NCBI GenBank assembly: GCA_015654795.1
Contig: JAATGF010000032.1
Span: forward strand, 1 to 49,120
DNA from: Bacteroidales bacterium
Lineage (GTDB): Bacteria; Bacteroidota; Bacteroidia; Bacteroidales; Prolixibacteraceae
Direction: 5' to 3'
DNA length: 49,120 nt
Shown piece by piece: positions 1 to 49,120 of the stretch. The notes under the pieces were generated by a model. That model ran no database searches and was not told the DNA's origin. It saw only the letters and a list, made by a program, of their open reading frames with translations. Each line of letters starts with the position of its first letter. Position 1 is the stretch's first letter. The position numbers and the translations under genes were made by a program.

Positions 1-466
1 GTTGGTCAGGACCAGATACGGAGGAAGTGGGGCGCCTTTATCGATAGATAAAGGTAGTGAAAAAACGTATAGTCCGGATTGACTTTTTCTGAGATGGACT
101 GAGATGGACGGCCGTGGACGATGCTTTTTCCGTGATTTATAATGATTAAAAAAAAGATGTGACTTCTTTTTCTCATTTTTCAATGACAAGCATTCATTTT
201 TATGTGAATGTTTGTCATTTTTGTTTGTAGGCAGTAATTGAATGGGTCAGATCCGTCAACTCACGGATTATTGGCTACGCCGATCTACGATTCATCTTCT
301 TTTGCTGTATGTATGCCGTGATCGTTTCATGTACAAACATTATTCAATCCGTATCTGCCTGAAACCGAAAAAACATTAGTTCGTAAAAAACTAAATATGA
401 TTTGCTTTTGTTATGAAGTTAAGATGTGTTTCAGACGGGAGAAATGTTTAAACAAAATATTTGAAG
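1..466. other. Intergenic region with hairpins, no gene seen
   Basis: No convincing coding region. Bases 35-54 form a short hairpin (CCTTTATC/GATAAAGG) that has a near copy at 48795-48815. Bases 90-120 carry three imperfect 10-bp units ending in TGGAC. A terminator-like hairpin at 182-224 is listed separately. From about 225 to the AraC-type gene I see nothing else that I can name. Confidence 0.6.
182..224 (+). terminator. Terminator-like hairpin
   Basis: Arms at 182-196 and 205-219 pair over 15 bp (one G-U) around an 8-nt loop and are followed by a T-rich run. It could end a gene lying left of the window. Confidence 0.6.
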
Positions 467-1039
467 ATGAAACTTTATATTCGATATGACTTCAGTATTG
501 TTGGTAAAAAATTGGTACAAGAATATCTGGACAGATTGCAATTGTCCTATTCTTTGAATGGCATAGGTGAAGTTGAATTAAATGGAACTATTCCAGACGA
601 GAAGTTAAAAGAACTTATTGCAGGGTTAAAACACTATGGTATTGAAATCGTTGAGAATGAAAAAAATATTCTTGTTCAAAAAATAAAAGATGCCATAATA
701 GAAATTGTGTATATGGATGATAAACTGCCACCGACGGAAAGCATTTCCTCATATTTAACCAATAAACTCAGATACAGATATGGTTATATCTCAAACCTAT
801 TCTCAAATACCACTTACACTTCTATTGAGAATTTTATTAAACTGCAGAAAACAGAGCGTGCCAAGCAACTTATTGCCACCTCAGACTTAACCTGTACTGA
901 AATTGCGTGGAAATTGAATTACAGTAGCGTGGCACATTTTAGCAGTCAATTTAAAAATGTGACAGGGCTTACGCCTACAACTTTCCAACGAATTATTAAA
1001 AAGCGGCGCGATGCCCGTAATAATGAGGAAGAACTTTAG
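467..1039 (+). CDS. AraC-type helix-turn-helix regulator
   Basis: A cytoplasmic transcription regulator of 190 residues. The C-terminal ~100 residues form an AraC DNA-binding domain: the first helix-turn-helix lies around residues 88-115, the second around 141-162 (TEIAWKLNYSS), followed by the typical F-K-x-x-x-G-x-T-P segment at 162-170. The first ~65 residues are a small alpha/beta domain without a recognisable sugar-binding cupin, so the signal it senses is unclear. The reading frame is open to a TTG at 461, but the ATG at 467 gives the more natural start (MKLYIRYDF). From memory, proteins of this exact build are common in Bacteroidota near stress genes. It is followed 54 bp later by a response regulator and a histidine kinase. 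I infer, without proof, that it may bind the 21-bp-spaced direct repeats found upstream of the stress genes of this window. Confidence 0.88.
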   Translation: MKLYIRYDFSIVGKKLVQEYLDRLQLSYSLNGIGEVELNGTIPDEKLKELIAGLKHYGIEIVENEKNILVQKIKDAIIEIVYMDDKLPPTESISSYLTNKLRYRYGYISNLFSNTTYTSIENFIKLQKTERAKQLIATSDLTCTEIAWKLNYSSVAHFSSQFKNVTGLTPTTFQRIIKKRRDARNNEEEL

Positions 1040-1093
1040 AAACAGAAGATTATTGGCAATATATTATTTAACAAATCACAAATACACCTACAC

Positions 1094-1540
1094 ATGCAAC
1101 AAGAATCAATTTATGTTCTACTTGCTGATGACGATGAGGACGATCGTCTTTTTTTCAAAGAAGCTTTTGATTCTATAAAAATAAAAACTATAGTTAAAAC
1201 GGTGAATGATGGGGTGGAATTAATGGACTACCTTACCCAAAGCAAAAATAAATTGCCTCATATACTTTTCCTTGACCTGAATATGCCACGTAAATCTGGA
1301 ATGGAATGTTTGTTGGATATCAAGCATTTAGAATATTTGAATGATGTCGCTATTGCAATTTATTCTACCTCGGCTTCAGAACAGGATATTGAAGATGCAT
1401 TTGTCAAAGGAGCAAACGTGTATATAAAAAAACCAAACGATATTGAAAAGCTTAAAAACTTGTTGGAGGAAGTAATAACTATGAACTGGCATTATCAGAC
1501 TTCAGGTCTAAACAGAGATGGTTTTTTATTAAGTCTTTAG
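1094..1540 (+). CDS. Single-domain response regulator (CheY/Rcp1-like)
   Basis: A receiver domain with no output domain (148 residues). The acidic pocket is seen at residues 12-14 (ADDDEDD), the phospho-acceptor is Asp61 in FLDLNMP, the conserved Ser/Thr lies in YSTSAS (about 90-95) and the conserved Lys in IKKP (about 112). The double-Asp start and the length fit the Rcp1-like group that pairs with PAS/CHASE-type hybrid or bacteriophytochrome-like kinases. It lies 16 bp upstream of a histidine kinase gene on the same strand, so the two are probably cotranscribed partners. With no DNA-binding domain it must pass its signal on by protein contact, perhaps to the adjacent AraC-type protein; that last step is inference. 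Confidence 0.92.
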   Translation: MQQESIYVLLADDDEDDRLFFKEAFDSIKIKTIVKTVNDGVELMDYLTQSKNKLPHILFLDLNMPRKSGMECLLDIKHLEYLNDVAIAIYSTSASEQDIEDAFVKGANVYIKKPNDIEKLKNLLEEVITMNWHYQTSGLNRDGFLLSL

Positions 1541-1556
1541 TTAATATTTATTCAAA

Positions 1557-3329
1557 ATGGGCAAATATTCTCTCTTTTTGCATTCCTCTTTTCTGAAAAC
1601 TATCTTTACGATATCATTTTTCCTATTGCTTTTTATTTCGAGCATATCATACAACCATACAAAATCTCTCAAAATATTAACTGAACTATTGGTTCATTCC
1701 TATAAAATTCAAATACAGCTTGAGCAGTTATTATCTTACGTTAAAGATGCTGAAACCGGGCAACGTGGCTATATTATTACCAATGACAGTACTTTTCTCG
1801 ATCCTTATATTCGGGGCCGCGAAAAAGTCAATAAATCCTTTATTGTCCTAAAAGAACTGATAAAAAACCAGCCAAAACAACAAGCAAATTTACAGGAACT
1901 TCGACATTTAATTGATGCGCGGTTTATTCGACTGGCAAATTCATTGGCATCAATTTCCGCTTACGGAACAACTCAGCTGTTAGGTGAAAATATGGTGAAA
2001 GGAAAAGAAATAATGGACTCAATCCGTTCACTTATAAACCAAATGATTGATTTGGAAATATCTTATTTCAACAGCCACCAGGCAAAGTATAACCGCGAAA
2101 TTTCATTTACACCCTTCATAACATTATTATTACTATTATTTTCACTGTTAATAATTATCCTTTCTTTTCTCAAAATAAATCAGGATTTAAATAATCTGAA
2201 AGATTCAAACGAGAAATTGCTGATTACAACAGAATCCATAAAGCACGCTGAAATAATTGGAGAATTTTGTACTTCAATCTGGGATATGAAAGCGAATAAA
2301 TTAATCTATTCCGATAATTTATACCGATTATTAGGATGTGAACCACAATCATTTGAACCTACAATTGACAATTATCTCGAATTTATTCACCCCGATGATA
2401 AGTCTATTATTTCCCGTGGTGCCAGGGACATTTTGTTCAACCATGATACTTATCCCCATTTTTATAGAGTAATTCGCAAAGATGATAAACAGCGATATTT
2501 TCAGTCTATGGGTAAATTTATTGGTAATAGTACACATATCAGTGTTATAAAAGATGTTACAGAAGCACATTTAAGTAGTTTAGTTTTGGAAGAAAGAAAT
2601 CGGGAACTGGAACAAAGTAATAAGGAACTTGCATATTTCAATCAAATCGCAAGCCATGATTTGCAGGAACCATTACGTAAAATACAAACATTTATATCAC
2701 TGCTTACAACAAAAGAATCGTCTGCTCTATCTGAAGTGGGGAAGGATTATTTTTCAAGAATCCAGACATCCGCTAACCGGATGCGAAAACTCATCGATGA
2801 TTTGCTTTTATTCTCCCGAACCAATAAAATTGATAAATCCTTTGAGGAAACTGATTTAAATCTGATACTTAAAAATGTTTTACTCGAATTGTCTACTTCA
2901 ATTGAGGAAAAAAGGGCAGATATTAAATCGGATTTATTGCCCGTCCTCAAGGTGATTCCATTCCAAATATATCAATTATTTCAAAATCTGATCAGCAATT
3001 CGCTGAAATACAGTAAACCTGACGTTCTTCCATTCATTAATTTTAATTGTGAAAAGATTACAGCCAAATCATATCCGATTCTGAAAACTTCTTCAAACAA
3101 CGTGTATTATAAAATCTCTGTTAAAGATAATGGTTTGGGGTTTGAACAACAATATGCGGAAAAAATATTTACCATATTTAAACGATTACATACTTCGGCT
3201 GAATACCCCGGAACAGGTATGGGGCTTTCTATTTGCAAGAAAATTGTGGAGAACCATTCCGGCTTTATTTTTGCAGAAGGGTGGCCTGGTATCGGCTCCG
3301 TTTTTACTATATTTCTTCCTGCAGAATAG
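1557..3329 (+). CDS. CHASE3-PAS sensor histidine kinase
   Basis: A membrane-bound sensor kinase of 590 residues. In order: transmembrane helix at about 13-31, CHASE3 extracytoplasmic sensor domain at about 35-175 (DAETGQRGYIIT is the family hallmark), second transmembrane helix at 184-205, a PAS domain at about 235-335, HisKA dimerisation domain with phospho-acceptor His367 in SHDLQEP, and a HATPase domain with N box around 477-485, G1 box DNGLGF at 524-529 and G2 box GTGMGLS at 552-558. All catalytic motifs are intact. It starts 16 bp after the single-domain response regulator, its likely phosphorylation target. The ligand of the CHASE3 domain cannot be told from sequence. Confidence 0.94.
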   Translation: MGKYSLFLHSSFLKTIFTISFFLLLFISSISYNHTKSLKILTELLVHSYKIQIQLEQLLSYVKDAETGQRGYIITNDSTFLDPYIRGREKVNKSFIVLKELIKNQPKQQANLQELRHLIDARFIRLANSLASISAYGTTQLLGENMVKGKEIMDSIRSLINQMIDLEISYFNSHQAKYNREISFTPFITLLLLLFSLLIIILSFLKINQDLNNLKDSNEKLLITTESIKHAEIIGEFCTSIWDMKANKLIYSDNLYRLLGCEPQSFEPTIDNYLEFIHPDDKSIISRGARDILFNHDTYPHFYRVIRKDDKQRYFQSMGKFIGNSTHISVIKDVTEAHLSSLVLEERNRELEQSNKELAYFNQIASHDLQEPLRKIQTFISLLTTKESSALSEVGKDYFSRIQTSANRMRKLIDDLLLFSRTNKIDKSFEETDLNLILKNVLLELSTSIEEKRADIKSDLLPVLKVIPFQIYQLFQNLISNSLKYSKPDVLPFINFNCEKITAKSYPILKTSSNNVYYKISVKDNGLGFEQQYAEKIFTIFKRLHTSAEYPGTGMGLSICKKIVENHSGFIFAEGWPGIGSVFTIFLPAE

Positions 3330-3404
3330 ATAATTCTTTTCATTATCAACCTGATAAACCTAAAATTGAAATCGCTTAATTGCTATACTATTTTGAATGG
3401 AATG

Positions 3405-3460
3405 TTATAACATTTTACTGGATTCATGTAAAACATTTGAAAATTGGTTCTTTATTTTTG
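3405..3460 (+). promoter_or_regulatory. Stress-type promoter with 21-bp direct repeat (site 1)
   Basis: Hexamers TTATAA (3405-3410) and ATGTAA (3426-3431) lie 21 bp apart, with TTT at 3414-3416 between them. A perfect TAnnTTTG box (TATTTTTG, 3453-3460) begins 18 bp after the 30-bp element. It precedes the SDR gene by about 50 bp. It is one of six matching arrangements in the window. Confidence 0.65.
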
Positions 3461-3511
3461 TATCCTATTCAATTCTATATTGTAAACATTTAGTAAAGAA
3501 TTCAGTTAGCC

Positions 3512-4363
3512 ATGAACGAAAAACCAAAAAATATTCCTGATCAGTCACAGCAAAGACCGGGATTTGAAGAGAAAATGCACCCACAGCCAGAAGTGATCAG
3601 ACAAGACTATAAAGGCAGTGACAGACTTAAAAAGAAAGTTGCATTAATAACCGGAGGTGATTCCGGCATTGGAAGATCAATTGCCGTACATTTTGCACGG
3701 GAAGGCGCTGATATATCCATTGTTTATCTTAAAGAGGATGAAGACGCGTTGAAAACCAAAGAACTTGTAGAAGCGGAAGGCAAACGTTGTCTGATTATCG
3801 CGGGGAATATAAAGGATGAGAAATTTTGTGATAAAGCGATTGAAAAGACGGCCAAAGAACTTGGCGCAATCAACATTCTTGTCAACAATGCAGCCGAGCA
3901 GCATGAAGCTGATAATCTTGAAGAACCGGATCTTTCATTAATGCAGGAAAGTTTTAAAACCAATGTATTTGGTATGTTTTATATTATCCCAAAGGCATTA
4001 CCATATATGAAAGAAGGCGATTCGATTATTAATACTACCAGTGTTACTTCTTACCGGGGTAGCGCTCATTTGATCGACTATTCATCAACAAAAGGGGCAA
4101 TTACCTCTTTTACGCGTTCTTTAAGCATAAATCTTGCGGATCGGAAAATCAGGGTTAACGGAGTTGCTCCCGGCCCAATATGGACACCACTCATTCCTTC
4201 CACTCTGGATAATGTTTCTGAATTTGGCAAGAAAACTGCTCTCGGAAGGCCAGGCCAACCAAGCGAAGTGGGTCCGGCATATGTGTTTCTTGCGTCTGAG
4301 GATGCAAGTTATATTACAGGTCATGTTCTCCATATCAATGGCGGAGATTTTGTCAGTTCGTAG
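3512..4363 (+). CDS. SDR family oxidoreductase (YghA/YhdF-like)
   Basis: An NAD(P)-dependent short-chain dehydrogenase of 283 residues. Cofactor motif TGGDSGIG lies at 47-54, NNAA at 125-128, catalytic Ser near 177 and the Tyr190/Lys194 pair (YSSTK). The ~40-residue N-terminal extension rich in Pro and Gln (QSQQRPGFEEKMHPQPE) marks the YghA/YhdF/GsiB-neighbour type, which in many bacteria is induced by general, osmotic or desiccation stress; the substrate is not established by sequence. It heads the stress island and has its own promoter with the 21-bp repeat element. Downstream, CCGAAA/TTTCGG at about 4397-4420 forms a weak hairpin. Confidence 0.92.
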   Translation: MNEKPKNIPDQSQQRPGFEEKMHPQPEVIRQDYKGSDRLKKKVALITGGDSGIGRSIAVHFAREGADISIVYLKEDEDALKTKELVEAEGKRCLIIAGNIKDEKFCDKAIEKTAKELGAINILVNNAAEQHEADNLEEPDLSLMQESFKTNVFGMFYIIPKALPYMKEGDSIINTTSVTSYRGSAHLIDYSSTKGAITSFTRSLSINLADRKIRVNGVAPGPIWTPLIPSTLDNVSEFGKKTALGRPGQPSEVGPAYVFLASEDASYITGHVLHINGGDFVSS

Positions 4364-4472
4364 GAAACGTTCCTCCTTCGATGAAAAAAGCTTACCCCGA
4401 AAGTACCGATGATATTTCGGCATAAAGCACTTTATATTAACGTATAAAATTGTATTAAAACATAAATAATCA

Positions 4473-4655
4473 ATGAAAAGAATTTCTAATATACATAGAG
4501 GGCTCCTTCTTCTTTTACTATATTCAGTTGTAACTTCATGTGATGTTATAACCGGAATATTTAAAGCAGGAATGGGATTCGGGATTTTTATTGTAGTGGC
4601 AATTATTATTGGCATAGCATTTTTAATATTTCGTATTACCGGAAATAAAAAGTAA
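4473..4655 (+). CDS. Small lipoprotein with one membrane helix
   Basis: A 60-residue protein. A hydrophobic signal at about 10-22 ends in a lipobox-like VVTSC (Cys23), so it is probably lipid-anchored. A second strongly hydrophobic stretch at about 32-55 (glycine- and isoleucine-rich) could span the membrane, followed by a basic end GNKK. I do not recognise a named family; small membrane peptides of this form are frequent in Bacteroidota stress clusters. It lies 109 bp after the SDR gene on the same strand and could share its transcript. Confidence 0.7.
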   Translation: MKRISNIHRGLLLLLLYSVVTSCDVITGIFKAGMGFGIFIVVAIIIGIAFLIFRITGNKK

Positions 4656-4739
4656 CAATAAAGCCTTCGCTATTATATAAACCCACCTTATTTTAAATGA
4701 CATAAAGCATTTTGAAAATGCAAACAGATTGTGGAATTG

Positions 4740-4796
4740 ATGTAAACCTTTTCTGAAATTGTATAAAGCATCTCATCCCGGCTGTATCTATCTTTG
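4740..4796 (+). promoter_or_regulatory. Stress-type promoter with 21-bp direct repeat (site 2)
   Basis: Hexamers ATGTAA (4740-4745) and GTATAA (4761-4766) are 21 bp apart; TATCTTTG (4789-4796) is a perfect -7 box 19 bp after the element. It precedes the YciF-like gene by about 105 bp. Confidence 0.7.
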
Positions 4797-4901
4797 AACT
4801 GTAAATATTATAATTGTGAATGCGATAAGCATAGCCTTTTATATATTTATATTTCACCTCGGAAGTAAAAACAGTATAAATCAGAATTAAAAAACAAAGT
4901 T

Positions 4902-5465
4902 ATGGAAACAAACATTTATTCGAATGATCCGCAATCATCCAGAGATGCAGTAATGCGTTCCACTCAACTGATGAGTTTATTTGGAGATGGATTGAGAGAT
5001 ATTTTGGGGGCAGAGAAAGCAATAATAAAATCACTTCCCAGGATGGTTGAAAATGCAACGTCGAAGGAGCTCAGTGATGCCTTACAAAATCATCTTGAAG
5101 AAACGAAAAATCAGGTCAACCGTTTAATGCAAATATTCGATGTGACAGGAATAAACGGATCGGCAAAAGAGTGTGAAGCAATGGAAGGACTGATCAAAGA
5201 AGCCGAAGAAATAATGGATAACTGTGAAGTTGGATCAATGCGTGATGCGGGTATAATTTCAGCTGCTCAGAAAATTGAGCATTACGAAATTGCTTCGTAC
5301 GGGACTCTTCGCCAATTTGCAGAAACACTTGATATGGAAGATGTAGCTGTCTTGTTGAATCAAACGCTTGAAGAAGAAAAAGCTGCAGATGAAGAATTAT
5401 CGGCGATTGCAACTACAACTATCAATATTGAAGCCGCCAATACAAAAAATGGGGATATAAATTGA
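4902..5465 (+). CDS. YciF-like (DUF892) ferritin-fold protein
   Basis: A 187-residue, mostly helical protein of the DUF892/YciE-YciF family, whose crystal structures show a ferritin-like four-helix bundle. The hallmark start of the domain is at about 24-40 (LFGDGLRDILGAEKAI). Acidic and His residues that could bind metal are spread over the helices: E38 region, E81-E82, the AQKIEHYEIASY segment near 124-135, and the EEEKAADEEL segment near 160-170. The family is induced by osmotic and other stresses in enterobacteria; its biochemical job is unclear. It has its own promoter with the 21-bp repeat element and is closed by a good terminator. Confidence 0.9.
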   Translation: METNIYSNDPQSSRDAVMRSTQLMSLFGDGLRDILGAEKAIIKSLPRMVENATSKELSDALQNHLEETKNQVNRLMQIFDVTGINGSAKECEAMEGLIKEAEEIMDNCEVGSMRDAGIISAAQKIEHYEIASYGTLRQFAETLDMEDVAVLLNQTLEEEKAADEELSAIATTTINIEAANTKNGDIN

Positions 5466-5483
5466 TGCTGAAATCGCAAATGA

Positions 5484-5519
5484 AAAAAAGCGTGATTAAC
5501 TGAATGACTGCGCTTTTTT
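5484..5519 (+). terminator. Intrinsic terminator after the YciF-like gene
   Basis: Arms AAAAAAGCG and CGCTTTTTT flank an 18-nt loop; the T-run lies within the right arm. It starts about 20 bp after the stop codon. Confidence 0.7.
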
Positions 5520-5604
5520 AGGCTCTATGACTGGACTCCAAGGTAATCATTTGGTACGTAAATATTTAGAGATTATTTTGTTTAATTCTTAAAAACACTT
5601 TATC

Positions 5605-5790
5605 ATGGCAAAGTATTCGAAAAAATCGCAGGATAAAATTGGCGAAGTAATGAAAGAATTTAAAGAAGGAACTTTGAAATCAGGGAAAGATGGCAAAGGT
5701 GGTAAGGTAAAAAACCGGAAACAGGCCATTGCTATCGGAATTAGTGAAGCCCGGGAGGCAGGAGGAAAAGTACCATCAAAGAAAAAATAA
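5605..5790 (+). CDS. DUF6496 small basic protein
   Basis: A 61-residue Lys/Gly-rich protein. The body KIGEVMKEFKEGTLKSG and the end RKQAIAIGISEAREAG match the small conserved family known as DUF6496, often found near stress or DNA-repair genes; no function is established. The pattern of an amphipathic helix, a flexible GKDGKGGK linker and a second helix suggests a nucleic-acid or membrane contact, but that is inference. A short hairpin (GTAAGGT/ACCTTAC) sits just after the stop. I see no copy of the 21-bp repeat operator in front of it. Confidence 0.82.
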   Translation: MAKYSKKSQDKIGEVMKEFKEGTLKSGKDGKGGKVKNRKQAIAIGISEAREAGGKVPSKKK

Positions 5791-5911
5791 GTAAGGTTAC
5801 AGTACCTTACTCAAACTTATACAAATCCATATGAAAGGATGAGGAGGTAATGAACATAGAAGAAGAGGAATGGTTACAATTTAATCATTCACTCTTCTTT
5901 CTGTTTTTGAC

Positions 5912-6167
5912 TTATGATTTTCCCTCAATGATCTTTTTGATGTTTACTCCTTTGCCCAGCACGGGTTTCCATAAATCACCCTTCTTTTTAACCCGTACAA
6001 GTATATTTTTAATTGTAAATTGTTGGGGGAAAAGATTTTCGTTTACTTCGCTCCATTCCAAAGGAGTTGAAACTGTTGCGCCTTGTTTGGGCCTTACAGA
6101 ATAAGGCGCAGCGAGTGTTTGTCCGATCCTGTTTTGAAGGAAGTCAATATAAACGCGGTGTTGCCGC
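5912..6167 (-). pseudogene. ligD: 3' remnant of ligD (ligase D polymerase domain)
   Basis: Read on the minus strand, this stretch encodes an open frame that matches the C-terminal end of the LigD polymerase (primase-like) domain very closely. From its start it runs RQHRVYIDFLQNRIGQTLAA, then PYSVRPKQGATVSTPLEW and the end KKGDLWKPVLGKGVNIKKI before a TAA at 5912-5914. These are among the most conserved blocks of that domain. An in-frame TAG at 6168-6170 lies directly before it and no homologous sequence is seen further upstream, so about 85 codons of an originally far longer gene remain. LigD works with Ku in non-homologous end joining. This remnant cannot be functional, because the catalytic parts of the polymerase and the ligase and nuclease domains are missing. 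Confidence 0.82.
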
Positions 6168-6170
6168 TAT

Positions 6171-6467
6171 TGCAGGGATTATTAACCAAGATTCCGCATA
6201 GTCGGAAACAGAACACATTGTCGATTAGATAAAACGTCCATATAGATTCTCCAAACTACACGTTATAGTGCCATTTAGATGAATGATTTCAGATTTCAAC
6301 ATAGGACATTGTATTACTCACGTTCCTTAAGCTGATGAGATGGTTTCTGTACTAATACCAAAGAGGAAGTTACTTACCGATCCTAAAAACAGGATGTCAT
6401 CGTTTTGATATCAGTACATATTATCCTTATAATATGGTAATTAGTACTTTTTCTCGTATGGAAATTA
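6171..6467. other. Intergenic region, nothing recognised
   Basis: Between the ligD remnant and the next promoter I see only many stop codons in all frames. It may be decayed coding sequence, but I could not match it to a family. Confidence 0.4.
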
Positions 6468-6524
6468 TATAACAGTTTCCTATAATGATGTAATGCTTAA
6501 CCATTCAGCCGGCCATACATTTGC
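6468..6524 (+). promoter_or_regulatory. Stress-type promoter with 21-bp direct repeat (site 3)
   Basis: Hexamers ATATAA (6468-6473) and ATGTAA (6489-6494) are 21 bp apart with CAGTTTC after the first; TACATTTG (6517-6524) is a perfect -7 box 19 bp after the element. It precedes a 55-codon gene by 24 bp. Confidence 0.72.
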
Positions 6525-6548
6525 TATGTAAACTTTAAAATTAAAAAA

Positions 6549-6716
6549 ATGAAAGAAGACGAAAAAGGCCGTGAAAGTCAGGAAGACCAAAGACGCCAGC
6601 AGGATCAAAGAACTCACGAAACAAAAGGTAGAAGTGAGTCCTCATCACAAAAAACATCAAAAAGTGGAACCTCTAAGAGTGGTGGAAAATCCCAGGGGAG
6701 TTCGCGTAAAAGTTAA
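6549..6716 (+). CDS. Very hydrophilic 55-residue Ser/Lys/Gln-rich protein
   Basis: A short frame starting at an ATG 24 bp after a strong -7 box and ending at TAA. The product has almost no hydrophobic residues: the first half is Glu/Gln/Arg-rich (QEDQRRQQDQRTHETKG) and the second is a Ser/Lys/Gly repeat (SKSGTSKSGGKSQGSSRKS). It is predicted to be disordered, like hydrophilins or small desiccation proteins; I know no named family. Evidence that it is real is the well-placed promoter with the shared 21-bp direct repeat, a clean frame and a hairpin 15 bp after the stop. Confidence 0.7.
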   Translation: MKEDEKGRESQEDQRRQQDQRTHETKGRSESSSQKTSKSGTSKSGGKSQGSSRKS

Positions 6717-6730
6717 TTGATATTTGAAAT

Positions 6731-6793
6731 GATAAGGGCGTTTACCAGCGATTCCAACCGGAAGATTGGGCATCAAGGTAAATGCCCTTTATC
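6731..6793 (+). terminator. Hairpin after the 55-codon gene
   Basis: GATAAGGGCGTTTACC (6731-6746) pairs with GGTAAATGCCCTTTATC (6777-6793), with one bulge and one mismatch, around a 30-nt loop. There is no strong T-run, so termination is uncertain. Confidence 0.4.
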
Positions 6794-6854
6794 GTGCCAA
6801 TAAAGATATAAAAGTCGGATTATTTGGATTATTTATATTTACACACCGCCGGTA

Positions 6855-7034
6855 ATGAACTATGGAGGCATTCCAGGAATGTTTTTATCCCTTCCGATCA
6901 TTGCAATTGCAAAACTAATTTTTGATCATATACAAGTTTTGCAGCCATGGGGTTTTCTTTTAGGTGATACGATGCCAGATGAACAGAAATCTCAATCGGC
7001 CCTACCTAAAGACGAGAACCAGAACAGTCAGTAA
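6855..7034 (+). pseudogene. 3' remnant of an AI-2E/PerM-type transporter
   Basis: A 59-codon frame whose product begins MNYGGIPGMFLSLPIIAIAK and continues with LIFDHIQVLQPWGFLLGD. This is the C-terminal signature of the AI-2E transporter family (PerM/TqsA, normally ~350 residues with about eight membrane helices): the G-I-P-G-M-F/I-L loop, the last helix, and the FDH...P.GFLLGD end. It closes with a polar tail ending NQNSQ. The upstream helices are absent, and the bases before the ATG have no matching frame. I read it as the tail of a deleted gene. Whether the short frame is still translated is unknown. Confidence 0.78.
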
Positions 7035-7055
7035 TATAGGAAAATGATGAGAATT

Positions 7056-7112
7056 ATATAACACTTTCATGCAATAATGTAATGTTTTTAGGCTTAAGGG
7101 CACGTATTTTTG
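7056..7112 (+). promoter_or_regulatory. Stress-type promoter with 21-bp direct repeat (site 4)
   Basis: Hexamers ATATAA (7056-7061) and ATGTAA (7077-7082) lie 21 bp apart with CACTTTC after the first; TATTTTTG (7105-7112) is a perfect -7 box 19 bp after the element. It precedes the acidic-protein gene by 27 bp. Confidence 0.72.
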
Positions 7113-7139
7113 ATTTACAAACTTTAAAACTTTTAAAAG

Positions 7140-7526
7140 ATGAAAGAATATATCGAAGACCAGGAAATTTCCCGCAATAGAGAATATACTGAAGACACAG
7201 GTATTGACACTGATAGTAATGATCCAGAATATAGCAGAAATGCTCCCGAGGGTGTTAATCCGGATGCCTACATCCCATCGCATGAAGACGATGATGAAAT
7301 TGAAGATGATATCGATGATCTTGAGAATGAAGATGATGAAGATTTGGATCAAAATTTCAATAATGCTATCGATGAGGATGATACCGAAAAGAATCAACCG
7401 GGTGAACAAAATGACACACCGCGGCGGGAGGAACAAACAGATATTCCAATTGAATTCCCAGACAGGGGACACGAGCACGACTATAAAATACCGGAAGCCG
7501 ATCACAATCAAGGGTTAGATATTTAA
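7140..7526 (+). CDS. Highly acidic small protein
   Basis: A 128-residue protein without signal peptide or membrane segment. It is extremely acidic: residues about 50-84 are a run of Asp/Glu (HEDDDEIEDDIDDLENEDDE), and the ends are polar with Asn, Pro and Gln. No named family is recognised. The composition suggests a disordered cytoplasmic protein that could bind cations or basic partners; this is inference. It has its own promoter with the shared 21-bp repeat. The opposite-strand frame over the same bases (Ile/Phe-rich) is only the mirror of the Asp/Glu codons. Confidence 0.8.
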   Translation: MKEYIEDQEISRNREYTEDTGIDTDSNDPEYSRNAPEGVNPDAYIPSHEDDDEIEDDIDDLENEDDEDLDQNFNNAIDEDDTEKNQPGEQNDTPRREEQTDIPIEFPDRGHEHDYKIPEADHNQGLDI

Positions 7527-7609
7527 GGAACAAAAAGATTCTTAACGTATCGGGTTGTTATCAATCAGAGAATTATGGTTTAAATTTTAATAACTTAAAA
7601 ATAAACATC

Positions 7610-7828
7610 ATGTATAATGTAAAGAAAGAGTTAATCATGGGACTAACAAGTGTCCTTGTTAGCGTACTGATCGGGATATTATTTTCGAGGAAAAACTCGC
7701 TAAAGAAAATTGCCAGGAAGGCAAATGACAAATTCGAAGATATGAAGGAGGATGCTTCTGATTATGCTGAGAACCTGAAGCATAAAGCGAAAAAAGGTAA
7801 GCAGCGCTTTAAAACGGCGAATGAATAA
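7610..7828 (+). CDS. YtxH-like small membrane protein
   Basis: A 72-residue protein with a single hydrophobic helix at about 9-26 (LIMGLTSVLVSVLIGILFS) followed by a strongly charged, probably coiled-coil tail (KANDKFEDMKEDASDYAENL). This layout is typical of YtxH-type stress proteins, which are membrane-anchored with a cytoplasmic amphipathic helix. The exact family cannot be fixed by eye. It lies 83 bp after the acidic-protein gene and 54 bp before the outer-membrane barrel gene on the same strand. Confidence 0.75.
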   Translation: MYNVKKELIMGLTSVLVSVLIGILFSRKNSLKKIARKANDKFEDMKEDASDYAENLKHKAKKGKQRFKTANE

Positions 7829-7882
7829 ATGAGTTTAAATAAAATTCAATGGGAGCCCACTTTTTAACAGAAAATTAATGGT

Positions 7883-8527
7883 ATGAAAAAATCATTTTTG
7901 ACATTGATCTTCGTGACAGTCGTACTGTCCGTAATTGCCCAATCACCATTCACTCTTGGGATTAAAGGCAGTATAAATTCCAGTAAAATCACTACTGAAA
8001 ATCCTTCAGTCAGTGATTACACCTACTCCGATTTCAAATCGGATACGAAAGCAGGTTTTAATGTTGGTGCTTTTGCCCGATTAGGGAATAAAATCTATTT
8101 ACAACCTGAATTACTGTATTGCCAGCGAAATGGTAAGACCAGCTTTATGTCGCCAACCAATACAACTGGCAGTCAGACTATTGAATTAAGGACAATCCAG
8201 GTGCCGGTTTTATTAGGCGTTAAAGTTGTTAACCTGCAACTTGTCTCCATACATGCCTTTACCGGGCCGGCTATGTCATTTGTTCTTTCCAGCAGTGATA
8301 TAAAAATAGACGATGTTACAACTCCTTTGTTTGATACAAAAAACTATAAAAATAACATTTGGGACTGGCAGGCAGGAGCGGGAGTTGATATCGGTATGTT
8401 TACCTTCGATGTCCGTTATGAATGGGGACTTACCAATGTTTCAGACGGAGATGGAGATATTAGTAATGTTGGTTTCAAAAATAAAGGGAATATGTTAACC
8501 TTTTCACTTGGCTTCAAGTTCTTGTAA
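7883..8527 (+). CDS. Outer-membrane beta-barrel protein (PorT-like)
   Basis: A 214-residue secreted protein. The signal peptide is residues 1-19 (cut after IAQ). The mature part alternates polar and hydrophobic residues as in a small beta-barrel, with FTLGIKGSIN at the start, GFNVGAFARLGNKIYLQPELLY in the middle, and a final aromatic strand LTFSLGFKFL. This is the OMP_b-brl/PorT-like family, very common in Bacteroidota; role in the outer membrane unknown. The gene lies inside the stress island and has no clear promoter of its own, so it may be read from upstream. Confidence 0.88.
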   Translation: MKKSFLTLIFVTVVLSVIAQSPFTLGIKGSINSSKITTENPSVSDYTYSDFKSDTKAGFNVGAFARLGNKIYLQPELLYCQRNGKTSFMSPTNTTGSQTIELRTIQVPVLLGVKVVNLQLVSIHAFTGPAMSFVLSSSDIKIDDVTTPLFDTKNYKNNIWDWQAGAGVDIGMFTFDVRYEWGLTNVSDGDGDISNVGFKNKGNMLTFSLGFKFL

Positions 8528-8605
8528 TCTAAAATTATTCTAACCTTCGGACCTTTATGATTGAAAATTATTTAATAATAAAAGAATAATTTAAAAAGTA
8601 AAATC

Positions 8606-8893
8606 ATGAAAAAGAAAATTTTATTATCAGGAATGGTGCTGACTGCACTTTTGATTATGGTTTCTCCTTCAAATCAAGCATTTGGAGAACCTATAAAGGG
8701 TAATACTGACAAATCGCAAATTCAAAATGACACGACGAAAACGCGAAAAAATGACAGGTTAGACAGGCCGACGCCTCACAAGAGTGACTCAGCATTCCAT
8801 AAAGATTCCAAAAGAAAATGGGATGATTCGACCAATAATAAAGAGTATAAAAAACACGACACAACCAAAAAGAAACCGAATAGAAATATGTAA
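8606..8893 (+). CDS. Small secreted polar protein
   Basis: A 95-residue protein with an N-terminal signal (hydrophobic at about 5-20, likely cut near AFG at 25-27) and a very polar Lys/Asp/Asn/Thr-rich mature part that contains short repeats such as HKSDSAFHKDSKRKWDDS and KKHDTTKKK. Probably periplasmic and disordered. No named family recognised. It is the last gene of the island before a strong two-way terminator. Confidence 0.7.
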   Translation: MKKKILLSGMVLTALLIMVSPSNQAFGEPIKGNTDKSQIQNDTTKTRKNDRLDRPTPHKSDSAFHKDSKRKWDDSTNNKEYKKHDTTKKKPNRNM

Positions 8894-8970
8894 AGTCATT
8901 CTTCCCGGATCCGCAAAAAAGAGAAATTAATCTATTCGTAGAAAAAATGTGTGATTACGACAAACGATAG

Positions 8971-9017
8971 TATATCAATAAAAAAGCCGGTGGAAAACCG
9001 GTTTTTTTATTGATATA
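8971..9017. terminator. Two-way intrinsic terminator
   Basis: Arms of 20 bases (8971-8990 and 8998-9017) pair with a single G-T exception around a 7-nt loop; the GC core GCCGG/CCGGT is flanked by A-run and T-run, so it can stop transcription from both sides. Confidence 0.88.
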
Positions 9018-9175
9018 CAGCTGCCTGTTTAGCGATATATTGATATATTATAATATATTTGAGAACTATCCCTCCAAATTAGGATCAATAAGTTGGGTGA
9101 AAGAATTGAATATCCAGTATTATTCATCCTCCTAACTAAAATGATGATTCAAAACAAGAAAATAAAATGTTTGCA

Positions 9176-9183
9176 TAACTTTG
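9176..9183 (+). promoter_or_regulatory. -7 box of the TonB-receptor gene
   Basis: TAACTTTG fits TAnnTTTG and lies 28 bp before the ATG. I see no clear -33 TTTG. Confidence 0.5.
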
Positions 9184-9211
9184 TGCCGTTAAATTTTAAA
9201 ACAATAAATCT

Positions 9212-11284
9212 ATGAATCAAAAAAGTCTGGTGCGCCGGACGGATCATGTTGTAACTTTCAGAAAATTTGCAAGAAAAGGGTATTCTGCTTTCCAGAGTAT
9301 GCACAAAATGGTGCGAATAGGATGTTTAAGTATTTCCTATCTGCTTTTCGCAATCCCTTCGAATGCTGAAAGAAATATGATGGTAGTCGGTCATGACACA
9401 ATCACTTCAATGAAAGATATTGAAGTTGAGCCGATTGTGATCAGCGCACAGCGTGCTCCTGTTGCCTTCTCGCAGGTTGCCCGCATCGTAAAAGTAATCG
9501 GGAAGGAAGAGATTCAATCGGCACCCGTTCAAAGTCTGCAGGACTTGCTCGAGTATTCGTTAAATGTAGATGTCAGGCAACGCGGAAATTATGGCGTCCA
9601 GGCTGATATCAGTATTCGCGGAGGATCGTTTGACCAGGTACTTATTCTCCTAAACGGGATCAATATTAACGATCCGCAAACCGGCCACCATTCCCTCAAT
9701 CTTCCGGTTAGTTTCGATGCCATCGAGCGGATCGAAATTCTTGAAGGCCCTGCCTCCCGAATTTATGGGCCAAATGCCTTCAGTGGCGCAATCAACATTA
9801 TCACAGGAACATCAGACAAATCCAATCTTAAGGCTCGTGTAAGCGGCGGAGAGAATGGTTACTATGACACCGGTCTTTCCGGAACATTTGTTTCGAAAAA
9901 GCTGACAAATTTTGTTTCTGTCGATCATCGGGCTTCTGACGGTTATATTAGAAACACTGATTTTGAGCTAACTGACGTCTTTTACCAGGGAAAACTGTCA
10001 ACCAAAGCTGGTGATCTCGAATGGCAAGCCGGGCATACTGACCGAAATTTTGGCGCGAATAGTTTTTACACGCCAGCATATCCCGACCAATTTGAACAAG
10101 TTAAAACAAACTTTGCCTCCATAAAAATGGAAACAGGTGATTTTGTTCATTTTACGCCTTCAGTTTATTGGCGCAGAAATCAGGATCGTTTCGAACTTTT
10201 CAGGTATCCTGAATTAACTCCGGCATGGTATACGGGTCATAATTATCATCTTACAGATGTGTACGGCGCTAATTTAAATGCATGGTTTGTTTCTAAATTT
10301 GGAAGAACGGCATTTGGATCCGATTTTAGGAGTGAAAATATATGGAGTAACGTTTTAGGTAAACCATTGGATAATCCAATCCCTGTCCCCGGAGAAAGTG
10401 GAAGAATGTTCACTAAATCAGATACCCGTACAAATTTTAGTTTATTTGCTGAACACTCTATTTATTTACAACAGTTTACAGCGTCAGCAGGTGTTATGGC
10501 AAATTGGAATTCCCAACTTGAACAAGCGTGGAATTTTTACCCGGGAATAGATTTAAGCTGGAGTATTTCCAATGCAGTAAAGTGGTATGCATCAATAAAT
10601 TCTTCCCTTCGATTACCCACCTTTACCGATTTATATTATTCGAGTGCAACCAATATTGGTAATTCTTCGCTTAAACCGGAAAAAGCAGTAGCCTACGAAT
10701 CCGGTTTTAAGTATCAGTTTAATGGGATTGACGGACATATTTCTTATTTTCGCAGAAATGGAAAAGACATGATCGACTGGATTAAAAAGCCGGATGAAAA
10801 TGTATGGTATGCGCAGAATATCACCAGATTAAATACTGATGGCCTTGAGTTCTCCGCAAATATCAATCCTCAAAAGCTTTTTGATAAAAAGTTATTCATC
10901 AAATCAGTCAACTTTTCCTGGTCGTGGCTAAATCAAAATAAGCAATCGGGTATTTATGCTTCAAAATATGTGCTTGATTTTCTGAAGCATAAAATTGATC
11001 TAGGCATTTCGCACACTGTCGTTAAAAATGTAGGGATCAACTGGCAGATTTCTTACCAGGACAGAAATGGAACATATACAAGCTGGGATGGTTCAAAATA
11101 CGGCGATGAGGTTGAATACAAGCCTTTTGTATTAGTTGATAGTCGGTTACACTGGAGTAAAAACAATACAAATATCTATCTGGAGGCTTCGAATCTTTTC
11201 GATAAATCTTACAATGATTTCGGAAATATTGCACAACCCGGACGATCAATAAGGATTGGTATCATCCATCAATTCAATTTATAA
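9212..11284 (+). CDS. TonB-dependent outer-membrane receptor (BtuB-like)
   Basis: A 690-residue receptor. After a long basic leader (1-33) with an RKGYSAFQSM element comes the signal helix (about 34-52, ending SNA). The plug domain spans roughly 70-195, with AQRAPVAFSQVA, LQDLLEYS, ISIRGGSFDQVLILLNGINI and IEILEGPASRIYGPNAFSGAINI, all hallmark plug motifs. The rest is a 22-stranded barrel ending in an aromatic strand IRIGIIHQFNL. It is homologous to BtuB-type receptors, but there is no cobalamin riboswitch here, so the cargo (metal chelate, vitamin or other) is not settled. From memory, the RKGY-type leader is seen in a conserved Bacteroidota receptor group. It is a single gene between two terminators. 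Confidence 0.88.
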   Translation: MNQKSLVRRTDHVVTFRKFARKGYSAFQSMHKMVRIGCLSISYLLFAIPSNAERNMMVVGHDTITSMKDIEVEPIVISAQRAPVAFSQVARIVKVIGKEEIQSAPVQSLQDLLEYSLNVDVRQRGNYGVQADISIRGGSFDQVLILLNGININDPQTGHHSLNLPVSFDAIERIEILEGPASRIYGPNAFSGAINIITGTSDKSNLKARVSGGENGYYDTGLSGTFVSKKLTNFVSVDHRASDGYIRNTDFELTDVFYQGKLSTKAGDLEWQAGHTDRNFGANSFYTPAYPDQFEQVKTNFASIKMETGDFVHFTPSVYWRRNQDRFELFRYPELTPAWYTGHNYHLTDVYGANLNAWFVSKFGRTAFGSDFRSENIWSNVLGKPLDNPIPVPGESGRMFTKSDTRTNFSLFAEHSIYLQQFTASAGVMANWNSQLEQAWNFYPGIDLSWSISNAVKWYASINSSLRLPTFTDLYYSSATNIGNSSLKPEKAVAYESGFKYQFNGIDGHISYFRRNGKDMIDWIKKPDENVWYAQNITRLNTDGLEFSANINPQKLFDKKLFIKSVNFSWSWLNQNKQSGIYASKYVLDFLKHKIDLGISHTVVKNVGINWQISYQDRNGTYTSWDGSKYGDEVEYKPFVLVDSRLHWSKNNTNIYLEASNLFDKSYNDFGNIAQPGRSIRIGIIHQFNL

Positions 11285-11287
11285 GAG

Positions 11288-11323
11288 ATAAAAGGGGAGT
11301 TGAAAGTCTAATTCCCCCTTTAT
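11288..11323 (+). terminator. Terminator after the TonB-receptor gene
   Basis: ATAAAAGGGGA and TCCCCCTTTAT pair with one mismatch around a 14-nt loop, starting 4 bp after the stop codon. Confidence 0.6.
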
Positions 11324-11326
11324 TTA

Positions 11327-11356
11327 TTGTCAAAGGTTGAAAAATTACTACCTTCG
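11327..11356 (+). promoter_or_regulatory. Promoter of the DUF5606 gene
   Basis: TTG at 11327-11329 and TACCTTCG at 11349-11356 are 19 bp apart, near the Bacteroidota -33/-7 consensus, and 27 bp before the ATG. Confidence 0.5.
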
Positions 11357-11382
11357 CGTTACTAAAAATAAAGGTAGATCAT

Positions 11383-11829
11383 ATGTTGAAAGGAATTTTA
11401 GCCATCACCGGGCAACCCGGACTTTATAAAGTGATTTCGGAAGGTAAAAACAATGTGGTGATTGAATCATTACTAACTGGTAAAAAATCAACTGCTTACG
11501 CTGATGCAAAAATGAGTACGCTCGAAGATATTGCCATTTATACAATGACGGAAGATATCCCATTAAAAAAGATTTTCCGAATAATTTCAGAGAAGGAAAA
11601 TGGCGGTCAGGCAATAAATGTGAAATCATCGCCCGATGAACTCAAGAAATATTTTGAAGAAATTTTGCCGGACTATGATAAAAGTCGCGTGTATGGTTCG
11701 GATGTGAAAAAAGTCATATCCTGGTATAATTTATTGAATGAAAAAGGATTGCTTGTCTTTGAGGATGAAAAACCTGAAGAAGAAGCGTCAGCAGATGATA
11801 AATCTGTTTCTGAAGAAGTTACGAAATAA
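11383..11829 (+). CDS. DUF5606 family protein
   Basis: A 148-residue cytoplasmic protein of a family conserved across Bacteroidota. The start LKGILAITGQPGLYKVISEG, the IIESLLTGKKSTAY-like segment and the VYGSDVKKVISWYNLL segment are characteristic. The first ~50 residues look like a small SH3-like barrel, the middle is helical, and the last 25 are an acidic tail (DEKPEEEASADDK). The function is not known. It is closed by a strong terminator shared with the convergent tlpA-like gene. Confidence 0.85.
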   Translation: MLKGILAITGQPGLYKVISEGKNNVVIESLLTGKKSTAYADAKMSTLEDIAIYTMTEDIPLKKIFRIISEKENGGQAINVKSSPDELKKYFEEILPDYDKSRVYGSDVKKVISWYNLLNEKGLLVFEDEKPEEEASADDKSVSEEVTK

Positions 11830-11886
11830 GAAGGGGAGAAGGAGTGAGGTAGAAAAGTTACACAACTTTAACCCCTGAAAATATAT

Positions 11887-11928
11887 AACAAGGAGAGCGA
11901 AAATCATCAGATTTCCGCTCTCCTTGTT
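11887..11928. terminator. Two-way terminator between convergent genes
   Basis: AACAAGGAGAGCG and CGCTCTCCTTGTT pair perfectly over 13 bp, with further AAATC/GATTT pairing inside. It serves the DUF5606 gene from the left and the tlpA-like gene from the right. Confidence 0.8.
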
Positions 11929-11962
11929 ATTGCAATATTCTTAATTGACAGAATCAAATAGC

Positions 11963-12490
11963 TTAATTCAATTTGCTGTCAATTAGATTTTTAAGTTCTG
12001 TGAAATGATCTTCTTCGAATCCTAAGGAAAGGTAAATGATTTTTCCATGCTCATCGATCAAAAAACTTCGGGGAATTCCTTCGGAAGCAAACAAACTAAA
12101 AACTTTTCGTTTAAGATCGGGAAGAAGTGGAAAGCTAAAGTTTTGATCTTTTCCAAATTTGGTGACCTCCTCCCACGAATGTTCGCGTCCAAACGTGAGC
12201 ATCGCAAACTTGGGATTATCTTTATGCTTGTTCCAGATTTGTTCCTGAACCAGTGGTAATTCCCGTCTGCAGGGAGCGCACCACGTTGCAAAGAAATTAA
12301 TAAGAACAATTTTTCCTTTGTAATCATTAAAAGAGACTACCTTTCCCTTTGTAATCTCGAATTTGAACAAAGGAGCACTCTGATCTTTAGCTAATAATAT
12401 GAATTTGTCTGTCTCATTTGCTGCTTGTCCGAAAACAACACCACCCGCAAATATCAAAGCAATAAAAAGAAATAGTTTCGTTTGTGTCAT
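11963..12490 (-). CDS. TlpA/ResA-like thiol-disulfide oxidoreductase
   Basis: A 175-residue exported thioredoxin-fold protein. The signal peptide covers about 1-21. The active site is WCAPC with Cys71 and Cys74, and the cis-Pro loop is EGIPRSFLID near 145-154. Such proteins reduce disulfides in the periplasm, for example in cytochrome c maturation or in the repair of oxidised proteins; the partner here is unknown. It lies 28 bp after purC on the same strand and is probably the last gene of a phoH-purC-tlpA unit. Confidence 0.9.
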   Translation of the reverse strand: MTQTKLFLFIALIFAGGVVFGQAANETDKFILLAKDQSAPLFKFEITKGKVVSFNDYKGKIVLINFFATWCAPCRRELPLVQEQIWNKHKDNPKFAMLTFGREHSWEEVTKFGKDQNFSFPLLPDLKRKVFSLFASEGIPRSFLIDEHGKIIYLSLGFEEDHFTELKNLIDSKLN

Positions 12491-12518
12491 ATTAAAAATG
12501 ATTTAGAAGTAAATGACT

Positions 12519-13469
12519 TTAACTTTCCTTTGTCATGAAATGCTCTATATTATTTTTGATTCGCATAGTGGCATTGGCTAAATCGCCCTTTACAAATTTA
12601 TCACCGGTGATATTTTCAAAAAGTTCAATATACCTTTCGGAAATCTGATCGACAAGATCATCAGTCATTTCAGGAACAGTTTGTCCTTCAAGTCCCTGAA
12701 AACCATTTTCAATCAGCCATTGACGGACAAACTCTTTCGACAATTGCTTCTGAAGTTCTCCTTTGGCCAGACGGTCTTCGTATCCTTCAGCATAAAAATA
12801 ACGGGATGAATCGGGCGTATGAATCTCATCGATCAGGTAGATTTTGTCATCCTTTTTTCCGAACTCATATTTTGTATCCACAAGGATCAATCCTTTCTCT
12901 GCAGCCATGCTTGTGCCCCGTTCAAATAGCGAATAGGTATATTTTTCAAGCATTTCATACTCTTCGGCAGATACAAGTCCTTGTTTAATAATCTCTTCAC
13001 GCGAAATGTCCTCATCATGCCCTTCGGATGCCTTAGTCGTCGGCGTAATGATTGGCGAAGGGAATATCTGGCTCTCCTTCATACCTTCAGGCATGGGAAC
13101 TCCGCATAACAATCTGTTTCCGTCGCGATACTGGCGCCATGCGTGACCTGTCAAATAGCCTCTGATCACCATCTCAACTTTGAAGGGTTCACATAAATGA
13201 CCGACTGTAACCATCGGATCAGGAGTCGCAATTTTCCAGTTAGGCACAATGTCGGCAGTCGCATCGAGAAATTTAGCCGCTATCTGATTTAGAACCTGTC
13301 CTTTAAATGGAATTCCTTTGGGTAAAACAACATCAAAGGCCGAGATCCTGTCAGATACGATCATCACGAGGTATTCGTCGTTGATATTGTAAACATCTCT
13401 TACTTTCCCTTTATAGAAACTCTTTTGTCCGGGAAACGAAAAATTGGTAGAAACTATTGCATCACTCAT
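12519..13469 (-). CDS. purC: Phosphoribosylaminoimidazole-succinocarboxamide synthase
   Basis: SAICAR synthase, which joins aspartate to CAIR with ATP in step 8 of de novo purine synthesis (cytoplasm). Its 316 residues fit the longer, yeast-like form. Recognisable blocks are [20 protein letters not shown] (22-41), [49 protein letters not shown], and [11 protein letters not shown] with [14 protein letters not shown]. All active-site regions look intact. It sits 22 bp after phoH and 28 bp before the tlpA-like gene, likely one transcript. Confidence 0.97.
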
Positions 13470-13491
13470 TTAATCTGTATTTTAAAGGTTA

Positions 13492-14457
13492 TTAATAATC
13501 TTCGTTGTGAAGGATATTGTACCGATCGTAGGCATCAACAATCTCTCTGACCAATTTATGCCTTACAATATCACTTTTATCGAAATGAATAGTGGAAATG
13601 CCTTCCACACCGTTCAGAATCTTTAATGCTAAAATCAATCCGGAATGCTGTTTCCGGGGCAAATCAATCTGGGTAATATCACCGGTTATGATATACTTAG
13701 TATTCAGACCCATACGGGTTAGAAACATTTTCAGTTGCGGAATTGTCGTATTTTGTGCCTCATCAAGAATTACAAATGCATTGCTAAGGGTTCTTCCACG
13801 CATAAAAGCGAGCGGTGCAATTTGAATAATACCATCCTTCAGATACTCCTCCAGTTTCTTGGATGGAATCATATCCAACAAAGCATCGTAAATGGGCTGA
13901 AGATACGGATCTATTTTCTCTTTAAGATCACCAGGCAAAAACCCCAGGTTCTCACCAGCTTCAACAGCAGGACGGCTAAGAATGATGCGCTTAATTTGGC
14001 GATTTTTTAATGCGCTAATTGCTAGTGCAATAGCTACATATGTTTTACCTGTTCCTGCAGGTCCGATTGCAAATATAAGATCATCTTTTTTACATCCATC
14101 CACGAGTTTCTGTTGATTGGAAGTTCGTGGCCGGATCGGCTTTCCTGTATTACCAAATAATAAAACATCACTATTGTTCTGGATACTTTGATCAACAGAA
14201 CTAATATCGTCCGTCATAATTTGTTGAATCGTCTCATCAGAGAGCGCATTAAAATGGTAGTAATGCTCAATGATCAACTGAAATTTGCGGATGAAATCGC
14301 TTACCTCGTGTTCTTCACCTTTCACCTTAATCGTCTGCCCTCTGGCTACAACTAAAACCTTGGGACATAATGATCTAATCAACTCCATTTTGGAATTTCT
14401 GATACCGTAGAATTCTGTGGGTTCTATCCCTTCGAGTTGAAAACTGTGTTCGATCAT
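13492..14457 (-). CDS. phoH: PhoH family ATPase
   Basis: A 321-residue PhoH-like P-loop ATPase of the YbeZ type, which is implicated in RNA handling and often works with the YbeY RNase. Walker A is GPAGTGKT at 132-139 and Walker B is FVILDEAQNT near 225-235; the N-terminal KH-like region lies before about residue 110. The frame is open 56 codons further (to 14625), but that would overlap mazG on the other strand. The ATG at 14457 gives the family's usual start MIEHSFQLEGIEP, so I use it. It is first in a run with purC and the tlpA-like gene, and divergent from mazG. Confidence 0.93.
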   Translation of the reverse strand: MIEHSFQLEGIEPTEFYGIRNSKMELIRSLCPKVLVVARGQTIKVKGEEHEVSDFIRKFQLIIEHYYHFNALSDETIQQIMTDDISSVDQSIQNNSDVLLFGNTGKPIRPRTSNQQKLVDGCKKDDLIFAIGPAGTGKTYVAIALAISALKNRQIKRIILSRPAVEAGENLGFLPGDLKEKIDPYLQPIYDALLDMIPSKKLEEYLKDGIIQIAPLAFMRGRTLSNAFVILDEAQNTTIPQLKMFLTRMGLNTKYIITGDITQIDLPRKQHSGLILALKILNGVEGISTIHFDKSDIVRHKLVREIVDAYDRYNILHNEDY

Positions 14458-14508
14458 ATTTACCTTTTTAGGTCTTACAAAATAAGCACTTTTTCGCAAC
14501 CATTTTCT

Positions 14509-14516
14509 TACCTTCG
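14509..14516 (+). promoter_or_regulatory. -7 box of mazG
   Basis: TACCTTCG, close to TAnnTTTG, 22 bp before the GTG start of mazG in the gap between divergent phoH and mazG. Confidence 0.45.
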
Positions 14517-14538
14517 TCGCAATAAAAACAGATAACAA

Positions 14539-15327
14539 GTGAATACGAGAAAAGATCAAATGGCGTCGTTTGAACGACTGCTTGATATAATGGATGAATT
14601 GCGCGCGAAATGCCCCTGGGATCAAAAACAGACCTTCGAATCGTTGCGCAAACTGACTATCGAAGAGGTTTACGAATTAGGTGACGCAATTCTGCGCAGC
14701 GATTTACAGGAGATAAAAAAAGAGCTTGGAGATATCTTGCTTCATGTTGTTTTTTATGCAAAAATCGGCTCCGAAGTTAATAGCTTTGATATCGGAGATG
14801 TTGTCAATAATTTGATAGAGAAATTAATATATCGTCATCCGCATGTATTTGGCGAAACAGAAGTGAAAAATGCCCGGGAAGTTGAAGAGAATTGGGAGGC
14901 CCTAAAGTTAAAGGAGAAGGGCAGGGGTAAACGCGTACTTGAAGGTGTACCAGCCTCGCTTCCTGCTCTTGTGAAGGCAAACAGGATACAGGAAAAGGCG
15001 AGGGGCATGGGTTTTGATTGGGAAGAAAAGGAGCAGGTTTGGGACAAAGTAAAGGAGGAACTCAATGAATTTGAAGTTGAAGTTCGTGCCAACGATCAAA
15101 AAAATATGGAAAGTGAATTGGGAGACCTTATCTTCTCAATTGTAAATGCAGCCCGATTGTACGATATCGATCCGGAAAGTGCGCTTGAAAGAACTAATCA
15201 GAAGTTTATCAGACGATTTAATTATCTCGAGGAACAAACCCTTCTTAAAGGGAAGTCGCTTCACACAATGAGTCTCGAAGAGATGGACGTTTATTGGGAG
15301 GAAGCAAAAAAAGAGGAGAGGAAATAA
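14539..15327 (+). CDS. mazG: Nucleoside triphosphate pyrophosphohydrolase MazG
   Basis: A 262-residue MazG with two all-alpha NTP-PPase domains. The first has CPWDQKQTFESLRKLTIEEV (about 20-39) and the metal-binding ELGDILLHVV near 62-71. The second has EEKEQVWDKVKEELNEFEVE and ELGDLIFSIVNAARL near 194-208. The linker RVLEGVPASLPALVKANRIQ is also typical. It hydrolyses abnormal or excess NTPs to NMP and PPi and lowers the (p)ppGpp response in E. coli. Start: GTG at 14539, 22 bp from a -7 box; an ATG at 14560 (MASFERLLD) is an alternative. No antitoxin/toxin partner is present; the next gene is a transposase. Confidence 0.95.
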   Translation: MNTRKDQMASFERLLDIMDELRAKCPWDQKQTFESLRKLTIEEVYELGDAILRSDLQEIKKELGDILLHVVFYAKIGSEVNSFDIGDVVNNLIEKLIYRHPHVFGETEVKNAREVEENWEALKLKEKGRGKRVLEGVPASLPALVKANRIQEKARGMGFDWEEKEQVWDKVKEELNEFEVEVRANDQKNMESELGDLIFSIVNAARLYDIDPESALERTNQKFIRRFNYLEEQTLLKGKSLHTMSLEEMDVYWEEAKKEERK

Positions 15328-15390
15328 GGTCATTGCTTCGCGTCATTGAAAAAGTCATTGGCTTCGCCGTCATTAGTCATTAAAATAAGG
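15328..15390 (+). repeat. GTCATT-rich repeat block (copy 1)
   Basis: Contains GGTCATTGCTTCGCGTCATT, GTCATTGGCTTCGCCGTCATT split over two units, and GTCATTAAAATAAGG. Blocks of the same type occur at 17408, 34752 (inverted), 39718 and 40004. It begins at the mazG stop codon and ends at the IS target site. Confidence 0.7.
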
Positions 15391-15400
15391 GAATAAGGGG

Positions 15401-16844
15401 CAATGTCATATACTTAAGCGTTATATAGCTCTTTTATAGTTTGTTAAAGTCTGGTATTTACCGTTTAATCGCTTCACTTTCTTTTTTCGAGGGTTCCGTC
15501 TTCCAGGCCTTACTGGTTCGAGATTCCGTTCAAAGTCTTTTTGCAGTTGCAAAAGTATTTGTTCAGGATTCTTGTCTAAGAACAGTTTGACTATGCAGTG
15601 TTTCATTGAAGCCCAACTTACATTTCGGTTTATTTTGTATTTATATGTCCGTTTTCTATTTACCTGATCCAGGTAATCTTCACATTGTTTCTCTATCAGG
15701 CTTTGCAGGTTGGCCACAAACAAGCCAGCAGCATAATCTTGTTGGATGCAGATTACCCTGTGCCCACTGAATTGCTCCATTTGTAGTTGGTTTTTCTGCT
15801 TGCCGTAGGTAGTTTCTATTCCCCAACGAAGTCCATACAAATACTTTAGGTCTTCATTTGTGTACAAGTTTTGATCATACAGGTTCGTCAGCAGTATTTC
15901 TACCTCACCGCTACTTAGCAGTACTTTCACCATCCGCACTTTTATGGTTGTCTCTGGTGTAATAACATACCCATGTTCCCGCAGCGTTGCTATTGCATTT
16001 GCGTTTGGCTTCAGGTTAATGATCTTACTATTTTTGCTGCTTTGCACAAATTGCTTCACCTCTTTATTGAATCCAACCTTACAACGTATCACAAAGTGAC
16101 GGGGGACCTCCTGGTTGTTCATCAGGTACATCAGGGCATAGCCCGGATAATTGCGATCAAAAAGAGTTAGGCTGTCTTCGTATAATCGACTCACCTGCCT
16201 GGCCATTATCGCCTGTTCGGATTCTTTAATGGAACTGATTTGCCCCCAGACGGTGATGTCATTCAGAATGTCTTGCACCTGCATGATTCTTGCCATCGGT
16301 ATACACACATGTTGGTTGTCCTGAGTACCAAAATAGTCAGCCACTTCTTTTTTATTGATCAAATAGGCCGTTGATCCATCTACTGCCTGTACCCGGAAGT
16401 TGCGCCGGCGTTTTACATTATCTCCATAATAATGATAAAAATTGCTTACCAACCACTGGTTCCACGCTTCAAAGAATAAGGCTTTTAGCTTTGACCTTTG
16501 TGAACAGAAAGCTCCCTTTGTACAATGTACAAAATCTTTTTCCAAACTTTCAAAAAACTCTTGTATCTCAATGCTCAAACTTCGCTTTGGCATATTAATG
16601 ATAAGTCCTACAATACGTTCCATGGGCAGTTTCCTGTCTCGTGTAAAATCTTTTTCCGTTTCTGTTACCAGTTCCCGTAACGATGGGTCTTTGGATACAA
16701 CCTCTAAAAAATATTTTAGTTCCTCTATTATTCTTACATTTGCTCCTACCATTGAGTTTTGTATTTAGTCACTACAAAGAACGGTAGTAATACTGTTCGT
16801 AACTCAATGGTTTTTTACTTTTTTCCCTTAACTATATGACATTG
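15401..16844 (-). mobile_element. IS4-family insertion sequence, 1,444 bp, complete
   Basis: The ends are 18-bp terminal inverted repeats, CAATGTCATATACTTAAG at 15401-15418 and its complement with one mismatch at 16827-16844. They are flanked by a perfect 10-bp direct repeat GAATAAGGGG at 15391-15400 and 16845-16854. The 10-bp duplication, single DDE transposase and size fit the IS4 family. The unaltered target duplication and open transposase frame point to a recent, possibly active copy. It landed in the repeat block after mazG and breaks no gene. Confidence 0.93.
15421..16752 (-). CDS. IS4-family DDE transposase
   Basis: A 443-residue transposase that cuts and pastes the surrounding element. 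The catalytic triad is visible: Asp125 in AVDGSTAYL, Asp199 in LFDRNYPGY and Glu313 in YGLRWGIETTYGKQK. The last one contains the IS4 signature Y-x2-R-x3-E-x6-K exactly (Y306, R309, E313, K320). The N-terminal part (about 1-115) is helical and should bind the ends; the C-terminus is very basic (RRNPRKKKVKR). The stop codon lies 2 bp inside the left inverted repeat. No frameshift or internal stop. Confidence 0.95.
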   Translation of the reverse strand: MVGANVRIIEELKYFLEVVSKDPSLRELVTETEKDFTRDRKLPMERIVGLIINMPKRSLSIEIQEFFESLEKDFVHCTKGAFCSQRSKLKALFFEAWNQWLVSNFYHYYGDNVKRRRNFRVQAVDGSTAYLINKKEVADYFGTQDNQHVCIPMARIMQVQDILNDITVWGQISSIKESEQAIMARQVSRLYEDSLTLFDRNYPGYALMYLMNNQEVPRHFVIRCKVGFNKEVKQFVQSSKNSKIINLKPNANAIATLREHGYVITPETTIKVRMVKVLLSSGEVEILLTNLYDQNLYTNEDLKYLYGLRWGIETTYGKQKNQLQMEQFSGHRVICIQQDYAAGLFVANLQSLIEKQCEDYLDQVNRKRTYKYKINRNVSWASMKHCIVKLFLDKNPEQILLQLQKDFERNLEPVRPGRRNPRKKKVKRLNGKYQTLTNYKRAI

Positions 16845-17407
16845 GAATAAGGGGGGGTTTTTAAGAAAGTTCTGTTCACGTTAATGCTCAGTGATTTTCC
16901 GGTGTCTGAAATCTTATTTCATTGCAAATCAACCTAATATATAACAAATTGCAATGAGCAGATAACCAGCAACTCTGGGAATGTCATTAATAACAATGTA
17001 GTCTGGTTAAAATATCATTTCGTACCTAACGGCACGATTGCCCTATTCGTCAAATTTCAGCTATAAATATTGAATGCCTAACGGCATATCTCGTTAGGGA
17101 TAAGATCTTTATAGAAAAAAATATCCCCCGTCAACGGAAGTCCCTTTAAGGACGAAATGGTTGATTGGTGTTATCTAATTTGATGTTCGGATTCAAATCC
17201 GCGGGGGACTTAGTAGAAAGTAAGACATTCATTCGCAACTTCTTAACCTTATTCGCTTATTAGTAAGATGGATTGCAAATACCTGTAAATCATTGTAATA
17301 AAACCGAAATAAGGGAATAAGGTTGGGTTTGGGGTGTGCGAATGGTTTGCTACTAAGGTTAAAGATTTGATAATAAGGTTTTTAAAAATTATTGGATATG
17401 AGTTATT

Positions 17408-17465
17408 GTCATTAGGGAAGTCATTGAAATGGTCATAGGCTTCGCGTCATTAGTCATTAAAATTT
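17408..17465 (+). repeat. GTCATT-rich repeat block (copy 2)
   Basis: GTCATTAGGGAAGTCATTG followed by GGCTTCGCGTCATTAGTCAT. It resembles the block at 15328-15390 and is followed 40 bp later by an 11-bp repeat array, as in the copy near 39.8 kb. Confidence 0.65.
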
Positions 17466-17504
17466 TCGTTTGATGATTTTACAGGAGCTGATACAAGACT
17501 TGAT

Positions 17505-17548
17505 ATAGACCAAACATAGACTAAATATAGACAAGGTATAGGTCGTGA
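17505..17548 (+). repeat. 11-bp degenerate tandem array (4 units)
   Basis: Units ATAGACCAAAC, ATAGACTAAAT, ATAGACAAGGT and ATAGGTCGTGA follow one another without gaps. The same unit type builds longer arrays at 34584-34682 and 39845-39954. Confidence 0.65.
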
Positions 17549-17584
17549 TCAGAGGGATTGGTGAGAAGGATTCAGTATAAAAGA

Positions 17585-17611
17585 AAAAAGCGGCTATTCG
17601 CCGCTTTTTTC
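17585..17611 (-). terminator. Terminator overlapping the clpC stop codon
   Basis: AAAAAAGCGGC and GCCGCTTTTTT pair perfectly over 11 bp around a 5-nt loop. The stop codon of clpC lies in the loop/stem boundary, so the last codons form one arm. Confidence 0.85.
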
Positions 17612-20143
17612 TTCTGAAATCGGAAGTACGACTTTGGGTATTATCGTAACAACTATCTTCTCTTTCGTTTCGTCCAGATCAATAGTGATCGTATCGCCTT
17701 CACTGATATCGTTACCAATAATTGCTTCAGCCATTTCGTCTTCAAGGTATTTTTGAATTGCCCTTTTTAATGGCCTTGCTCCAAATTGAGGATCGAAACC
17801 TTTATCAGCAATAAAGTTTTTAGCCGGCTCGGTAATGACAAGCTTATATTTAAGCGTTTCGACGCGTTCGTATAATCCTTTAAGCTCAATATCAATAATT
17901 TGCTCGATATGTACTTTTTCGAGCGGATTAAATATCACTACATCATCAACACGGTTCAAAAATTCGGGGGCAAATGCACGCTTCAAAGCCTTTTGGATTA
18001 CAAATTTAGCATGCTCGTTTTCTTCATCTGCCGTTTTGCGTGTTGAGAATCCAACACCCTGACCAAATTCCTTGAGTTGTCGCGTCCCGATATTTGAAGT
18101 CATGATCACAATCGTGTTACGGAAATCAATTTTCCGTCCCAGACTGTCAGTCAGACGTCCTTCATCCATTACCTGAAGCAGGATATTGAAAACATCGGGA
18201 TGTGCCTTTTCAATTTCATCAAGTAAAATAACTGCATAAGGTTTCCGGCGAACTTTTTCGGTCAGCTGGCCCCCCTCTTCGTATCCTACATATCCCGGAG
18301 GCGCTCCGACGAGACGCGAAACAGAGAACTTCTCCATGTATTCGCTCATATCAACGCGAATCAGCGCATCTGTCGTATCAAAAAGGTATTGTGCCAATAC
18401 TTTGGCTAACTGTGTCTTTCCAACGCCTGTAGGTCCCAGAAAAATAAATGACCCGATTGGCTTATTGGGATCTTTCAGACCGGCACGGTTACGCTGAATT
18501 GCTTTTGTAATTTTAAGAACTGCGTCATCCTGACCAATGATATTCTTTTTCATATCATTGTACATATTCTGAAGCCGTTTGCCTTCAGCCTGGGCAATTC
18601 GCTGAACCGGAATACCCGACATCATGGCTACTATATCGGCAACCTGCTCTTCGCCAACAATTTCACGATGATTCTCAAGCTCTTTCTCCCAAATCTCTTT
18701 TTCCTTGTCGAGTGAAGCTAAAAGATTTTTTTCCTTATCGCGGAAACTGGCGGCCAGTTCAAAGTTTTGACTTTTCACGGCCTGGATCTTTTCATTCCGT
18801 GCTTCCTCAATTCGTTCTTCCAGTTTAATGATTCGTTCCGGAACGGTAATATTGGTAATATGAACTCTTGATCCCGCTTCATCGAGTGCATCAATTGCTT
18901 TATCGGGCAAATGACGATCGGATATGTACCTTGTCGTCAGCTTTACGCACGCTTCAATAGCCTCATCAGTGTAGGTAACATTGTGATGATCTTCGTATCG
19001 CTCCTTAATATTATGAAGTATTTCGATGGTCTCTTCAACGGAGGTCGGTTCAACCATTACTTTCTGAAAACGCCGTTCAAGAGCGCCATCTTTCTCGATG
19101 TGCTGCCGGAATTCATCGAGCGTAGTTGCTCCGATACATTGAATATCGCCACGGGCAAGCGCAGGTTTAAGCATATTTGCAGCATCAAGCGAACCTGTTG
19201 CTCCTCCGGCGCCTACAATTGTGTGAATCTCATCAATGAATAAAATAATATTGTCAACTTTGGCCAGCTCATTTAAAATGGCTTTCATTCGCTCTTCAAA
19301 CTGCCCGCGATATTTTGTTCCGGCCACAATGGACGCAAGATCGAGGCTAATGACACGTTTATCGAATAACACCCTTGAGACCTTTCGTTGCGATATTCGC
19401 AATGCCAGACCCTCTACAATAGCTGATTTGCCCACGCCCGGTTCACCTATCAAAACAGGATTGTTCTTTTTGCGACGGCTCAGTATCTGGGCAATACGTT
19501 GAATCTCTTTTTCCCTTCCGACGATCGGATCAAGACTCCCTTCAACGGCGGCCTTGGTGATATCGATTCCGAAATTATCCAATACGGGAGTATCTGTTTT
19601 GGGTGAAGAGGAGCCTTTTGATCCTGAAGAACTTCCACCACTGCCTCCGCTTTTTCCGAACATATCTTCACCTTCGTCACTGTCCTCGGGGAAATCGGAT
19701 TTATTTTCAATTTTAGTCAATTCCTCAATCTGAGATTTAACTGACTCGTATCCACTGTTGTAATGTTTAAAAATTGCGCTCACAAGACTTTCTTTTTCTT
19801 TTAATATTGCCAATAGTAAATGGCCCGTATTTACTGTACTTTCGTTCATTGCCCTCGCTTCGAGGAATACAAATTTAAGGGTCTTTTCTGTATTTTTAAG
19901 TAAAGGAATATTTGCTTCCAGTTGTAACGAACTATCTTTGCGTAATTGTATTTCAAGGTCTTTACGCATCTTCAAATAATCAAGATGTAGTTTATTCATT
20001 ACATCAATAGCAATACCTTCGCCATCGCGAATAATACCAAGGAAAATATGCTCAGTACCTATATAGTCATTCCCTAATCTGATGGCTTCCTCACGGCTAT
20101 AAGAAAGGACATCTTTTATGCGGGGAGAAAATTTTGAATCCAT
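17594..20143 (-). CDS. clpC: ClpC-type AAA+ chaperone, Clp protease ATPase subunit
   Basis: An 849-residue Hsp100 unfoldase that feeds proteins into ClpP. Order of parts: two Clp_N repeats (about 1-145), a Gly/Ser-rich linker (160-185), AAA-1 with Walker A GEPGVGKS (233-240) and Walker B LFIDEIH (301-307), a short middle domain with a UVR-like motif (about 445-480), and AAA-2 with Walker A GPTGVGKT (570-577) and Walker B ILLDEIEKAHPD. The GVGFS near 695 is a candidate ClpP-docking loop, and the short middle domain marks ClpC rather than ClpB. No ctsR/mcsAB neighbours are present, as expected outside Firmicutes. It is divergent from gyrA. Confidence 0.95.
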   Translation of the reverse strand: MDSKFSPRIKDVLSYSREEAIRLGNDYIGTEHIFLGIIRDGEGIAIDVMNKLHLDYLKMRKDLEIQLRKDSSLQLEANIPLLKNTEKTLKFVFLEARAMNESTVNTGHLLLAILKEKESLVSAIFKHYNSGYESVKSQIEELTKIENKSDFPEDSDEGEDMFGKSGGSGGSSSGSKGSSSPKTDTPVLDNFGIDITKAAVEGSLDPIVGREKEIQRIAQILSRRKKNNPVLIGEPGVGKSAIVEGLALRISQRKVSRVLFDKRVISLDLASIVAGTKYRGQFEERMKAILNELAKVDNIILFIDEIHTIVGAGGATGSLDAANMLKPALARGDIQCIGATTLDEFRQHIEKDGALERRFQKVMVEPTSVEETIEILHNIKERYEDHHNVTYTDEAIEACVKLTTRYISDRHLPDKAIDALDEAGSRVHITNITVPERIIKLEERIEEARNEKIQAVKSQNFELAASFRDKEKNLLASLDKEKEIWEKELENHREIVGEEQVADIVAMMSGIPVQRIAQAEGKRLQNMYNDMKKNIIGQDDAVLKITKAIQRNRAGLKDPNKPIGSFIFLGPTGVGKTQLAKVLAQYLFDTTDALIRVDMSEYMEKFSVSRLVGAPPGYVGYEEGGQLTEKVRRKPYAVILLDEIEKAHPDVFNILLQVMDEGRLTDSLGRKIDFRNTIVIMTSNIGTRQLKEFGQGVGFSTRKTADEENEHAKFVIQKALKRAFAPEFLNRVDDVVIFNPLEKVHIEQIIDIELKGLYERVETLKYKLVITEPAKNFIADKGFDPQFGARPLKRAIQKYLEDEMAEAIIGNDISEGDTITIDLDETKEKIVVTIIPKVVLPISEEKSGE

Positions 20144-20482
20144 AATATATAAATGTCTGTTATTTTAATGAACAAGTTTTATTTATGCGACTAAATTACT
20201 TAATAATTCACAATAAATTACACTTTACCAAAGAACTTTATTTTTTTCTGAAACTGATTGTCTGTTTGTATCATTCTCATATATAATGAATTAATAGATA
20301 AATAATTATTTTATCATAATTTGAAATTCTTTCTGTAACTTTTTGTTTGTCATTTCATTTCGCTTTTAATTCTGCTTTGTATTTTGAAGTATTATAAAAA
20401 CAACAATTTTTTATACCAGTATGTTTAAAATTACTATTTTTGTGTAACTTTTTATATTTAAATAAATACAAATAAGACATAT
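20144..20482. other. AT-rich divergent promoter region clpC/gyrA
   Basis: About 340 bp with no gene. Near the gyrA side, TATTTTTG at 20435-20442 is a good -7 box 40 bp before the ATG. On the clpC side several AT-rich candidates exist, but none is clear. No CIRCE or other heat-shock operator is seen. Confidence 0.5.
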
Positions 20483-23029
20483 ATGTCTGATTTAGAAAAA
20501 ATTATACAGATTAATATTGAAGAGCAAATGAAAACGGCCTACATCGATTATTCGATGTCTGTGATCGTTTCAAGAGCTCTTCCGGATGTTCGTGATGGAC
20601 TTAAACCCGTGCACCGCAGGGTTTTGTTTGGAATGAGTGAAATTGGAAGTGCATCGAATAAGCCATATAAGAAATCGGCGAGAATAGTGGGAGAGGTGCT
20701 TGGTAAGTTTCACCCGCATGGTGATTCATCTGTTTATTTTGCGATGGTCAGGATGGCGCAGGAATGGTCGCTTCGTTACCCGCTGATCGATGGTCAGGGT
20801 AACTTTGGATCTGTTGATGGTGATAGTCCTGCGGCAATGCGTTATACAGAGGCCCGTTTAAAAAAACTGGCAGAAGAGGCATTGGCTGATCTTGATAAAA
20901 ACACCGTTGATTTCCGGCCCAACTTTGACGAGACCTTACTGGAACCCACGGTTTTACCTACAAAATTTCCAAACCTTCTTGTAAACGGTACTTCCGGAAT
21001 TGCAGTAGGTATGGCAACCAATATGGCACCTCACAACCTTTCGGATACAATTGACGCAATCATCGCTTATATCGACAATAATGATATTGAGATGGGTGAT
21101 TTGATTAATATAATTAAAGCTCCTGATTTCCCTACAGGCGGAATTATTTATGGTTATGCTGGTGTTAAAGAGGCTTTTGAGACCGGAAGAGGACGTATTG
21201 TTGTCAGAGGTAAAGCCGAGATCGAAACGGTTGAACATGGGCGCGAAAAGCTTGTAATCACCGAGATTCCTTACATGGTCAATAAGGCGGAATTGATTAT
21301 CAAGATTGCTGAGTTGGTCAACGAGAAAAAAATCGATGGGATTTCAAATGTGAATGACGAATCTGATCGTACTGGTATGCGTATTGTCGTTGATATCAAG
21401 CGCGAAGATATGGCCAGCGTTGTCCTCAATAAGTTATATAAATTAACACAACTGCAGACCGCTTTCAACGTCAATAACATCGCTCTTGTCAAAGGGCGTC
21501 CTCAGATGTTGAATCTCAAAGATCTTATCCATTATTTTGTAGAACATCGTCACGAGGTTGTTATCCGGCGTACGCAATACGATCTTGAACAATCGGAGAA
21601 AAAAGCCCATATACTGGAAGGATTAATTATTGCAATTGATAATCTTGACGCGGTTATCGCAATTATCCGTAACGCTAAAACACCGGAGGAAGCACGCGAA
21701 GGGTTGATGACGAACTTTGAGTTGGATGAAATTCAGGCTCGTGCAATACTTGATCTTCGTTTGCAAAGACTCACAGGTCTCGAACGCGATAAAATCCACG
21801 CTGAATATGAAGAATTGTGTAAATACATCGAATGGTTAAAGAATATTTTGGCCAATGAATCTGTCCGCATGGGAATTATCAAGGACGAATTGACTGAAAT
21901 TAAAACACAATATGGTGATGCAAGAAGGACTGAAATAGTTTATGCATCCGAAGATTTTAATCCCGAGGATTTTTATGCCGACGAGGATATGGTGATTACA
22001 ATATCGCATATGGGTTATATCAAACGTACTCCGCTGACCGAATTCCGGACACAAGCCAGAGGCGGTACCGGATCGAAAGGTTCGAGTACGCGTGAAGAGG
22101 ATTTCCTCGAGCATATGTTTATTGCGACCATGCACAACACATTGTTGCTTTTCACCGAAAAAGGAAAGTGTTTTTGGCTCAAAGTTTACGAAATACCCGA
22201 AGGAACCAAAGCATCCAAAGGACGTGCTATTCAGAATCTTTTGGGAATCGAAGCCGATGATCAGGTAAGGGCTTATATAAATGTCACATCACTGAAAGAT
22301 GAAGCTTATATTAATAACAATTACATTATTCTTTGTACCAAGAAGGGTGTAATCAAAAAAACTCCACTTGAAGCCTATTCACGTCCACGGCAAAATGGGG
22401 TCAATGCTATTACAATCCGCGAAAATGACCAGTTGATCGAAGCACGTCTTACTAACGGCGACAACGAAATTATGCTCGCTGTCAAGTCTGGAAAATCGAT
22501 CAGATTCCACGAAAAACATGCTCGGGCCATTGGCCGTACAGCTTCTGGAGTAAGAGGTATCCGACTCGATGATGAAAACGACGAATTGGTTGGTATGATT
22601 TGTGTTCAAAACGATTCGGATGATATCCTGGTTGTGTCGGAACACGGATTTGGAAAACGTTCCAAAATTGAAGATTACAGGATTACCAATCGCGGCGGTA
22701 AAGGGGTTAAGACCATTAATGTTACCGAAAAGACTGGTTCGCTTGTTGCAATCAAAAATGTTACAGATACTGACGACTTAATGATCATCACTCAGGCTGG
22801 TGTTACCATCAGGGTGCCTGTATCAAAAATTCGAATGACAGGACGTGCTGCTCAGGGAGTTAAGTTGATTAACCTTCGCGATGACGACTCAATTGCTTCA
22901 GTTGCACGGGTTGAAATTGAGGAGGTTGAAGAGGTTGATCAGATTGAATCGGATGACACTGAACTTCCTTCGGATGATGATTCGGATCTTTCTTCGGATG
23001 AAGAAACAACTGATAACGAACTAGGTTAA
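20483..23029 (+). CDS. gyrA: DNA gyrase subunit A
   Basis: An 848-residue type II topoisomerase subunit that cuts and rejoins DNA while GyrB supplies ATP-driven strand passage. The catalytic Tyr is Tyr121 in [10 protein letters not shown]. The quinolone-resistance region reads [11 protein letters not shown], with Ser82 and Phe86; Phe at the second position is the normal state in Bacteroides, so no resistance change is implied. The C-terminal pinwheel begins near 510 with a GyrA-box-like QARGGTG and shows the repeated blades. The tail (about 805-848) is very acidic ([16 protein letters not shown]). gyrB is not in the window. Confidence 0.97.
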
Positions 23030-23056
23030 TACCAGGTAGTGTATAATAAACCTACG

Positions 23057-23064
23057 TATTTTTG
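23057..23064 (+). promoter_or_regulatory. -7 box of the TPR-protein gene
   Basis: TATTTTTG matches TAnnTTTG, 58 bp before the ATG in the gap after gyrA. Confidence 0.45.
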
Positions 23065-23122
23065 TATTTTTAAAAAAAATGATTCATTTTTGTAACAATT
23101 TAAAACACAAACATTTTTAAAC

Positions 23123-24280
23123 ATGAAGAAATTATTTTTCGCAGCTGTTCTTTTAGTGGCAGGCACCGCGGTGTTTGCTCAAAAAGGCAAAGTTACAAGT
23201 GCTATTTCTTACAAGGATGCCGGAAAGCTTGATAAAGCCTGGGAAACAATTAAAGAAACCTTGGATCCTGCTAATCCAAAAGCTGAGAAGACGGTAAACT
23301 GGACCGGAACATGGCAGGCACGCGGAGAGATCATCGAAGCAATAATTCTATCGAAAGACGAGAATTATAAAAAACTTGTTGAAAATCCAGTAGAAGAGGC
23401 TTACAAATCGTATATGAAAGCGATTGAGCTTGACGAAAAAGGTGGCAATGCTGGTTTGAAAATCAAGCTTTTAACATTTTCGAATACCTTGATTAACCAA
23501 GGTGTTGAAGCTTATCAGGCCAATGACTATGCCAAAGCAACTGATTATTTCGAGAAAAAGCTGGCTATAGACAAAACTCCTTTGTTTAAAGCTGATGCAG
23601 CTATTGATACAGCAATCATGTACAATACCGGACTTGCTGCAATGAATGCAAAACAGTACGAAAAGGCAATCCAGTATTTCACTGAGTGTGCCAAATACGG
23701 CTATAACGGAGGTGCATCTTACGCACAGGTTATTACTGCTTATCAGGCGCTTGGCGATACAGTTAAGTCTGTTGAAATAATGAAACAGGCTTTTGAAAAA
23801 TATCCTGATGATCAAAGCATTAATGTTCAGTTGATTAATTACTACATCATGTCTGGACAACCCAACGAGGCAATTAGTTACCTCGACAAAGCGATTGAAA
23901 AGGAGAAAGAAAACTCTTCATTCTATTTGGCTAAAGGTGTGGCGCTCGACAAACTTGGTCGGCAGGACGAAGCTGTTGAAGTTTACAAAAAAGCAATTGA
24001 GATTAAACCCGACAATGCTGATGCCTATTACAACATAGGTGTTATCTATTTCAACCGCGGCGTAAAACAATTCGATGTTGCCAATTCCGTTCCCACATCT
24101 GATCAGGTTCGCTACGAAGCCGAAAAAACTAAATCTGACGATCAGTTCAGATTGGCTATTCCATTCCTTGAAAAAGCAGTTGAATACAATCCAAAAGATA
24201 ACTTCATTCTTGAGCAATTAAAAAATCTTTATTACAGGCTCAAAATGATGGACAAATTTGAAGCGCTGAACAAGAAATAA
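23123..24280 (+). CDS. Secreted tetratricopeptide-repeat protein
   Basis: A 385-residue periplasmic TPR protein. Signal peptide 1-19 (cut after VFA). Helical repeats follow: clear TPR units include GVEAYQANDYAKATDYFEKK, TGLAAMNAKQYEKAIQYFTE, YIMSGQPNEAISYLDKAI, AKGVALDKLGRQDEAVEVYK and YYNIGVIYFNRGVKQFD. It probably serves as a protein-binding scaffold; the partner is unknown. It lies 93 bp after gyrA on the same strand, has its own -7 box and ends at a strong terminator. Confidence 0.9.
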   Translation: MKKLFFAAVLLVAGTAVFAQKGKVTSAISYKDAGKLDKAWETIKETLDPANPKAEKTVNWTGTWQARGEIIEAIILSKDENYKKLVENPVEEAYKSYMKAIELDEKGGNAGLKIKLLTFSNTLINQGVEAYQANDYAKATDYFEKKLAIDKTPLFKADAAIDTAIMYNTGLAAMNAKQYEKAIQYFTECAKYGYNGGASYAQVITAYQALGDTVKSVEIMKQAFEKYPDDQSINVQLINYYIMSGQPNEAISYLDKAIEKEKENSSFYLAKGVALDKLGRQDEAVEVYKKAIEIKPDNADAYYNIGVIYFNRGVKQFDVANSVPTSDQVRYEAEKTKSDDQFRLAIPFLEKAVEYNPKDNFILEQLKNLYYRLKMMDKFEALNKK

Positions 24281-24298
24281 CACACAAACAACAAAATT

Positions 24299-24327
24299 AA
24301 AAGAGGGAGCACTTCCCTCTTTTTTTA
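24299..24327 (+). terminator. Terminator after the TPR-protein gene
   Basis: AAAAGAGGGA (24299-24308) pairs with TCCCTCTTTT (24314-24323), followed by more T. Confidence 0.88.
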
Positions 24328-24473
24328 TCATCTTAAAAATAACATAATATCAGTTATAAGACAAGCTTAGTTCTGAATATTAGGCGCTTATACGCTAAAT
24401 TTGGGAATTATAACCAATCAAATTGACATCCTAAAAGTATAAAAAAAGAATAAGGCTTTTTGAAGATTGCCCC

Positions 24474-24500
24474 AAAAAAAAGAGCTGAATGATCAGCCCC
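24474..24500 (-). terminator. Terminator after fabG
   Basis: On the minus strand GGGGCTGA and TCAGCTC pair (one G-U) around a short loop and are followed by eight T. It lies 30 bp after the fabG stop. Confidence 0.7.
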
Positions 24501-24529
24501 TTTAAAAAAAGTATTCCAATATATCAACA

Positions 24530-25276
24530 TTAGGTATTCATTGCACCACAAACATTAATAACCTGTCCCGAAACATACGATGCAAGGTCTGAGGCAAGGA
24601 AAAGTGCCACCTTGGCAACTTCCTCAGGTAATCCTCCCCTTTTCATTGGAATTGTTGCTTCCCATTGTTTGCGGGCCTCTTCAGGAATTTTAGCAGTCAT
24701 CTCGGTGATAATAAATCCCGGAGCAATAGCATTCGAGCGAATACCTCTTGATCCAAGCTCTTTAGCAATTGATTTAGTAAATCCAATAATCCCGGCCTTC
24801 GAAGCCGAGTAGTTCGCCTGACCAGCATTTCCACTTACACCGACCACTGAACTCATATTTACAATTGAACCACTTCTCTGCTTAAGCATACTCGCCTGAA
24901 CAGCTTTTGTAAAATTAAATACTGATTTTAGATTGACAGTGATAACTGCATCCCACTGATTTTCAGTCATTCGCATCAGGAGTGTATCTTTTGTAATTCC
25001 CGCATTATTAACCAGGACATCAACTGATCCAAAATCTGCAATAATCTGAGCTACTACATTCTGCGTATCATCAAATTTCGAAGCATCCGAAGCATAAGCC
25101 TTCGCTTCTACACCCATCGCCTGAAGTTCGGTTTCGGTTGTTTTCGCGATATCATCGTAAAACAAATCAGTAAAAGCAATATTACACCCCTCTTCCGCAA
25201 ATTTAATCGCAATCGCTTTACCAATTCCGCGTGAAGCTCCGGTAACAATTGCCGTTTTTCCCTCTAAAAGTTTCAT
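24530..25276 (-). CDS. fabG: 3-oxoacyl-[acyl-carrier-protein] reductase
   Basis: A 248-residue SDR enzyme that reduces 3-oxoacyl-ACP with NADPH in the fatty-acid elongation cycle. Cofactor motif TGASRGIG at 12-19, NNAG near 90-93, catalytic Ser in NMSSVVG, and the Tyr/Lys pair in YSASK. The ending VINVCGAMNT is the form usual in Bacteroidota. It lies 50 bp after the M28 peptidase gene on the same strand; no other fab genes are adjacent, so its place in the operon is not informative. Confidence 0.93.
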   Translation of the reverse strand: MKLLEGKTAIVTGASRGIGKAIAIKFAEEGCNIAFTDLFYDDIAKTTETELQAMGVEAKAYASDASKFDDTQNVVAQIIADFGSVDVLVNNAGITKDTLLMRMTENQWDAVITVNLKSVFNFTKAVQASMLKQRSGSIVNMSSVVGVSGNAGQANYSASKAGIIGFTKSIAKELGSRGIRSNAIAPGFIITEMTAKIPEEARKQWEATIPMKRGGLPEEVAKVALFLASDLASYVSGQVINVCGAMNT

Positions 25277-25326
25277 TTTCTATTATTTTTTAACTTGGGT
25301 AAAAATACAAATCTTTCTTAATAATC

Positions 25327-26988
25327 TCATTTGGTTAATGATGGAACTTTGTATTTATTTAGATCAGAATTGGCTAATTCATTGATATTAAGAAAGCCAA
25401 GTTTAGTGATGTTCTCCATCTTTTTCCACTCTATTTTCGCAACCTCATCCGAAGGCCTATGATAATCAGGATGCATTGCTGCCATAAAACTGATCACAGG
25501 GACATTTTTTTCGGCAAAAGAAGCATAATCACTTCCACCCATTGGCCTTTCGGATCCTGTATATTTAACATCAAGATCCAAACCATATTCTTTTATATGC
25601 TTTTGCGATAACTCCTGAAAACCATTATAAATTTTTGTGTACTCAATTCCACACTTATTTCCAACTGTATCTTTCACCGAACTACGTCCAATCATATCAA
25701 AGTTCAGATTCAGAGCAATCCGATATATTCCGGGAAAATTTTTCACAAAATATTCCGAACCAAGCATTCCTTTCTCTTCCGCTGTCCAGGCAGCAATGAT
25801 AATTGTTTTCTCAGGTTTCTTCCCTGTTGCCTTTAACGCCCTTGCAATCGACATTACGCCTACAGTTCCCGAACCGTTATCGTCGGCTCCATTATAAATA
25901 TAGCCGTTATATTTCCCCAGGTGATCATAATGGGCTCCTACAATAATAAACTCGTCCTTGTTAACGCCTTCAATTATTCCCAATATATTTCGAACCGTCA
26001 TTAATTCGCTTTCAACACCCGATTTTAATCCAATTCTTACTCCGTTAATTTCCTTTGAGGCGGATTTAAGATTATTCTTTGCATCTTGTTCAAAACTAAA
26101 GATATCGATATTTATTAAGGCTGTAAGTTCATTCTGTAAACGAGCTGAAATACGAATAACGGGTAACGATTTTTGTAGTGAGTCGGTCGCAAGAACAGCT
26201 TTTTTATCGTAATATTTCTGGGGTGCCGTTTCTGACTCAGTTCCATCACTCTCGTATCTAAATGGCAAATTACGTGCTATCCCTAAATCCTTGCTGGAAT
26301 AGGTTGTTAAGTTGATAACGCCAATCGCTCCTGCCTTGATGGCCCATTTATCTTTGTCGCTCCAGAGATTTGAGAATTTCAGCTTTTTATAGGAACTCGA
26401 AGTTGTATCACGAAAACCTGGGTAACCATCAAACCTGAGAATTATTTTACCTTTAACATTAATCTTTGCAAAATCGCTATATCTTAAAGAATCATTTTCG
26501 ACACCATAACCTACAAAAACAACGGGAGCATCAATCTCCGTATCTGTCTCAATTCCAATAACGTTATAGTCTATTCCATATTCAAAATTCTTTGCCAAAC
26601 GAGCTCCATTCATCTCCTGAATAAGACTAAATGATTGTTTGTCAGACATTTTATACTTTATGATATTGAATTTTTGAAAATAGGAAGGTTTAGCTTCAGG
26701 CATCACTCCACGCTGCCCCGCAAGTGGAAAAGTATATTCCATATCGCCACAAGGCTCTATACCAAATATCTGGAACATTGATGCAATATAATCACCGGCC
26801 ATGAAACCTCCTTTTGTTTCCGATTCACGTCCCTCCATCCAATCGGATGCCAAAAAATTCAGCTGAGCTTTTAGCGATGATTCATTGATCGTATTTAATG
26901 CTTCATCTACGGATTGCGCATGTACACTTAGGCTTCCCAGCAAAAGAGAAAAAAAAGTCAACTGCACAAATAAAGTTTTAATTTTCAT
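25327..26988 (-). CDS. M28 family zinc peptidase with PA domain
   Basis: An exported aminopeptidase-like enzyme of 553 residues from the chosen start. The frame opens 28 codons earlier, but the ATG at 26988 gives a proper signal peptide (MKIKTLFVQLTFFSLLLGS, cut after HAQ). A protease-associated insert lies around 145-290 (VVFVGYGVENDSLRYSDF, KGKIILRFDG). The M28 dizinc core shows VGAHYDHLG, NGADDNGSGT, TAEEKGMLGSEY, LNFDMIGRS and HRPSDEV, which together hold the expected His/Asp/Glu/Asp/His ligands. Probably periplasmic or surface-bound peptide scavenging. Confidence 0.92.
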   Translation of the reverse strand: MKIKTLFVQLTFFSLLLGSLSVHAQSVDEALNTINESSLKAQLNFLASDWMEGRESETKGGFMAGDYIASMFQIFGIEPCGDMEYTFPLAGQRGVMPEAKPSYFQKFNIIKYKMSDKQSFSLIQEMNGARLAKNFEYGIDYNVIGIETDTEIDAPVVFVGYGVENDSLRYSDFAKINVKGKIILRFDGYPGFRDTTSSSYKKLKFSNLWSDKDKWAIKAGAIGVINLTTYSSKDLGIARNLPFRYESDGTESETAPQKYYDKKAVLATDSLQKSLPVIRISARLQNELTALINIDIFSFEQDAKNNLKSASKEINGVRIGLKSGVESELMTVRNILGIIEGVNKDEFIIVGAHYDHLGKYNGYIYNGADDNGSGTVGVMSIARALKATGKKPEKTIIIAAWTAEEKGMLGSEYFVKNFPGIYRIALNLNFDMIGRSSVKDTVGNKCGIEYTKIYNGFQELSQKHIKEYGLDLDVKYTGSERPMGGSDYASFAEKNVPVISFMAAMHPDYHRPSDEVAKIEWKKMENITKLGFLNINELANSDLNKYKVPSLTK

Positions 26989-27087
26989 GAATGACATATT
27001 AGCAAGATAACAACTCTTTGATAATGTTGCAAAATAAACTGCTAACCTATAATTAATTTTGAACATCAACAAGTCTGGATGAAACGT

Positions 27088-28332
27088 TTATTCAGTCGCA
27101 GCGATTTTTTTTAACCGTTGTAAAAGTGTTGGATGCGAATAATGAAAAAACACATATGCAGGATGTGGTGTCAGATTACTTAGGTTGTTGATTGACAATT
27201 TTTTCAGTGCAGAAGCAAGATATTTGCCATCGTACTGTTCAGCGGCGAATCTATCGGCTTGGTATTCATGCATTCTCGAACTGTAATTCATCCCCAAACC
27301 AATTAACATAGAAAGCGGAGAATAAAGAATCCCAAACGAGATAATCGCTAACTGGAAACTTGGCACTTCCGATCCAAGCACCTTAGTAAATGCCGGATAA
27401 CTACTCACCAATGAAAATATATAGAGCATAACAGCAGTAGAAAGCAGCGAAGAGAGCAACCCAAAATAAACGTGATGCTTCTTATAATGACCTATTTCAT
27501 GCGCTAAAACAGCCACAATTTCTTCCGTTTCCAATTCACTGATCAAAGTATCGTACAACACAATCCTTTTTTTTCTCCCCAATCCGGCGAAATAGGCATT
27601 TGCTTTAGTCGACCGCTTGGATCCATCGATTACATAAACATTGTCAAGAATAAAACCTGCTTTAATACTGAAATCACTGATCGCATTTTTGAGATCTCCG
27701 TCAGCCAGCGGAGTTTGTTTATTAAAAAGTGGCACAATAACACTCGAATAAAACATTACCATAACACTCGAAAAAACGGCAATCACAATTAGAGAATACA
27801 GCCAAAACAAAGTACCCGCAATAAGGTAGATCCAAATGATAAGACAAAGTATTAAACCTCCAATGAATGAAGATATTATCAGACCTTTAATCTTGTCAAA
27901 AAAGAAGATGCGCTGAGTTGTTTTATTAAATCCAAATTTCGCTTCAATAATAAAAGTATCGTACCATGAAAAAGGCAACGAGAAAATTTCTGAAACAAGA
28001 CCTAAAACTGCGAAAAATAAGAGCGCTACATAAATGGGATTACACACGCGCAACCGAATAATTCCGTCGAGCCAACCAAAACCACCGACAGCGAAGATTA
28101 CCACAACAGCAATAAATCCAAGAGATTCGGTCACCAGGGTAAATTGATATGTTGCTTTTTGGTATTCCTGCGATTTTTGGTATTTCTCTTCATTATAAAT
28201 TCCAACAAGCTCCGGAGGAAGCTCTTTTGACCAACTTTTAGTGTTTAAATAATCAAGCCATCGTTCAAAAATAAAATCGGCAATAAGGACGATAAGAATA
28301 GAATAATAAAGAAATGCGACCATTAAGTTCAT
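27088..28332 (-). CDS. M48 family membrane zinc peptidase (Ste24-like)
   Basis: A 414-residue integral membrane protease of the CAAX prenyl protease 1 (Ste24) type. Several helices occupy about 5-20, 65-85, 100-120, 150-200 and 290-350. The zinc motif HEIGH is at 278-282, and the third ligand Glu lies in the EYQADRFAA segment near 360. Known roles of the family are the cleavage and quality control of membrane proteins. An alternative start is the ATG at 28323. It is 18 bp after the first DUF6340 gene and 99 bp before the M28 gene, so these are probably cotranscribed. Confidence 0.93.
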   Translation of the reverse strand: MNLMVAFLYYSILIVLIADFIFERWLDYLNTKSWSKELPPELVGIYNEEKYQKSQEYQKATYQFTLVTESLGFIAVVVIFAVGGFGWLDGIIRLRVCNPIYVALLFFAVLGLVSEIFSLPFSWYDTFIIEAKFGFNKTTQRIFFFDKIKGLIISSFIGGLILCLIIWIYLIAGTLFWLYSLIVIAVFSSVMVMFYSSVIVPLFNKQTPLADGDLKNAISDFSIKAGFILDNVYVIDGSKRSTKANAYFAGLGRKKRIVLYDTLISELETEEIVAVLAHEIGHYKKHHVYFGLLSSLLSTAVMLYIFSLVSSYPAFTKVLGSEVPSFQLAIISFGILYSPLSMLIGLGMNYSSRMHEYQADRFAAEQYDGKYLASALKKLSINNLSNLTPHPAYVFFHYSHPTLLQRLKKIAATE

Positions 28333-28350
28333 TTAAAAATGCAAAAATAA

Positions 28351-29397
28351 TCAGGGACGGTTGTTTTTCAGGAGTGAATTAAATTGAGCTGCTTTTAGTT
28401 TCCTTTGATAAAGAATTGCGGCATAGTCTCTGGCAATCTTACCTGTTTCCCCGCTTTTAAGCAGTGTTACTGATTTTTCCGACCAAATATTTGCCTGATC
28501 AGGATCACCTAACATCTCCTGTGCAACAGCATAGTCCAAAGCAGCTACTCCGGCAACTCTTTTTTGAGGGCTGTTCAAATATTTTTCCCAAATATGTGCT
28601 GCTCCTTTCCATTTATTTTTTTCTGCATAGGACAAAGCATTTTCCCAGTCAGGACCATTCAAACCTACAATAACTCTTGATGATTCAGCCCAGTAAGGAA
28701 CGATTCTTTTACTGTAATTTTTTGCGGCCACACCACATGCAACAGAAATAGCCTCTTTTCGTCCAGGAAGTTTAAACTTTAAGTCATTCTTATTGGGATT
28801 GTATTCATTCCATCTGATCACCTCCGAATGAGTAAACCGATCAAGCGGACCATCACTTCCGGGAGTGTAAACCGACCAGATAGCAGTAACTTTCACATTC
28901 GCTTCAGCCTGAATCTCACGTCCTGAGGAACCATTATGACGGCTGTAAAAAAAGCTTAACATCTCACGCGAGATCACAGCATCTGTTTCACTTTCAGCAC
29001 AAAGTGATTGAATGAAACCTGTAGAAAGCGGCAACTCCTTATTACCAATATGTGGCTTGATAGCATTAAATGGATAAACATAAACCTCGTCAAAGCGTCC
29101 CGATTCGAGCAAAGCCTTTCTTAAGCTATCCATTGTTTTAGTTACTGCAATGCTATCAATCACCAAATTTTCTGCCCTTGACCCTTTTCTAAGGCGAAAA
29201 TCAGCGTTATAATATCTGGCCAAAGTATCCGCCGAAAATTTAAAATTACGGGAGATTAATGCCACTTTTCGAATTGATGATGGCAAATTTACCTTCCCCG
29301 GTTCCAGCTGATCAATAGGAACACTTTGAGTCATGATGCAAGAGGATAAAATCAATCCTGCAAATAAAATCCATAGGTAATTGTTAAATATTTTCAT
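28351..29397 (-). CDS. DUF6340 family lipoprotein (copy 1)
   Basis: A 348-residue lipoprotein. The signal ends in a lipobox LILSSC (Cys near 20). The mature part matches a Bacteroidota family named DUF6340: IRKVALISRNFKFSADTLA near the start, LRKALLESGRFDEVYVYP, and a C-terminal TPR-like half with WENALSYAEKNKWKGAAHIWEKYL and AALDYAVAQEMLGDPDQA. Function unknown; the build suggests an outer-membrane assembly or signalling factor. It is followed by the M48 peptidase and preceded by a paralogue. Confidence 0.82.
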   Translation of the reverse strand: MKIFNNYLWILFAGLILSSCIMTQSVPIDQLEPGKVNLPSSIRKVALISRNFKFSADTLARYYNADFRLRKGSRAENLVIDSIAVTKTMDSLRKALLESGRFDEVYVYPFNAIKPHIGNKELPLSTGFIQSLCAESETDAVISREMLSFFYSRHNGSSGREIQAEANVKVTAIWSVYTPGSDGPLDRFTHSEVIRWNEYNPNKNDLKFKLPGRKEAISVACGVAAKNYSKRIVPYWAESSRVIVGLNGPDWENALSYAEKNKWKGAAHIWEKYLNSPQKRVAGVAALDYAVAQEMLGDPDQANIWSEKSVTLLKSGETGKIARDYAAILYQRKLKAAQFNSLLKNNRP

Positions 29398-29478
29398 GAC
29401 AAGATTGTTTTGTTATTTGTCCGCAAATAAAAACTCTTCCGCTCAATTATTTAACAAGAACAATGCCAGAATCCAGCT

Positions 29479-30567
29479 TTAAAATTGTTTTTTATTCTCT
29501 TGTTGCTGCGCTTTCCTTTTAATATCAAGTGTTTTGACGTATACTTCTGCTGCTTTGGAATACCTGGTTTTAAATGATTTTAGTCCCCATTCAATTGCAA
29601 GATCCAGATCATCATTCATTTCAGCGGCAACTGCAAGATTGTATTCAACTTTGCTTCTGATTAATTTTGAGTCTATATTTGCATATTTAGCCCAAATTAT
29701 AGCAGCTTCGTCCCACTTATTTTCTTTAATTAATGTCACTGCAGCATCGATCTCATTTTTTCCTGTCAGGTAGTAATAACGCGTTTGATTTACCCATTTA
29801 GGACTTATATATTCAGACATCTTCAAACCCGCTGCAATTCCGCCACCTATTAATGCCTCTTTTGTTGGTGGCATTTGTAAATATGCATCTTCCAAAGCTA
29901 AACTACCGGCATTCCAGAATATCGAATCTCCTACCTGAAACCGAATCACCGGTTTAAGGTCATGAGGTCTGTAAAGCCTCCATTCCGAAAAGTAAGCAAT
30001 ATCAGTAGCAGCGCTAATTTCTTTGTCATAATAGGGGCCTGCGTTTGTCATTAAATAGTATTTTGTTTTTAGCCGTTCGGCGAAGCTTTCAAGTACTAAA
30101 ACGCCATCCACTTTAAAATCTGCACAAATATCATTTACAAAACTAATATTTAGTGGTTTAACAATTTCGTCACTATCTGTTCTTACTATATTTCGTTCTT
30201 TGGGAACAACCACATCGAATCTCCCGGATTCAAAAAGTGCCCCGGCAGCAATCTGAATAGCTGTGTCGGCTGCAATACTATCCTGAAAAACAGAATCCAG
30301 CAACATTTTGTGGTGCACTAAAATCTTCTCCAGCGAATCAATTTTAATATTGGTGAACCGATCTGTCATACTTCGATTGAGCAATGCCAGACTTTGAATA
30401 TCCTCATCGATAGGATATTCCGGCTGAACAGCCACTTCAATTCCGATATTTTTAAGTGATGAGCAGGAGAAAATTAACAAAACGGTCAGAACGTAAAGTA
30501 TCTCTTTAACACACAAATACCGTATTTTAAATAAACAATGCAAAATCTTCATAGGTATTAGTTTCAT
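29479..30567 (-). CDS. DUF6340 family lipoprotein (copy 2)
   Basis: A 362-residue paralogue of the downstream gene. A hydrophobic signal ends in LLIFSC, a lipobox. Shared landmarks are an early segment on TDRFTNIK.DSLEKI, AAGALFESGRFDVVVP (compare LLESGRFDEVYVYP), a W-R-L-Y-R-P strand, and the TPR-like end with AVTLIKENKWDEAAIIWAKY and VEYNLAVAAEMNDDLDLA. The start may be the ATG six codons in. It ends Gln/Lys-rich (RKAQQQENKKQF). It probably arose by tandem duplication; 81 bp separate the copies. Confidence 0.8.
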   Translation of the reverse strand: MKLIPMKILHCLFKIRYLCVKEILYVLTVLLIFSCSSLKNIGIEVAVQPEYPIDEDIQSLALLNRSMTDRFTNIKIDSLEKILVHHKMLLDSVFQDSIAADTAIQIAAGALFESGRFDVVVPKERNIVRTDSDEIVKPLNISFVNDICADFKVDGVLVLESFAERLKTKYYLMTNAGPYYDKEISAATDIAYFSEWRLYRPHDLKPVIRFQVGDSIFWNAGSLALEDAYLQMPPTKEALIGGGIAAGLKMSEYISPKWVNQTRYYYLTGKNEIDAAVTLIKENKWDEAAIIWAKYANIDSKLIRSKVEYNLAVAAEMNDDLDLAIEWGLKSFKTRYSKAAEVYVKTLDIKRKAQQQENKKQF

Positions 30568-30843
30568 AAAAATAATATGAACTTCAATTCGTTTACAAAT
30601 AAACTAATTTCTCCCATATCAGAACATGAATTTGTGACAAAATATATACCAATTATTTCCTTACAGGAGATTTTGTTAATCGGAAATCAGACAAACGATA
30701 CAACATTTAAATCAGCCAAATGTTTTGGCCGTAAAGGTTAGAAACCATGTTGCATTTGTAAATACTGAACCGGAATCCCGCCAATACTGCAATTAAGTAT
30801 TATGTAAATATGTTTGATCAGACGTGTACCGAACATGCATTTT

Positions 30844-31977
30844 TCAGTTACCTTTTGGGTGAAAAATAAGCATCGGGATTCTAAGCCGGAATAATAATTC
30901 CTTCGTCAAACTTGGCTTAAATAAAGAGGTAATAATATTTCGCTTGCGAGATGTAACCGCAATGATGTCAATTTCTTTATCTGTAATATAATCTTCAATT
31001 CCACGTGCCAGATTCTTATTTACTATCAGATCAAAATCCATCTCAACCGGACCTACATCTCCGACATATTTCTCTTTAAAATGGGCTAAATCATAATTAA
31101 GAAACAGATTATCGGATGTTTCATCAATGTGCACTATGCTAATATGTGTTTCAAGAGGCTTGGCAATCTCGATTAATTTCCAGATCGCCATTCCATCCGA
31201 TTTATCAAAATTTGTTGCATACATTAATCTTTTGAACACGGAGATTTTGTAGGATGCCTGTCCCGGAATAGCCAAAACCGGGATGCCCGATTTGTTAATA
31301 ATCTCTGTCATAAAGCTCCCAAACCAATTTTCGGATGAATCTTTTCCACGAATACCAACAACCATCATGTCAAAATGACCAGATTTGGCAAAATCGAGAA
31401 TTGCCTCCTCTGCGATTCCTCCGATGATTTCGGTTTTTATTTTAACAGATGATAATTCCTTATCAACCATATAGATGTCCAGCTTTTTCCTGAATTCCTT
31501 CATCAATTCTTCGGAACTTTGAATAATTTCGCTCAATGTTTCAGTTACGTTGGCCGGAAAAGAGTAAAAATGATCGTAAGAGATAGGGTTCGTAATAGGA
31601 TTAAAATACACATGAATCAAAGTGATTTCAGCACCTTTCTGTTTTGCAACATGCGCAGCATAACAGGCTGCATTAAGTGAATAAGAGGAAAAATCTACAG
31701 GAACGAGTATTTTATTAATAAATTGATTACCAATGTCCGTAGATTCAGTTTTAGGTTTTGCATGGATATCGAAATTCCCGATTACTTCCAAAGCTTTCGA
31801 AACATCTTCTTCGCAGACCTGCAATTCAAACTGCCCTTCAAATTGTGCCGCAGCTTCAACGCTTATTCCATGATCCAAAACAGAACTCTCGATACCTGCA
31901 GAATCGAGCCATCCTTTCATCATACTTGCCTGATTAATATGCTCTAAAGTAGCTACAGTAATTAATTTATTTGACAT
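30844..31977 (-). CDS. DUF2007 plus two universal stress domains, fused
   Basis: A 377-residue cytoplasmic protein with three parts. Residues 1-70 look like the DUF2007 signal-transducing domain (TVATLEHINQASMMKGWLDS, LQVCEEDVSKALEVIG). Residues about 85-235 form a first USP domain (KILVPVDFSSYSLNAACYAA ... MMVVGIRGKDSSENWFGS, a variant of the G-x2-G-x9-G ATP-binding motif). Residues about 245-375 form a second USP domain (KRLMYATNFDKSDG ... IIAVTSRKRN). The second domain lacks the glycine-rich motif and probably does not bind ATP. Tandem USP proteins are common; the DUF2007 fusion is less so. Confidence 0.88.
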   Translation of the reverse strand: MSNKLITVATLEHINQASMMKGWLDSAGIESSVLDHGISVEAAAQFEGQFELQVCEEDVSKALEVIGNFDIHAKPKTESTDIGNQFINKILVPVDFSSYSLNAACYAAHVAKQKGAEITLIHVYFNPITNPISYDHFYSFPANVTETLSEIIQSSEELMKEFRKKLDIYMVDKELSSVKIKTEIIGGIAEEAILDFAKSGHFDMMVVGIRGKDSSENWFGSFMTEIINKSGIPVLAIPGQASYKISVFKRLMYATNFDKSDGMAIWKLIEIAKPLETHISIVHIDETSDNLFLNYDLAHFKEKYVGDVGPVEMDFDLIVNKNLARGIEDYITDKEIDIIAVTSRKRNIITSLFKPSLTKELLFRLRIPMLIFHPKGN

Positions 31978-32105
31978 GATTTTAGTTTTTAACAGTTAAA
32001 TTTACACTTGAACTCTTTAAAAAAGAATAATCATATTACATGCAGATTAAAAACGCTGAAGTCACCCCATAAATATAGAACAAAATACTGAATTTTCAAA
32101 ACAAA

Positions 32106-33557
32106 TTAATATTGAGCTATTACCTCTAAAAGAAGTCTCCAGAACTTATCAACCGTTTGGATATTGATCTTCTCATCAGGTGAATGGACACCGCGTAAAG
32201 TTGGGCCAAAAGAAATCATATCAAGCCCCGGAAACTTTTCAAGAAATAAACCACATTCAAGTCCGGCATGAATAGATCGGACAATCGGTTCAGTCTCAAA
32301 AAGTTTGATATAAGACGTACGTGTGATATTTAGTAATTCCGAAGAGGGATTCGGAACCCATCCAGGGTACCCTTCGCCATGACGCACATCCGCATCAATC
32401 ATCTTAAAAACAGACTCTACCATATAAGCAGCATCCAATTTCCCGCTTTCCAGATCGCTTCGTTGACTTGTGGTAATTTCGATTGTATTTCCCGCCTTAA
32501 ACTTCACCGATGCGAGGTTGGTTGACGTTTCGACCAATCCCGGCATTCGCGTACTCATCGCTAAAATCCCGTGAGGACAAGCGTACAAAGCATTGATCAA
32601 CCGACTTTGGCTCAAACGGTCAATCACAAATTGCGGTTGTTCCGTACTTTCGAGCAACAGCCTTATATTCGGTTCGTTAAGTAACATCTCTGTCTCAATC
32701 GTTGACCTGAAAATATTAAAGTCAACAGTAATCAGCTCTTTAATCGGGAGTGGAATCAAAATAGTCGCAAAAGCTTCGCGCGCAATTGCATTTCGAAGGT
32801 TACCTCCATTTAAATCTGCAATATAGATTTCATAATTCTGAGTTAATTGCCACAAGAAACGATTTAAAACTTTAATGGCATTCCCCCTGTTTTTGTTGAT
32901 ATCATCACCTGAATGCCCGCCAAGAAAACCATTTACGGCAATACGAACCGGGAAAAAGCCTTCAGGAACCGTAATTGCCTCATAATGAATAGTAGCAACT
33001 GTATCTATTCCACCGGCACACCCAATAAACAGTTCTCCTTCATCCTCCGAATCAAGATTAACAAGTCCTTCACCACTAAAAAAACCGGGTTCAAGGGCAT
33101 TGGCTCCCGTCAGTCCGGTCTCCTCATCAACAGTGAATAAGCACTCAACAGGTCCATGTTTCAGATCACTGGAGGACAAAATTGCCAACTGAGCAGCTAT
33201 TCCGATTCCACAATCAGCACCGAGCGTTGTTCCCTCAGCAGTGACCCATTCTCCGTCAATATAAGGCTTAATCGGATCGGTATCAAAATTGTGAACAGTG
33301 CCCGAATTTTTTTCGCAAACCATATCAAGATGCGACTGCAGAACTAAAGTTCGGCGGTTTTCCATACCTTTTGATGCCGACTTACTAATCAACACATTAC
33401 CAATTGAATCTTTTTTTACCGGCAAATTATGTTCCCGCGCAAAATCCATTAAAAAGCCAATTATTTTCTCTTCATGTTTTGAAGGACGTGGTATCTGACA
33501 AATATTTTCGAAATAACTCCAAACCGAAGCGGGGGTTAATCCTTTTAAATTATTCAT
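32106..33557 (-). CDS. pepD: Aminoacyl-histidine dipeptidase (M20C, PepD)
   Basis: A 483-residue dizinc dipeptidase that splits Xaa-His and other dipeptides in the cytoplasm. Ligands and catalytic residues are visible: His76 and Asp78 in QSHLDMV, Asp115 in TLGADCGIG, Glu145/Glu146 in VDEETGLTGA, Asp169 in NLDSEDEGELFIGCAGG, and the late His in LRGVHSPDEKI near 462. The lid domain with GGHSGDDINKNRGNAI is intact. It stands alone, divergent from the DUF2490 gene. Confidence 0.95.
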   Translation of the reverse strand: MNNLKGLTPASVWSYFENICQIPRPSKHEEKIIGFLMDFAREHNLPVKKDSIGNVLISKSASKGMENRRTLVLQSHLDMVCEKNSGTVHNFDTDPIKPYIDGEWVTAEGTTLGADCGIGIAAQLAILSSSDLKHGPVECLFTVDEETGLTGANALEPGFFSGEGLVNLDSEDEGELFIGCAGGIDTVATIHYEAITVPEGFFPVRIAVNGFLGGHSGDDINKNRGNAIKVLNRFLWQLTQNYEIYIADLNGGNLRNAIAREAFATILIPLPIKELITVDFNIFRSTIETEMLLNEPNIRLLLESTEQPQFVIDRLSQSRLINALYACPHGILAMSTRMPGLVETSTNLASVKFKAGNTIEITTSQRSDLESGKLDAAYMVESVFKMIDADVRHGEGYPGWVPNPSSELLNITRTSYIKLFETEPIVRSIHAGLECGLFLEKFPGLDMISFGPTLRGVHSPDEKINIQTVDKFWRLLLEVIAQY

Positions 33558-33759
33558 ACTTACAATATTATTTAACTGAATTACAACACTTTAAAAACTT
33601 CAAATCCTTGATAGACCTTTTTACTAAAAGTATCATTTTTTTTCAAAATATATAAGAGATAAAAAATACCCGTTTCATTAAGGTTTCGTCCCGCTCCCGG
33701 CAATTTATAATTTGACGATAAATAACAGTAGACCAATCGTCATCATAAGATAAAAGTGT

Positions 33760-33767
33760 TATGTTTG
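33760..33767 (+). promoter_or_regulatory. -7 box of the DUF2490 gene
   Basis: TATGTTTG matches TAnnTTTG. It overlaps an upstream in-frame ATG (33761), which therefore cannot be the start if this box is used; the ATG at 33785 is chosen instead. Confidence 0.5.
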
Positions 33768-33784
33768 CAAATTACTTAACTAAC

Positions 33785-34501
33785 ATGAATTTTATCAGAC
33801 GACTATTTGCCGCCATCTTAATAACTACCATTATTACAGGAGTTTACACTTCATGCCATGCGCAGACAGATCAAAGTTTAGGAAATTGGAATTCGATTCT
33901 CCTTAAAGGGAAAATCTCGCCAAAGTGGGTATTTTTTGGTGAAGGCCATATCCGTAGCTGTAATTACGATTTTAAATACGATTATTTTGAAATTAAATCG
34001 GCAATAGGTTATTCCGTCACCAGAAATTTTGTGAGTTTTCTTGGTGCCGGATTTTTCAACACCTATGAGCCAGAAGGGTTTTTTCAAACACCTGCTCTGC
34101 AAAAAGAGTTCAGAACCTGGCTTGAATTAAATCTGAAACAGACTTTTAAACGATTTAATTTCGAACACAGAAGCCGTCTGGAACAACGTTTTATCGATAA
34201 TAGATATAAAAACCAGCTAAAATACCGTCTGGGTTTGCTGCTTCCCATCAATAAGGCAGAATTAGTCCGGAGTAGCATCTATCTATCTGTAAATGATGAA
34301 CTTTTTATTCCACAATATGGTCCATTCGTTGAGCTGAATCGCTTTTACTTTGGCGCAGGATATAAAATGAATGAAAAAGCGGCACTGCAGTTCGGGTGTG
34401 TAAATGATACTGATTACAAATCAAAAGGTCATCCTGTTAAAAATTACCTGCAAGTCTTGCTGATATACGACTTTACAAACTTATTCAAAAAACACACCTG
34501 A
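33785..34501 (+). CDS. DUF2490 outer-membrane beta-barrel protein
   Basis: A 238-residue exported barrel protein. Signal peptide MNFIRRLFAAILITTII, probably cut after CHAQ. DUF2490 features follow: LGNWNSILLKGKISPKWVFF at the start, then alternating strands with FEHRSRLEQRFIDNRYKNQL RYRLG-type charged turns, NDELFIPQYGPFVELNRFYF, and the last strand YLQVLLIYDF. Members are outer-membrane proteins of unknown role. The start is set by the -7 box at 33760-33767. Confidence 0.85.
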   Translation: MNFIRRLFAAILITTIITGVYTSCHAQTDQSLGNWNSILLKGKISPKWVFFGEGHIRSCNYDFKYDYFEIKSAIGYSVTRNFVSFLGAGFFNTYEPEGFFQTPALQKEFRTWLELNLKQTFKRFNFEHRSRLEQRFIDNRYKNQLKYRLGLLLPINKAELVRSSIYLSVNDELFIPQYGPFVELNRFYFGAGYKMNEKAALQFGCVNDTDYKSKGHPVKNYLQVLLIYDFTNLFKKHT

Positions 34502-34583
34502 TTTTATTAAAGAATGCAACTAAGTACCGGCAAGGTAAGATGTTGCATTTCATCTGTGAACAATTTGCTTTTTAATGCTAAGT

Positions 34584-34682
34584 ATGGACCAAACAAGAAT
34601 CAAACAAGAACCAAATAAGAACCAAACATAGAGCAGGCATAGAGCAGACATAGAGCAGGTACGAACCAAATACGAGGGAAAC
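34584..34682 (+). repeat. 11-bp degenerate tandem array (9 units)
   Basis: Nine gap-free 11-bp units: ATGGACCAAAC, AAGAATCAAAC, AAGAACCAAAT, AAGAACCAAAC, three ATAGAGCAG(G/A)(C/T) units, ACGAACCAAAT and ACGAGGGAAAC. Positions 4-5 (GA) and the A-rich ends are conserved; the rest drifts. Confidence 0.85.
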
Positions 34683-34751
34683 CCATCAGAATTGTTTAAT
34701 TTAACCCCATATCGAGTCTTGGTATCAATCGGCTTCTCAAACGACGATTTT

Positions 34752-34812
34752 TAATGACTTTTTTCAATGACGGCGAAGCCAATGACCTTTTCAATGACTA
34801 TTTTAATGACCT
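34752..34812 (-). repeat. GTCATT-rich repeat block (copy 3, inverted)
   Basis: Reverse complement of the block at 39718-39792: on the minus strand it reads TAGGTCATTAAAATAGTCAT, then GAAAAGGTCATTGGCTTCGC and CGTCATTGAAAAAAGTCATT. Confidence 0.75.
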
Positions 34813-34972
34813 AATCGCCTCATCTCCTTATCGCCCCATGACAACATGACATTTTGACTCCCTTTCTTCCCATCGCCCTATCTCCCTTGGATGGTGATAA
34901 AAAATGCTTTTCAGAGGTTGAGATTGTAAAAATAGAAATACGACATTTTATCTTTTTTATTACTTAATTTCT

Positions 34973-34980
34973 TATTTTTG
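34973..34980 (+). promoter_or_regulatory. -7 box of the B12 operon
   Basis: TATTTTTG matches TAnnTTTG and lies directly before the cobalamin riboswitch, so the RNA would start at about 34986. Confidence 0.6.
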
Positions 34981-34985
34981 CACTG

Positions 34986-35180
34986 AATTTGGTGCCCAAA
35001 AGGGCTTAATTTGGGAATCCGGTGAAAATCCGGGACAGTACCCGCTGCTGTAAAACCCGATTCCGCTACTGCGGAATAGTATGTTTCTGGTTAATGACCA
35101 CTATTCTTTCTTAAAAAGAATGGGAAGGTAATCAGGAATCGGGATAAGTCAGAAGACCAGCCTTTCACGGTTTAAGCTTT
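34986..35180 (+). promoter_or_regulatory. Cobalamin (B12) riboswitch
   Basis: Conserved core elements are seen in order: GGTGCCC..GGGC at the 5' stem, GAATCCGGTGAAAATCCGGG (35014-35033), ACAGTACCCGCTGCTGTAA with the invariant loops, and the B12 box AGTCAGAAGACCAGCC (35147-35162). It precedes a lipoprotein-btuB-btuG operon, as expected. Binding of a cobalamin in this RNA type lowers expression of the genes behind it. Confidence 0.95.
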
Positions 35181-35277
35181 CGGGATAAAAGCGTACAGAT
35201 GGCCGTTTTCCCCATTCTGCATTACTTCCGATGAGCTTAAAATCAATTAATGGTTATTTATTATATTGATTTTAAGT

Positions 35278-36429
35278 ATGTTAAAAATTAAATTTCGTAT
35301 CTTTTCCCCGATTTTGCTGGGACTAACTGTTGTCTTCGCTTCGTGTAGCAAAGACGAAAAACTGTCAGGGCCGGTAATTACGATTGCAATTCCTGCCGAA
35401 GGCTTTAAGGTCGAGGTAGGAAAGTCGCTCTCACTCAATCCCACTGTCACTAATGGCGATAAATCTTCCTATACATGGGAAGTGAACGGAACAATTGTCT
35501 CTTCAGAAAAACAGTACACCTTTACGCCTTCAAAAATAGGTGATTATAATATTCAACTTAAAGTATCAAATGAGATTGGGAGCGACAATAAAACAATTGT
35601 AGTATCCGCTTTTTCAAACCTTTCGCCCTACATAACTAAAGTTTTCGACTATAAATATGGTCCCGGACAGCATGCTTCGCTGATTCCTGCAGATTGGAAA
35701 GGAGATGATTTCATAGGTCAACCTTGGATGGGAACAAAGAGTTATACCATGCTCGGTGGTTGGGGTGGTTATATAATTGCGGGATTCGATCACACCGTTA
35801 AAAATACGGAAGATGCTGATTTTGCTGTTTTTACTCAACCTGGACCTACCTCCGAACCAGCCGTTGTGTTTGTGATGAATGATAAAAATGGGGACGGAGT
35901 TCCTAATGATGGTGAATGGTCCGAAATTAAAGGAAGCGAATACAGTCATTCTGAGACAGTCCATGATTATCAGGTAACTTACTATAAACCTGTCGGTAAC
36001 GGGAATGTTACCTGGAAAGATAATAAAGGGAACAATGGAGAACTTTTTCCGGGTTTCGACAGTTCATCGTGGTGGTGGAGTGGCTATGGAGACAAAACCG
36101 AAGTTGTATTCGATGGAGAAAAATTACCAAATGCCTATCAAAATACTTCGACTCAGGCTGATATTGAAAACTGGGCAGTCCGCCCTGGATTGTTTACTTT
36201 TGGATATGCGGAGTGCTATAACAACCTGGATTACAATAGTTCATTGAAAGCCAATCTTTTTGATATTTCAAATGCTGTTGATAAGGCAGGAAATAAGGTT
36301 AACCTTTCGGGAATAAACTTCATCAAAGTACAAAGTGGCGTTTTCCAGATTGCGGGTTGGCTCAACGAGATATCGACTGAAGTGAGTGGTGCAGCAGATT
36401 TGTCACTAATTGAATATACTGCAAATTGA
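35278..36429 (+). CDS. Surface lipoprotein with PKD-like domain, B12 operon
   Basis: A 383-residue lipoprotein and the first gene after the riboswitch. The signal ends in VVFASC (lipobox). Residues about 30-115 form a PKD/Ig-like domain (SYTWEVNGTIVSS, GDYNIQLKVSNEIGS). The remaining ~265 residues match a group usually annotated as cell-surface protein. They contain a perfect EF-hand-type calcium loop, DKNGDGVPNDGE, near 205-216 and several Trp/Gly-rich strands (GGWGGYIIAGFDH, SSWWWSGYGDKTE). The context says it acts in B12 capture, perhaps as a third surface binding factor with BtuG. That is inference. The start at ATG 35278 replaces a TTG at 35266. Confidence 0.85.
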   Translation: MLKIKFRIFSPILLGLTVVFASCSKDEKLSGPVITIAIPAEGFKVEVGKSLSLNPTVTNGDKSSYTWEVNGTIVSSEKQYTFTPSKIGDYNIQLKVSNEIGSDNKTIVVSAFSNLSPYITKVFDYKYGPGQHASLIPADWKGDDFIGQPWMGTKSYTMLGGWGGYIIAGFDHTVKNTEDADFAVFTQPGPTSEPAVVFVMNDKNGDGVPNDGEWSEIKGSEYSHSETVHDYQVTYYKPVGNGNVTWKDNKGNNGELFPGFDSSSWWWSGYGDKTEVVFDGEKLPNAYQNTSTQADIENWAVRPGLFTFGYAECYNNLDYNSSLKANLFDISNAVDKAGNKVNLSGINFIKVQSGVFQIAGWLNEISTEVSGAADLSLIEYTAN

Positions 36430-36447
36430 TTTATCGGGAATCTCTTA

Positions 36448-38496
36448 ATGCAAAACAATCAACTTCAGCATTTCTTTTCTAAAATGAGGTATCTAAACAT
36501 CGTTTCGGTATCCGTTTTTATCCTGTTTTCGGCTAATGCAGCATCTGCTCAGCGCATATCAGACACGATAAGAATAAAAACCATCGAGATTTTTGCAGAT
36601 AAAATAGTAAAAGAGGAAGCGGGGAAAACGACCACGAAAATTGACTCTATTTCAATGATTAAAGCATTGACATCCAATCTATCCGAGTTAGTTGCACAAA
36701 ACACACCTATCTTTATAAAAGAGTATGGCCGCGGTGCGATGGCAACTGCTTCATTTCGTGGAACCGCCCCTTCGCATACACAGGTATCGTGGAATGGAAT
36801 CAGCTTAAACTCACCAATGCTCGGAATGGTCGATTTCTCTACAATACCGGTTTACTTTACGGATAATGTTAGTTTATTGCATGGTTCGGGATCATTATCC
36901 GAAAAAAGCGGTGCACTGGGCGGCGTTGTCAAACTTGCAAATACGACTGACTGGCAGAATAAATTTTCAGGGCGCTTACTTACCGGAGTTGGAAGTTATG
37001 GAACGAGGGATGAATTTTTTCAGATTAACGGGGGAAATAATAAAATGCAGTCGCAGACAAGAGCTTTTTATAATTACTCAGACAATGATTATCAGTTTGT
37101 AAATAAGTTCATTGCAGATATTGATCCCAAAACAGGCAAGTACCTCTACCCTACCCAGCGAAACGAAAACTCGCAATATGAGAATTATGGATTTCTTCAG
37201 GAATTTTATTTACATCCTACAGAAAAGAGTATCTTTATTCTTCGCTACTGGTACCAGCACAATGATCGCAGCCTTCCAAGATTGCTCTCAAACGAAACTG
37301 ACAATAATGCCAACATTAACAGGCAATCCGAAAACGCACATCGTCCTGTAGCTGAATGGAAATATTACGGCAAAAAAGGAACGCTAAGTTTATCTTCGGG
37401 GGCAAATATTCAACTCTTAAATTATCAATTAAAGACTAAGGTTTCGGGAGCTGCAGACCAACTCGTCATTAATTCGGATTCCAGATCTGCATCTTATTTG
37501 TTTAAAGCAAGTTATAACTACCAATTTTCCGATAATCTTTCAATAATTACGGGTGCGAATACCGAGATTAATAGTGTTTTATCAAAGAATTCGCCGCTAA
37601 ATGGTGAGCCGCAAGGTTATGACAGGCAGCGTAGTGATCATTCGGTTTATATTCAGTTCAGTAAATCTTTCAACGATAAGCTTTCAGCCAATCTGTTAGC
37701 AAGAGAAGATTTTATCGGAGGTAAATCCACTCCATTTATCCCCTCAGCCGGAATCGAATATCACCCTTTTCGCGACAAAGGATACTTTTTAAAGGGCAAT
37801 CTCGCCCGCAATTATCATCAGCCTACCCTTAACGATCTGTATTATATTCCGGGCGGAAATCCGCAGTTAAAACCCGAGGAAGGAATAATGGCGGATCTGG
37901 GAAGCGGTTATGCGGGACCTGTTGGAAATACCGTCACCTTCCATGTTTCACTTAACGGTTATTATTCACGCATCAATAACTGGATTATCTGGTTGCCCAC
38001 TCCCCAGGGATATTGGGAACCTTACAATATGAAAAGGGTAAATGCCAGCGGATTTGAGCTAAACACCGGCATAAGTGGTAAATTATATGCTGTTGATTAT
38101 CACTTAAATGGAAATTATGCCTTTACCCGATCGATCAACCGTGATGATCCCCGTAACTGGGCCGATGAATCAATTGGAAAACAACTTCCATATATTCCAA
38201 GGCATTCTGCTAATTTTCTTTTCAACCTCTCCCGTTCGGGTTATCACTTTACCTGGCTTTGGACTTATTACAGCGAGCGTTTTACCACAACAAGCAACGA
38301 CAAAACTTCGAAACTCGACGTTCTTTATCCCTATTTTATGAACAACCTCCATTTAGGTAAAGAGATAAAACTGAACAGGCAAAAGTTAGACATTGAATTG
38401 AAAATTCTCAACCTCTTCAACGAAGATTACCGTACTGTATTACAGCACCCCATGCCCCGAAGGAATTATTCATTATTAATTCGTTACGATTTCTGA
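36448..38496 (+). CDS. btuB: TonB-dependent cobalamin receptor BtuB
   Basis: A 682-residue outer-membrane receptor that imports B12 with TonB energy. The signal helix is at about 14-34 (cut after ASAQ); the ATG at 36484 is an equally good start. Plug at about 45-165 with SNLSELVAQNTPIFIKEYGR, ATASFRGTAPSHTQVSWNGI and LLHGSGSLSEKSGALGGVVK. The barrel ends NYSLLIRYDF, a C-terminal aromatic strand. Assignment to B12 rests on the riboswitch and on the next gene, btuG, overlapping almost directly (1 bp apart). It lies 18 bp after the surface lipoprotein gene. Confidence 0.92.
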   Translation: MQNNQLQHFFSKMRYLNIVSVSVFILFSANAASAQRISDTIRIKTIEIFADKIVKEEAGKTTTKIDSISMIKALTSNLSELVAQNTPIFIKEYGRGAMATASFRGTAPSHTQVSWNGISLNSPMLGMVDFSTIPVYFTDNVSLLHGSGSLSEKSGALGGVVKLANTTDWQNKFSGRLLTGVGSYGTRDEFFQINGGNNKMQSQTRAFYNYSDNDYQFVNKFIADIDPKTGKYLYPTQRNENSQYENYGFLQEFYLHPTEKSIFILRYWYQHNDRSLPRLLSNETDNNANINRQSENAHRPVAEWKYYGKKGTLSLSSGANIQLLNYQLKTKVSGAADQLVINSDSRSASYLFKASYNYQFSDNLSIITGANTEINSVLSKNSPLNGEPQGYDRQRSDHSVYIQFSKSFNDKLSANLLAREDFIGGKSTPFIPSAGIEYHPFRDKGYFLKGNLARNYHQPTLNDLYYIPGGNPQLKPEEGIMADLGSGYAGPVGNTVTFHVSLNGYYSRINNWIIWLPTPQGYWEPYNMKRVNASGFELNTGISGKLYAVDYHLNGNYAFTRSINRDDPRNWADESIGKQLPYIPRHSANFLFNLSRSGYHFTWLWTYYSERFTTTSNDKTSKLDVLYPYFMNNLHLGKEIKLNRQKLDIELKILNLFNEDYRTVLQHPMPRRNYSLLIRYDF

Positions 38497-38497
38497 A

Positions 38498-39559
38498 ATG
38501 AAAAACAATCCTTTAAATATTCTCATTCTTGTACTAACACTTTTTGTATTAGCCGGATGCATGAAAGATGATGAATGGATCAGTCGTCATCAAACCGGGG
38601 ATTCGTTTTCGGGAGGAGTATTTATCGTTAACGAAGGAAATTTCATGTATGGAAATGCTTCTCTTTCATTTTACGATCCAATTACGCGCATAGTACAAAA
38701 CGACATCTTTTACAATACGAACGGATTGCCGCTTGGCGATGTCGCACAATCAATGGTCATCCGCGATAATCTGGGATACATCGTCATCAATAATTCAGGA
38801 AAGATTTATGTGATCAATACTTCAGACGGAAAATATGTCGGGAAAATAACAGGATTGACCTCTCCGAGGTATATTCATTTTGTAAATTCAGAAAAAGCCT
38901 ATGTGACTGATCTTTATGCGGGACAGATTACAATTGTCAATCCAAAAACCTATCAAATAACGGGTGAAATAATTACGCAGGGACACGCTTCTACAGAGCA
39001 AATGGTTCAATGGAATGACTATCTGTTTGTAAGTTGCTGGTCATTCGACAATACGATTTTAGTGATTGATACACAAACAGATGCCGTCGTCGGTGAAATA
39101 AAAACAGGGAAACAACCCGGCGGATTGGTGCTTGATAAATACAATAAGATTTGGACACTTTGCGATGGCGGATGGTCTAAAAGCGGAACAACTTCCAGAA
39201 TTCCAATGCTTCAGCGAATTGATCCGGCAACACGAACCATTGATAAGAGCTTTTCCCTGACAGCCAATGCAAAGCCTTCGCGTCTCGCAATTAATGGTAA
39301 CCGCGATTCCCTTCTATTTATAAATGACGGAATCTGGAAACTTGGTGTAAACCAGGCAACAATGGGTGATCGTCCTTTTTTATCAACTGAAAATCATCTC
39401 TATTACAGTCTTGCAATCGATCCACAAACTTCGGAACTCTACCTTAGCGATGCTATTGATTATCTTCAGCGAGGCCTGATTTACCGTTTATCACCACTTG
39501 GCGCCAAAATCGACAGCTTTAAAACAGGAATAATTCCAGGTACATTTTGTTTTAAATGA
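38498..39559 (+). CDS. btuG: BtuG-like surface B12-binding beta-propeller lipoprotein
   Basis: A 353-residue lipoprotein. Lipobox VLAGC near 18-22. The rest is a seven-bladed YncE/DUF5074-type propeller with the start GGVFIVNEGNFMYGNASLSF, repeating blade motifs such as GKIYVINTSDGKYVGKITGL, GQITIVNPKTYQITGEI, TILVIDTQTDAVVGEIKTGK, and the IWTLCDGGW strand. In Bacteroides, BtuG caps BtuB and binds B12 extremely tightly. The position 1 bp after btuB and behind a cobalamin riboswitch makes the same role very likely here. No BtuFCD genes follow; only repeats do. Confidence 0.9.
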   Translation: MKNNPLNILILVLTLFVLAGCMKDDEWISRHQTGDSFSGGVFIVNEGNFMYGNASLSFYDPITRIVQNDIFYNTNGLPLGDVAQSMVIRDNLGYIVINNSGKIYVINTSDGKYVGKITGLTSPRYIHFVNSEKAYVTDLYAGQITIVNPKTYQITGEIITQGHASTEQMVQWNDYLFVSCWSFDNTILVIDTQTDAVVGEIKTGKQPGGLVLDKYNKIWTLCDGGWSKSGTTSRIPMLQRIDPATRTIDKSFSLTANAKPSRLAINGNRDSLLFINDGIWKLGVNQATMGDRPFLSTENHLYYSLAIDPQTSELYLSDAIDYLQRGLIYRLSPLGAKIDSFKTGIIPGTFCFK

Positions 39560-39713
39560 ACGATTTTCCGTATAAGTAATAAGGCGATGGGGAGAAGGAG
39601 AGAAGAGTGAGGGATGGAGCGATGGGGAGAAAAGGCGAAAAGGGGCGATAAGGAGATGGTGAGTCATAGAGAGATAAGGCAATGGGGCGATAAGGAGATG
39701 GGGTGAAATGGCG

Positions 39714-39831
39714 ATTAGGTCATTAAAATAGTCATTGAAAAGGTCATTGAAAAGGTCATTGGCTTCGCCGTCATTGAAAAGAGTCATTAAAAATCGTCGT
39801 TTGAGGAGCCGATGTTGATATAGGTCCTGAT
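39714..39831 (+). repeat. Composite GTCATT repeat, first of a direct pair
   Basis: Starts ATTAGGTCATT and ends GGTCCTGAT. It matches 40000-40107 almost base for base; it has one extra 12-bp unit GTCATTGAAAAG and two fewer A. The GTCATT part is 39718-39792. Confidence 0.85.
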
Positions 39832-39844
39832 ACCAAGACTCGAT

Positions 39845-39954
39845 ATGGACCAAATAAGAATCAAACAAGAACCAAACAAGAATCAAACAAGAACCAAACA
39901 TAGAGCAGGCATAGAGCGAACATAGAGCAGGTACGAGGGAAATATGGAGCGAAC
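39845..39954 (+). repeat. 11-bp degenerate tandem array (10 units)
   Basis: Ten gap-free units from ATGGACCAAAT to ATGGAGCGAAC. AAGAATCAAAC and AAGAACCAAAC alternate twice, then three ATAGAGC units, then ACGAGGGAAAT. It shares unit types and their order with the array at 34584. Confidence 0.85.
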
Positions 39955-39999
39955 CCATCCGGACTACTTATTTCAACAATAATAAATGTGCATTAAAAG

Positions 40000-40107
40000 A
40001 TTAGGTCATTAAAATAGTCATTGAAAAGGTCATTGGCTTCGCCGTCATTAAAAAGAGTCATTAAAAAAATCGTCGTTTGAGGAGCCGATGTTGATATAGG
40101 TCCTGAT
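40000..40107 (+). repeat. Composite GTCATT repeat, second of a direct pair
   Basis: Near copy of 39714-39831, 286 bp downstream. It contains GGCTTCGCCGTCATT and TCGTCGTTTGAGGAGCCGAT and ends GGTCCTGAT, after which the copies diverge. Confidence 0.85.
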
Positions 40108-40220
40108 GTACTCGTTTGTATTTTTGTTGATCTACAAAAAAGTATAACCTTTTTTATTAAAAGGGGATTTTGTCGTACACTGCCTGATTTTCTTGTCCCG
40201 ATGATGATAAAAGAAATTCG

Positions 40221-40228
40221 TATCTTTG
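40221..40228 (+). promoter_or_regulatory. -7 box of the DUF502 gene
   Basis: TATCTTTG, perfect TAnnTTTG, 24 bp before the ATG. Confidence 0.6.
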
Positions 40229-40252
40229 GACAGCGAATAAATTGCAGATTGT

Positions 40253-40855
40253 ATGAAGAAATTGTTTACCTATTTTATTCAGGGCCTTTTATTTATAGCT
40301 CCTTTAGGGATAACAGCGTATATCGTTTATCGGATTTTTATGTTTACAGATGGGTTGTTGTCAACCTATCTTGTTGAACACTTTAAGGTTAAAACTCCCG
40401 GTTTGGGAATCCTGATTATTTTTGTATTTCTTGTCTTGCTTGGGATGATCGGAGAGACTATTTTAGCGAGACCCGTTAAGAAGATTATTAACCGGATACT
40501 TACAAAAACGCCGTTCCTTAAATTGATCTATTCTTCAATCAATGATTTGTTTTCGGCATTTATTGGGAAAGAGCGTAAATTTCATCGCCCGGTGATGGTT
40601 TTGCTTAATAAAGAGAATAACCTCTGGAAGATGGGGTTCGTGACGCAGGATAAGCCGATTAGTATTGATAATGATGAAGTTATTACGGTATATTGTCCTT
40701 TCTCATACGGTTTTTCGGGTGAGGTCTATTTTGTTCCGGCATCAAGCATAAAACCACTTTCCGTGTCACCGGCGGATGCAATGAAATTCATCGTTTCGGG
40801 AGGCGTTTCAGGTGCCAAGTTTAACGCGGACAACAACTCTAAATCAATCCGATAA
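40253..40855 (+). CDS. DUF502 membrane protein
   Basis: A 200-residue inner-membrane protein with two helices, at about 8-28 (FIQGLLFIAPLGITAYIVYR) and 48-68 (GLGILIIFVFLVLLGMIG). The family signature follows: TKTPFLKLIYSSINDLFSAF, then a soluble half with VMVLLNKENNLWKMGFVTQD, VYCPFSYGFSGEVYFVPASS and the end KFIVSGGVSGA. DUF502 proteins are widespread and of unknown function. It is a monocistronic gene with a clear -7 box. Confidence 0.9.
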   Translation: MKKLFTYFIQGLLFIAPLGITAYIVYRIFMFTDGLLSTYLVEHFKVKTPGLGILIIFVFLVLLGMIGETILARPVKKIINRILTKTPFLKLIYSSINDLFSAFIGKERKFHRPVMVLLNKENNLWKMGFVTQDKPISIDNDEVITVYCPFSYGFSGEVYFVPASSIKPLSVSPADAMKFIVSGGVSGAKFNADNNSKSIR

Positions 40856-40890
40856 TTAATCAGTTTGTAAAACTGAAATAAAGTTTAATA

Positions 40891-41199
40891 TTATGGAATA
40901 TTACGTTCCCGTATTATTTTGGATAAATTATCATCGACGCCAAACCTCCTGACCTTTTTATTTTTGTTGACTGAACGTTCTTTGGCTTCAATTGCTTTTT
41001 TTCTTTTTTCTTCAGCTTTTGCGTCAGAAACAGCTTTAGCGCTTTGCTTTGCTGTCAAATTTTGTTTAACCTTATTGACAGAATCCTGTTTTTCTACATT
41101 TACTGATTGAATGTTATTGGGCTTTACTTCCCGGGCACAGACAGACAGGGAAAGGATTGAAAACCCGGTCACTAAGAGAATTGCAATAATATTTTTCAT
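40891..41199 (-). CDS. Small exported basic protein
   Basis: A 102-residue protein with a signal peptide (1-22, hydrophobic at 5-19, ending SVCAR) and a Lys/Ala/Glu-rich helical body (AKAVSDAKAEEKRKKAIEAK). The end RRFGVDDNLSKIIRERNIP is less regular and may be a small functional motif. No named family recognised. It converges with the DUF502 gene (35 bp between stops). Confidence 0.65.
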   Translation of the reverse strand: MKNIIAILLVTGFSILSLSVCAREVKPNNIQSVNVEKQDSVNKVKQNLTAKQSAKAVSDAKAEEKRKKAIEAKERSVNKNKKVRRFGVDDNLSKIIRERNIP

Positions 41200-41664
41200 C
41201 TGTATATCGTTTGTTTTTTTAAGGTCTCATGGAATCGAAGATCCGTCAGTTGACAAATTCATTTTCGGACTGTAATTTCTCAATTATGGCATTCCATCGC
41301 AGTCAACTAAAAAATAATCCTAATTTGATGGCAGAAATATAGATAATTTTACTTAATAATCAAAGAAACGCGGTGTTTTTTAAGTCACAGGCGATTTTCA
41401 TCCTAAGTCAGAAGCTGTTTGAATTTTATTTAATGACTCAGTTGGGAACCCTGATGCCGGTAAAACAAATGCTGAATATCCTAGTTTTAAAAGGATTAGG
41501 TTCAGATAGTTAGCACTAACACGCCCGCCGAAAGCTGCCAAAAGCCAACCGTTTCGTCTATTTAACCTTTTTTCAGTTCTCCTGCCATTTTTTCAGTTAA
41601 ATCTATTTTTGGCCGGAAATTTGTAGATAAAAAACTAAGTTGGAAATTATTAAAATATAAAGCT
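41200..41664. other. Intergenic region, hairpin and promoter only
   Basis: No gene recognised in about 460 bp. An imperfect hairpin CTGAA.ATCCT ... AGGAT..TTCAG lies at about 41471-41508. TATTTTTG at 41604-41611 is a -7 box for the peptidase gene. Confidence 0.5.
41604..41611 (+). promoter_or_regulatory. -7 box of the YugP-like gene
   Basis: TATTTTTG, perfect TAnnTTTG, 53 bp before the ATG. Confidence 0.5.
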
Positions 41665-42345
41665 ATGATAGGAAGTTGGGTAATCTTTATTATTTTTGCA
41701 CTCGTGAGTTGGCTGATCAGTAATCAGTTAAAGCGCCGTTTTGAAGAATATTCCAAAATCCCGACGTCGAACGGGATGACTGGGAGAGATGTAGCACAGA
41801 AGATGTTACGGGATCACGGGATACTGGGAGTTACGATTGAATCGGTCGAGGGTAAGTTGACCGATCATTACAATCCTGTCAATAAAACGATCAACCTTAG
41901 TCAGGATGTCTATTACGGACAAAATGTAGCGGCCGCTGCCGTTGCAGCTCACGAATGTGGTCATGCCGTACAACATGCAACCGCTTATTATTGGCTGGGA
42001 TTGCGTTCGAGTCTTGTTCCTGCGGTGAGCTTTACTTCACAATGGATGCAATGGGTTTTGCTGGCAGGAATCTTGCTTATCAACACTTTTCCGGCACTAC
42101 TGCTTGCGGGGATTGTTCTTTTCGCTGTGACGACTTTATTTAGTTTTATCACTTTACCTGTTGAGATCAATGCGAGCAACCGGGCATTGGCGTGGATCGG
42201 GACTTCGGGTGTAACAAATTCACAAACGCAGCTTAAAGCCGAAGATGCTTTACGATGGGCAGGTTACACTTACATTATAGCCGCTTTGGGTTCGCTGGCC
42301 ACGTTGCTGTACTACATCATGATCTTTATGGGCAGAAGGAATTAA
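41665..42345 (+). CDS. YugP-type membrane zinc metallopeptidase
   Basis: A 226-residue membrane protein of the neutral zinc metallopeptidase 2 family (YugP). A first helix covers 3-20. The zinc motif HECGH is at 96-100 inside AAAVAAHECGHAVQHA. Two or three further helices lie around 125-160 and 195-220. NLSQDVYYGQNVAAAA and LPVEINASNRAL are family blocks. Substrate unknown. It is single, closed by a perfect terminator. Confidence 0.92.
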   Translation: MIGSWVIFIIFALVSWLISNQLKRRFEEYSKIPTSNGMTGRDVAQKMLRDHGILGVTIESVEGKLTDHYNPVNKTINLSQDVYYGQNVAAAAVAAHECGHAVQHATAYYWLGLRSSLVPAVSFTSQWMQWVLLAGILLINTFPALLLAGIVLFAVTTLFSFITLPVEINASNRALAWIGTSGVTNSQTQLKAEDALRWAGYTYIIAALGSLATLLYYIMIFMGRRN

Positions 42346-42401
42346 ACGGTTAAACTATGTCATGCACAGCACGATTGCATGAACCATAAAATTATTACAT
42401 G

Positions 42402-42443
42402 AAGCGTTGAATCATACAAAATTATGATTCAACGCTTTTTTTT
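42402..42443 (+). terminator. Terminator after the YugP-like gene
   Basis: AAGCGTTGAATCAT (42402-42415) and ATGATTCAACGCTT (42424-42437) pair perfectly over 14 bp, followed by T. Confidence 0.9.
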
Positions 42444-42519
42444 AAATAGCTGAGAAACAATATTTTGTCAGGGGTGCCTAAATTTTGTGTGAAATTGTAA
42501 TAATTTTTTAATAAGTGCA

Positions 42520-42552
42520 TTGATTTTTATTGGAATTTTATGTATAAATTTG
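42520..42552 (+). promoter_or_regulatory. Promoter of the T9SS cargo gene
   Basis: TTG at 42520-42522 and TAAATTTG (perfect -7 form) at 42545-42552, 22 bp apart; 77 bp before the ATG. Confidence 0.5.
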
Positions 42553-42629
42553 GGTTTTAAAAGCTGTATTTAATAGCAACATCAAAAAAACTCAAATCAG
42601 ATCATCGTCACTCACACTCCTAAAATAAC

Positions 42630-44495
42630 ATGAAACATCTTTCCTTTTGCAATTGGACAGAGAAGATTAAATATCAAACCGACACTCATCGCCAGCTCTT
42701 CTGCCCGAACTTTCCGACCTTGCGGAAAATAGGAAATTCAATACTTTTTACCATAATTCTGTTTGGATTGGGACAAGTTTGTTTTGGACAAAATTATGTT
42801 GATTATAGAAGTTTAAAAACTGGCTATTTTGGTTCTAGATCTTCTTGGGAAACATACAATGGAAGTACGTGGATTTCTGCATCGAGTGCGCCTAGTAATG
42901 ATAATATCAATACGATTACCATTTTAAATGGCCACAAAATTACTATCGACACCTCTCCCGAAATATATAGTTTAACAGTTAACTCAGGGGGTGAATTAAC
43001 TTATTTGGGGGGATTTACTTGCACAATTACTTCTAACCTTACAATTAATGGACGAGTAACAGTTGTACCAGGTGCAGTTCTTAAGGTAGAGGGCACTACC
43101 GCTTTAGGCGGTTCAGAATGTTTACTAATTCAATCAAATTCTGACGATCGTAGTGGATCATTAATTTCTGGATCATTTACAGGCTCTGGCACCATCAAGG
43201 TAGAGCGTTTTATGTCTAATACTGATGATTGGCATCTTTTTTCCTCCCCTGTTTTTCAGTCGTATCATGATTTTATATTAGGTAATCCTGAAATTCCTGA
43301 TTTATTTACTACACCAGTAGATGGTGATTACGTAGGAGTTGGTATGCGCGATTATAATACGGAATTAGATAGTTGGAATTCTTATTTTAATTATAGAACT
43401 AATACTCCTACTGGCAATATAGGAAATTGCAAAGGGTTCAGTATTCGCACGTTCAATGATCCTTTGGGCACGGGGTTTATTTATGCAACGGGAGCTCCCA
43501 ATAGTAGCTTAAGTATTCCATTGGTTACAACTGGTAATAAATGGAACTGTATTGGGAATCCTTTTACTTCAGGTTTAAGAGTGAGTTCCTTCATAAGTAT
43601 TAATTCCAGTTTGCTTGATCCATCGTTTGTTGCTGCCTATTTATGGGATAGTCAACTTAGTGCTTATGTTCCTTATAATAGCTCTTCAATTTCAAATATT
43701 CAGATGGGACAAGGATTCTTTGTCAAATCGAAATCGACAGGTGGTTTAATTAGTTTTAGTTCAGGCATGCAGGTAAATGAGCCGACTTTACCATTTAAAT
43801 CTGCTGAAATTGGGTGGCCTTTAGTTAAAATATCAATCAATAATCAAACTCTAAAAAGTTTTACAGAAATCAAATTTATACCTAATACAACCAACGGTTT
43901 AGATCCGGGTTACGATGCAGGAATGATGAAAGCGAATCCTGAATTTGCACTCTATTCCAAACTATTGGATGACAATGGAGTGGATTTTACTTTACAGTGC
44001 CTTCCCGATAAGGATTACGATCAGTATGTGATCCCGATTGGCCTCGATTGTAAAGTTGCCGGAAATATTACCTTTACAGCCGAAACTGTTAATTTGCCTT
44101 CAGGATGCCAGGCATTGCTTGAGGACCGGTTGACGAAACGGTTTACTCGCCTTGATCTTAAAGATGCAAAATACACTGCCACTGTAAGTGCTGATACGAA
44201 AGGAACAGGAAGATTCTACCTTCACACTGCTGATGTGATTAGTAGTACTCAACCGGTAGAAAATCAATTATTTAAAGTATATGAAACTGGTAAAACCATT
44301 TATATCAATGGTGAAGTAAGTGGAAATGCAAAGTTCTTTATCTATTCTGTTAACGGTAAACAACTGGCAAATTTTAATGCTACAAACCAGGTTCAGAACC
44401 AATTCGATGCTTCAGGATTACCGGCAGGTGTTTATATTTTAAATATTAATGATAAGAACCAAAATAAATCGGTTAAATTTGTAATTGAAAATTAA
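42630..44495 (+). CDS. Large T9SS-secreted surface protein
   Basis: A 621-residue exported protein. The N-terminus is long and polar (1-36), followed by a signal helix at about 37-53 ending FGQ. Residues about 55-190 look like repeated beta-strands (right-handed helix type: ITILNGHKITID, LTVNSGGELTYLGG, LTINGRVTVVPGAVLKVEG). The middle resembles surface proteins with Asn/Ser-rich strands. The C-terminal ~75 residues form a type IX sorting domain (FKVYETGKTIYINGEVSGNA, KFFIYSVNGKQLANFNA, LPAGVYILNINDKNQNKSVK), which directs secretion across the outer membrane and anchoring. Its ligand is unknown. Two short Tat-leader genes follow. Confidence 0.88.
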   Translation: MKHLSFCNWTEKIKYQTDTHRQLFCPNFPTLRKIGNSILFTIILFGLGQVCFGQNYVDYRSLKTGYFGSRSSWETYNGSTWISASSAPSNDNINTITILNGHKITIDTSPEIYSLTVNSGGELTYLGGFTCTITSNLTINGRVTVVPGAVLKVEGTTALGGSECLLIQSNSDDRSGSLISGSFTGSGTIKVERFMSNTDDWHLFSSPVFQSYHDFILGNPEIPDLFTTPVDGDYVGVGMRDYNTELDSWNSYFNYRTNTPTGNIGNCKGFSIRTFNDPLGTGFIYATGAPNSSLSIPLVTTGNKWNCIGNPFTSGLRVSSFISINSSLLDPSFVAAYLWDSQLSAYVPYNSSSISNIQMGQGFFVKSKSTGGLISFSSGMQVNEPTLPFKSAEIGWPLVKISINNQTLKSFTEIKFIPNTTNGLDPGYDAGMMKANPEFALYSKLLDDNGVDFTLQCLPDKDYDQYVIPIGLDCKVAGNITFTAETVNLPSGCQALLEDRLTKRFTRLDLKDAKYTATVSADTKGTGRFYLHTADVISSTQPVENQLFKVYETGKTIYINGEVSGNAKFFIYSVNGKQLANFNATNQVQNQFDASGLPAGVYILNINDKNQNKSVKFVIEN

Positions 44496-44506
44496 TTGGA
44501 ACTACC

Positions 44507-44752
44507 ATGAAAACAGAAGATTGCTCAAAATTAAACAAAATAAACCACGATAATTGTCGACCTGAAAATACCGAAAAACTGATGGGCAGGCGTGAGATTT
44601 TAAGTAAAGCCGGATGGTATGCCTTATCAACTGCAACAATGATGGTATTAATGAAAAGCCAACCAGCCAAGGCACAATCGCCGCAAATTAATATGCCTGC
44701 GCCAAATATTGCACCAAACACCGAGGTGTGGCGACGCACTACACGAAAATAG
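44507..44752 (+). CDS. Short Tat-leader protein (copy 1)
   Basis: An 81-residue protein, 11 bp after the T9SS cargo gene. The first ~25 residues are polar. Then comes a twin-arginine motif GRREILSKAG, a hydrophobic stretch (YALSTATMMVLMKS) and a possible cut after PAKA. Only about 24 residues remain: QSPQINMPAPNIAPNTEVWR and a basic end RTTRK. It is a paralogue of the product at 45070: shared leader RRE(I/V)L(S/T)KAG, ATMM, KSQPAK, and a shared C-terminal E-x-W-x-R-T motif. No family recognised. Mature peptide of unknown role, perhaps a partner of the neighbouring secreted protein. Confidence 0.7.
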   Translation: MKTEDCSKLNKINHDNCRPENTEKLMGRREILSKAGWYALSTATMMVLMKSQPAKAQSPQINMPAPNIAPNTEVWRRTTRK

Positions 44753-44776
44753 CCAAATAAGTACTAATCTTTTTTC

Positions 44777-44819
44777 ATAGCAATGCCTTGCAGTATATAA
44801 AGCTGCAAGGCATTGCTAT
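44777..44819 (+). terminator. Perfect 17-bp hairpin
   Basis: ATAGCAATGCCTTGCAG (44777-44793) pairs perfectly with CTGCAAGGCATTGCTAT (44803-44819) around a 9-nt loop. It follows the first Tat-leader gene by 24 bp. The T-run on the right is weak. Confidence 0.6.
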
Positions 44820-44876
44820 TTCTGCAGGATAAGTATCATTTATTTCTATCTCATTAAATAAAAACTTTCTGTTCGT

Positions 44877-44903
44877 AAAAAACATTTTTACAAATGTTTT
44901 TTT
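44877..44903 (+). terminator. AT-rich terminator-like hairpin
   Basis: AAAAAACATTT (44877-44887) and AAATGTTTTTT (44892-44902) pair perfectly around a 4-nt loop and run into further T. Confidence 0.55.
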
Positions 44904-44920
44904 GTTTGTAAAATAATTTA

Positions 44921-44928
44921 TACTTTTG
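44921..44928 (+). promoter_or_regulatory. -7 box of the second Tat-leader gene
   Basis: TACTTTTG matches TAnnTTTG; the leader RNA would be about 135 nt. It suggests separate control of the second copy. Confidence 0.45.
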
Positions 44929-45069
44929 ATAAAGTGTAAAATTTAACAGACTGCTATTTGTTCTTAATAAAATATTGCACTGATTTAATTTTCAAATTGC
45001 AAGAAAACGTAAAGATATTTTACGCATTGTTTTTGATAAATTACTAAATGTTCTAAAATTGATTTTATT

Positions 45070-45300
45070 ATGAACCTATATATGGAATCGAAAGAAATAA
45101 CGAGTGACCTAAATGAGGAAATGCTAAACAGGAGAGAAGTGCTCACAAAAGCAGGCTGTTTAACACTTTCTGCAGCAACAATGATGATTTTAATAAAAAG
45201 TCAGCCTGCAAAAGGTGCATCAACCAACGGTACCGGAGTGGTCAATCAATCTACTATGGCTAAACCAACCGATGAAACATGGGTGCGTACTGTACGCTAG
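45070..45300 (+). CDS. Short Tat-leader protein (copy 2)
   Basis: A 76-residue paralogue of the product at 44507. After a polar start (MNLYMESKEITSDLNEEM; the ATG at 45082 is an alternative start) come the twin arginine NRREVLTKAG, a hydrophobic stretch LTLSAATMMILIKS, QPAKG, and a ~28-residue mature part ending PTDETWVRTVR. The leader is more conserved than the middle, and the last ten residues again keep E-T-W-x-R-T. It has its own -7 box and a very strong terminator. Function unknown. Confidence 0.72.
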   Translation: MNLYMESKEITSDLNEEMLNRREVLTKAGCLTLSAATMMILIKSQPAKGASTNGTGVVNQSTMAKPTDETWVRTVR

Positions 45301-45323
45301 TAAAATATAACTGTACTTTAAGA

Positions 45324-45372
45324 AACAAGGGGAGTAAAAGAGAATTTATGGTTCTCTTTTACTCCCCTTGTT
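45324..45372. terminator. Two-way terminator, perfect 21-bp stem
   Basis: Arms at 45324-45344 and 45352-45372 pair without mismatch around a 7-nt loop (core GGGGAGTAAAAGAGAA). It separates the second Tat-leader gene from the convergent GH109-type gene. Confidence 0.88.
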
Positions 45373-45439
45373 ATTTTCTACTATTCAACTGAATGACAGG
45401 GGACTGTTCGTGATTTGGACAGTCAACCTGTCACTTTTT

Positions 45440-46885
45440 TTAAAACAGCGTATTTATATAATCGCGTTTGGGATCGATCGGGAATTGTGAATCGCGGGCA
45501 AAACCCGGATGACGTTTAATCCATTGTCCACGTGTGAAATCGGGAAAATCAACAAGCGCACCACCACGAGCTACTGACATCTCTGAAAGCGCAGAAACGG
45601 CGCTCCAGGCTGCGGCATCATAAGCATCCAAGGGAACCGGTTTTTTATTGCGTACCGCATCGTAAAAATCGTTGAGCATAATGAAATCCATACCTCCATG
45701 ACCTGCTCCCGTTGCCTTTTCCCCCTTTTCGCGCCAATACTGGTGATCGTACTTCTTTAACCAGTCTTCGGCTTTGTCCCATATATGGGGTTTGCTTTTC
45801 CCTTCTACATAAATCTGTTCCCCTGCATCCTGCCAATCGCCACCACCTTCACCTTTCCACAGGCCATTTGTTCCCTGCACACGGAAGCCCAATGAGTATG
45901 GGCGCGGCAGATTTGTATCGTGTGTAACGATAATCGTTTCGCCATTGGCACATTTAATCATTGATGTAACAATATCACCAAGATTAAAGTTAATATTGTG
46001 ATAGGGGTGATCTTTACTAACATGATCGTCAATAAATTTGCTCAATCCGCGTGCTTTTGTTGCCATGGCAGAAAGGGTTAGAAACCGATTACCACGATTG
46101 ATATCGAGATATACGCCAACAGGACCGAGTCCATGAGTAGGGTAGAGGTCGCCATTACGTCTGACAGCATGTAAGCCACGCCATTGTGCCTCTGAATGAG
46201 CTTCTTTACCAATTTTCAGACTATTGGTTTCCACATCGAATTTCACACCGCGCAAATCGTGTTCGTATCCGCAGCGACAATGGATCAACTCCCCGAACTG
46301 ATTTGTCCGAACCATATTGAGGATCGCCATTACATCACGCCGGTAGCAAACATTTTCGAGGATCATTACCTGATTTCCTGTCTGTTCGTGTACGTTTACC
46401 AAGTCCCAGCATTCCTCAATTGTATTGGCGGCTGATACTTCCACACCTGTGTATGGAACGCCCGCTTTCATCGAAGCAACGGCCATCGGAACATGCCATT
46501 CCCAGGGAGTTGCAATAATAACTGCATCAAGCGCTTCATTTTTAACCATATCTTCGTAAGCATGATCGCTTCCCGTATAGGCTTTAGGAGCTTTCATTCC
46601 GTTGTTTGCCACGATTTTTTGTACGTTGTCTATCGCCTCCTGGCTGATATCACAGATTGCGACAACTTCGATTCCCCCAACAGTTATTGAATCATGCACA
46701 TGGCCACTTCCGCGACCTCCAAGACCAATAAAACCAACCCTTACAATATTCGGGTCACGCTTTGCTGATTCCTTGGTTCTTTCCTTTTTTTGACCAAATG
46801 TTTCACTATTCGTTAGCGCCATTCCGGCAATGCCGATTCCGGCTACAGTTCCCATTTTCACAAAATCCCTGCGGTTTGTTTTCAT
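45440..46885 (-). CDS. Gfo/Idh/MocA-type glycosidase, GH109-like
   Basis: A 481-residue Tat-exported enzyme. The twin arginine NRRDFVKMG (4-12) opens a signal ending near SETFGQ. A Rossmann NAD fold follows with VGFIGLGGRGSGH (about 49-61) and VAICDIS. The later blocks VMILENVCYRRDVMAILNMV, CGYEHDLRG, YPTHGLGPVGVYLDI and THDTNLPRPYSLGF match the GH109 group. These enzymes cleave alpha-N-acetylgalactosamine by an NAD-dependent redox mechanism. Substrate specificity cannot be set by eye; other Gfo/Idh/MocA oxidoreductases are close. No glycan utilisation genes lie next to it. Confidence 0.88.
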   Translation of the reverse strand: MKTNRRDFVKMGTVAGIGIAGMALTNSETFGQKKERTKESAKRDPNIVRVGFIGLGGRGSGHVHDSITVGGIEVVAICDISQEAIDNVQKIVANNGMKAPKAYTGSDHAYEDMVKNEALDAVIIATPWEWHVPMAVASMKAGVPYTGVEVSAANTIEECWDLVNVHEQTGNQVMILENVCYRRDVMAILNMVRTNQFGELIHCRCGYEHDLRGVKFDVETNSLKIGKEAHSEAQWRGLHAVRRNGDLYPTHGLGPVGVYLDINRGNRFLTLSAMATKARGLSKFIDDHVSKDHPYHNINFNLGDIVTSMIKCANGETIIVTHDTNLPRPYSLGFRVQGTNGLWKGEGGGDWQDAGEQIYVEGKSKPHIWDKAEDWLKKYDHQYWREKGEKATGAGHGGMDFIMLNDFYDAVRNKKPVPLDAYDAAAWSAVSALSEMSVARGGALVDFPDFTRGQWIKRHPGFARDSQFPIDPKRDYINTLF

Positions 46886-47115
46886 TGAAATTCGAGTTTA
46901 GTTGTATTCCGTACCAGAAGAACTTAATGCTTCCAGATGATTGTTGTCCGATAAAAATTTTAAAAAATATAGTTCAGCGTTTCAGATTACTCTGCAGTTA
47001 TCTTTATCGAGACAAACTGCCGTAACGAATGGTAAAAGTACAAATTTTAGTGATAGCTGCTTTTTAAATCACGCATAAAATTCTTTAAGGAACACAATCC
47101 GGATATGAGTAAATA
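46886..47115. other. Intergenic region, nothing recognised
   Basis: Divergent region between the GH109-like gene and the stress promoter at 47116. No gene and no clear repeat. Confidence 0.5.
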
Positions 47116-47172
47116 ATATAAACTTTTCGCAGAATGATGTAATACTAAAGCACTCAAAGGTTCCGATATTTG
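47116..47172 (+). promoter_or_regulatory. Stress-type promoter with 21-bp direct repeat (site 5)
   Basis: Hexamers ATATAA (47116-47121) and ATGTAA (47137-47142) are 21 bp apart; GATATTTG (47165-47172) matches seven of eight positions of the -7 box, 19 bp after the element. It precedes the Lmo0937-like gene by 49 bp. Confidence 0.68.
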
Positions 47173-47221
47173 TTCCTGAAATTTATATATTTAATTATCA
47201 CACTTTTTAAAATTAATCATT

Positions 47222-47377
47222 ATGGGAAATTTACTTTACCTCATTGCCGTCATTCTCGTCATTGCATGGCTAATTGGCTTTATAGGTTATGGAACGGGAG
47301 GTATTATTCACATTTTATTAGTCATTGCTATTATCGCAGTGCTGATGCGAATTATACAAGGAAGAAGACCAGTCTGA
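47222..47377 (+). CDS. Lmo0937-like small membrane protein
   Basis: A 51-residue hydrophobic protein with two helices, MGNLLYLIAVILVIAWLIGF and the segment after the glycine turn GYGTGGIIH (ILLVIAIIAVLMRII), ending GRRPV. The GxxxGGxIHxLLVIAxI centre and the GRR end match the Lmo0937/DUF5670 family, which is induced by general stress in Listeria and widespread in Bacteroidota. Too short for most gene finders, but the promoter with the 21-bp repeat supports it. Confidence 0.85.
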   Translation: MGNLLYLIAVILVIAWLIGFIGYGTGGIIHILLVIAIIAVLMRIIQGRRPV

Positions 47378-47400
47378 ATTGTCGATGTAAAGTGGAAAAG

Positions 47401-47457
47401 ATGTAACAATTTCGGACAATTGTATAATGAATTTCAAAAAAATGAAGTTTAAATTTA
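47401..47457 (+). promoter_or_regulatory. Stress-type promoter with 21-bp direct repeat (site 6)
   Basis: Hexamers ATGTAA (47401-47406) and GTATAA (47422-47427) are 21 bp apart with CAATTTC after the first; TAAATTTA (47450-47457) fits seven of eight -7 positions, 19 bp after the element. It precedes the CsbD-like gene by 39 bp. Confidence 0.65.
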
Positions 47458-47496
47458 TACTATTGAAAATTCTTTCACAATAAAAAATTTAAAAAC

Positions 47497-47682
47497 ATGA
47501 ACACAACAGAATTAAAAGGTAGGTGGCATGAGCTGAAAGGAAAGCTAAAAAAGAATTACGCCGACTTAACAGATGACGACCTTCAATATGAAGAAGGACG
47601 CGAGGAAGAACTGTACGGCAAGCTTCAAGTGAAGCTCGGAAAAACGAAAGAAGAAGTTAAAAAGCTAATTGAAGAACTCTGA
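47497..47682 (+). CDS. CsbD family stress protein
   Basis: A 61-residue soluble protein of the CsbD family: TELKGRWHELKGKLKKNYAD is the family start, then LTDDDLQYEEGREEELYGKL and QVKLGKTKEEVKKLIEEL. CsbD-like proteins are induced as part of general stress responses (SigB in Bacillus) and probably form a short helical bundle; the biochemical role is unknown. It has its own copy of the shared promoter element. Confidence 0.93.
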   Translation: MNTTELKGRWHELKGKLKKNYADLTDDDLQYEEGREEELYGKLQVKLGKTKEEVKKLIEEL

Positions 47683-47701
47683 TCAGCTTTAATTTTGAAA
47701 A

Positions 47702-47734
47702 AGAGACCGTTTAGTTTGAACGCTAAACGGCTCT
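47702..47734 (+). other. Hairpin between csbD-like and lipoprotein genes
   Basis: CCGTTTAG and CTAAACGG pair around an 8-nt loop, extended by AGAG/CTCT with one bulged A. No T-run follows, so it may be an RNA processing or stability element rather than a terminator. Confidence 0.5.
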
Positions 47735-47770
47735 GAAATAAACAGTAATAAAAAACAAAAAATTCAAAAT

Positions 47771-48235
47771 ATGAAAAAGATAATTTACATACTCGCAGTA
47801 TCATTAATTGCAACAACGACAGTAATTTCAAGTTGCAATTCGCCTTCCAAAAAAGTAGATAAGGCAAGGGAAAATGTTCAGGAAGCCCAAAATGAATTAA
47901 ATGAAACAAAGGCAGAAGCCGAAATTGAACAACAGAAAGTTGCCACTGCCGAAGAGTGGAAAGCTTTCAAGAATGAATCAGAAAACAAAATCAAGGAGAA
48001 TGATGCCCGTATTGCTGAATTAAGAGCAAAAATAATGAAACCAAGTAAAGCACTTGATTCGATACGGGAAAACCGGATTGTTGCCCTTGAGCAGAAAAAC
48101 AATATTTTAAAGGCGAAAATTATTGCCTATGAAAACGAACAAAGTGATTGGGAATCATTCAAGCGCGAGTTCAATCATGATATGGGTGAACTTGGGAATG
48201 CTTTTAAGGACTTAACAAAAGATAATAAAGAATAA
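47771..48235 (+). CDS. Coiled-coil lipoprotein
   Basis: A 154-residue lipoprotein. The signal (1-22) ends in a lipobox VISSC. From about residue 27 to 130 there is a long charged coiled coil (KARENVQEAQNELNETKAEA, ENDARIAELRAKIMKPSKAL, LEQKNNILKAKIIAYENEQS), followed by a short end FKREFNHDMGELGNAFKDL that could be a second helical element. Function unknown; similar short lipoproteins link the outer membrane to peptidoglycan. It has no own promoter that I can see and is probably read with the CsbD-like gene. Confidence 0.78.
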   Translation: MKKIIYILAVSLIATTTVISSCNSPSKKVDKARENVQEAQNELNETKAEAEIEQQKVATAEEWKAFKNESENKIKENDARIAELRAKIMKPSKALDSIRENRIVALEQKNNILKAKIIAYENEQSDWESFKREFNHDMGELGNAFKDLTKDNKE

Positions 48236-49120
48236 GATGTAAACATTATTTCCAACTTTTCAAGATACTATGGTTTAATAATGCAATCAATATAGTTCCA
48301 TCAGCATGGGAAAGAATAGTCAGAAATGAAAGGAGAGCAGAGTGATGGAAAAATAATTCCATAATTATCTATTATGGAATAAATCTGTAATAAACGAGGT
48401 ATGGACTTATTTGGGTGTATTACAAAATTCATAGTAACGGATCAAAACAGAGTTCCGGGGGAAGATATTTAAGAATGCATAATAAAATGGGTTTGAACAC
48501 GGATGCCGGTTTTATGCAGGTCAGGAAATACAGATTCTGAAACTTCTACCGATATCAAATCCCTCACGGGATTTTTAAACAGTTAATGTCATTGAATTAT
48601 AAATCCCGTACATACGGGATTACGAATTATGTTTCAATGCGGAGACAAGGCATGCTTTGTCTCTACGGGTTCAGAAAACGTCAGATGACCTTTTGCCCTG
48701 ATATCCTGTGATCTACCCATAAAATTATCACCGAAAAAAGGAACCCGAAGTTGGTACGAAGTTGATGCGGACCAAGGGCGAAGGAAGTGGGACACCTTTA
48801 TCGTATCGATAAAGGTAGTGCGGATCGGGATAAGAACTATTAAATCAATGTGAGAGAAGGTCAGAGAAGACGGGAGAAATCGAAAGGTTTAACAGAAATA
48901 ACCAGGCAATTGATTTTTAATGATAAATGCGAATTAAGGGTTCAAAGTTATTCTGCCACAAAGTCACGAAGACTCTAAGGATCACTAAGTTAAAAAGAAG
49001 TCAGACATAGATTCTTTGTGAAATTTTTGTGATGTTGTGCCTTGGTCGCCTCGAATTAAGAGTTTTACATAATTCAACTCTTAGTTCGTATGATAAATCA
49101 AAACCTCTTCCCAAAGAGAA
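48236..49120. other. Intergenic region with hairpins and repeats
   Basis: No gene in 885 bp. Hairpins: AAATCCC/GGGATTT at about 48558, AATCCCGTA/TACGGGATT at about 48604-48623 and GAGACAA/TTGTCTC around GGCATGCT (about 48642-48663). A repeat related to bases 1-60 occurs at 48754-48822. From about 48956 there is a CCACAAAGTCACGAAG-type repeat paired with CTTTGTG and TTTGTGATGTTGTGCC further on, a kind common in environmental Bacteroidota. Confidence 0.55.
48754..48822 (+). repeat. Hairpin repeat, near copy of bases 1-60
   Basis: Shares GTTGGT, GGACCA, GGAAGTGGG and CCTTTATCG/CGATAAAGG followed by TAGTG with the left edge of the window, in the same orientation. The stem here is a perfect 9 bp around TAT. 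Confidence 0.7.

Follow-up and report, generated by a model that had tools for sequence, protein, structure and literature searches.

A 21-bp direct-repeat promoter element in a Bacteroidales genome and its candidate AraC-type regulator

Genes and promoter elements of the locus

The window, meaning the whole 49,120-nucleotide stretch of Bacteroidales DNA that was analysed, contains genes for an AraC-type protein, a response regulator and a histidine kinase, together with six genes that follow a common promoter element:

467..1039, + strand: AraC-type protein, a putative activator, with an unclassified N-terminal domain and an AraC DNA-binding domain (PF12833/PF00165), of a subfamily linked to the sites
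1094..1540, + strand: single-domain response regulator (PF00072 the sole match over cut-off)
1557..3329, + strand: CHASE3-PAS-HisKA-HATPase histidine kinase, from domain matches
3512..4363, + strand: SDR oxidoreductase (NF005214), putative target of site 1
4902..5465, + strand: DUF892 (YciF-like) protein (PF05974), putative target of site 2
6549..6716, + strand: 55-aa Ser/Lys-rich ORF without Pfam match, putative target of site 3
7140..7526, + strand: 128-aa acidic ORF without Pfam match, putative target of site 4
47222..47377, + strand: Lmo0937-family membrane protein (NF033488, PF18919), putative target of site 5
47497..47682, + strand: CsbD-like protein (PF05532), putative target of site 6

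The 467..1039 protein matches PF12833 (1.5e-14) and PF00165 (6.2e-6), both over cut-off, and its profile matches AraC-family domains in the PDB (YesN at 9e-13, XylR, AraC, and SoxS); its C-terminal AraC DNA-binding domain places it in the AraC/XylS family. The six downstream genes had been proposed to be all of stress type. Membership in the DUF892/YciF, CsbD, Lmo0937-like, and SDR families was confirmed, the 55-aa and 128-aa ORFs match no Pfam family, and some of the downstream genes do not fit the stress label.

The sites and their downstream boxes are as follows:

3400..3433, + strand: operator site 1, 21-bp direct repeat before the SDR gene; rank 1 in leave-one-out scoring
3453..3460, + strand: -7 box TATTTTTG of site 1, offset 19
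4735..4768, + strand: operator site 2, before the DUF892/YciF gene; counterparts precede YciF genes of G009 and G003
4789..4796, + strand: -7 box TATCTTTG of site 2
6462..6495, + strand: operator site 3, before the 55-aa Ser/Lys ORF
6516..6523, + strand: -7 box TACATTTG of site 3
7051..7084, + strand: operator site 4, before the acidic 128-aa ORF
7105..7112, + strand: -7 box TATTTTTG of site 4
47111..47144, + strand: operator site 5, before the Lmo0937-like gene; counterparts precede Lmo0937-like genes of G010 and G001
47165..47172, + strand: -7-like box GATATTTG of site 5, one mismatch
47396..47429, + strand: operator site 6, before the CsbD gene
47450..47457, + strand: -7-like box TAAATTTA of site 6, one mismatch; the counterpart on contig C15 of G009 is TAAATTTG

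Direct reading of the DNA confirmed that the six promoters share a two-part site, with hexamer pairs exactly 21 bp apart in all six; five of the six starts given in the original prediction were correct, and the third site starts at 6467, not 6468. RTRTAA pairs at spacing 21 occur five times on one strand of the window (sites 2-6; the first hexamer of site 1 is TTATAA and therefore falls outside this count). The other spacings between 7 and 60 average 0.34 such pairs and reach 2 at most; in 60 Markov copies, spacing 21 averages 0.28 pairs, again with no more than 2. No other pair spacing is favoured in the window. When each site was scored with a matrix trained on the other five, it exceeded all non-site window positions on both strands (20.9-30.5 for the sites versus 13.4-17.4 for the best non-site positions), and a matrix built from seven sites of this genome (the six window sites and one on contig C100) found just two extra window positions scoring at least 11 (11.1 and 14.1).

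The box was predicted to lie at a fixed distance, and it does: in five sites it starts 20 bp past the 29-bp element, and in site 1 19 bp past it, equal to the 19 and 18 bp counted earlier after a 30-bp element. TAnnTTTG at -7, a feature of the housekeeping sigma ABfr, is perfect in four of the six promoters and has one mismatch in two; passages of PMC7366714 give TAnnTTTG as the housekeeping Bacteroidota -7 consensus. The promoters had also been described as lacking a -33 TTTG, which is correct for five of the six (sites 2-6, none in the 30 bp before the box) and incorrect for site 1, where TTTG at 3436-3439 lies 17 bp before the box.

Recurrence in the genome and across Bacteroidota

A loose scan of the genome, allowing three mismatches, gave 177 matches versus 196 in the control and was treated as noise, so that only matches with 0-1 mismatch were kept. 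Four of these lie outside the window. The match on contig C100 is intergenic with the same promoter geometry and constitutes a seventh site, those on C86 and C46 lie inside ORFs and were set aside, and that on C41 represents a second operator type. The genome encodes a second AraC paralog (C121) with its own set of sites of different letters, position 13 being T in 0/7 window-type and 7/7 C41/C121-type sites; a third paralog (C59) has no site on its contig among the sites listed.

The original prediction had proposed scanning relatives with a matrix; the seven-site matrix gave 54 matches (score at least 18) in named Bacteroidota loci, 80 in number and the best of 571 confirmed relatives. In the same loci the reversed matrix gave 1 match, and 10 permuted matrices averaged 1.3 (at most 4). 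A longer pattern detected 13, 12, 39, 43, 23, and 18 sites in G000, G001, G002, G009, G010, and G036 versus 0, 0, 0, 0, 0, and 1 in the control. The spacing is also fixed in relatives: 51 of 75 matrix matches in the named loci (score at least 16) have a -7 box at offset 19 or 20, these being 51 different sequences from 34 loci, and the reversed-matrix control gave 5 (6 in a recount, probably through a match at a locus end), with score thresholds of 16 for real and 10 for control matches.

Among 30 CsbD genes picked independently of the motif, 12 have an upstream site of score at least 14 (permuted mean 0.11) and 18 have none. In 8 of 30 AraC loci of the family, a site lies 48-57 bp before the AraC match (permuted mean 0.01), and 22 of 30 have no score-18 site just upstream; in the window, the best score in the 350 bp before the AraC gene is 4.7 and none reaches 11. 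Autoregulation was accordingly rejected as a general rule, since it would apply to 8/30 AraC loci at most and is absent in the window. G009, G010, and G003 retain the AraC, response regulator, and histidine kinase genes and have target genes with sites in common with the window. Several Flavobacteriia have the site before small ORFs of no known family or before another AraC gene, and two sites in G036 precede sigma-70-type genes. YciF was discarded as a lineage marker, PF05974 being found in just 4/140 genomes of the family. The family scan of downstream proteins covered 99 of 108 (eight AraC-subfamily proteins and L243:15042-16529 were left out), the rule for choosing downstream ORFs missed some very short genes, and the resulting gene families are a description rather than an enrichment.

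Linkage to one AraC subfamily and alternative readings

Linkage was assessed in G001 and G036 because each is one contig. In these genomes, 27 of 30 sites have an AraC subfamily gene within 40 kb (expected 1.1), comprising 11/12 in G001 (expected 0.34) and 16/18 in G036 (expected 0.79), although sites clustered in islands are not independent events. Other AraC genes lie within 40 kb of 1/30 sites (G001 0, expected 2.2; G036 1, expected 4.2), and other AraC proteins were rejected as binders. Across the phylum, 15 of 137 sites have a listed subfamily gene no more than 2 kb away (expected 0.27), a count that takes in the 150 places listed less 10 from the own genome and 3 from G517, and that missed one listed second AraC gene of G397; phylum co-occurrence covers 29 genomes, 21 of them from one genus. 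In the own genome, the AraC gene at 467-1039 is close to site 1, and the sites about 47 kb off and on C100 are not adjacent to it.

Operator letters differ by AraC clade, defined in a quick tree without bootstraps: position 8 is A in 44/56 versus 4/28 sites. A response regulator relative lies within 3 kb of AraC in 62/67 clade-1 versus 1/13 clade-2 loci, and a histidine kinase relative in 58/67 versus 3/13. In the locus DNA examined, 27/67 clade-1 loci have no accepted site, with L160 (partial gene) and L174 (stop in gene), both outside the tree, counted as clade 1. Because acceptance required a -7-like box at the fixed place, the proportion of site-bearing loci is tied to that geometry.

LytTR operators, including those of AgrA and AlgR, are direct repeats about 21 bp apart. 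Their spacing resembles that of the element, so that a LytTR-type response regulator could be what binds it. There are many LytTR genes (14, 11, 15, and 35 in G000, G001, G010, and G036), and 10 of the 18 G036 sites have one within 40 kb (expected 5.6). However, the corresponding G001 count is 1 (expected 1.4), giving 11/30 in all (expected 7). Within 20 kb, LytTR genes are found near 0/12 G001 sites (11 genes, expected 0.8) and 3/18 G036 sites (expected 3.1) versus 6 and 14 for the AraC subfamily, and within 5 kb near 0 and 0 versus 2 and 8. Moreover, two G036 LytTR genes adjoin AraC genes, and the operator letters go with the AraC clades. Linkage between sites and the regulator gene, as would mark a LytTR operator, is not seen in G001 or G036, and we regard this origin of the element as very improbable. 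The chance is slighter still that an alternative sigma factor recognizes the element and reads the second hexamer as its -35, a possibility suggested by the fixed distance of the downstream box and by the two G036 sites that precede sigma-70-type genes: the box fits the published housekeeping consensus, the sites cluster with the AraC subfamily, and a second copy 21 bp upstream is not a known feature of sigma promoters.

If the element is an AraC-subfamily site, the six window promoters might still be served by the C121 paralog, or by both paralogs, rather than by the 467-1039 protein. The half-sites are similar, and no site precedes the window AraC gene itself. In three of the seven window-type sites of this genome (sites 2 and 6 and the C100 site) the first half is ATGTAA, not the clade-1 ATATAA, so that assigning these three to the window AraC over the paralog rests on position 13, linkage, and synteny. 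Set against C121 are the complete separation of the two site types at position 13, the mostly window-type form of sites near clade-1 genes elsewhere, and the retention of the clade-1 AraC-response regulator-kinase genes with common targets in G009, G010, and G003; service by C121 appears unlikely. The AraC protein might instead repress, the downstream half overlapping the -33 region; but in sites 2-6 the 30 bp ahead of the box lack TTTG, and AraC-type activators such as AggR and MtlR use fixed placement upstream of -10/-7, which makes repression quite unlikely.

Proposed mechanism and relation to known systems

The reading we prefer, at a probability of roughly 0.78, is that the 34-bp element, lying over -33, serves an AraC/XylS-type activator as its operator and is associated with an AraC-response regulator-kinase module, the 467-1039 copy being the likeliest binder in the window. 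Two sequence features expected of such an operator are present: direct half-sites about 21 bp apart (exact in 6/6 and recurrent in the named loci) and a promoter-proximal half over or abutting -35/-33 at fixed spacing (51/75 at offset 19 or 20). Because the site recurs across the phylum beside one AraC-type regulator subfamily, it is probably the landing site of an undescribed activator of stress genes. The matrix matches, the box offset, the 12/30 CsbD genes, and the AraC clustering likewise favour the original prediction of a shared operator of activator-dependent promoters with its second half over -33. This kind of operator is known, and the regulon and regulator are apparently undescribed.

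Each copy presents the half-site GAATnRTRTAAY as a direct repeat exactly 21 bp, or two helix turns, apart, with the downstream half over the -33 region otherwise read by the housekeeping sigma and a TAnnTTTG -7 box at a fixed distance. The AraC subfamily, with its own N-terminal domain, would bind the element, the 467-1039 copy being the likeliest to do so at the six window sites, probably as a pair on the two halves that recruits RNA polymerase. Since the window clade encodes AraC with a response regulator and a CHASE3 kinase, we infer that a signal from the kinase, passed through the single-domain response regulator, makes the AraC protein bind. Putative targets include the CsbD, Lmo0937-like, YciF, and SDR genes, and several of the targets are stress-type genes; the inducer would be a stress. 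More tentatively, and with doubt outweighing confidence, Bacteroidota may possess a general stress response without a dedicated master sigma, in which an expanded AraC subfamily, driven in one clade by a kinase through a separate single-domain response regulator, activates genes through 21-bp direct-repeat operators on housekeeping promoters of CsbD, YciF, BON, Lmo0937-like, ferritin-like, L,D-transpeptidase, and other genes, with a sigma-70 paralog as a second tier in some species.

Sigma-B, RpoS, and EcfG bacteria have well-described systems of general stress control. Among the matches listed in the open PMC literature, no master regulator of general stress in Bacteroidota is described, nor any operator of this form, in agreement with the original prediction. 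A readable operator of fixed geometry, a single genome with two paralogous codes, and a candidate AraC-response regulator-kinase module would make the master-regulator question testable in Bacteroidota, with Flavobacterium, Chryseobacterium, Emticicia, and Arcicella as cultured genera open to such tests, and in uncultured members the element would predict start points and regulon members straight from sequence.

AraC/XylS activators at araI1-I2 and, for XylS, at Pm use direct half-sites about two turns apart near or over the -35. The promoters described here resemble these in the AraC DNA-binding domain, the direct half-sites about two turns apart, and the fixed -10/-7 distance. MtlR at PmtlE covers 15-bp blocks at -72 to -58 and -50 to -36, upstream of the -35 (PMC4514859), and an AggR site 22 bp from the -10 gives the best induction (PMC6392122). 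Unlike MtlR, AggR, AraC, and XylS promoters, those of the present system have a Bacteroidota -7 box in place of the -10, other half-site letters, and another N-terminal domain in the putative regulator, and they would form a multigene regulon with stress-type genes in which clade 1 is tied to a separate response regulator and kinase. Bacteroidota hybrid two-component systems carry an AraC-type output domain. These systems, named in PMC7366714, share with the present module a kinase, a receiver, an AraC DNA-binding domain, and the phylum. Here, in contrast, the three proteins are separate and the putative targets are not polysaccharide loci. CsbD- and YciF-like genes are recurrent targets in the sigma-B, RpoS, and EcfG general stress regulons and recur among the putative targets here; those regulons have an alternative sigma as master, whereas here a putative AraC-type operator sits on housekeeping-type promoters. 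The PM2 motif of B. thetaiotaomicron is likewise a Bacteroidota promoter motif linked to stress genes, in its case those of oxidative stress, but it is near-palindromic and located at -10/-30 (PMC7366714), whereas the element described here is a 21-bp direct repeat upstream of TAnnTTTG.

A fixed arrangement of putative operator and box at six promoters

Six putative operators in the window precede genes encoding an SDR protein, DUF892/YciF, a 55-aa Ser/Lys ORF, an acidic 128-aa ORF, an Lmo0937-like protein, and CsbD (sites 1 to 6, respectively). Read directly from the sequence, their aligned consensus is ATRTAAMAnTTTCnnnnAATnRTRTAATG, with an A-rich, AAT-like stretch upstream. The original prediction of a 21-bp-spaced hexamer repeat, with a promoter box at a fixed distance that is 1 bp shorter in the first site, was borne out: the two ATRTAA-like hexamers start exactly 21 bp apart in all six sites, and the TAnnTTTG-like box starts 20 bp past the 29-bp element (19 bp in site 1). 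RTRTAA pairs at spacing 21 occur five times in the window, as sites 2 to 6; at other spacings from 7 to 60 the mean is 0.34 and the maximum 2, and 60 Markov copies contain 0.28 pairs at spacing 21 on average (maximum 2). When each site was scored with a matrix built from the other five, it ranked first over all non-training positions. Together, the spacing counts and the leave-one-out ranks show that these AT-rich promoters do not align by mere chance. A -33 TTTG had been described as absent, and none was found within 30 bp upstream of the box at sites 2 to 6, but site 1 has a TTTG 17 bp upstream of its box.

Other features of the window are:
5912-6232, minus strand, ORF remnant interrupted by stops, resembling the final part of a LigD-type polymerase domain
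15421-16752, minus strand, DDE transposase gene (PF01609)
44507-44752, small protein sharing an NRRE/GRRE...KAG...LKSQPAK-like stretch with the next; a Pfam search of this protein gave no match
45070-45300, small protein with the same stretch

Copies of the operator in the own genome and in relatives

The own genome (3.68 Mb, 180 contigs, ~69% complete) was scanned at zero to one mismatch, which gave 10 matches, including all six window sites, and none in the control. Those on contigs C86 and C46 lie inside ORFs, and one on C41 is a member of a second operator set. The genome-wide scan proposed with the original prediction thereby added a single intergenic copy of the same geometry (C100:8073), with the box CATTTTTG at spacing 20 as in the window, followed by a 133-aa ORF and one more ORF that we take to be AsmA-like. 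A scan at up to three mismatches was discarded: its 177 matches stood at the level of the control (196), so loose matches in this genome carry no meaning. A longer pattern found 13 sites versus 0 in controls, five on the window's contig (C72), one on C100, four on C41, and three on C121; it missed window site 1.

Among the 140 genomes scanned, taken to be Prolixibacteraceae, a number contain the sharper operator form GAATnATGTAACTnTTTnnnnnAATTGTGTAAC. Longer-pattern sites numbered 12, 39, 43, 23, and 18 in genomes G001, G002, G009, G010, and G036 (controls 0, 0, 0, 0, and 1), and 2, 5, 6, 14, and 5 in five named genomes (controls 0, 0, 2, 0, and 1). A matrix built from the seven own sites only (the window six and C100) was applied to the best 80 of at least 571 relatives by AraC homology (1.45 Mb), and this check, also suggested beforehand, came out clearly in favor of the element. 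At a score of at least 18 there were 54 matches, compared with 1 when the matrix was reversed and an average of 1.3 (maximum 4) over ten permuted matrices, and at a score of at least 20 there were 36 versus 0 and 0.2. Among the 75 matches scoring at least 16, a TAnnTTTG-like box with at most one mismatch was found at offset 20 in 43 and at offset 19 in 8 (the next commonest offset had 5 matches). These 51 matches are 51 different sequences from 34 loci, and control matches at score 10 had the box at the two offsets together in 5/130 and 6/98. Only own sites went into the matrix, and the box was no part of it, so the fixed box geometry is an independent confirmation.

An AraC subfamily as candidate binder

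Directly before site 1 is a three-gene set (467-3329) encoding an AraC-type protein (467-1039), a single-domain response regulator, and a CHASE3-PAS histidine kinase. In both Pfam and PDB, the DNA-binding domain of the AraC-type protein matches members of the AraC family; the protein's N-terminal ~90 residues matched no Pfam family. LytTR operators have a similar repeat spacing, so linkage of sites to regulator genes was tested in two single-contig genomes, G001 and G036, using full-length members of the subfamily to which this AraC protein belongs. The expectations in brackets serve as guides and not as probabilities, since sites in a cluster are not independent: within 20 kb of an AraC-subfamily gene lie 6/12 sites in G001 (0.17) and 14/18 in G036 (0.42), and within 40 kb 11/12 (0.34) and 16/18 (0.79); the corresponding numbers for LytTR genes are 0/12 (0.8) and 3/18 (3.1) at 20 kb and 1 (1.4) and 10 (5.6) at 40 kb, and for other AraC-type genes 0 (1.1) and 1 (2.3) at 20 kb, with the counts unchanged at 40 kb. 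Two LytTR genes of G036 adjoin AraC genes. A 36-kb stretch of G001 holds 11 of the 12 sites, the first beginning 83 bp upstream of the AraC match. G001 also carries an AraC-subfamily gene fragment (C1:191598-191855), ~4 kb from the intact copy and directly followed by an operator and an Lmo0937-like gene.

Across 392 genomes of the phylum, including the own, at least three sites over control were found in 29/72 genomes with a strong match to the AraC N-terminal domain (E at most 1e-20), 21 of the 29 being from one genus and so not 29 independent cases, in 7/113 with a weaker match, and in 1/207 with none. Summed sites versus controls were 287 versus 60, 97 versus 52, and 51 versus 36, respectively. 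Of 150 sites listed, 137 were used, excluding the own genome and G517; for 15 of these, from 10 genomes, a listed AraC gene lies no more than 2 kb away (0.27 expected), and most of the remainder, a portion of which is noise given the three mismatches allowed, are away from any.

A tree of 92 AraC-subfamily proteins splits cleanly into clade 1, with the window protein, and clade 2, with a paralog on own contig C121. Operator letters follow this split: first-half positions 6-8 read ATA in 44/56 accepted sites near clade-1 genes versus 4/28 near clade-2 genes (p = 2e-8, counting A at position 8, with sites that are not independent), and positions 1, 13, and 22 also differ. Within the own genome, T at position 13 occurs in 0/7 window-type versus 7/7 C41/C121-type sites (p = 0.0006); positions 1 and 8 taken singly were not significant (p = 0.07 each). 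The C41/C121 sites form the second operator set, of canonical ATGTAACT type (G000:C41, L237; G000:C121, L238); one copy is immediately upstream of the clade-2 AraC gene, and others precede genes whose small products are probably exported. The Lmo0937-like gene of C121 is 88% identical to that of the window. No operator copy was found upstream of the window AraC gene (best matrix score 4.7) or on the contig of the third own paralog, C59.

In the best 80 named loci, the window response regulator has a relative within 3 kb of the AraC gene in 62/67 clade-1 and 1/13 clade-2 cases, and the window histidine kinase in 58/67 and 3/13. Clade 1 is thus a conserved set of AraC protein, response regulator, and histidine kinase, with receiver and DNA-binding output on separate proteins, and we infer that the response regulator targets the AraC protein. 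Around the observed element, geometry, linkage, and gene sets, the most likely mechanism is one in which a signal would reach the histidine kinase and be relayed by the response regulator and the AraC protein. The AraC protein would occupy both half-sites, the lower half replacing the -33 contact, and would bring in polymerase carrying the housekeeping sigma factor, positioned on the TAnnTTTG box, which is the housekeeping -7 consensus according to PMC7366714.

Downstream genes and known systems

CsbD genes, present in 57 of the 140 family genomes, were picked at 30 loci irrespective of the motif. A site scoring at least 14 lies within 350 bp upstream in 12, including the window's own training site, and in 18 there is none; across 200 permuted matrices the mean was 0.11 and the maximum 2, and the opposite strand gave 4. 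One contig of G009 carries AraC, response regulator, and kinase genes; next come a site, CsbD, and a protein related to the one at 47771-48235 of the window, and the contig also has YciF and DUF6496 (adjoining SDR) with a site ahead of each. In G010, the three regulatory genes are followed by a site and an Lmo0937-like gene, and in G003, sites precede YciF, CsbD, and DUF6496-SDR, with another after the regulatory set. Upstream alignments of CsbD (five sequences) and YciF (three) largely keep the operator and box region.

The original prediction that stress-type genes stand behind the operators is borne out at the level of gene family for CsbD, YciF, Lmo0937-like, and SDR; the families behind sites are broader. 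In a plain count of 99 of 108 proteins behind accepted sites there were nine AraC-type, five CsbD, five MlaE, and four OmpA proteins, three each of DUF4142, DUF5670, DUF305, and OMP_b-brl, and two each of BON, SDR, YkuD, PAP2, and others. With 74 families matched in total, this is a broad regulon. A ferritin-like gene (L082) follows a site, and in G036 two sigma-70-type genes, possibly a second tier of the response, each have an operator copy ahead, one having regions 1.2, 2, 3, and 4 and the other region 2 only:
L255:13966-14823, minus strand, sigma-70-type gene
L255:12155-12670, minus strand, sigma-70-type gene

In several Flavobacteriia, a site precedes ORFs of 46-48 aa or an AraC-type gene of ~340 aa, so that "stress" is a better label within the window's family, and in some others, than for the phylum as a whole. 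At L120:13493-14512 and similar Flavobacteriia loci, such an operator is ~3 kb from AraC and may belong to a cascade of regulators or to another regulon.

As far as titles and the beginnings of abstracts tell, none of the papers listed in literature searches describes this operator, the regulon of this AraC subfamily, or a Bacteroidota general stress master, in agreement with the earlier statement that no described operator of this form was known in Bacteroidota. AraC-type activators bind directly repeated half-sites that lie close to -35 or over it with a fixed spacing, which is 21 bp in araI1-I2 and XylS-Pm. The blocks of AraC-type MtlR, 15 bp each, are reported to span -72 to -58 and -50 to -36 (PMC4514859), and AraC-type AggR is reported to be most active at 22 bp from -10 (PMC6392122). 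The window element resembles all four in having direct half-sites near -35 at fixed spacing. The known part is a probable AraC/XylS-type operator, and the new part a widespread and apparently undescribed regulon with a split arrangement of kinase, regulator, and AraC protein.
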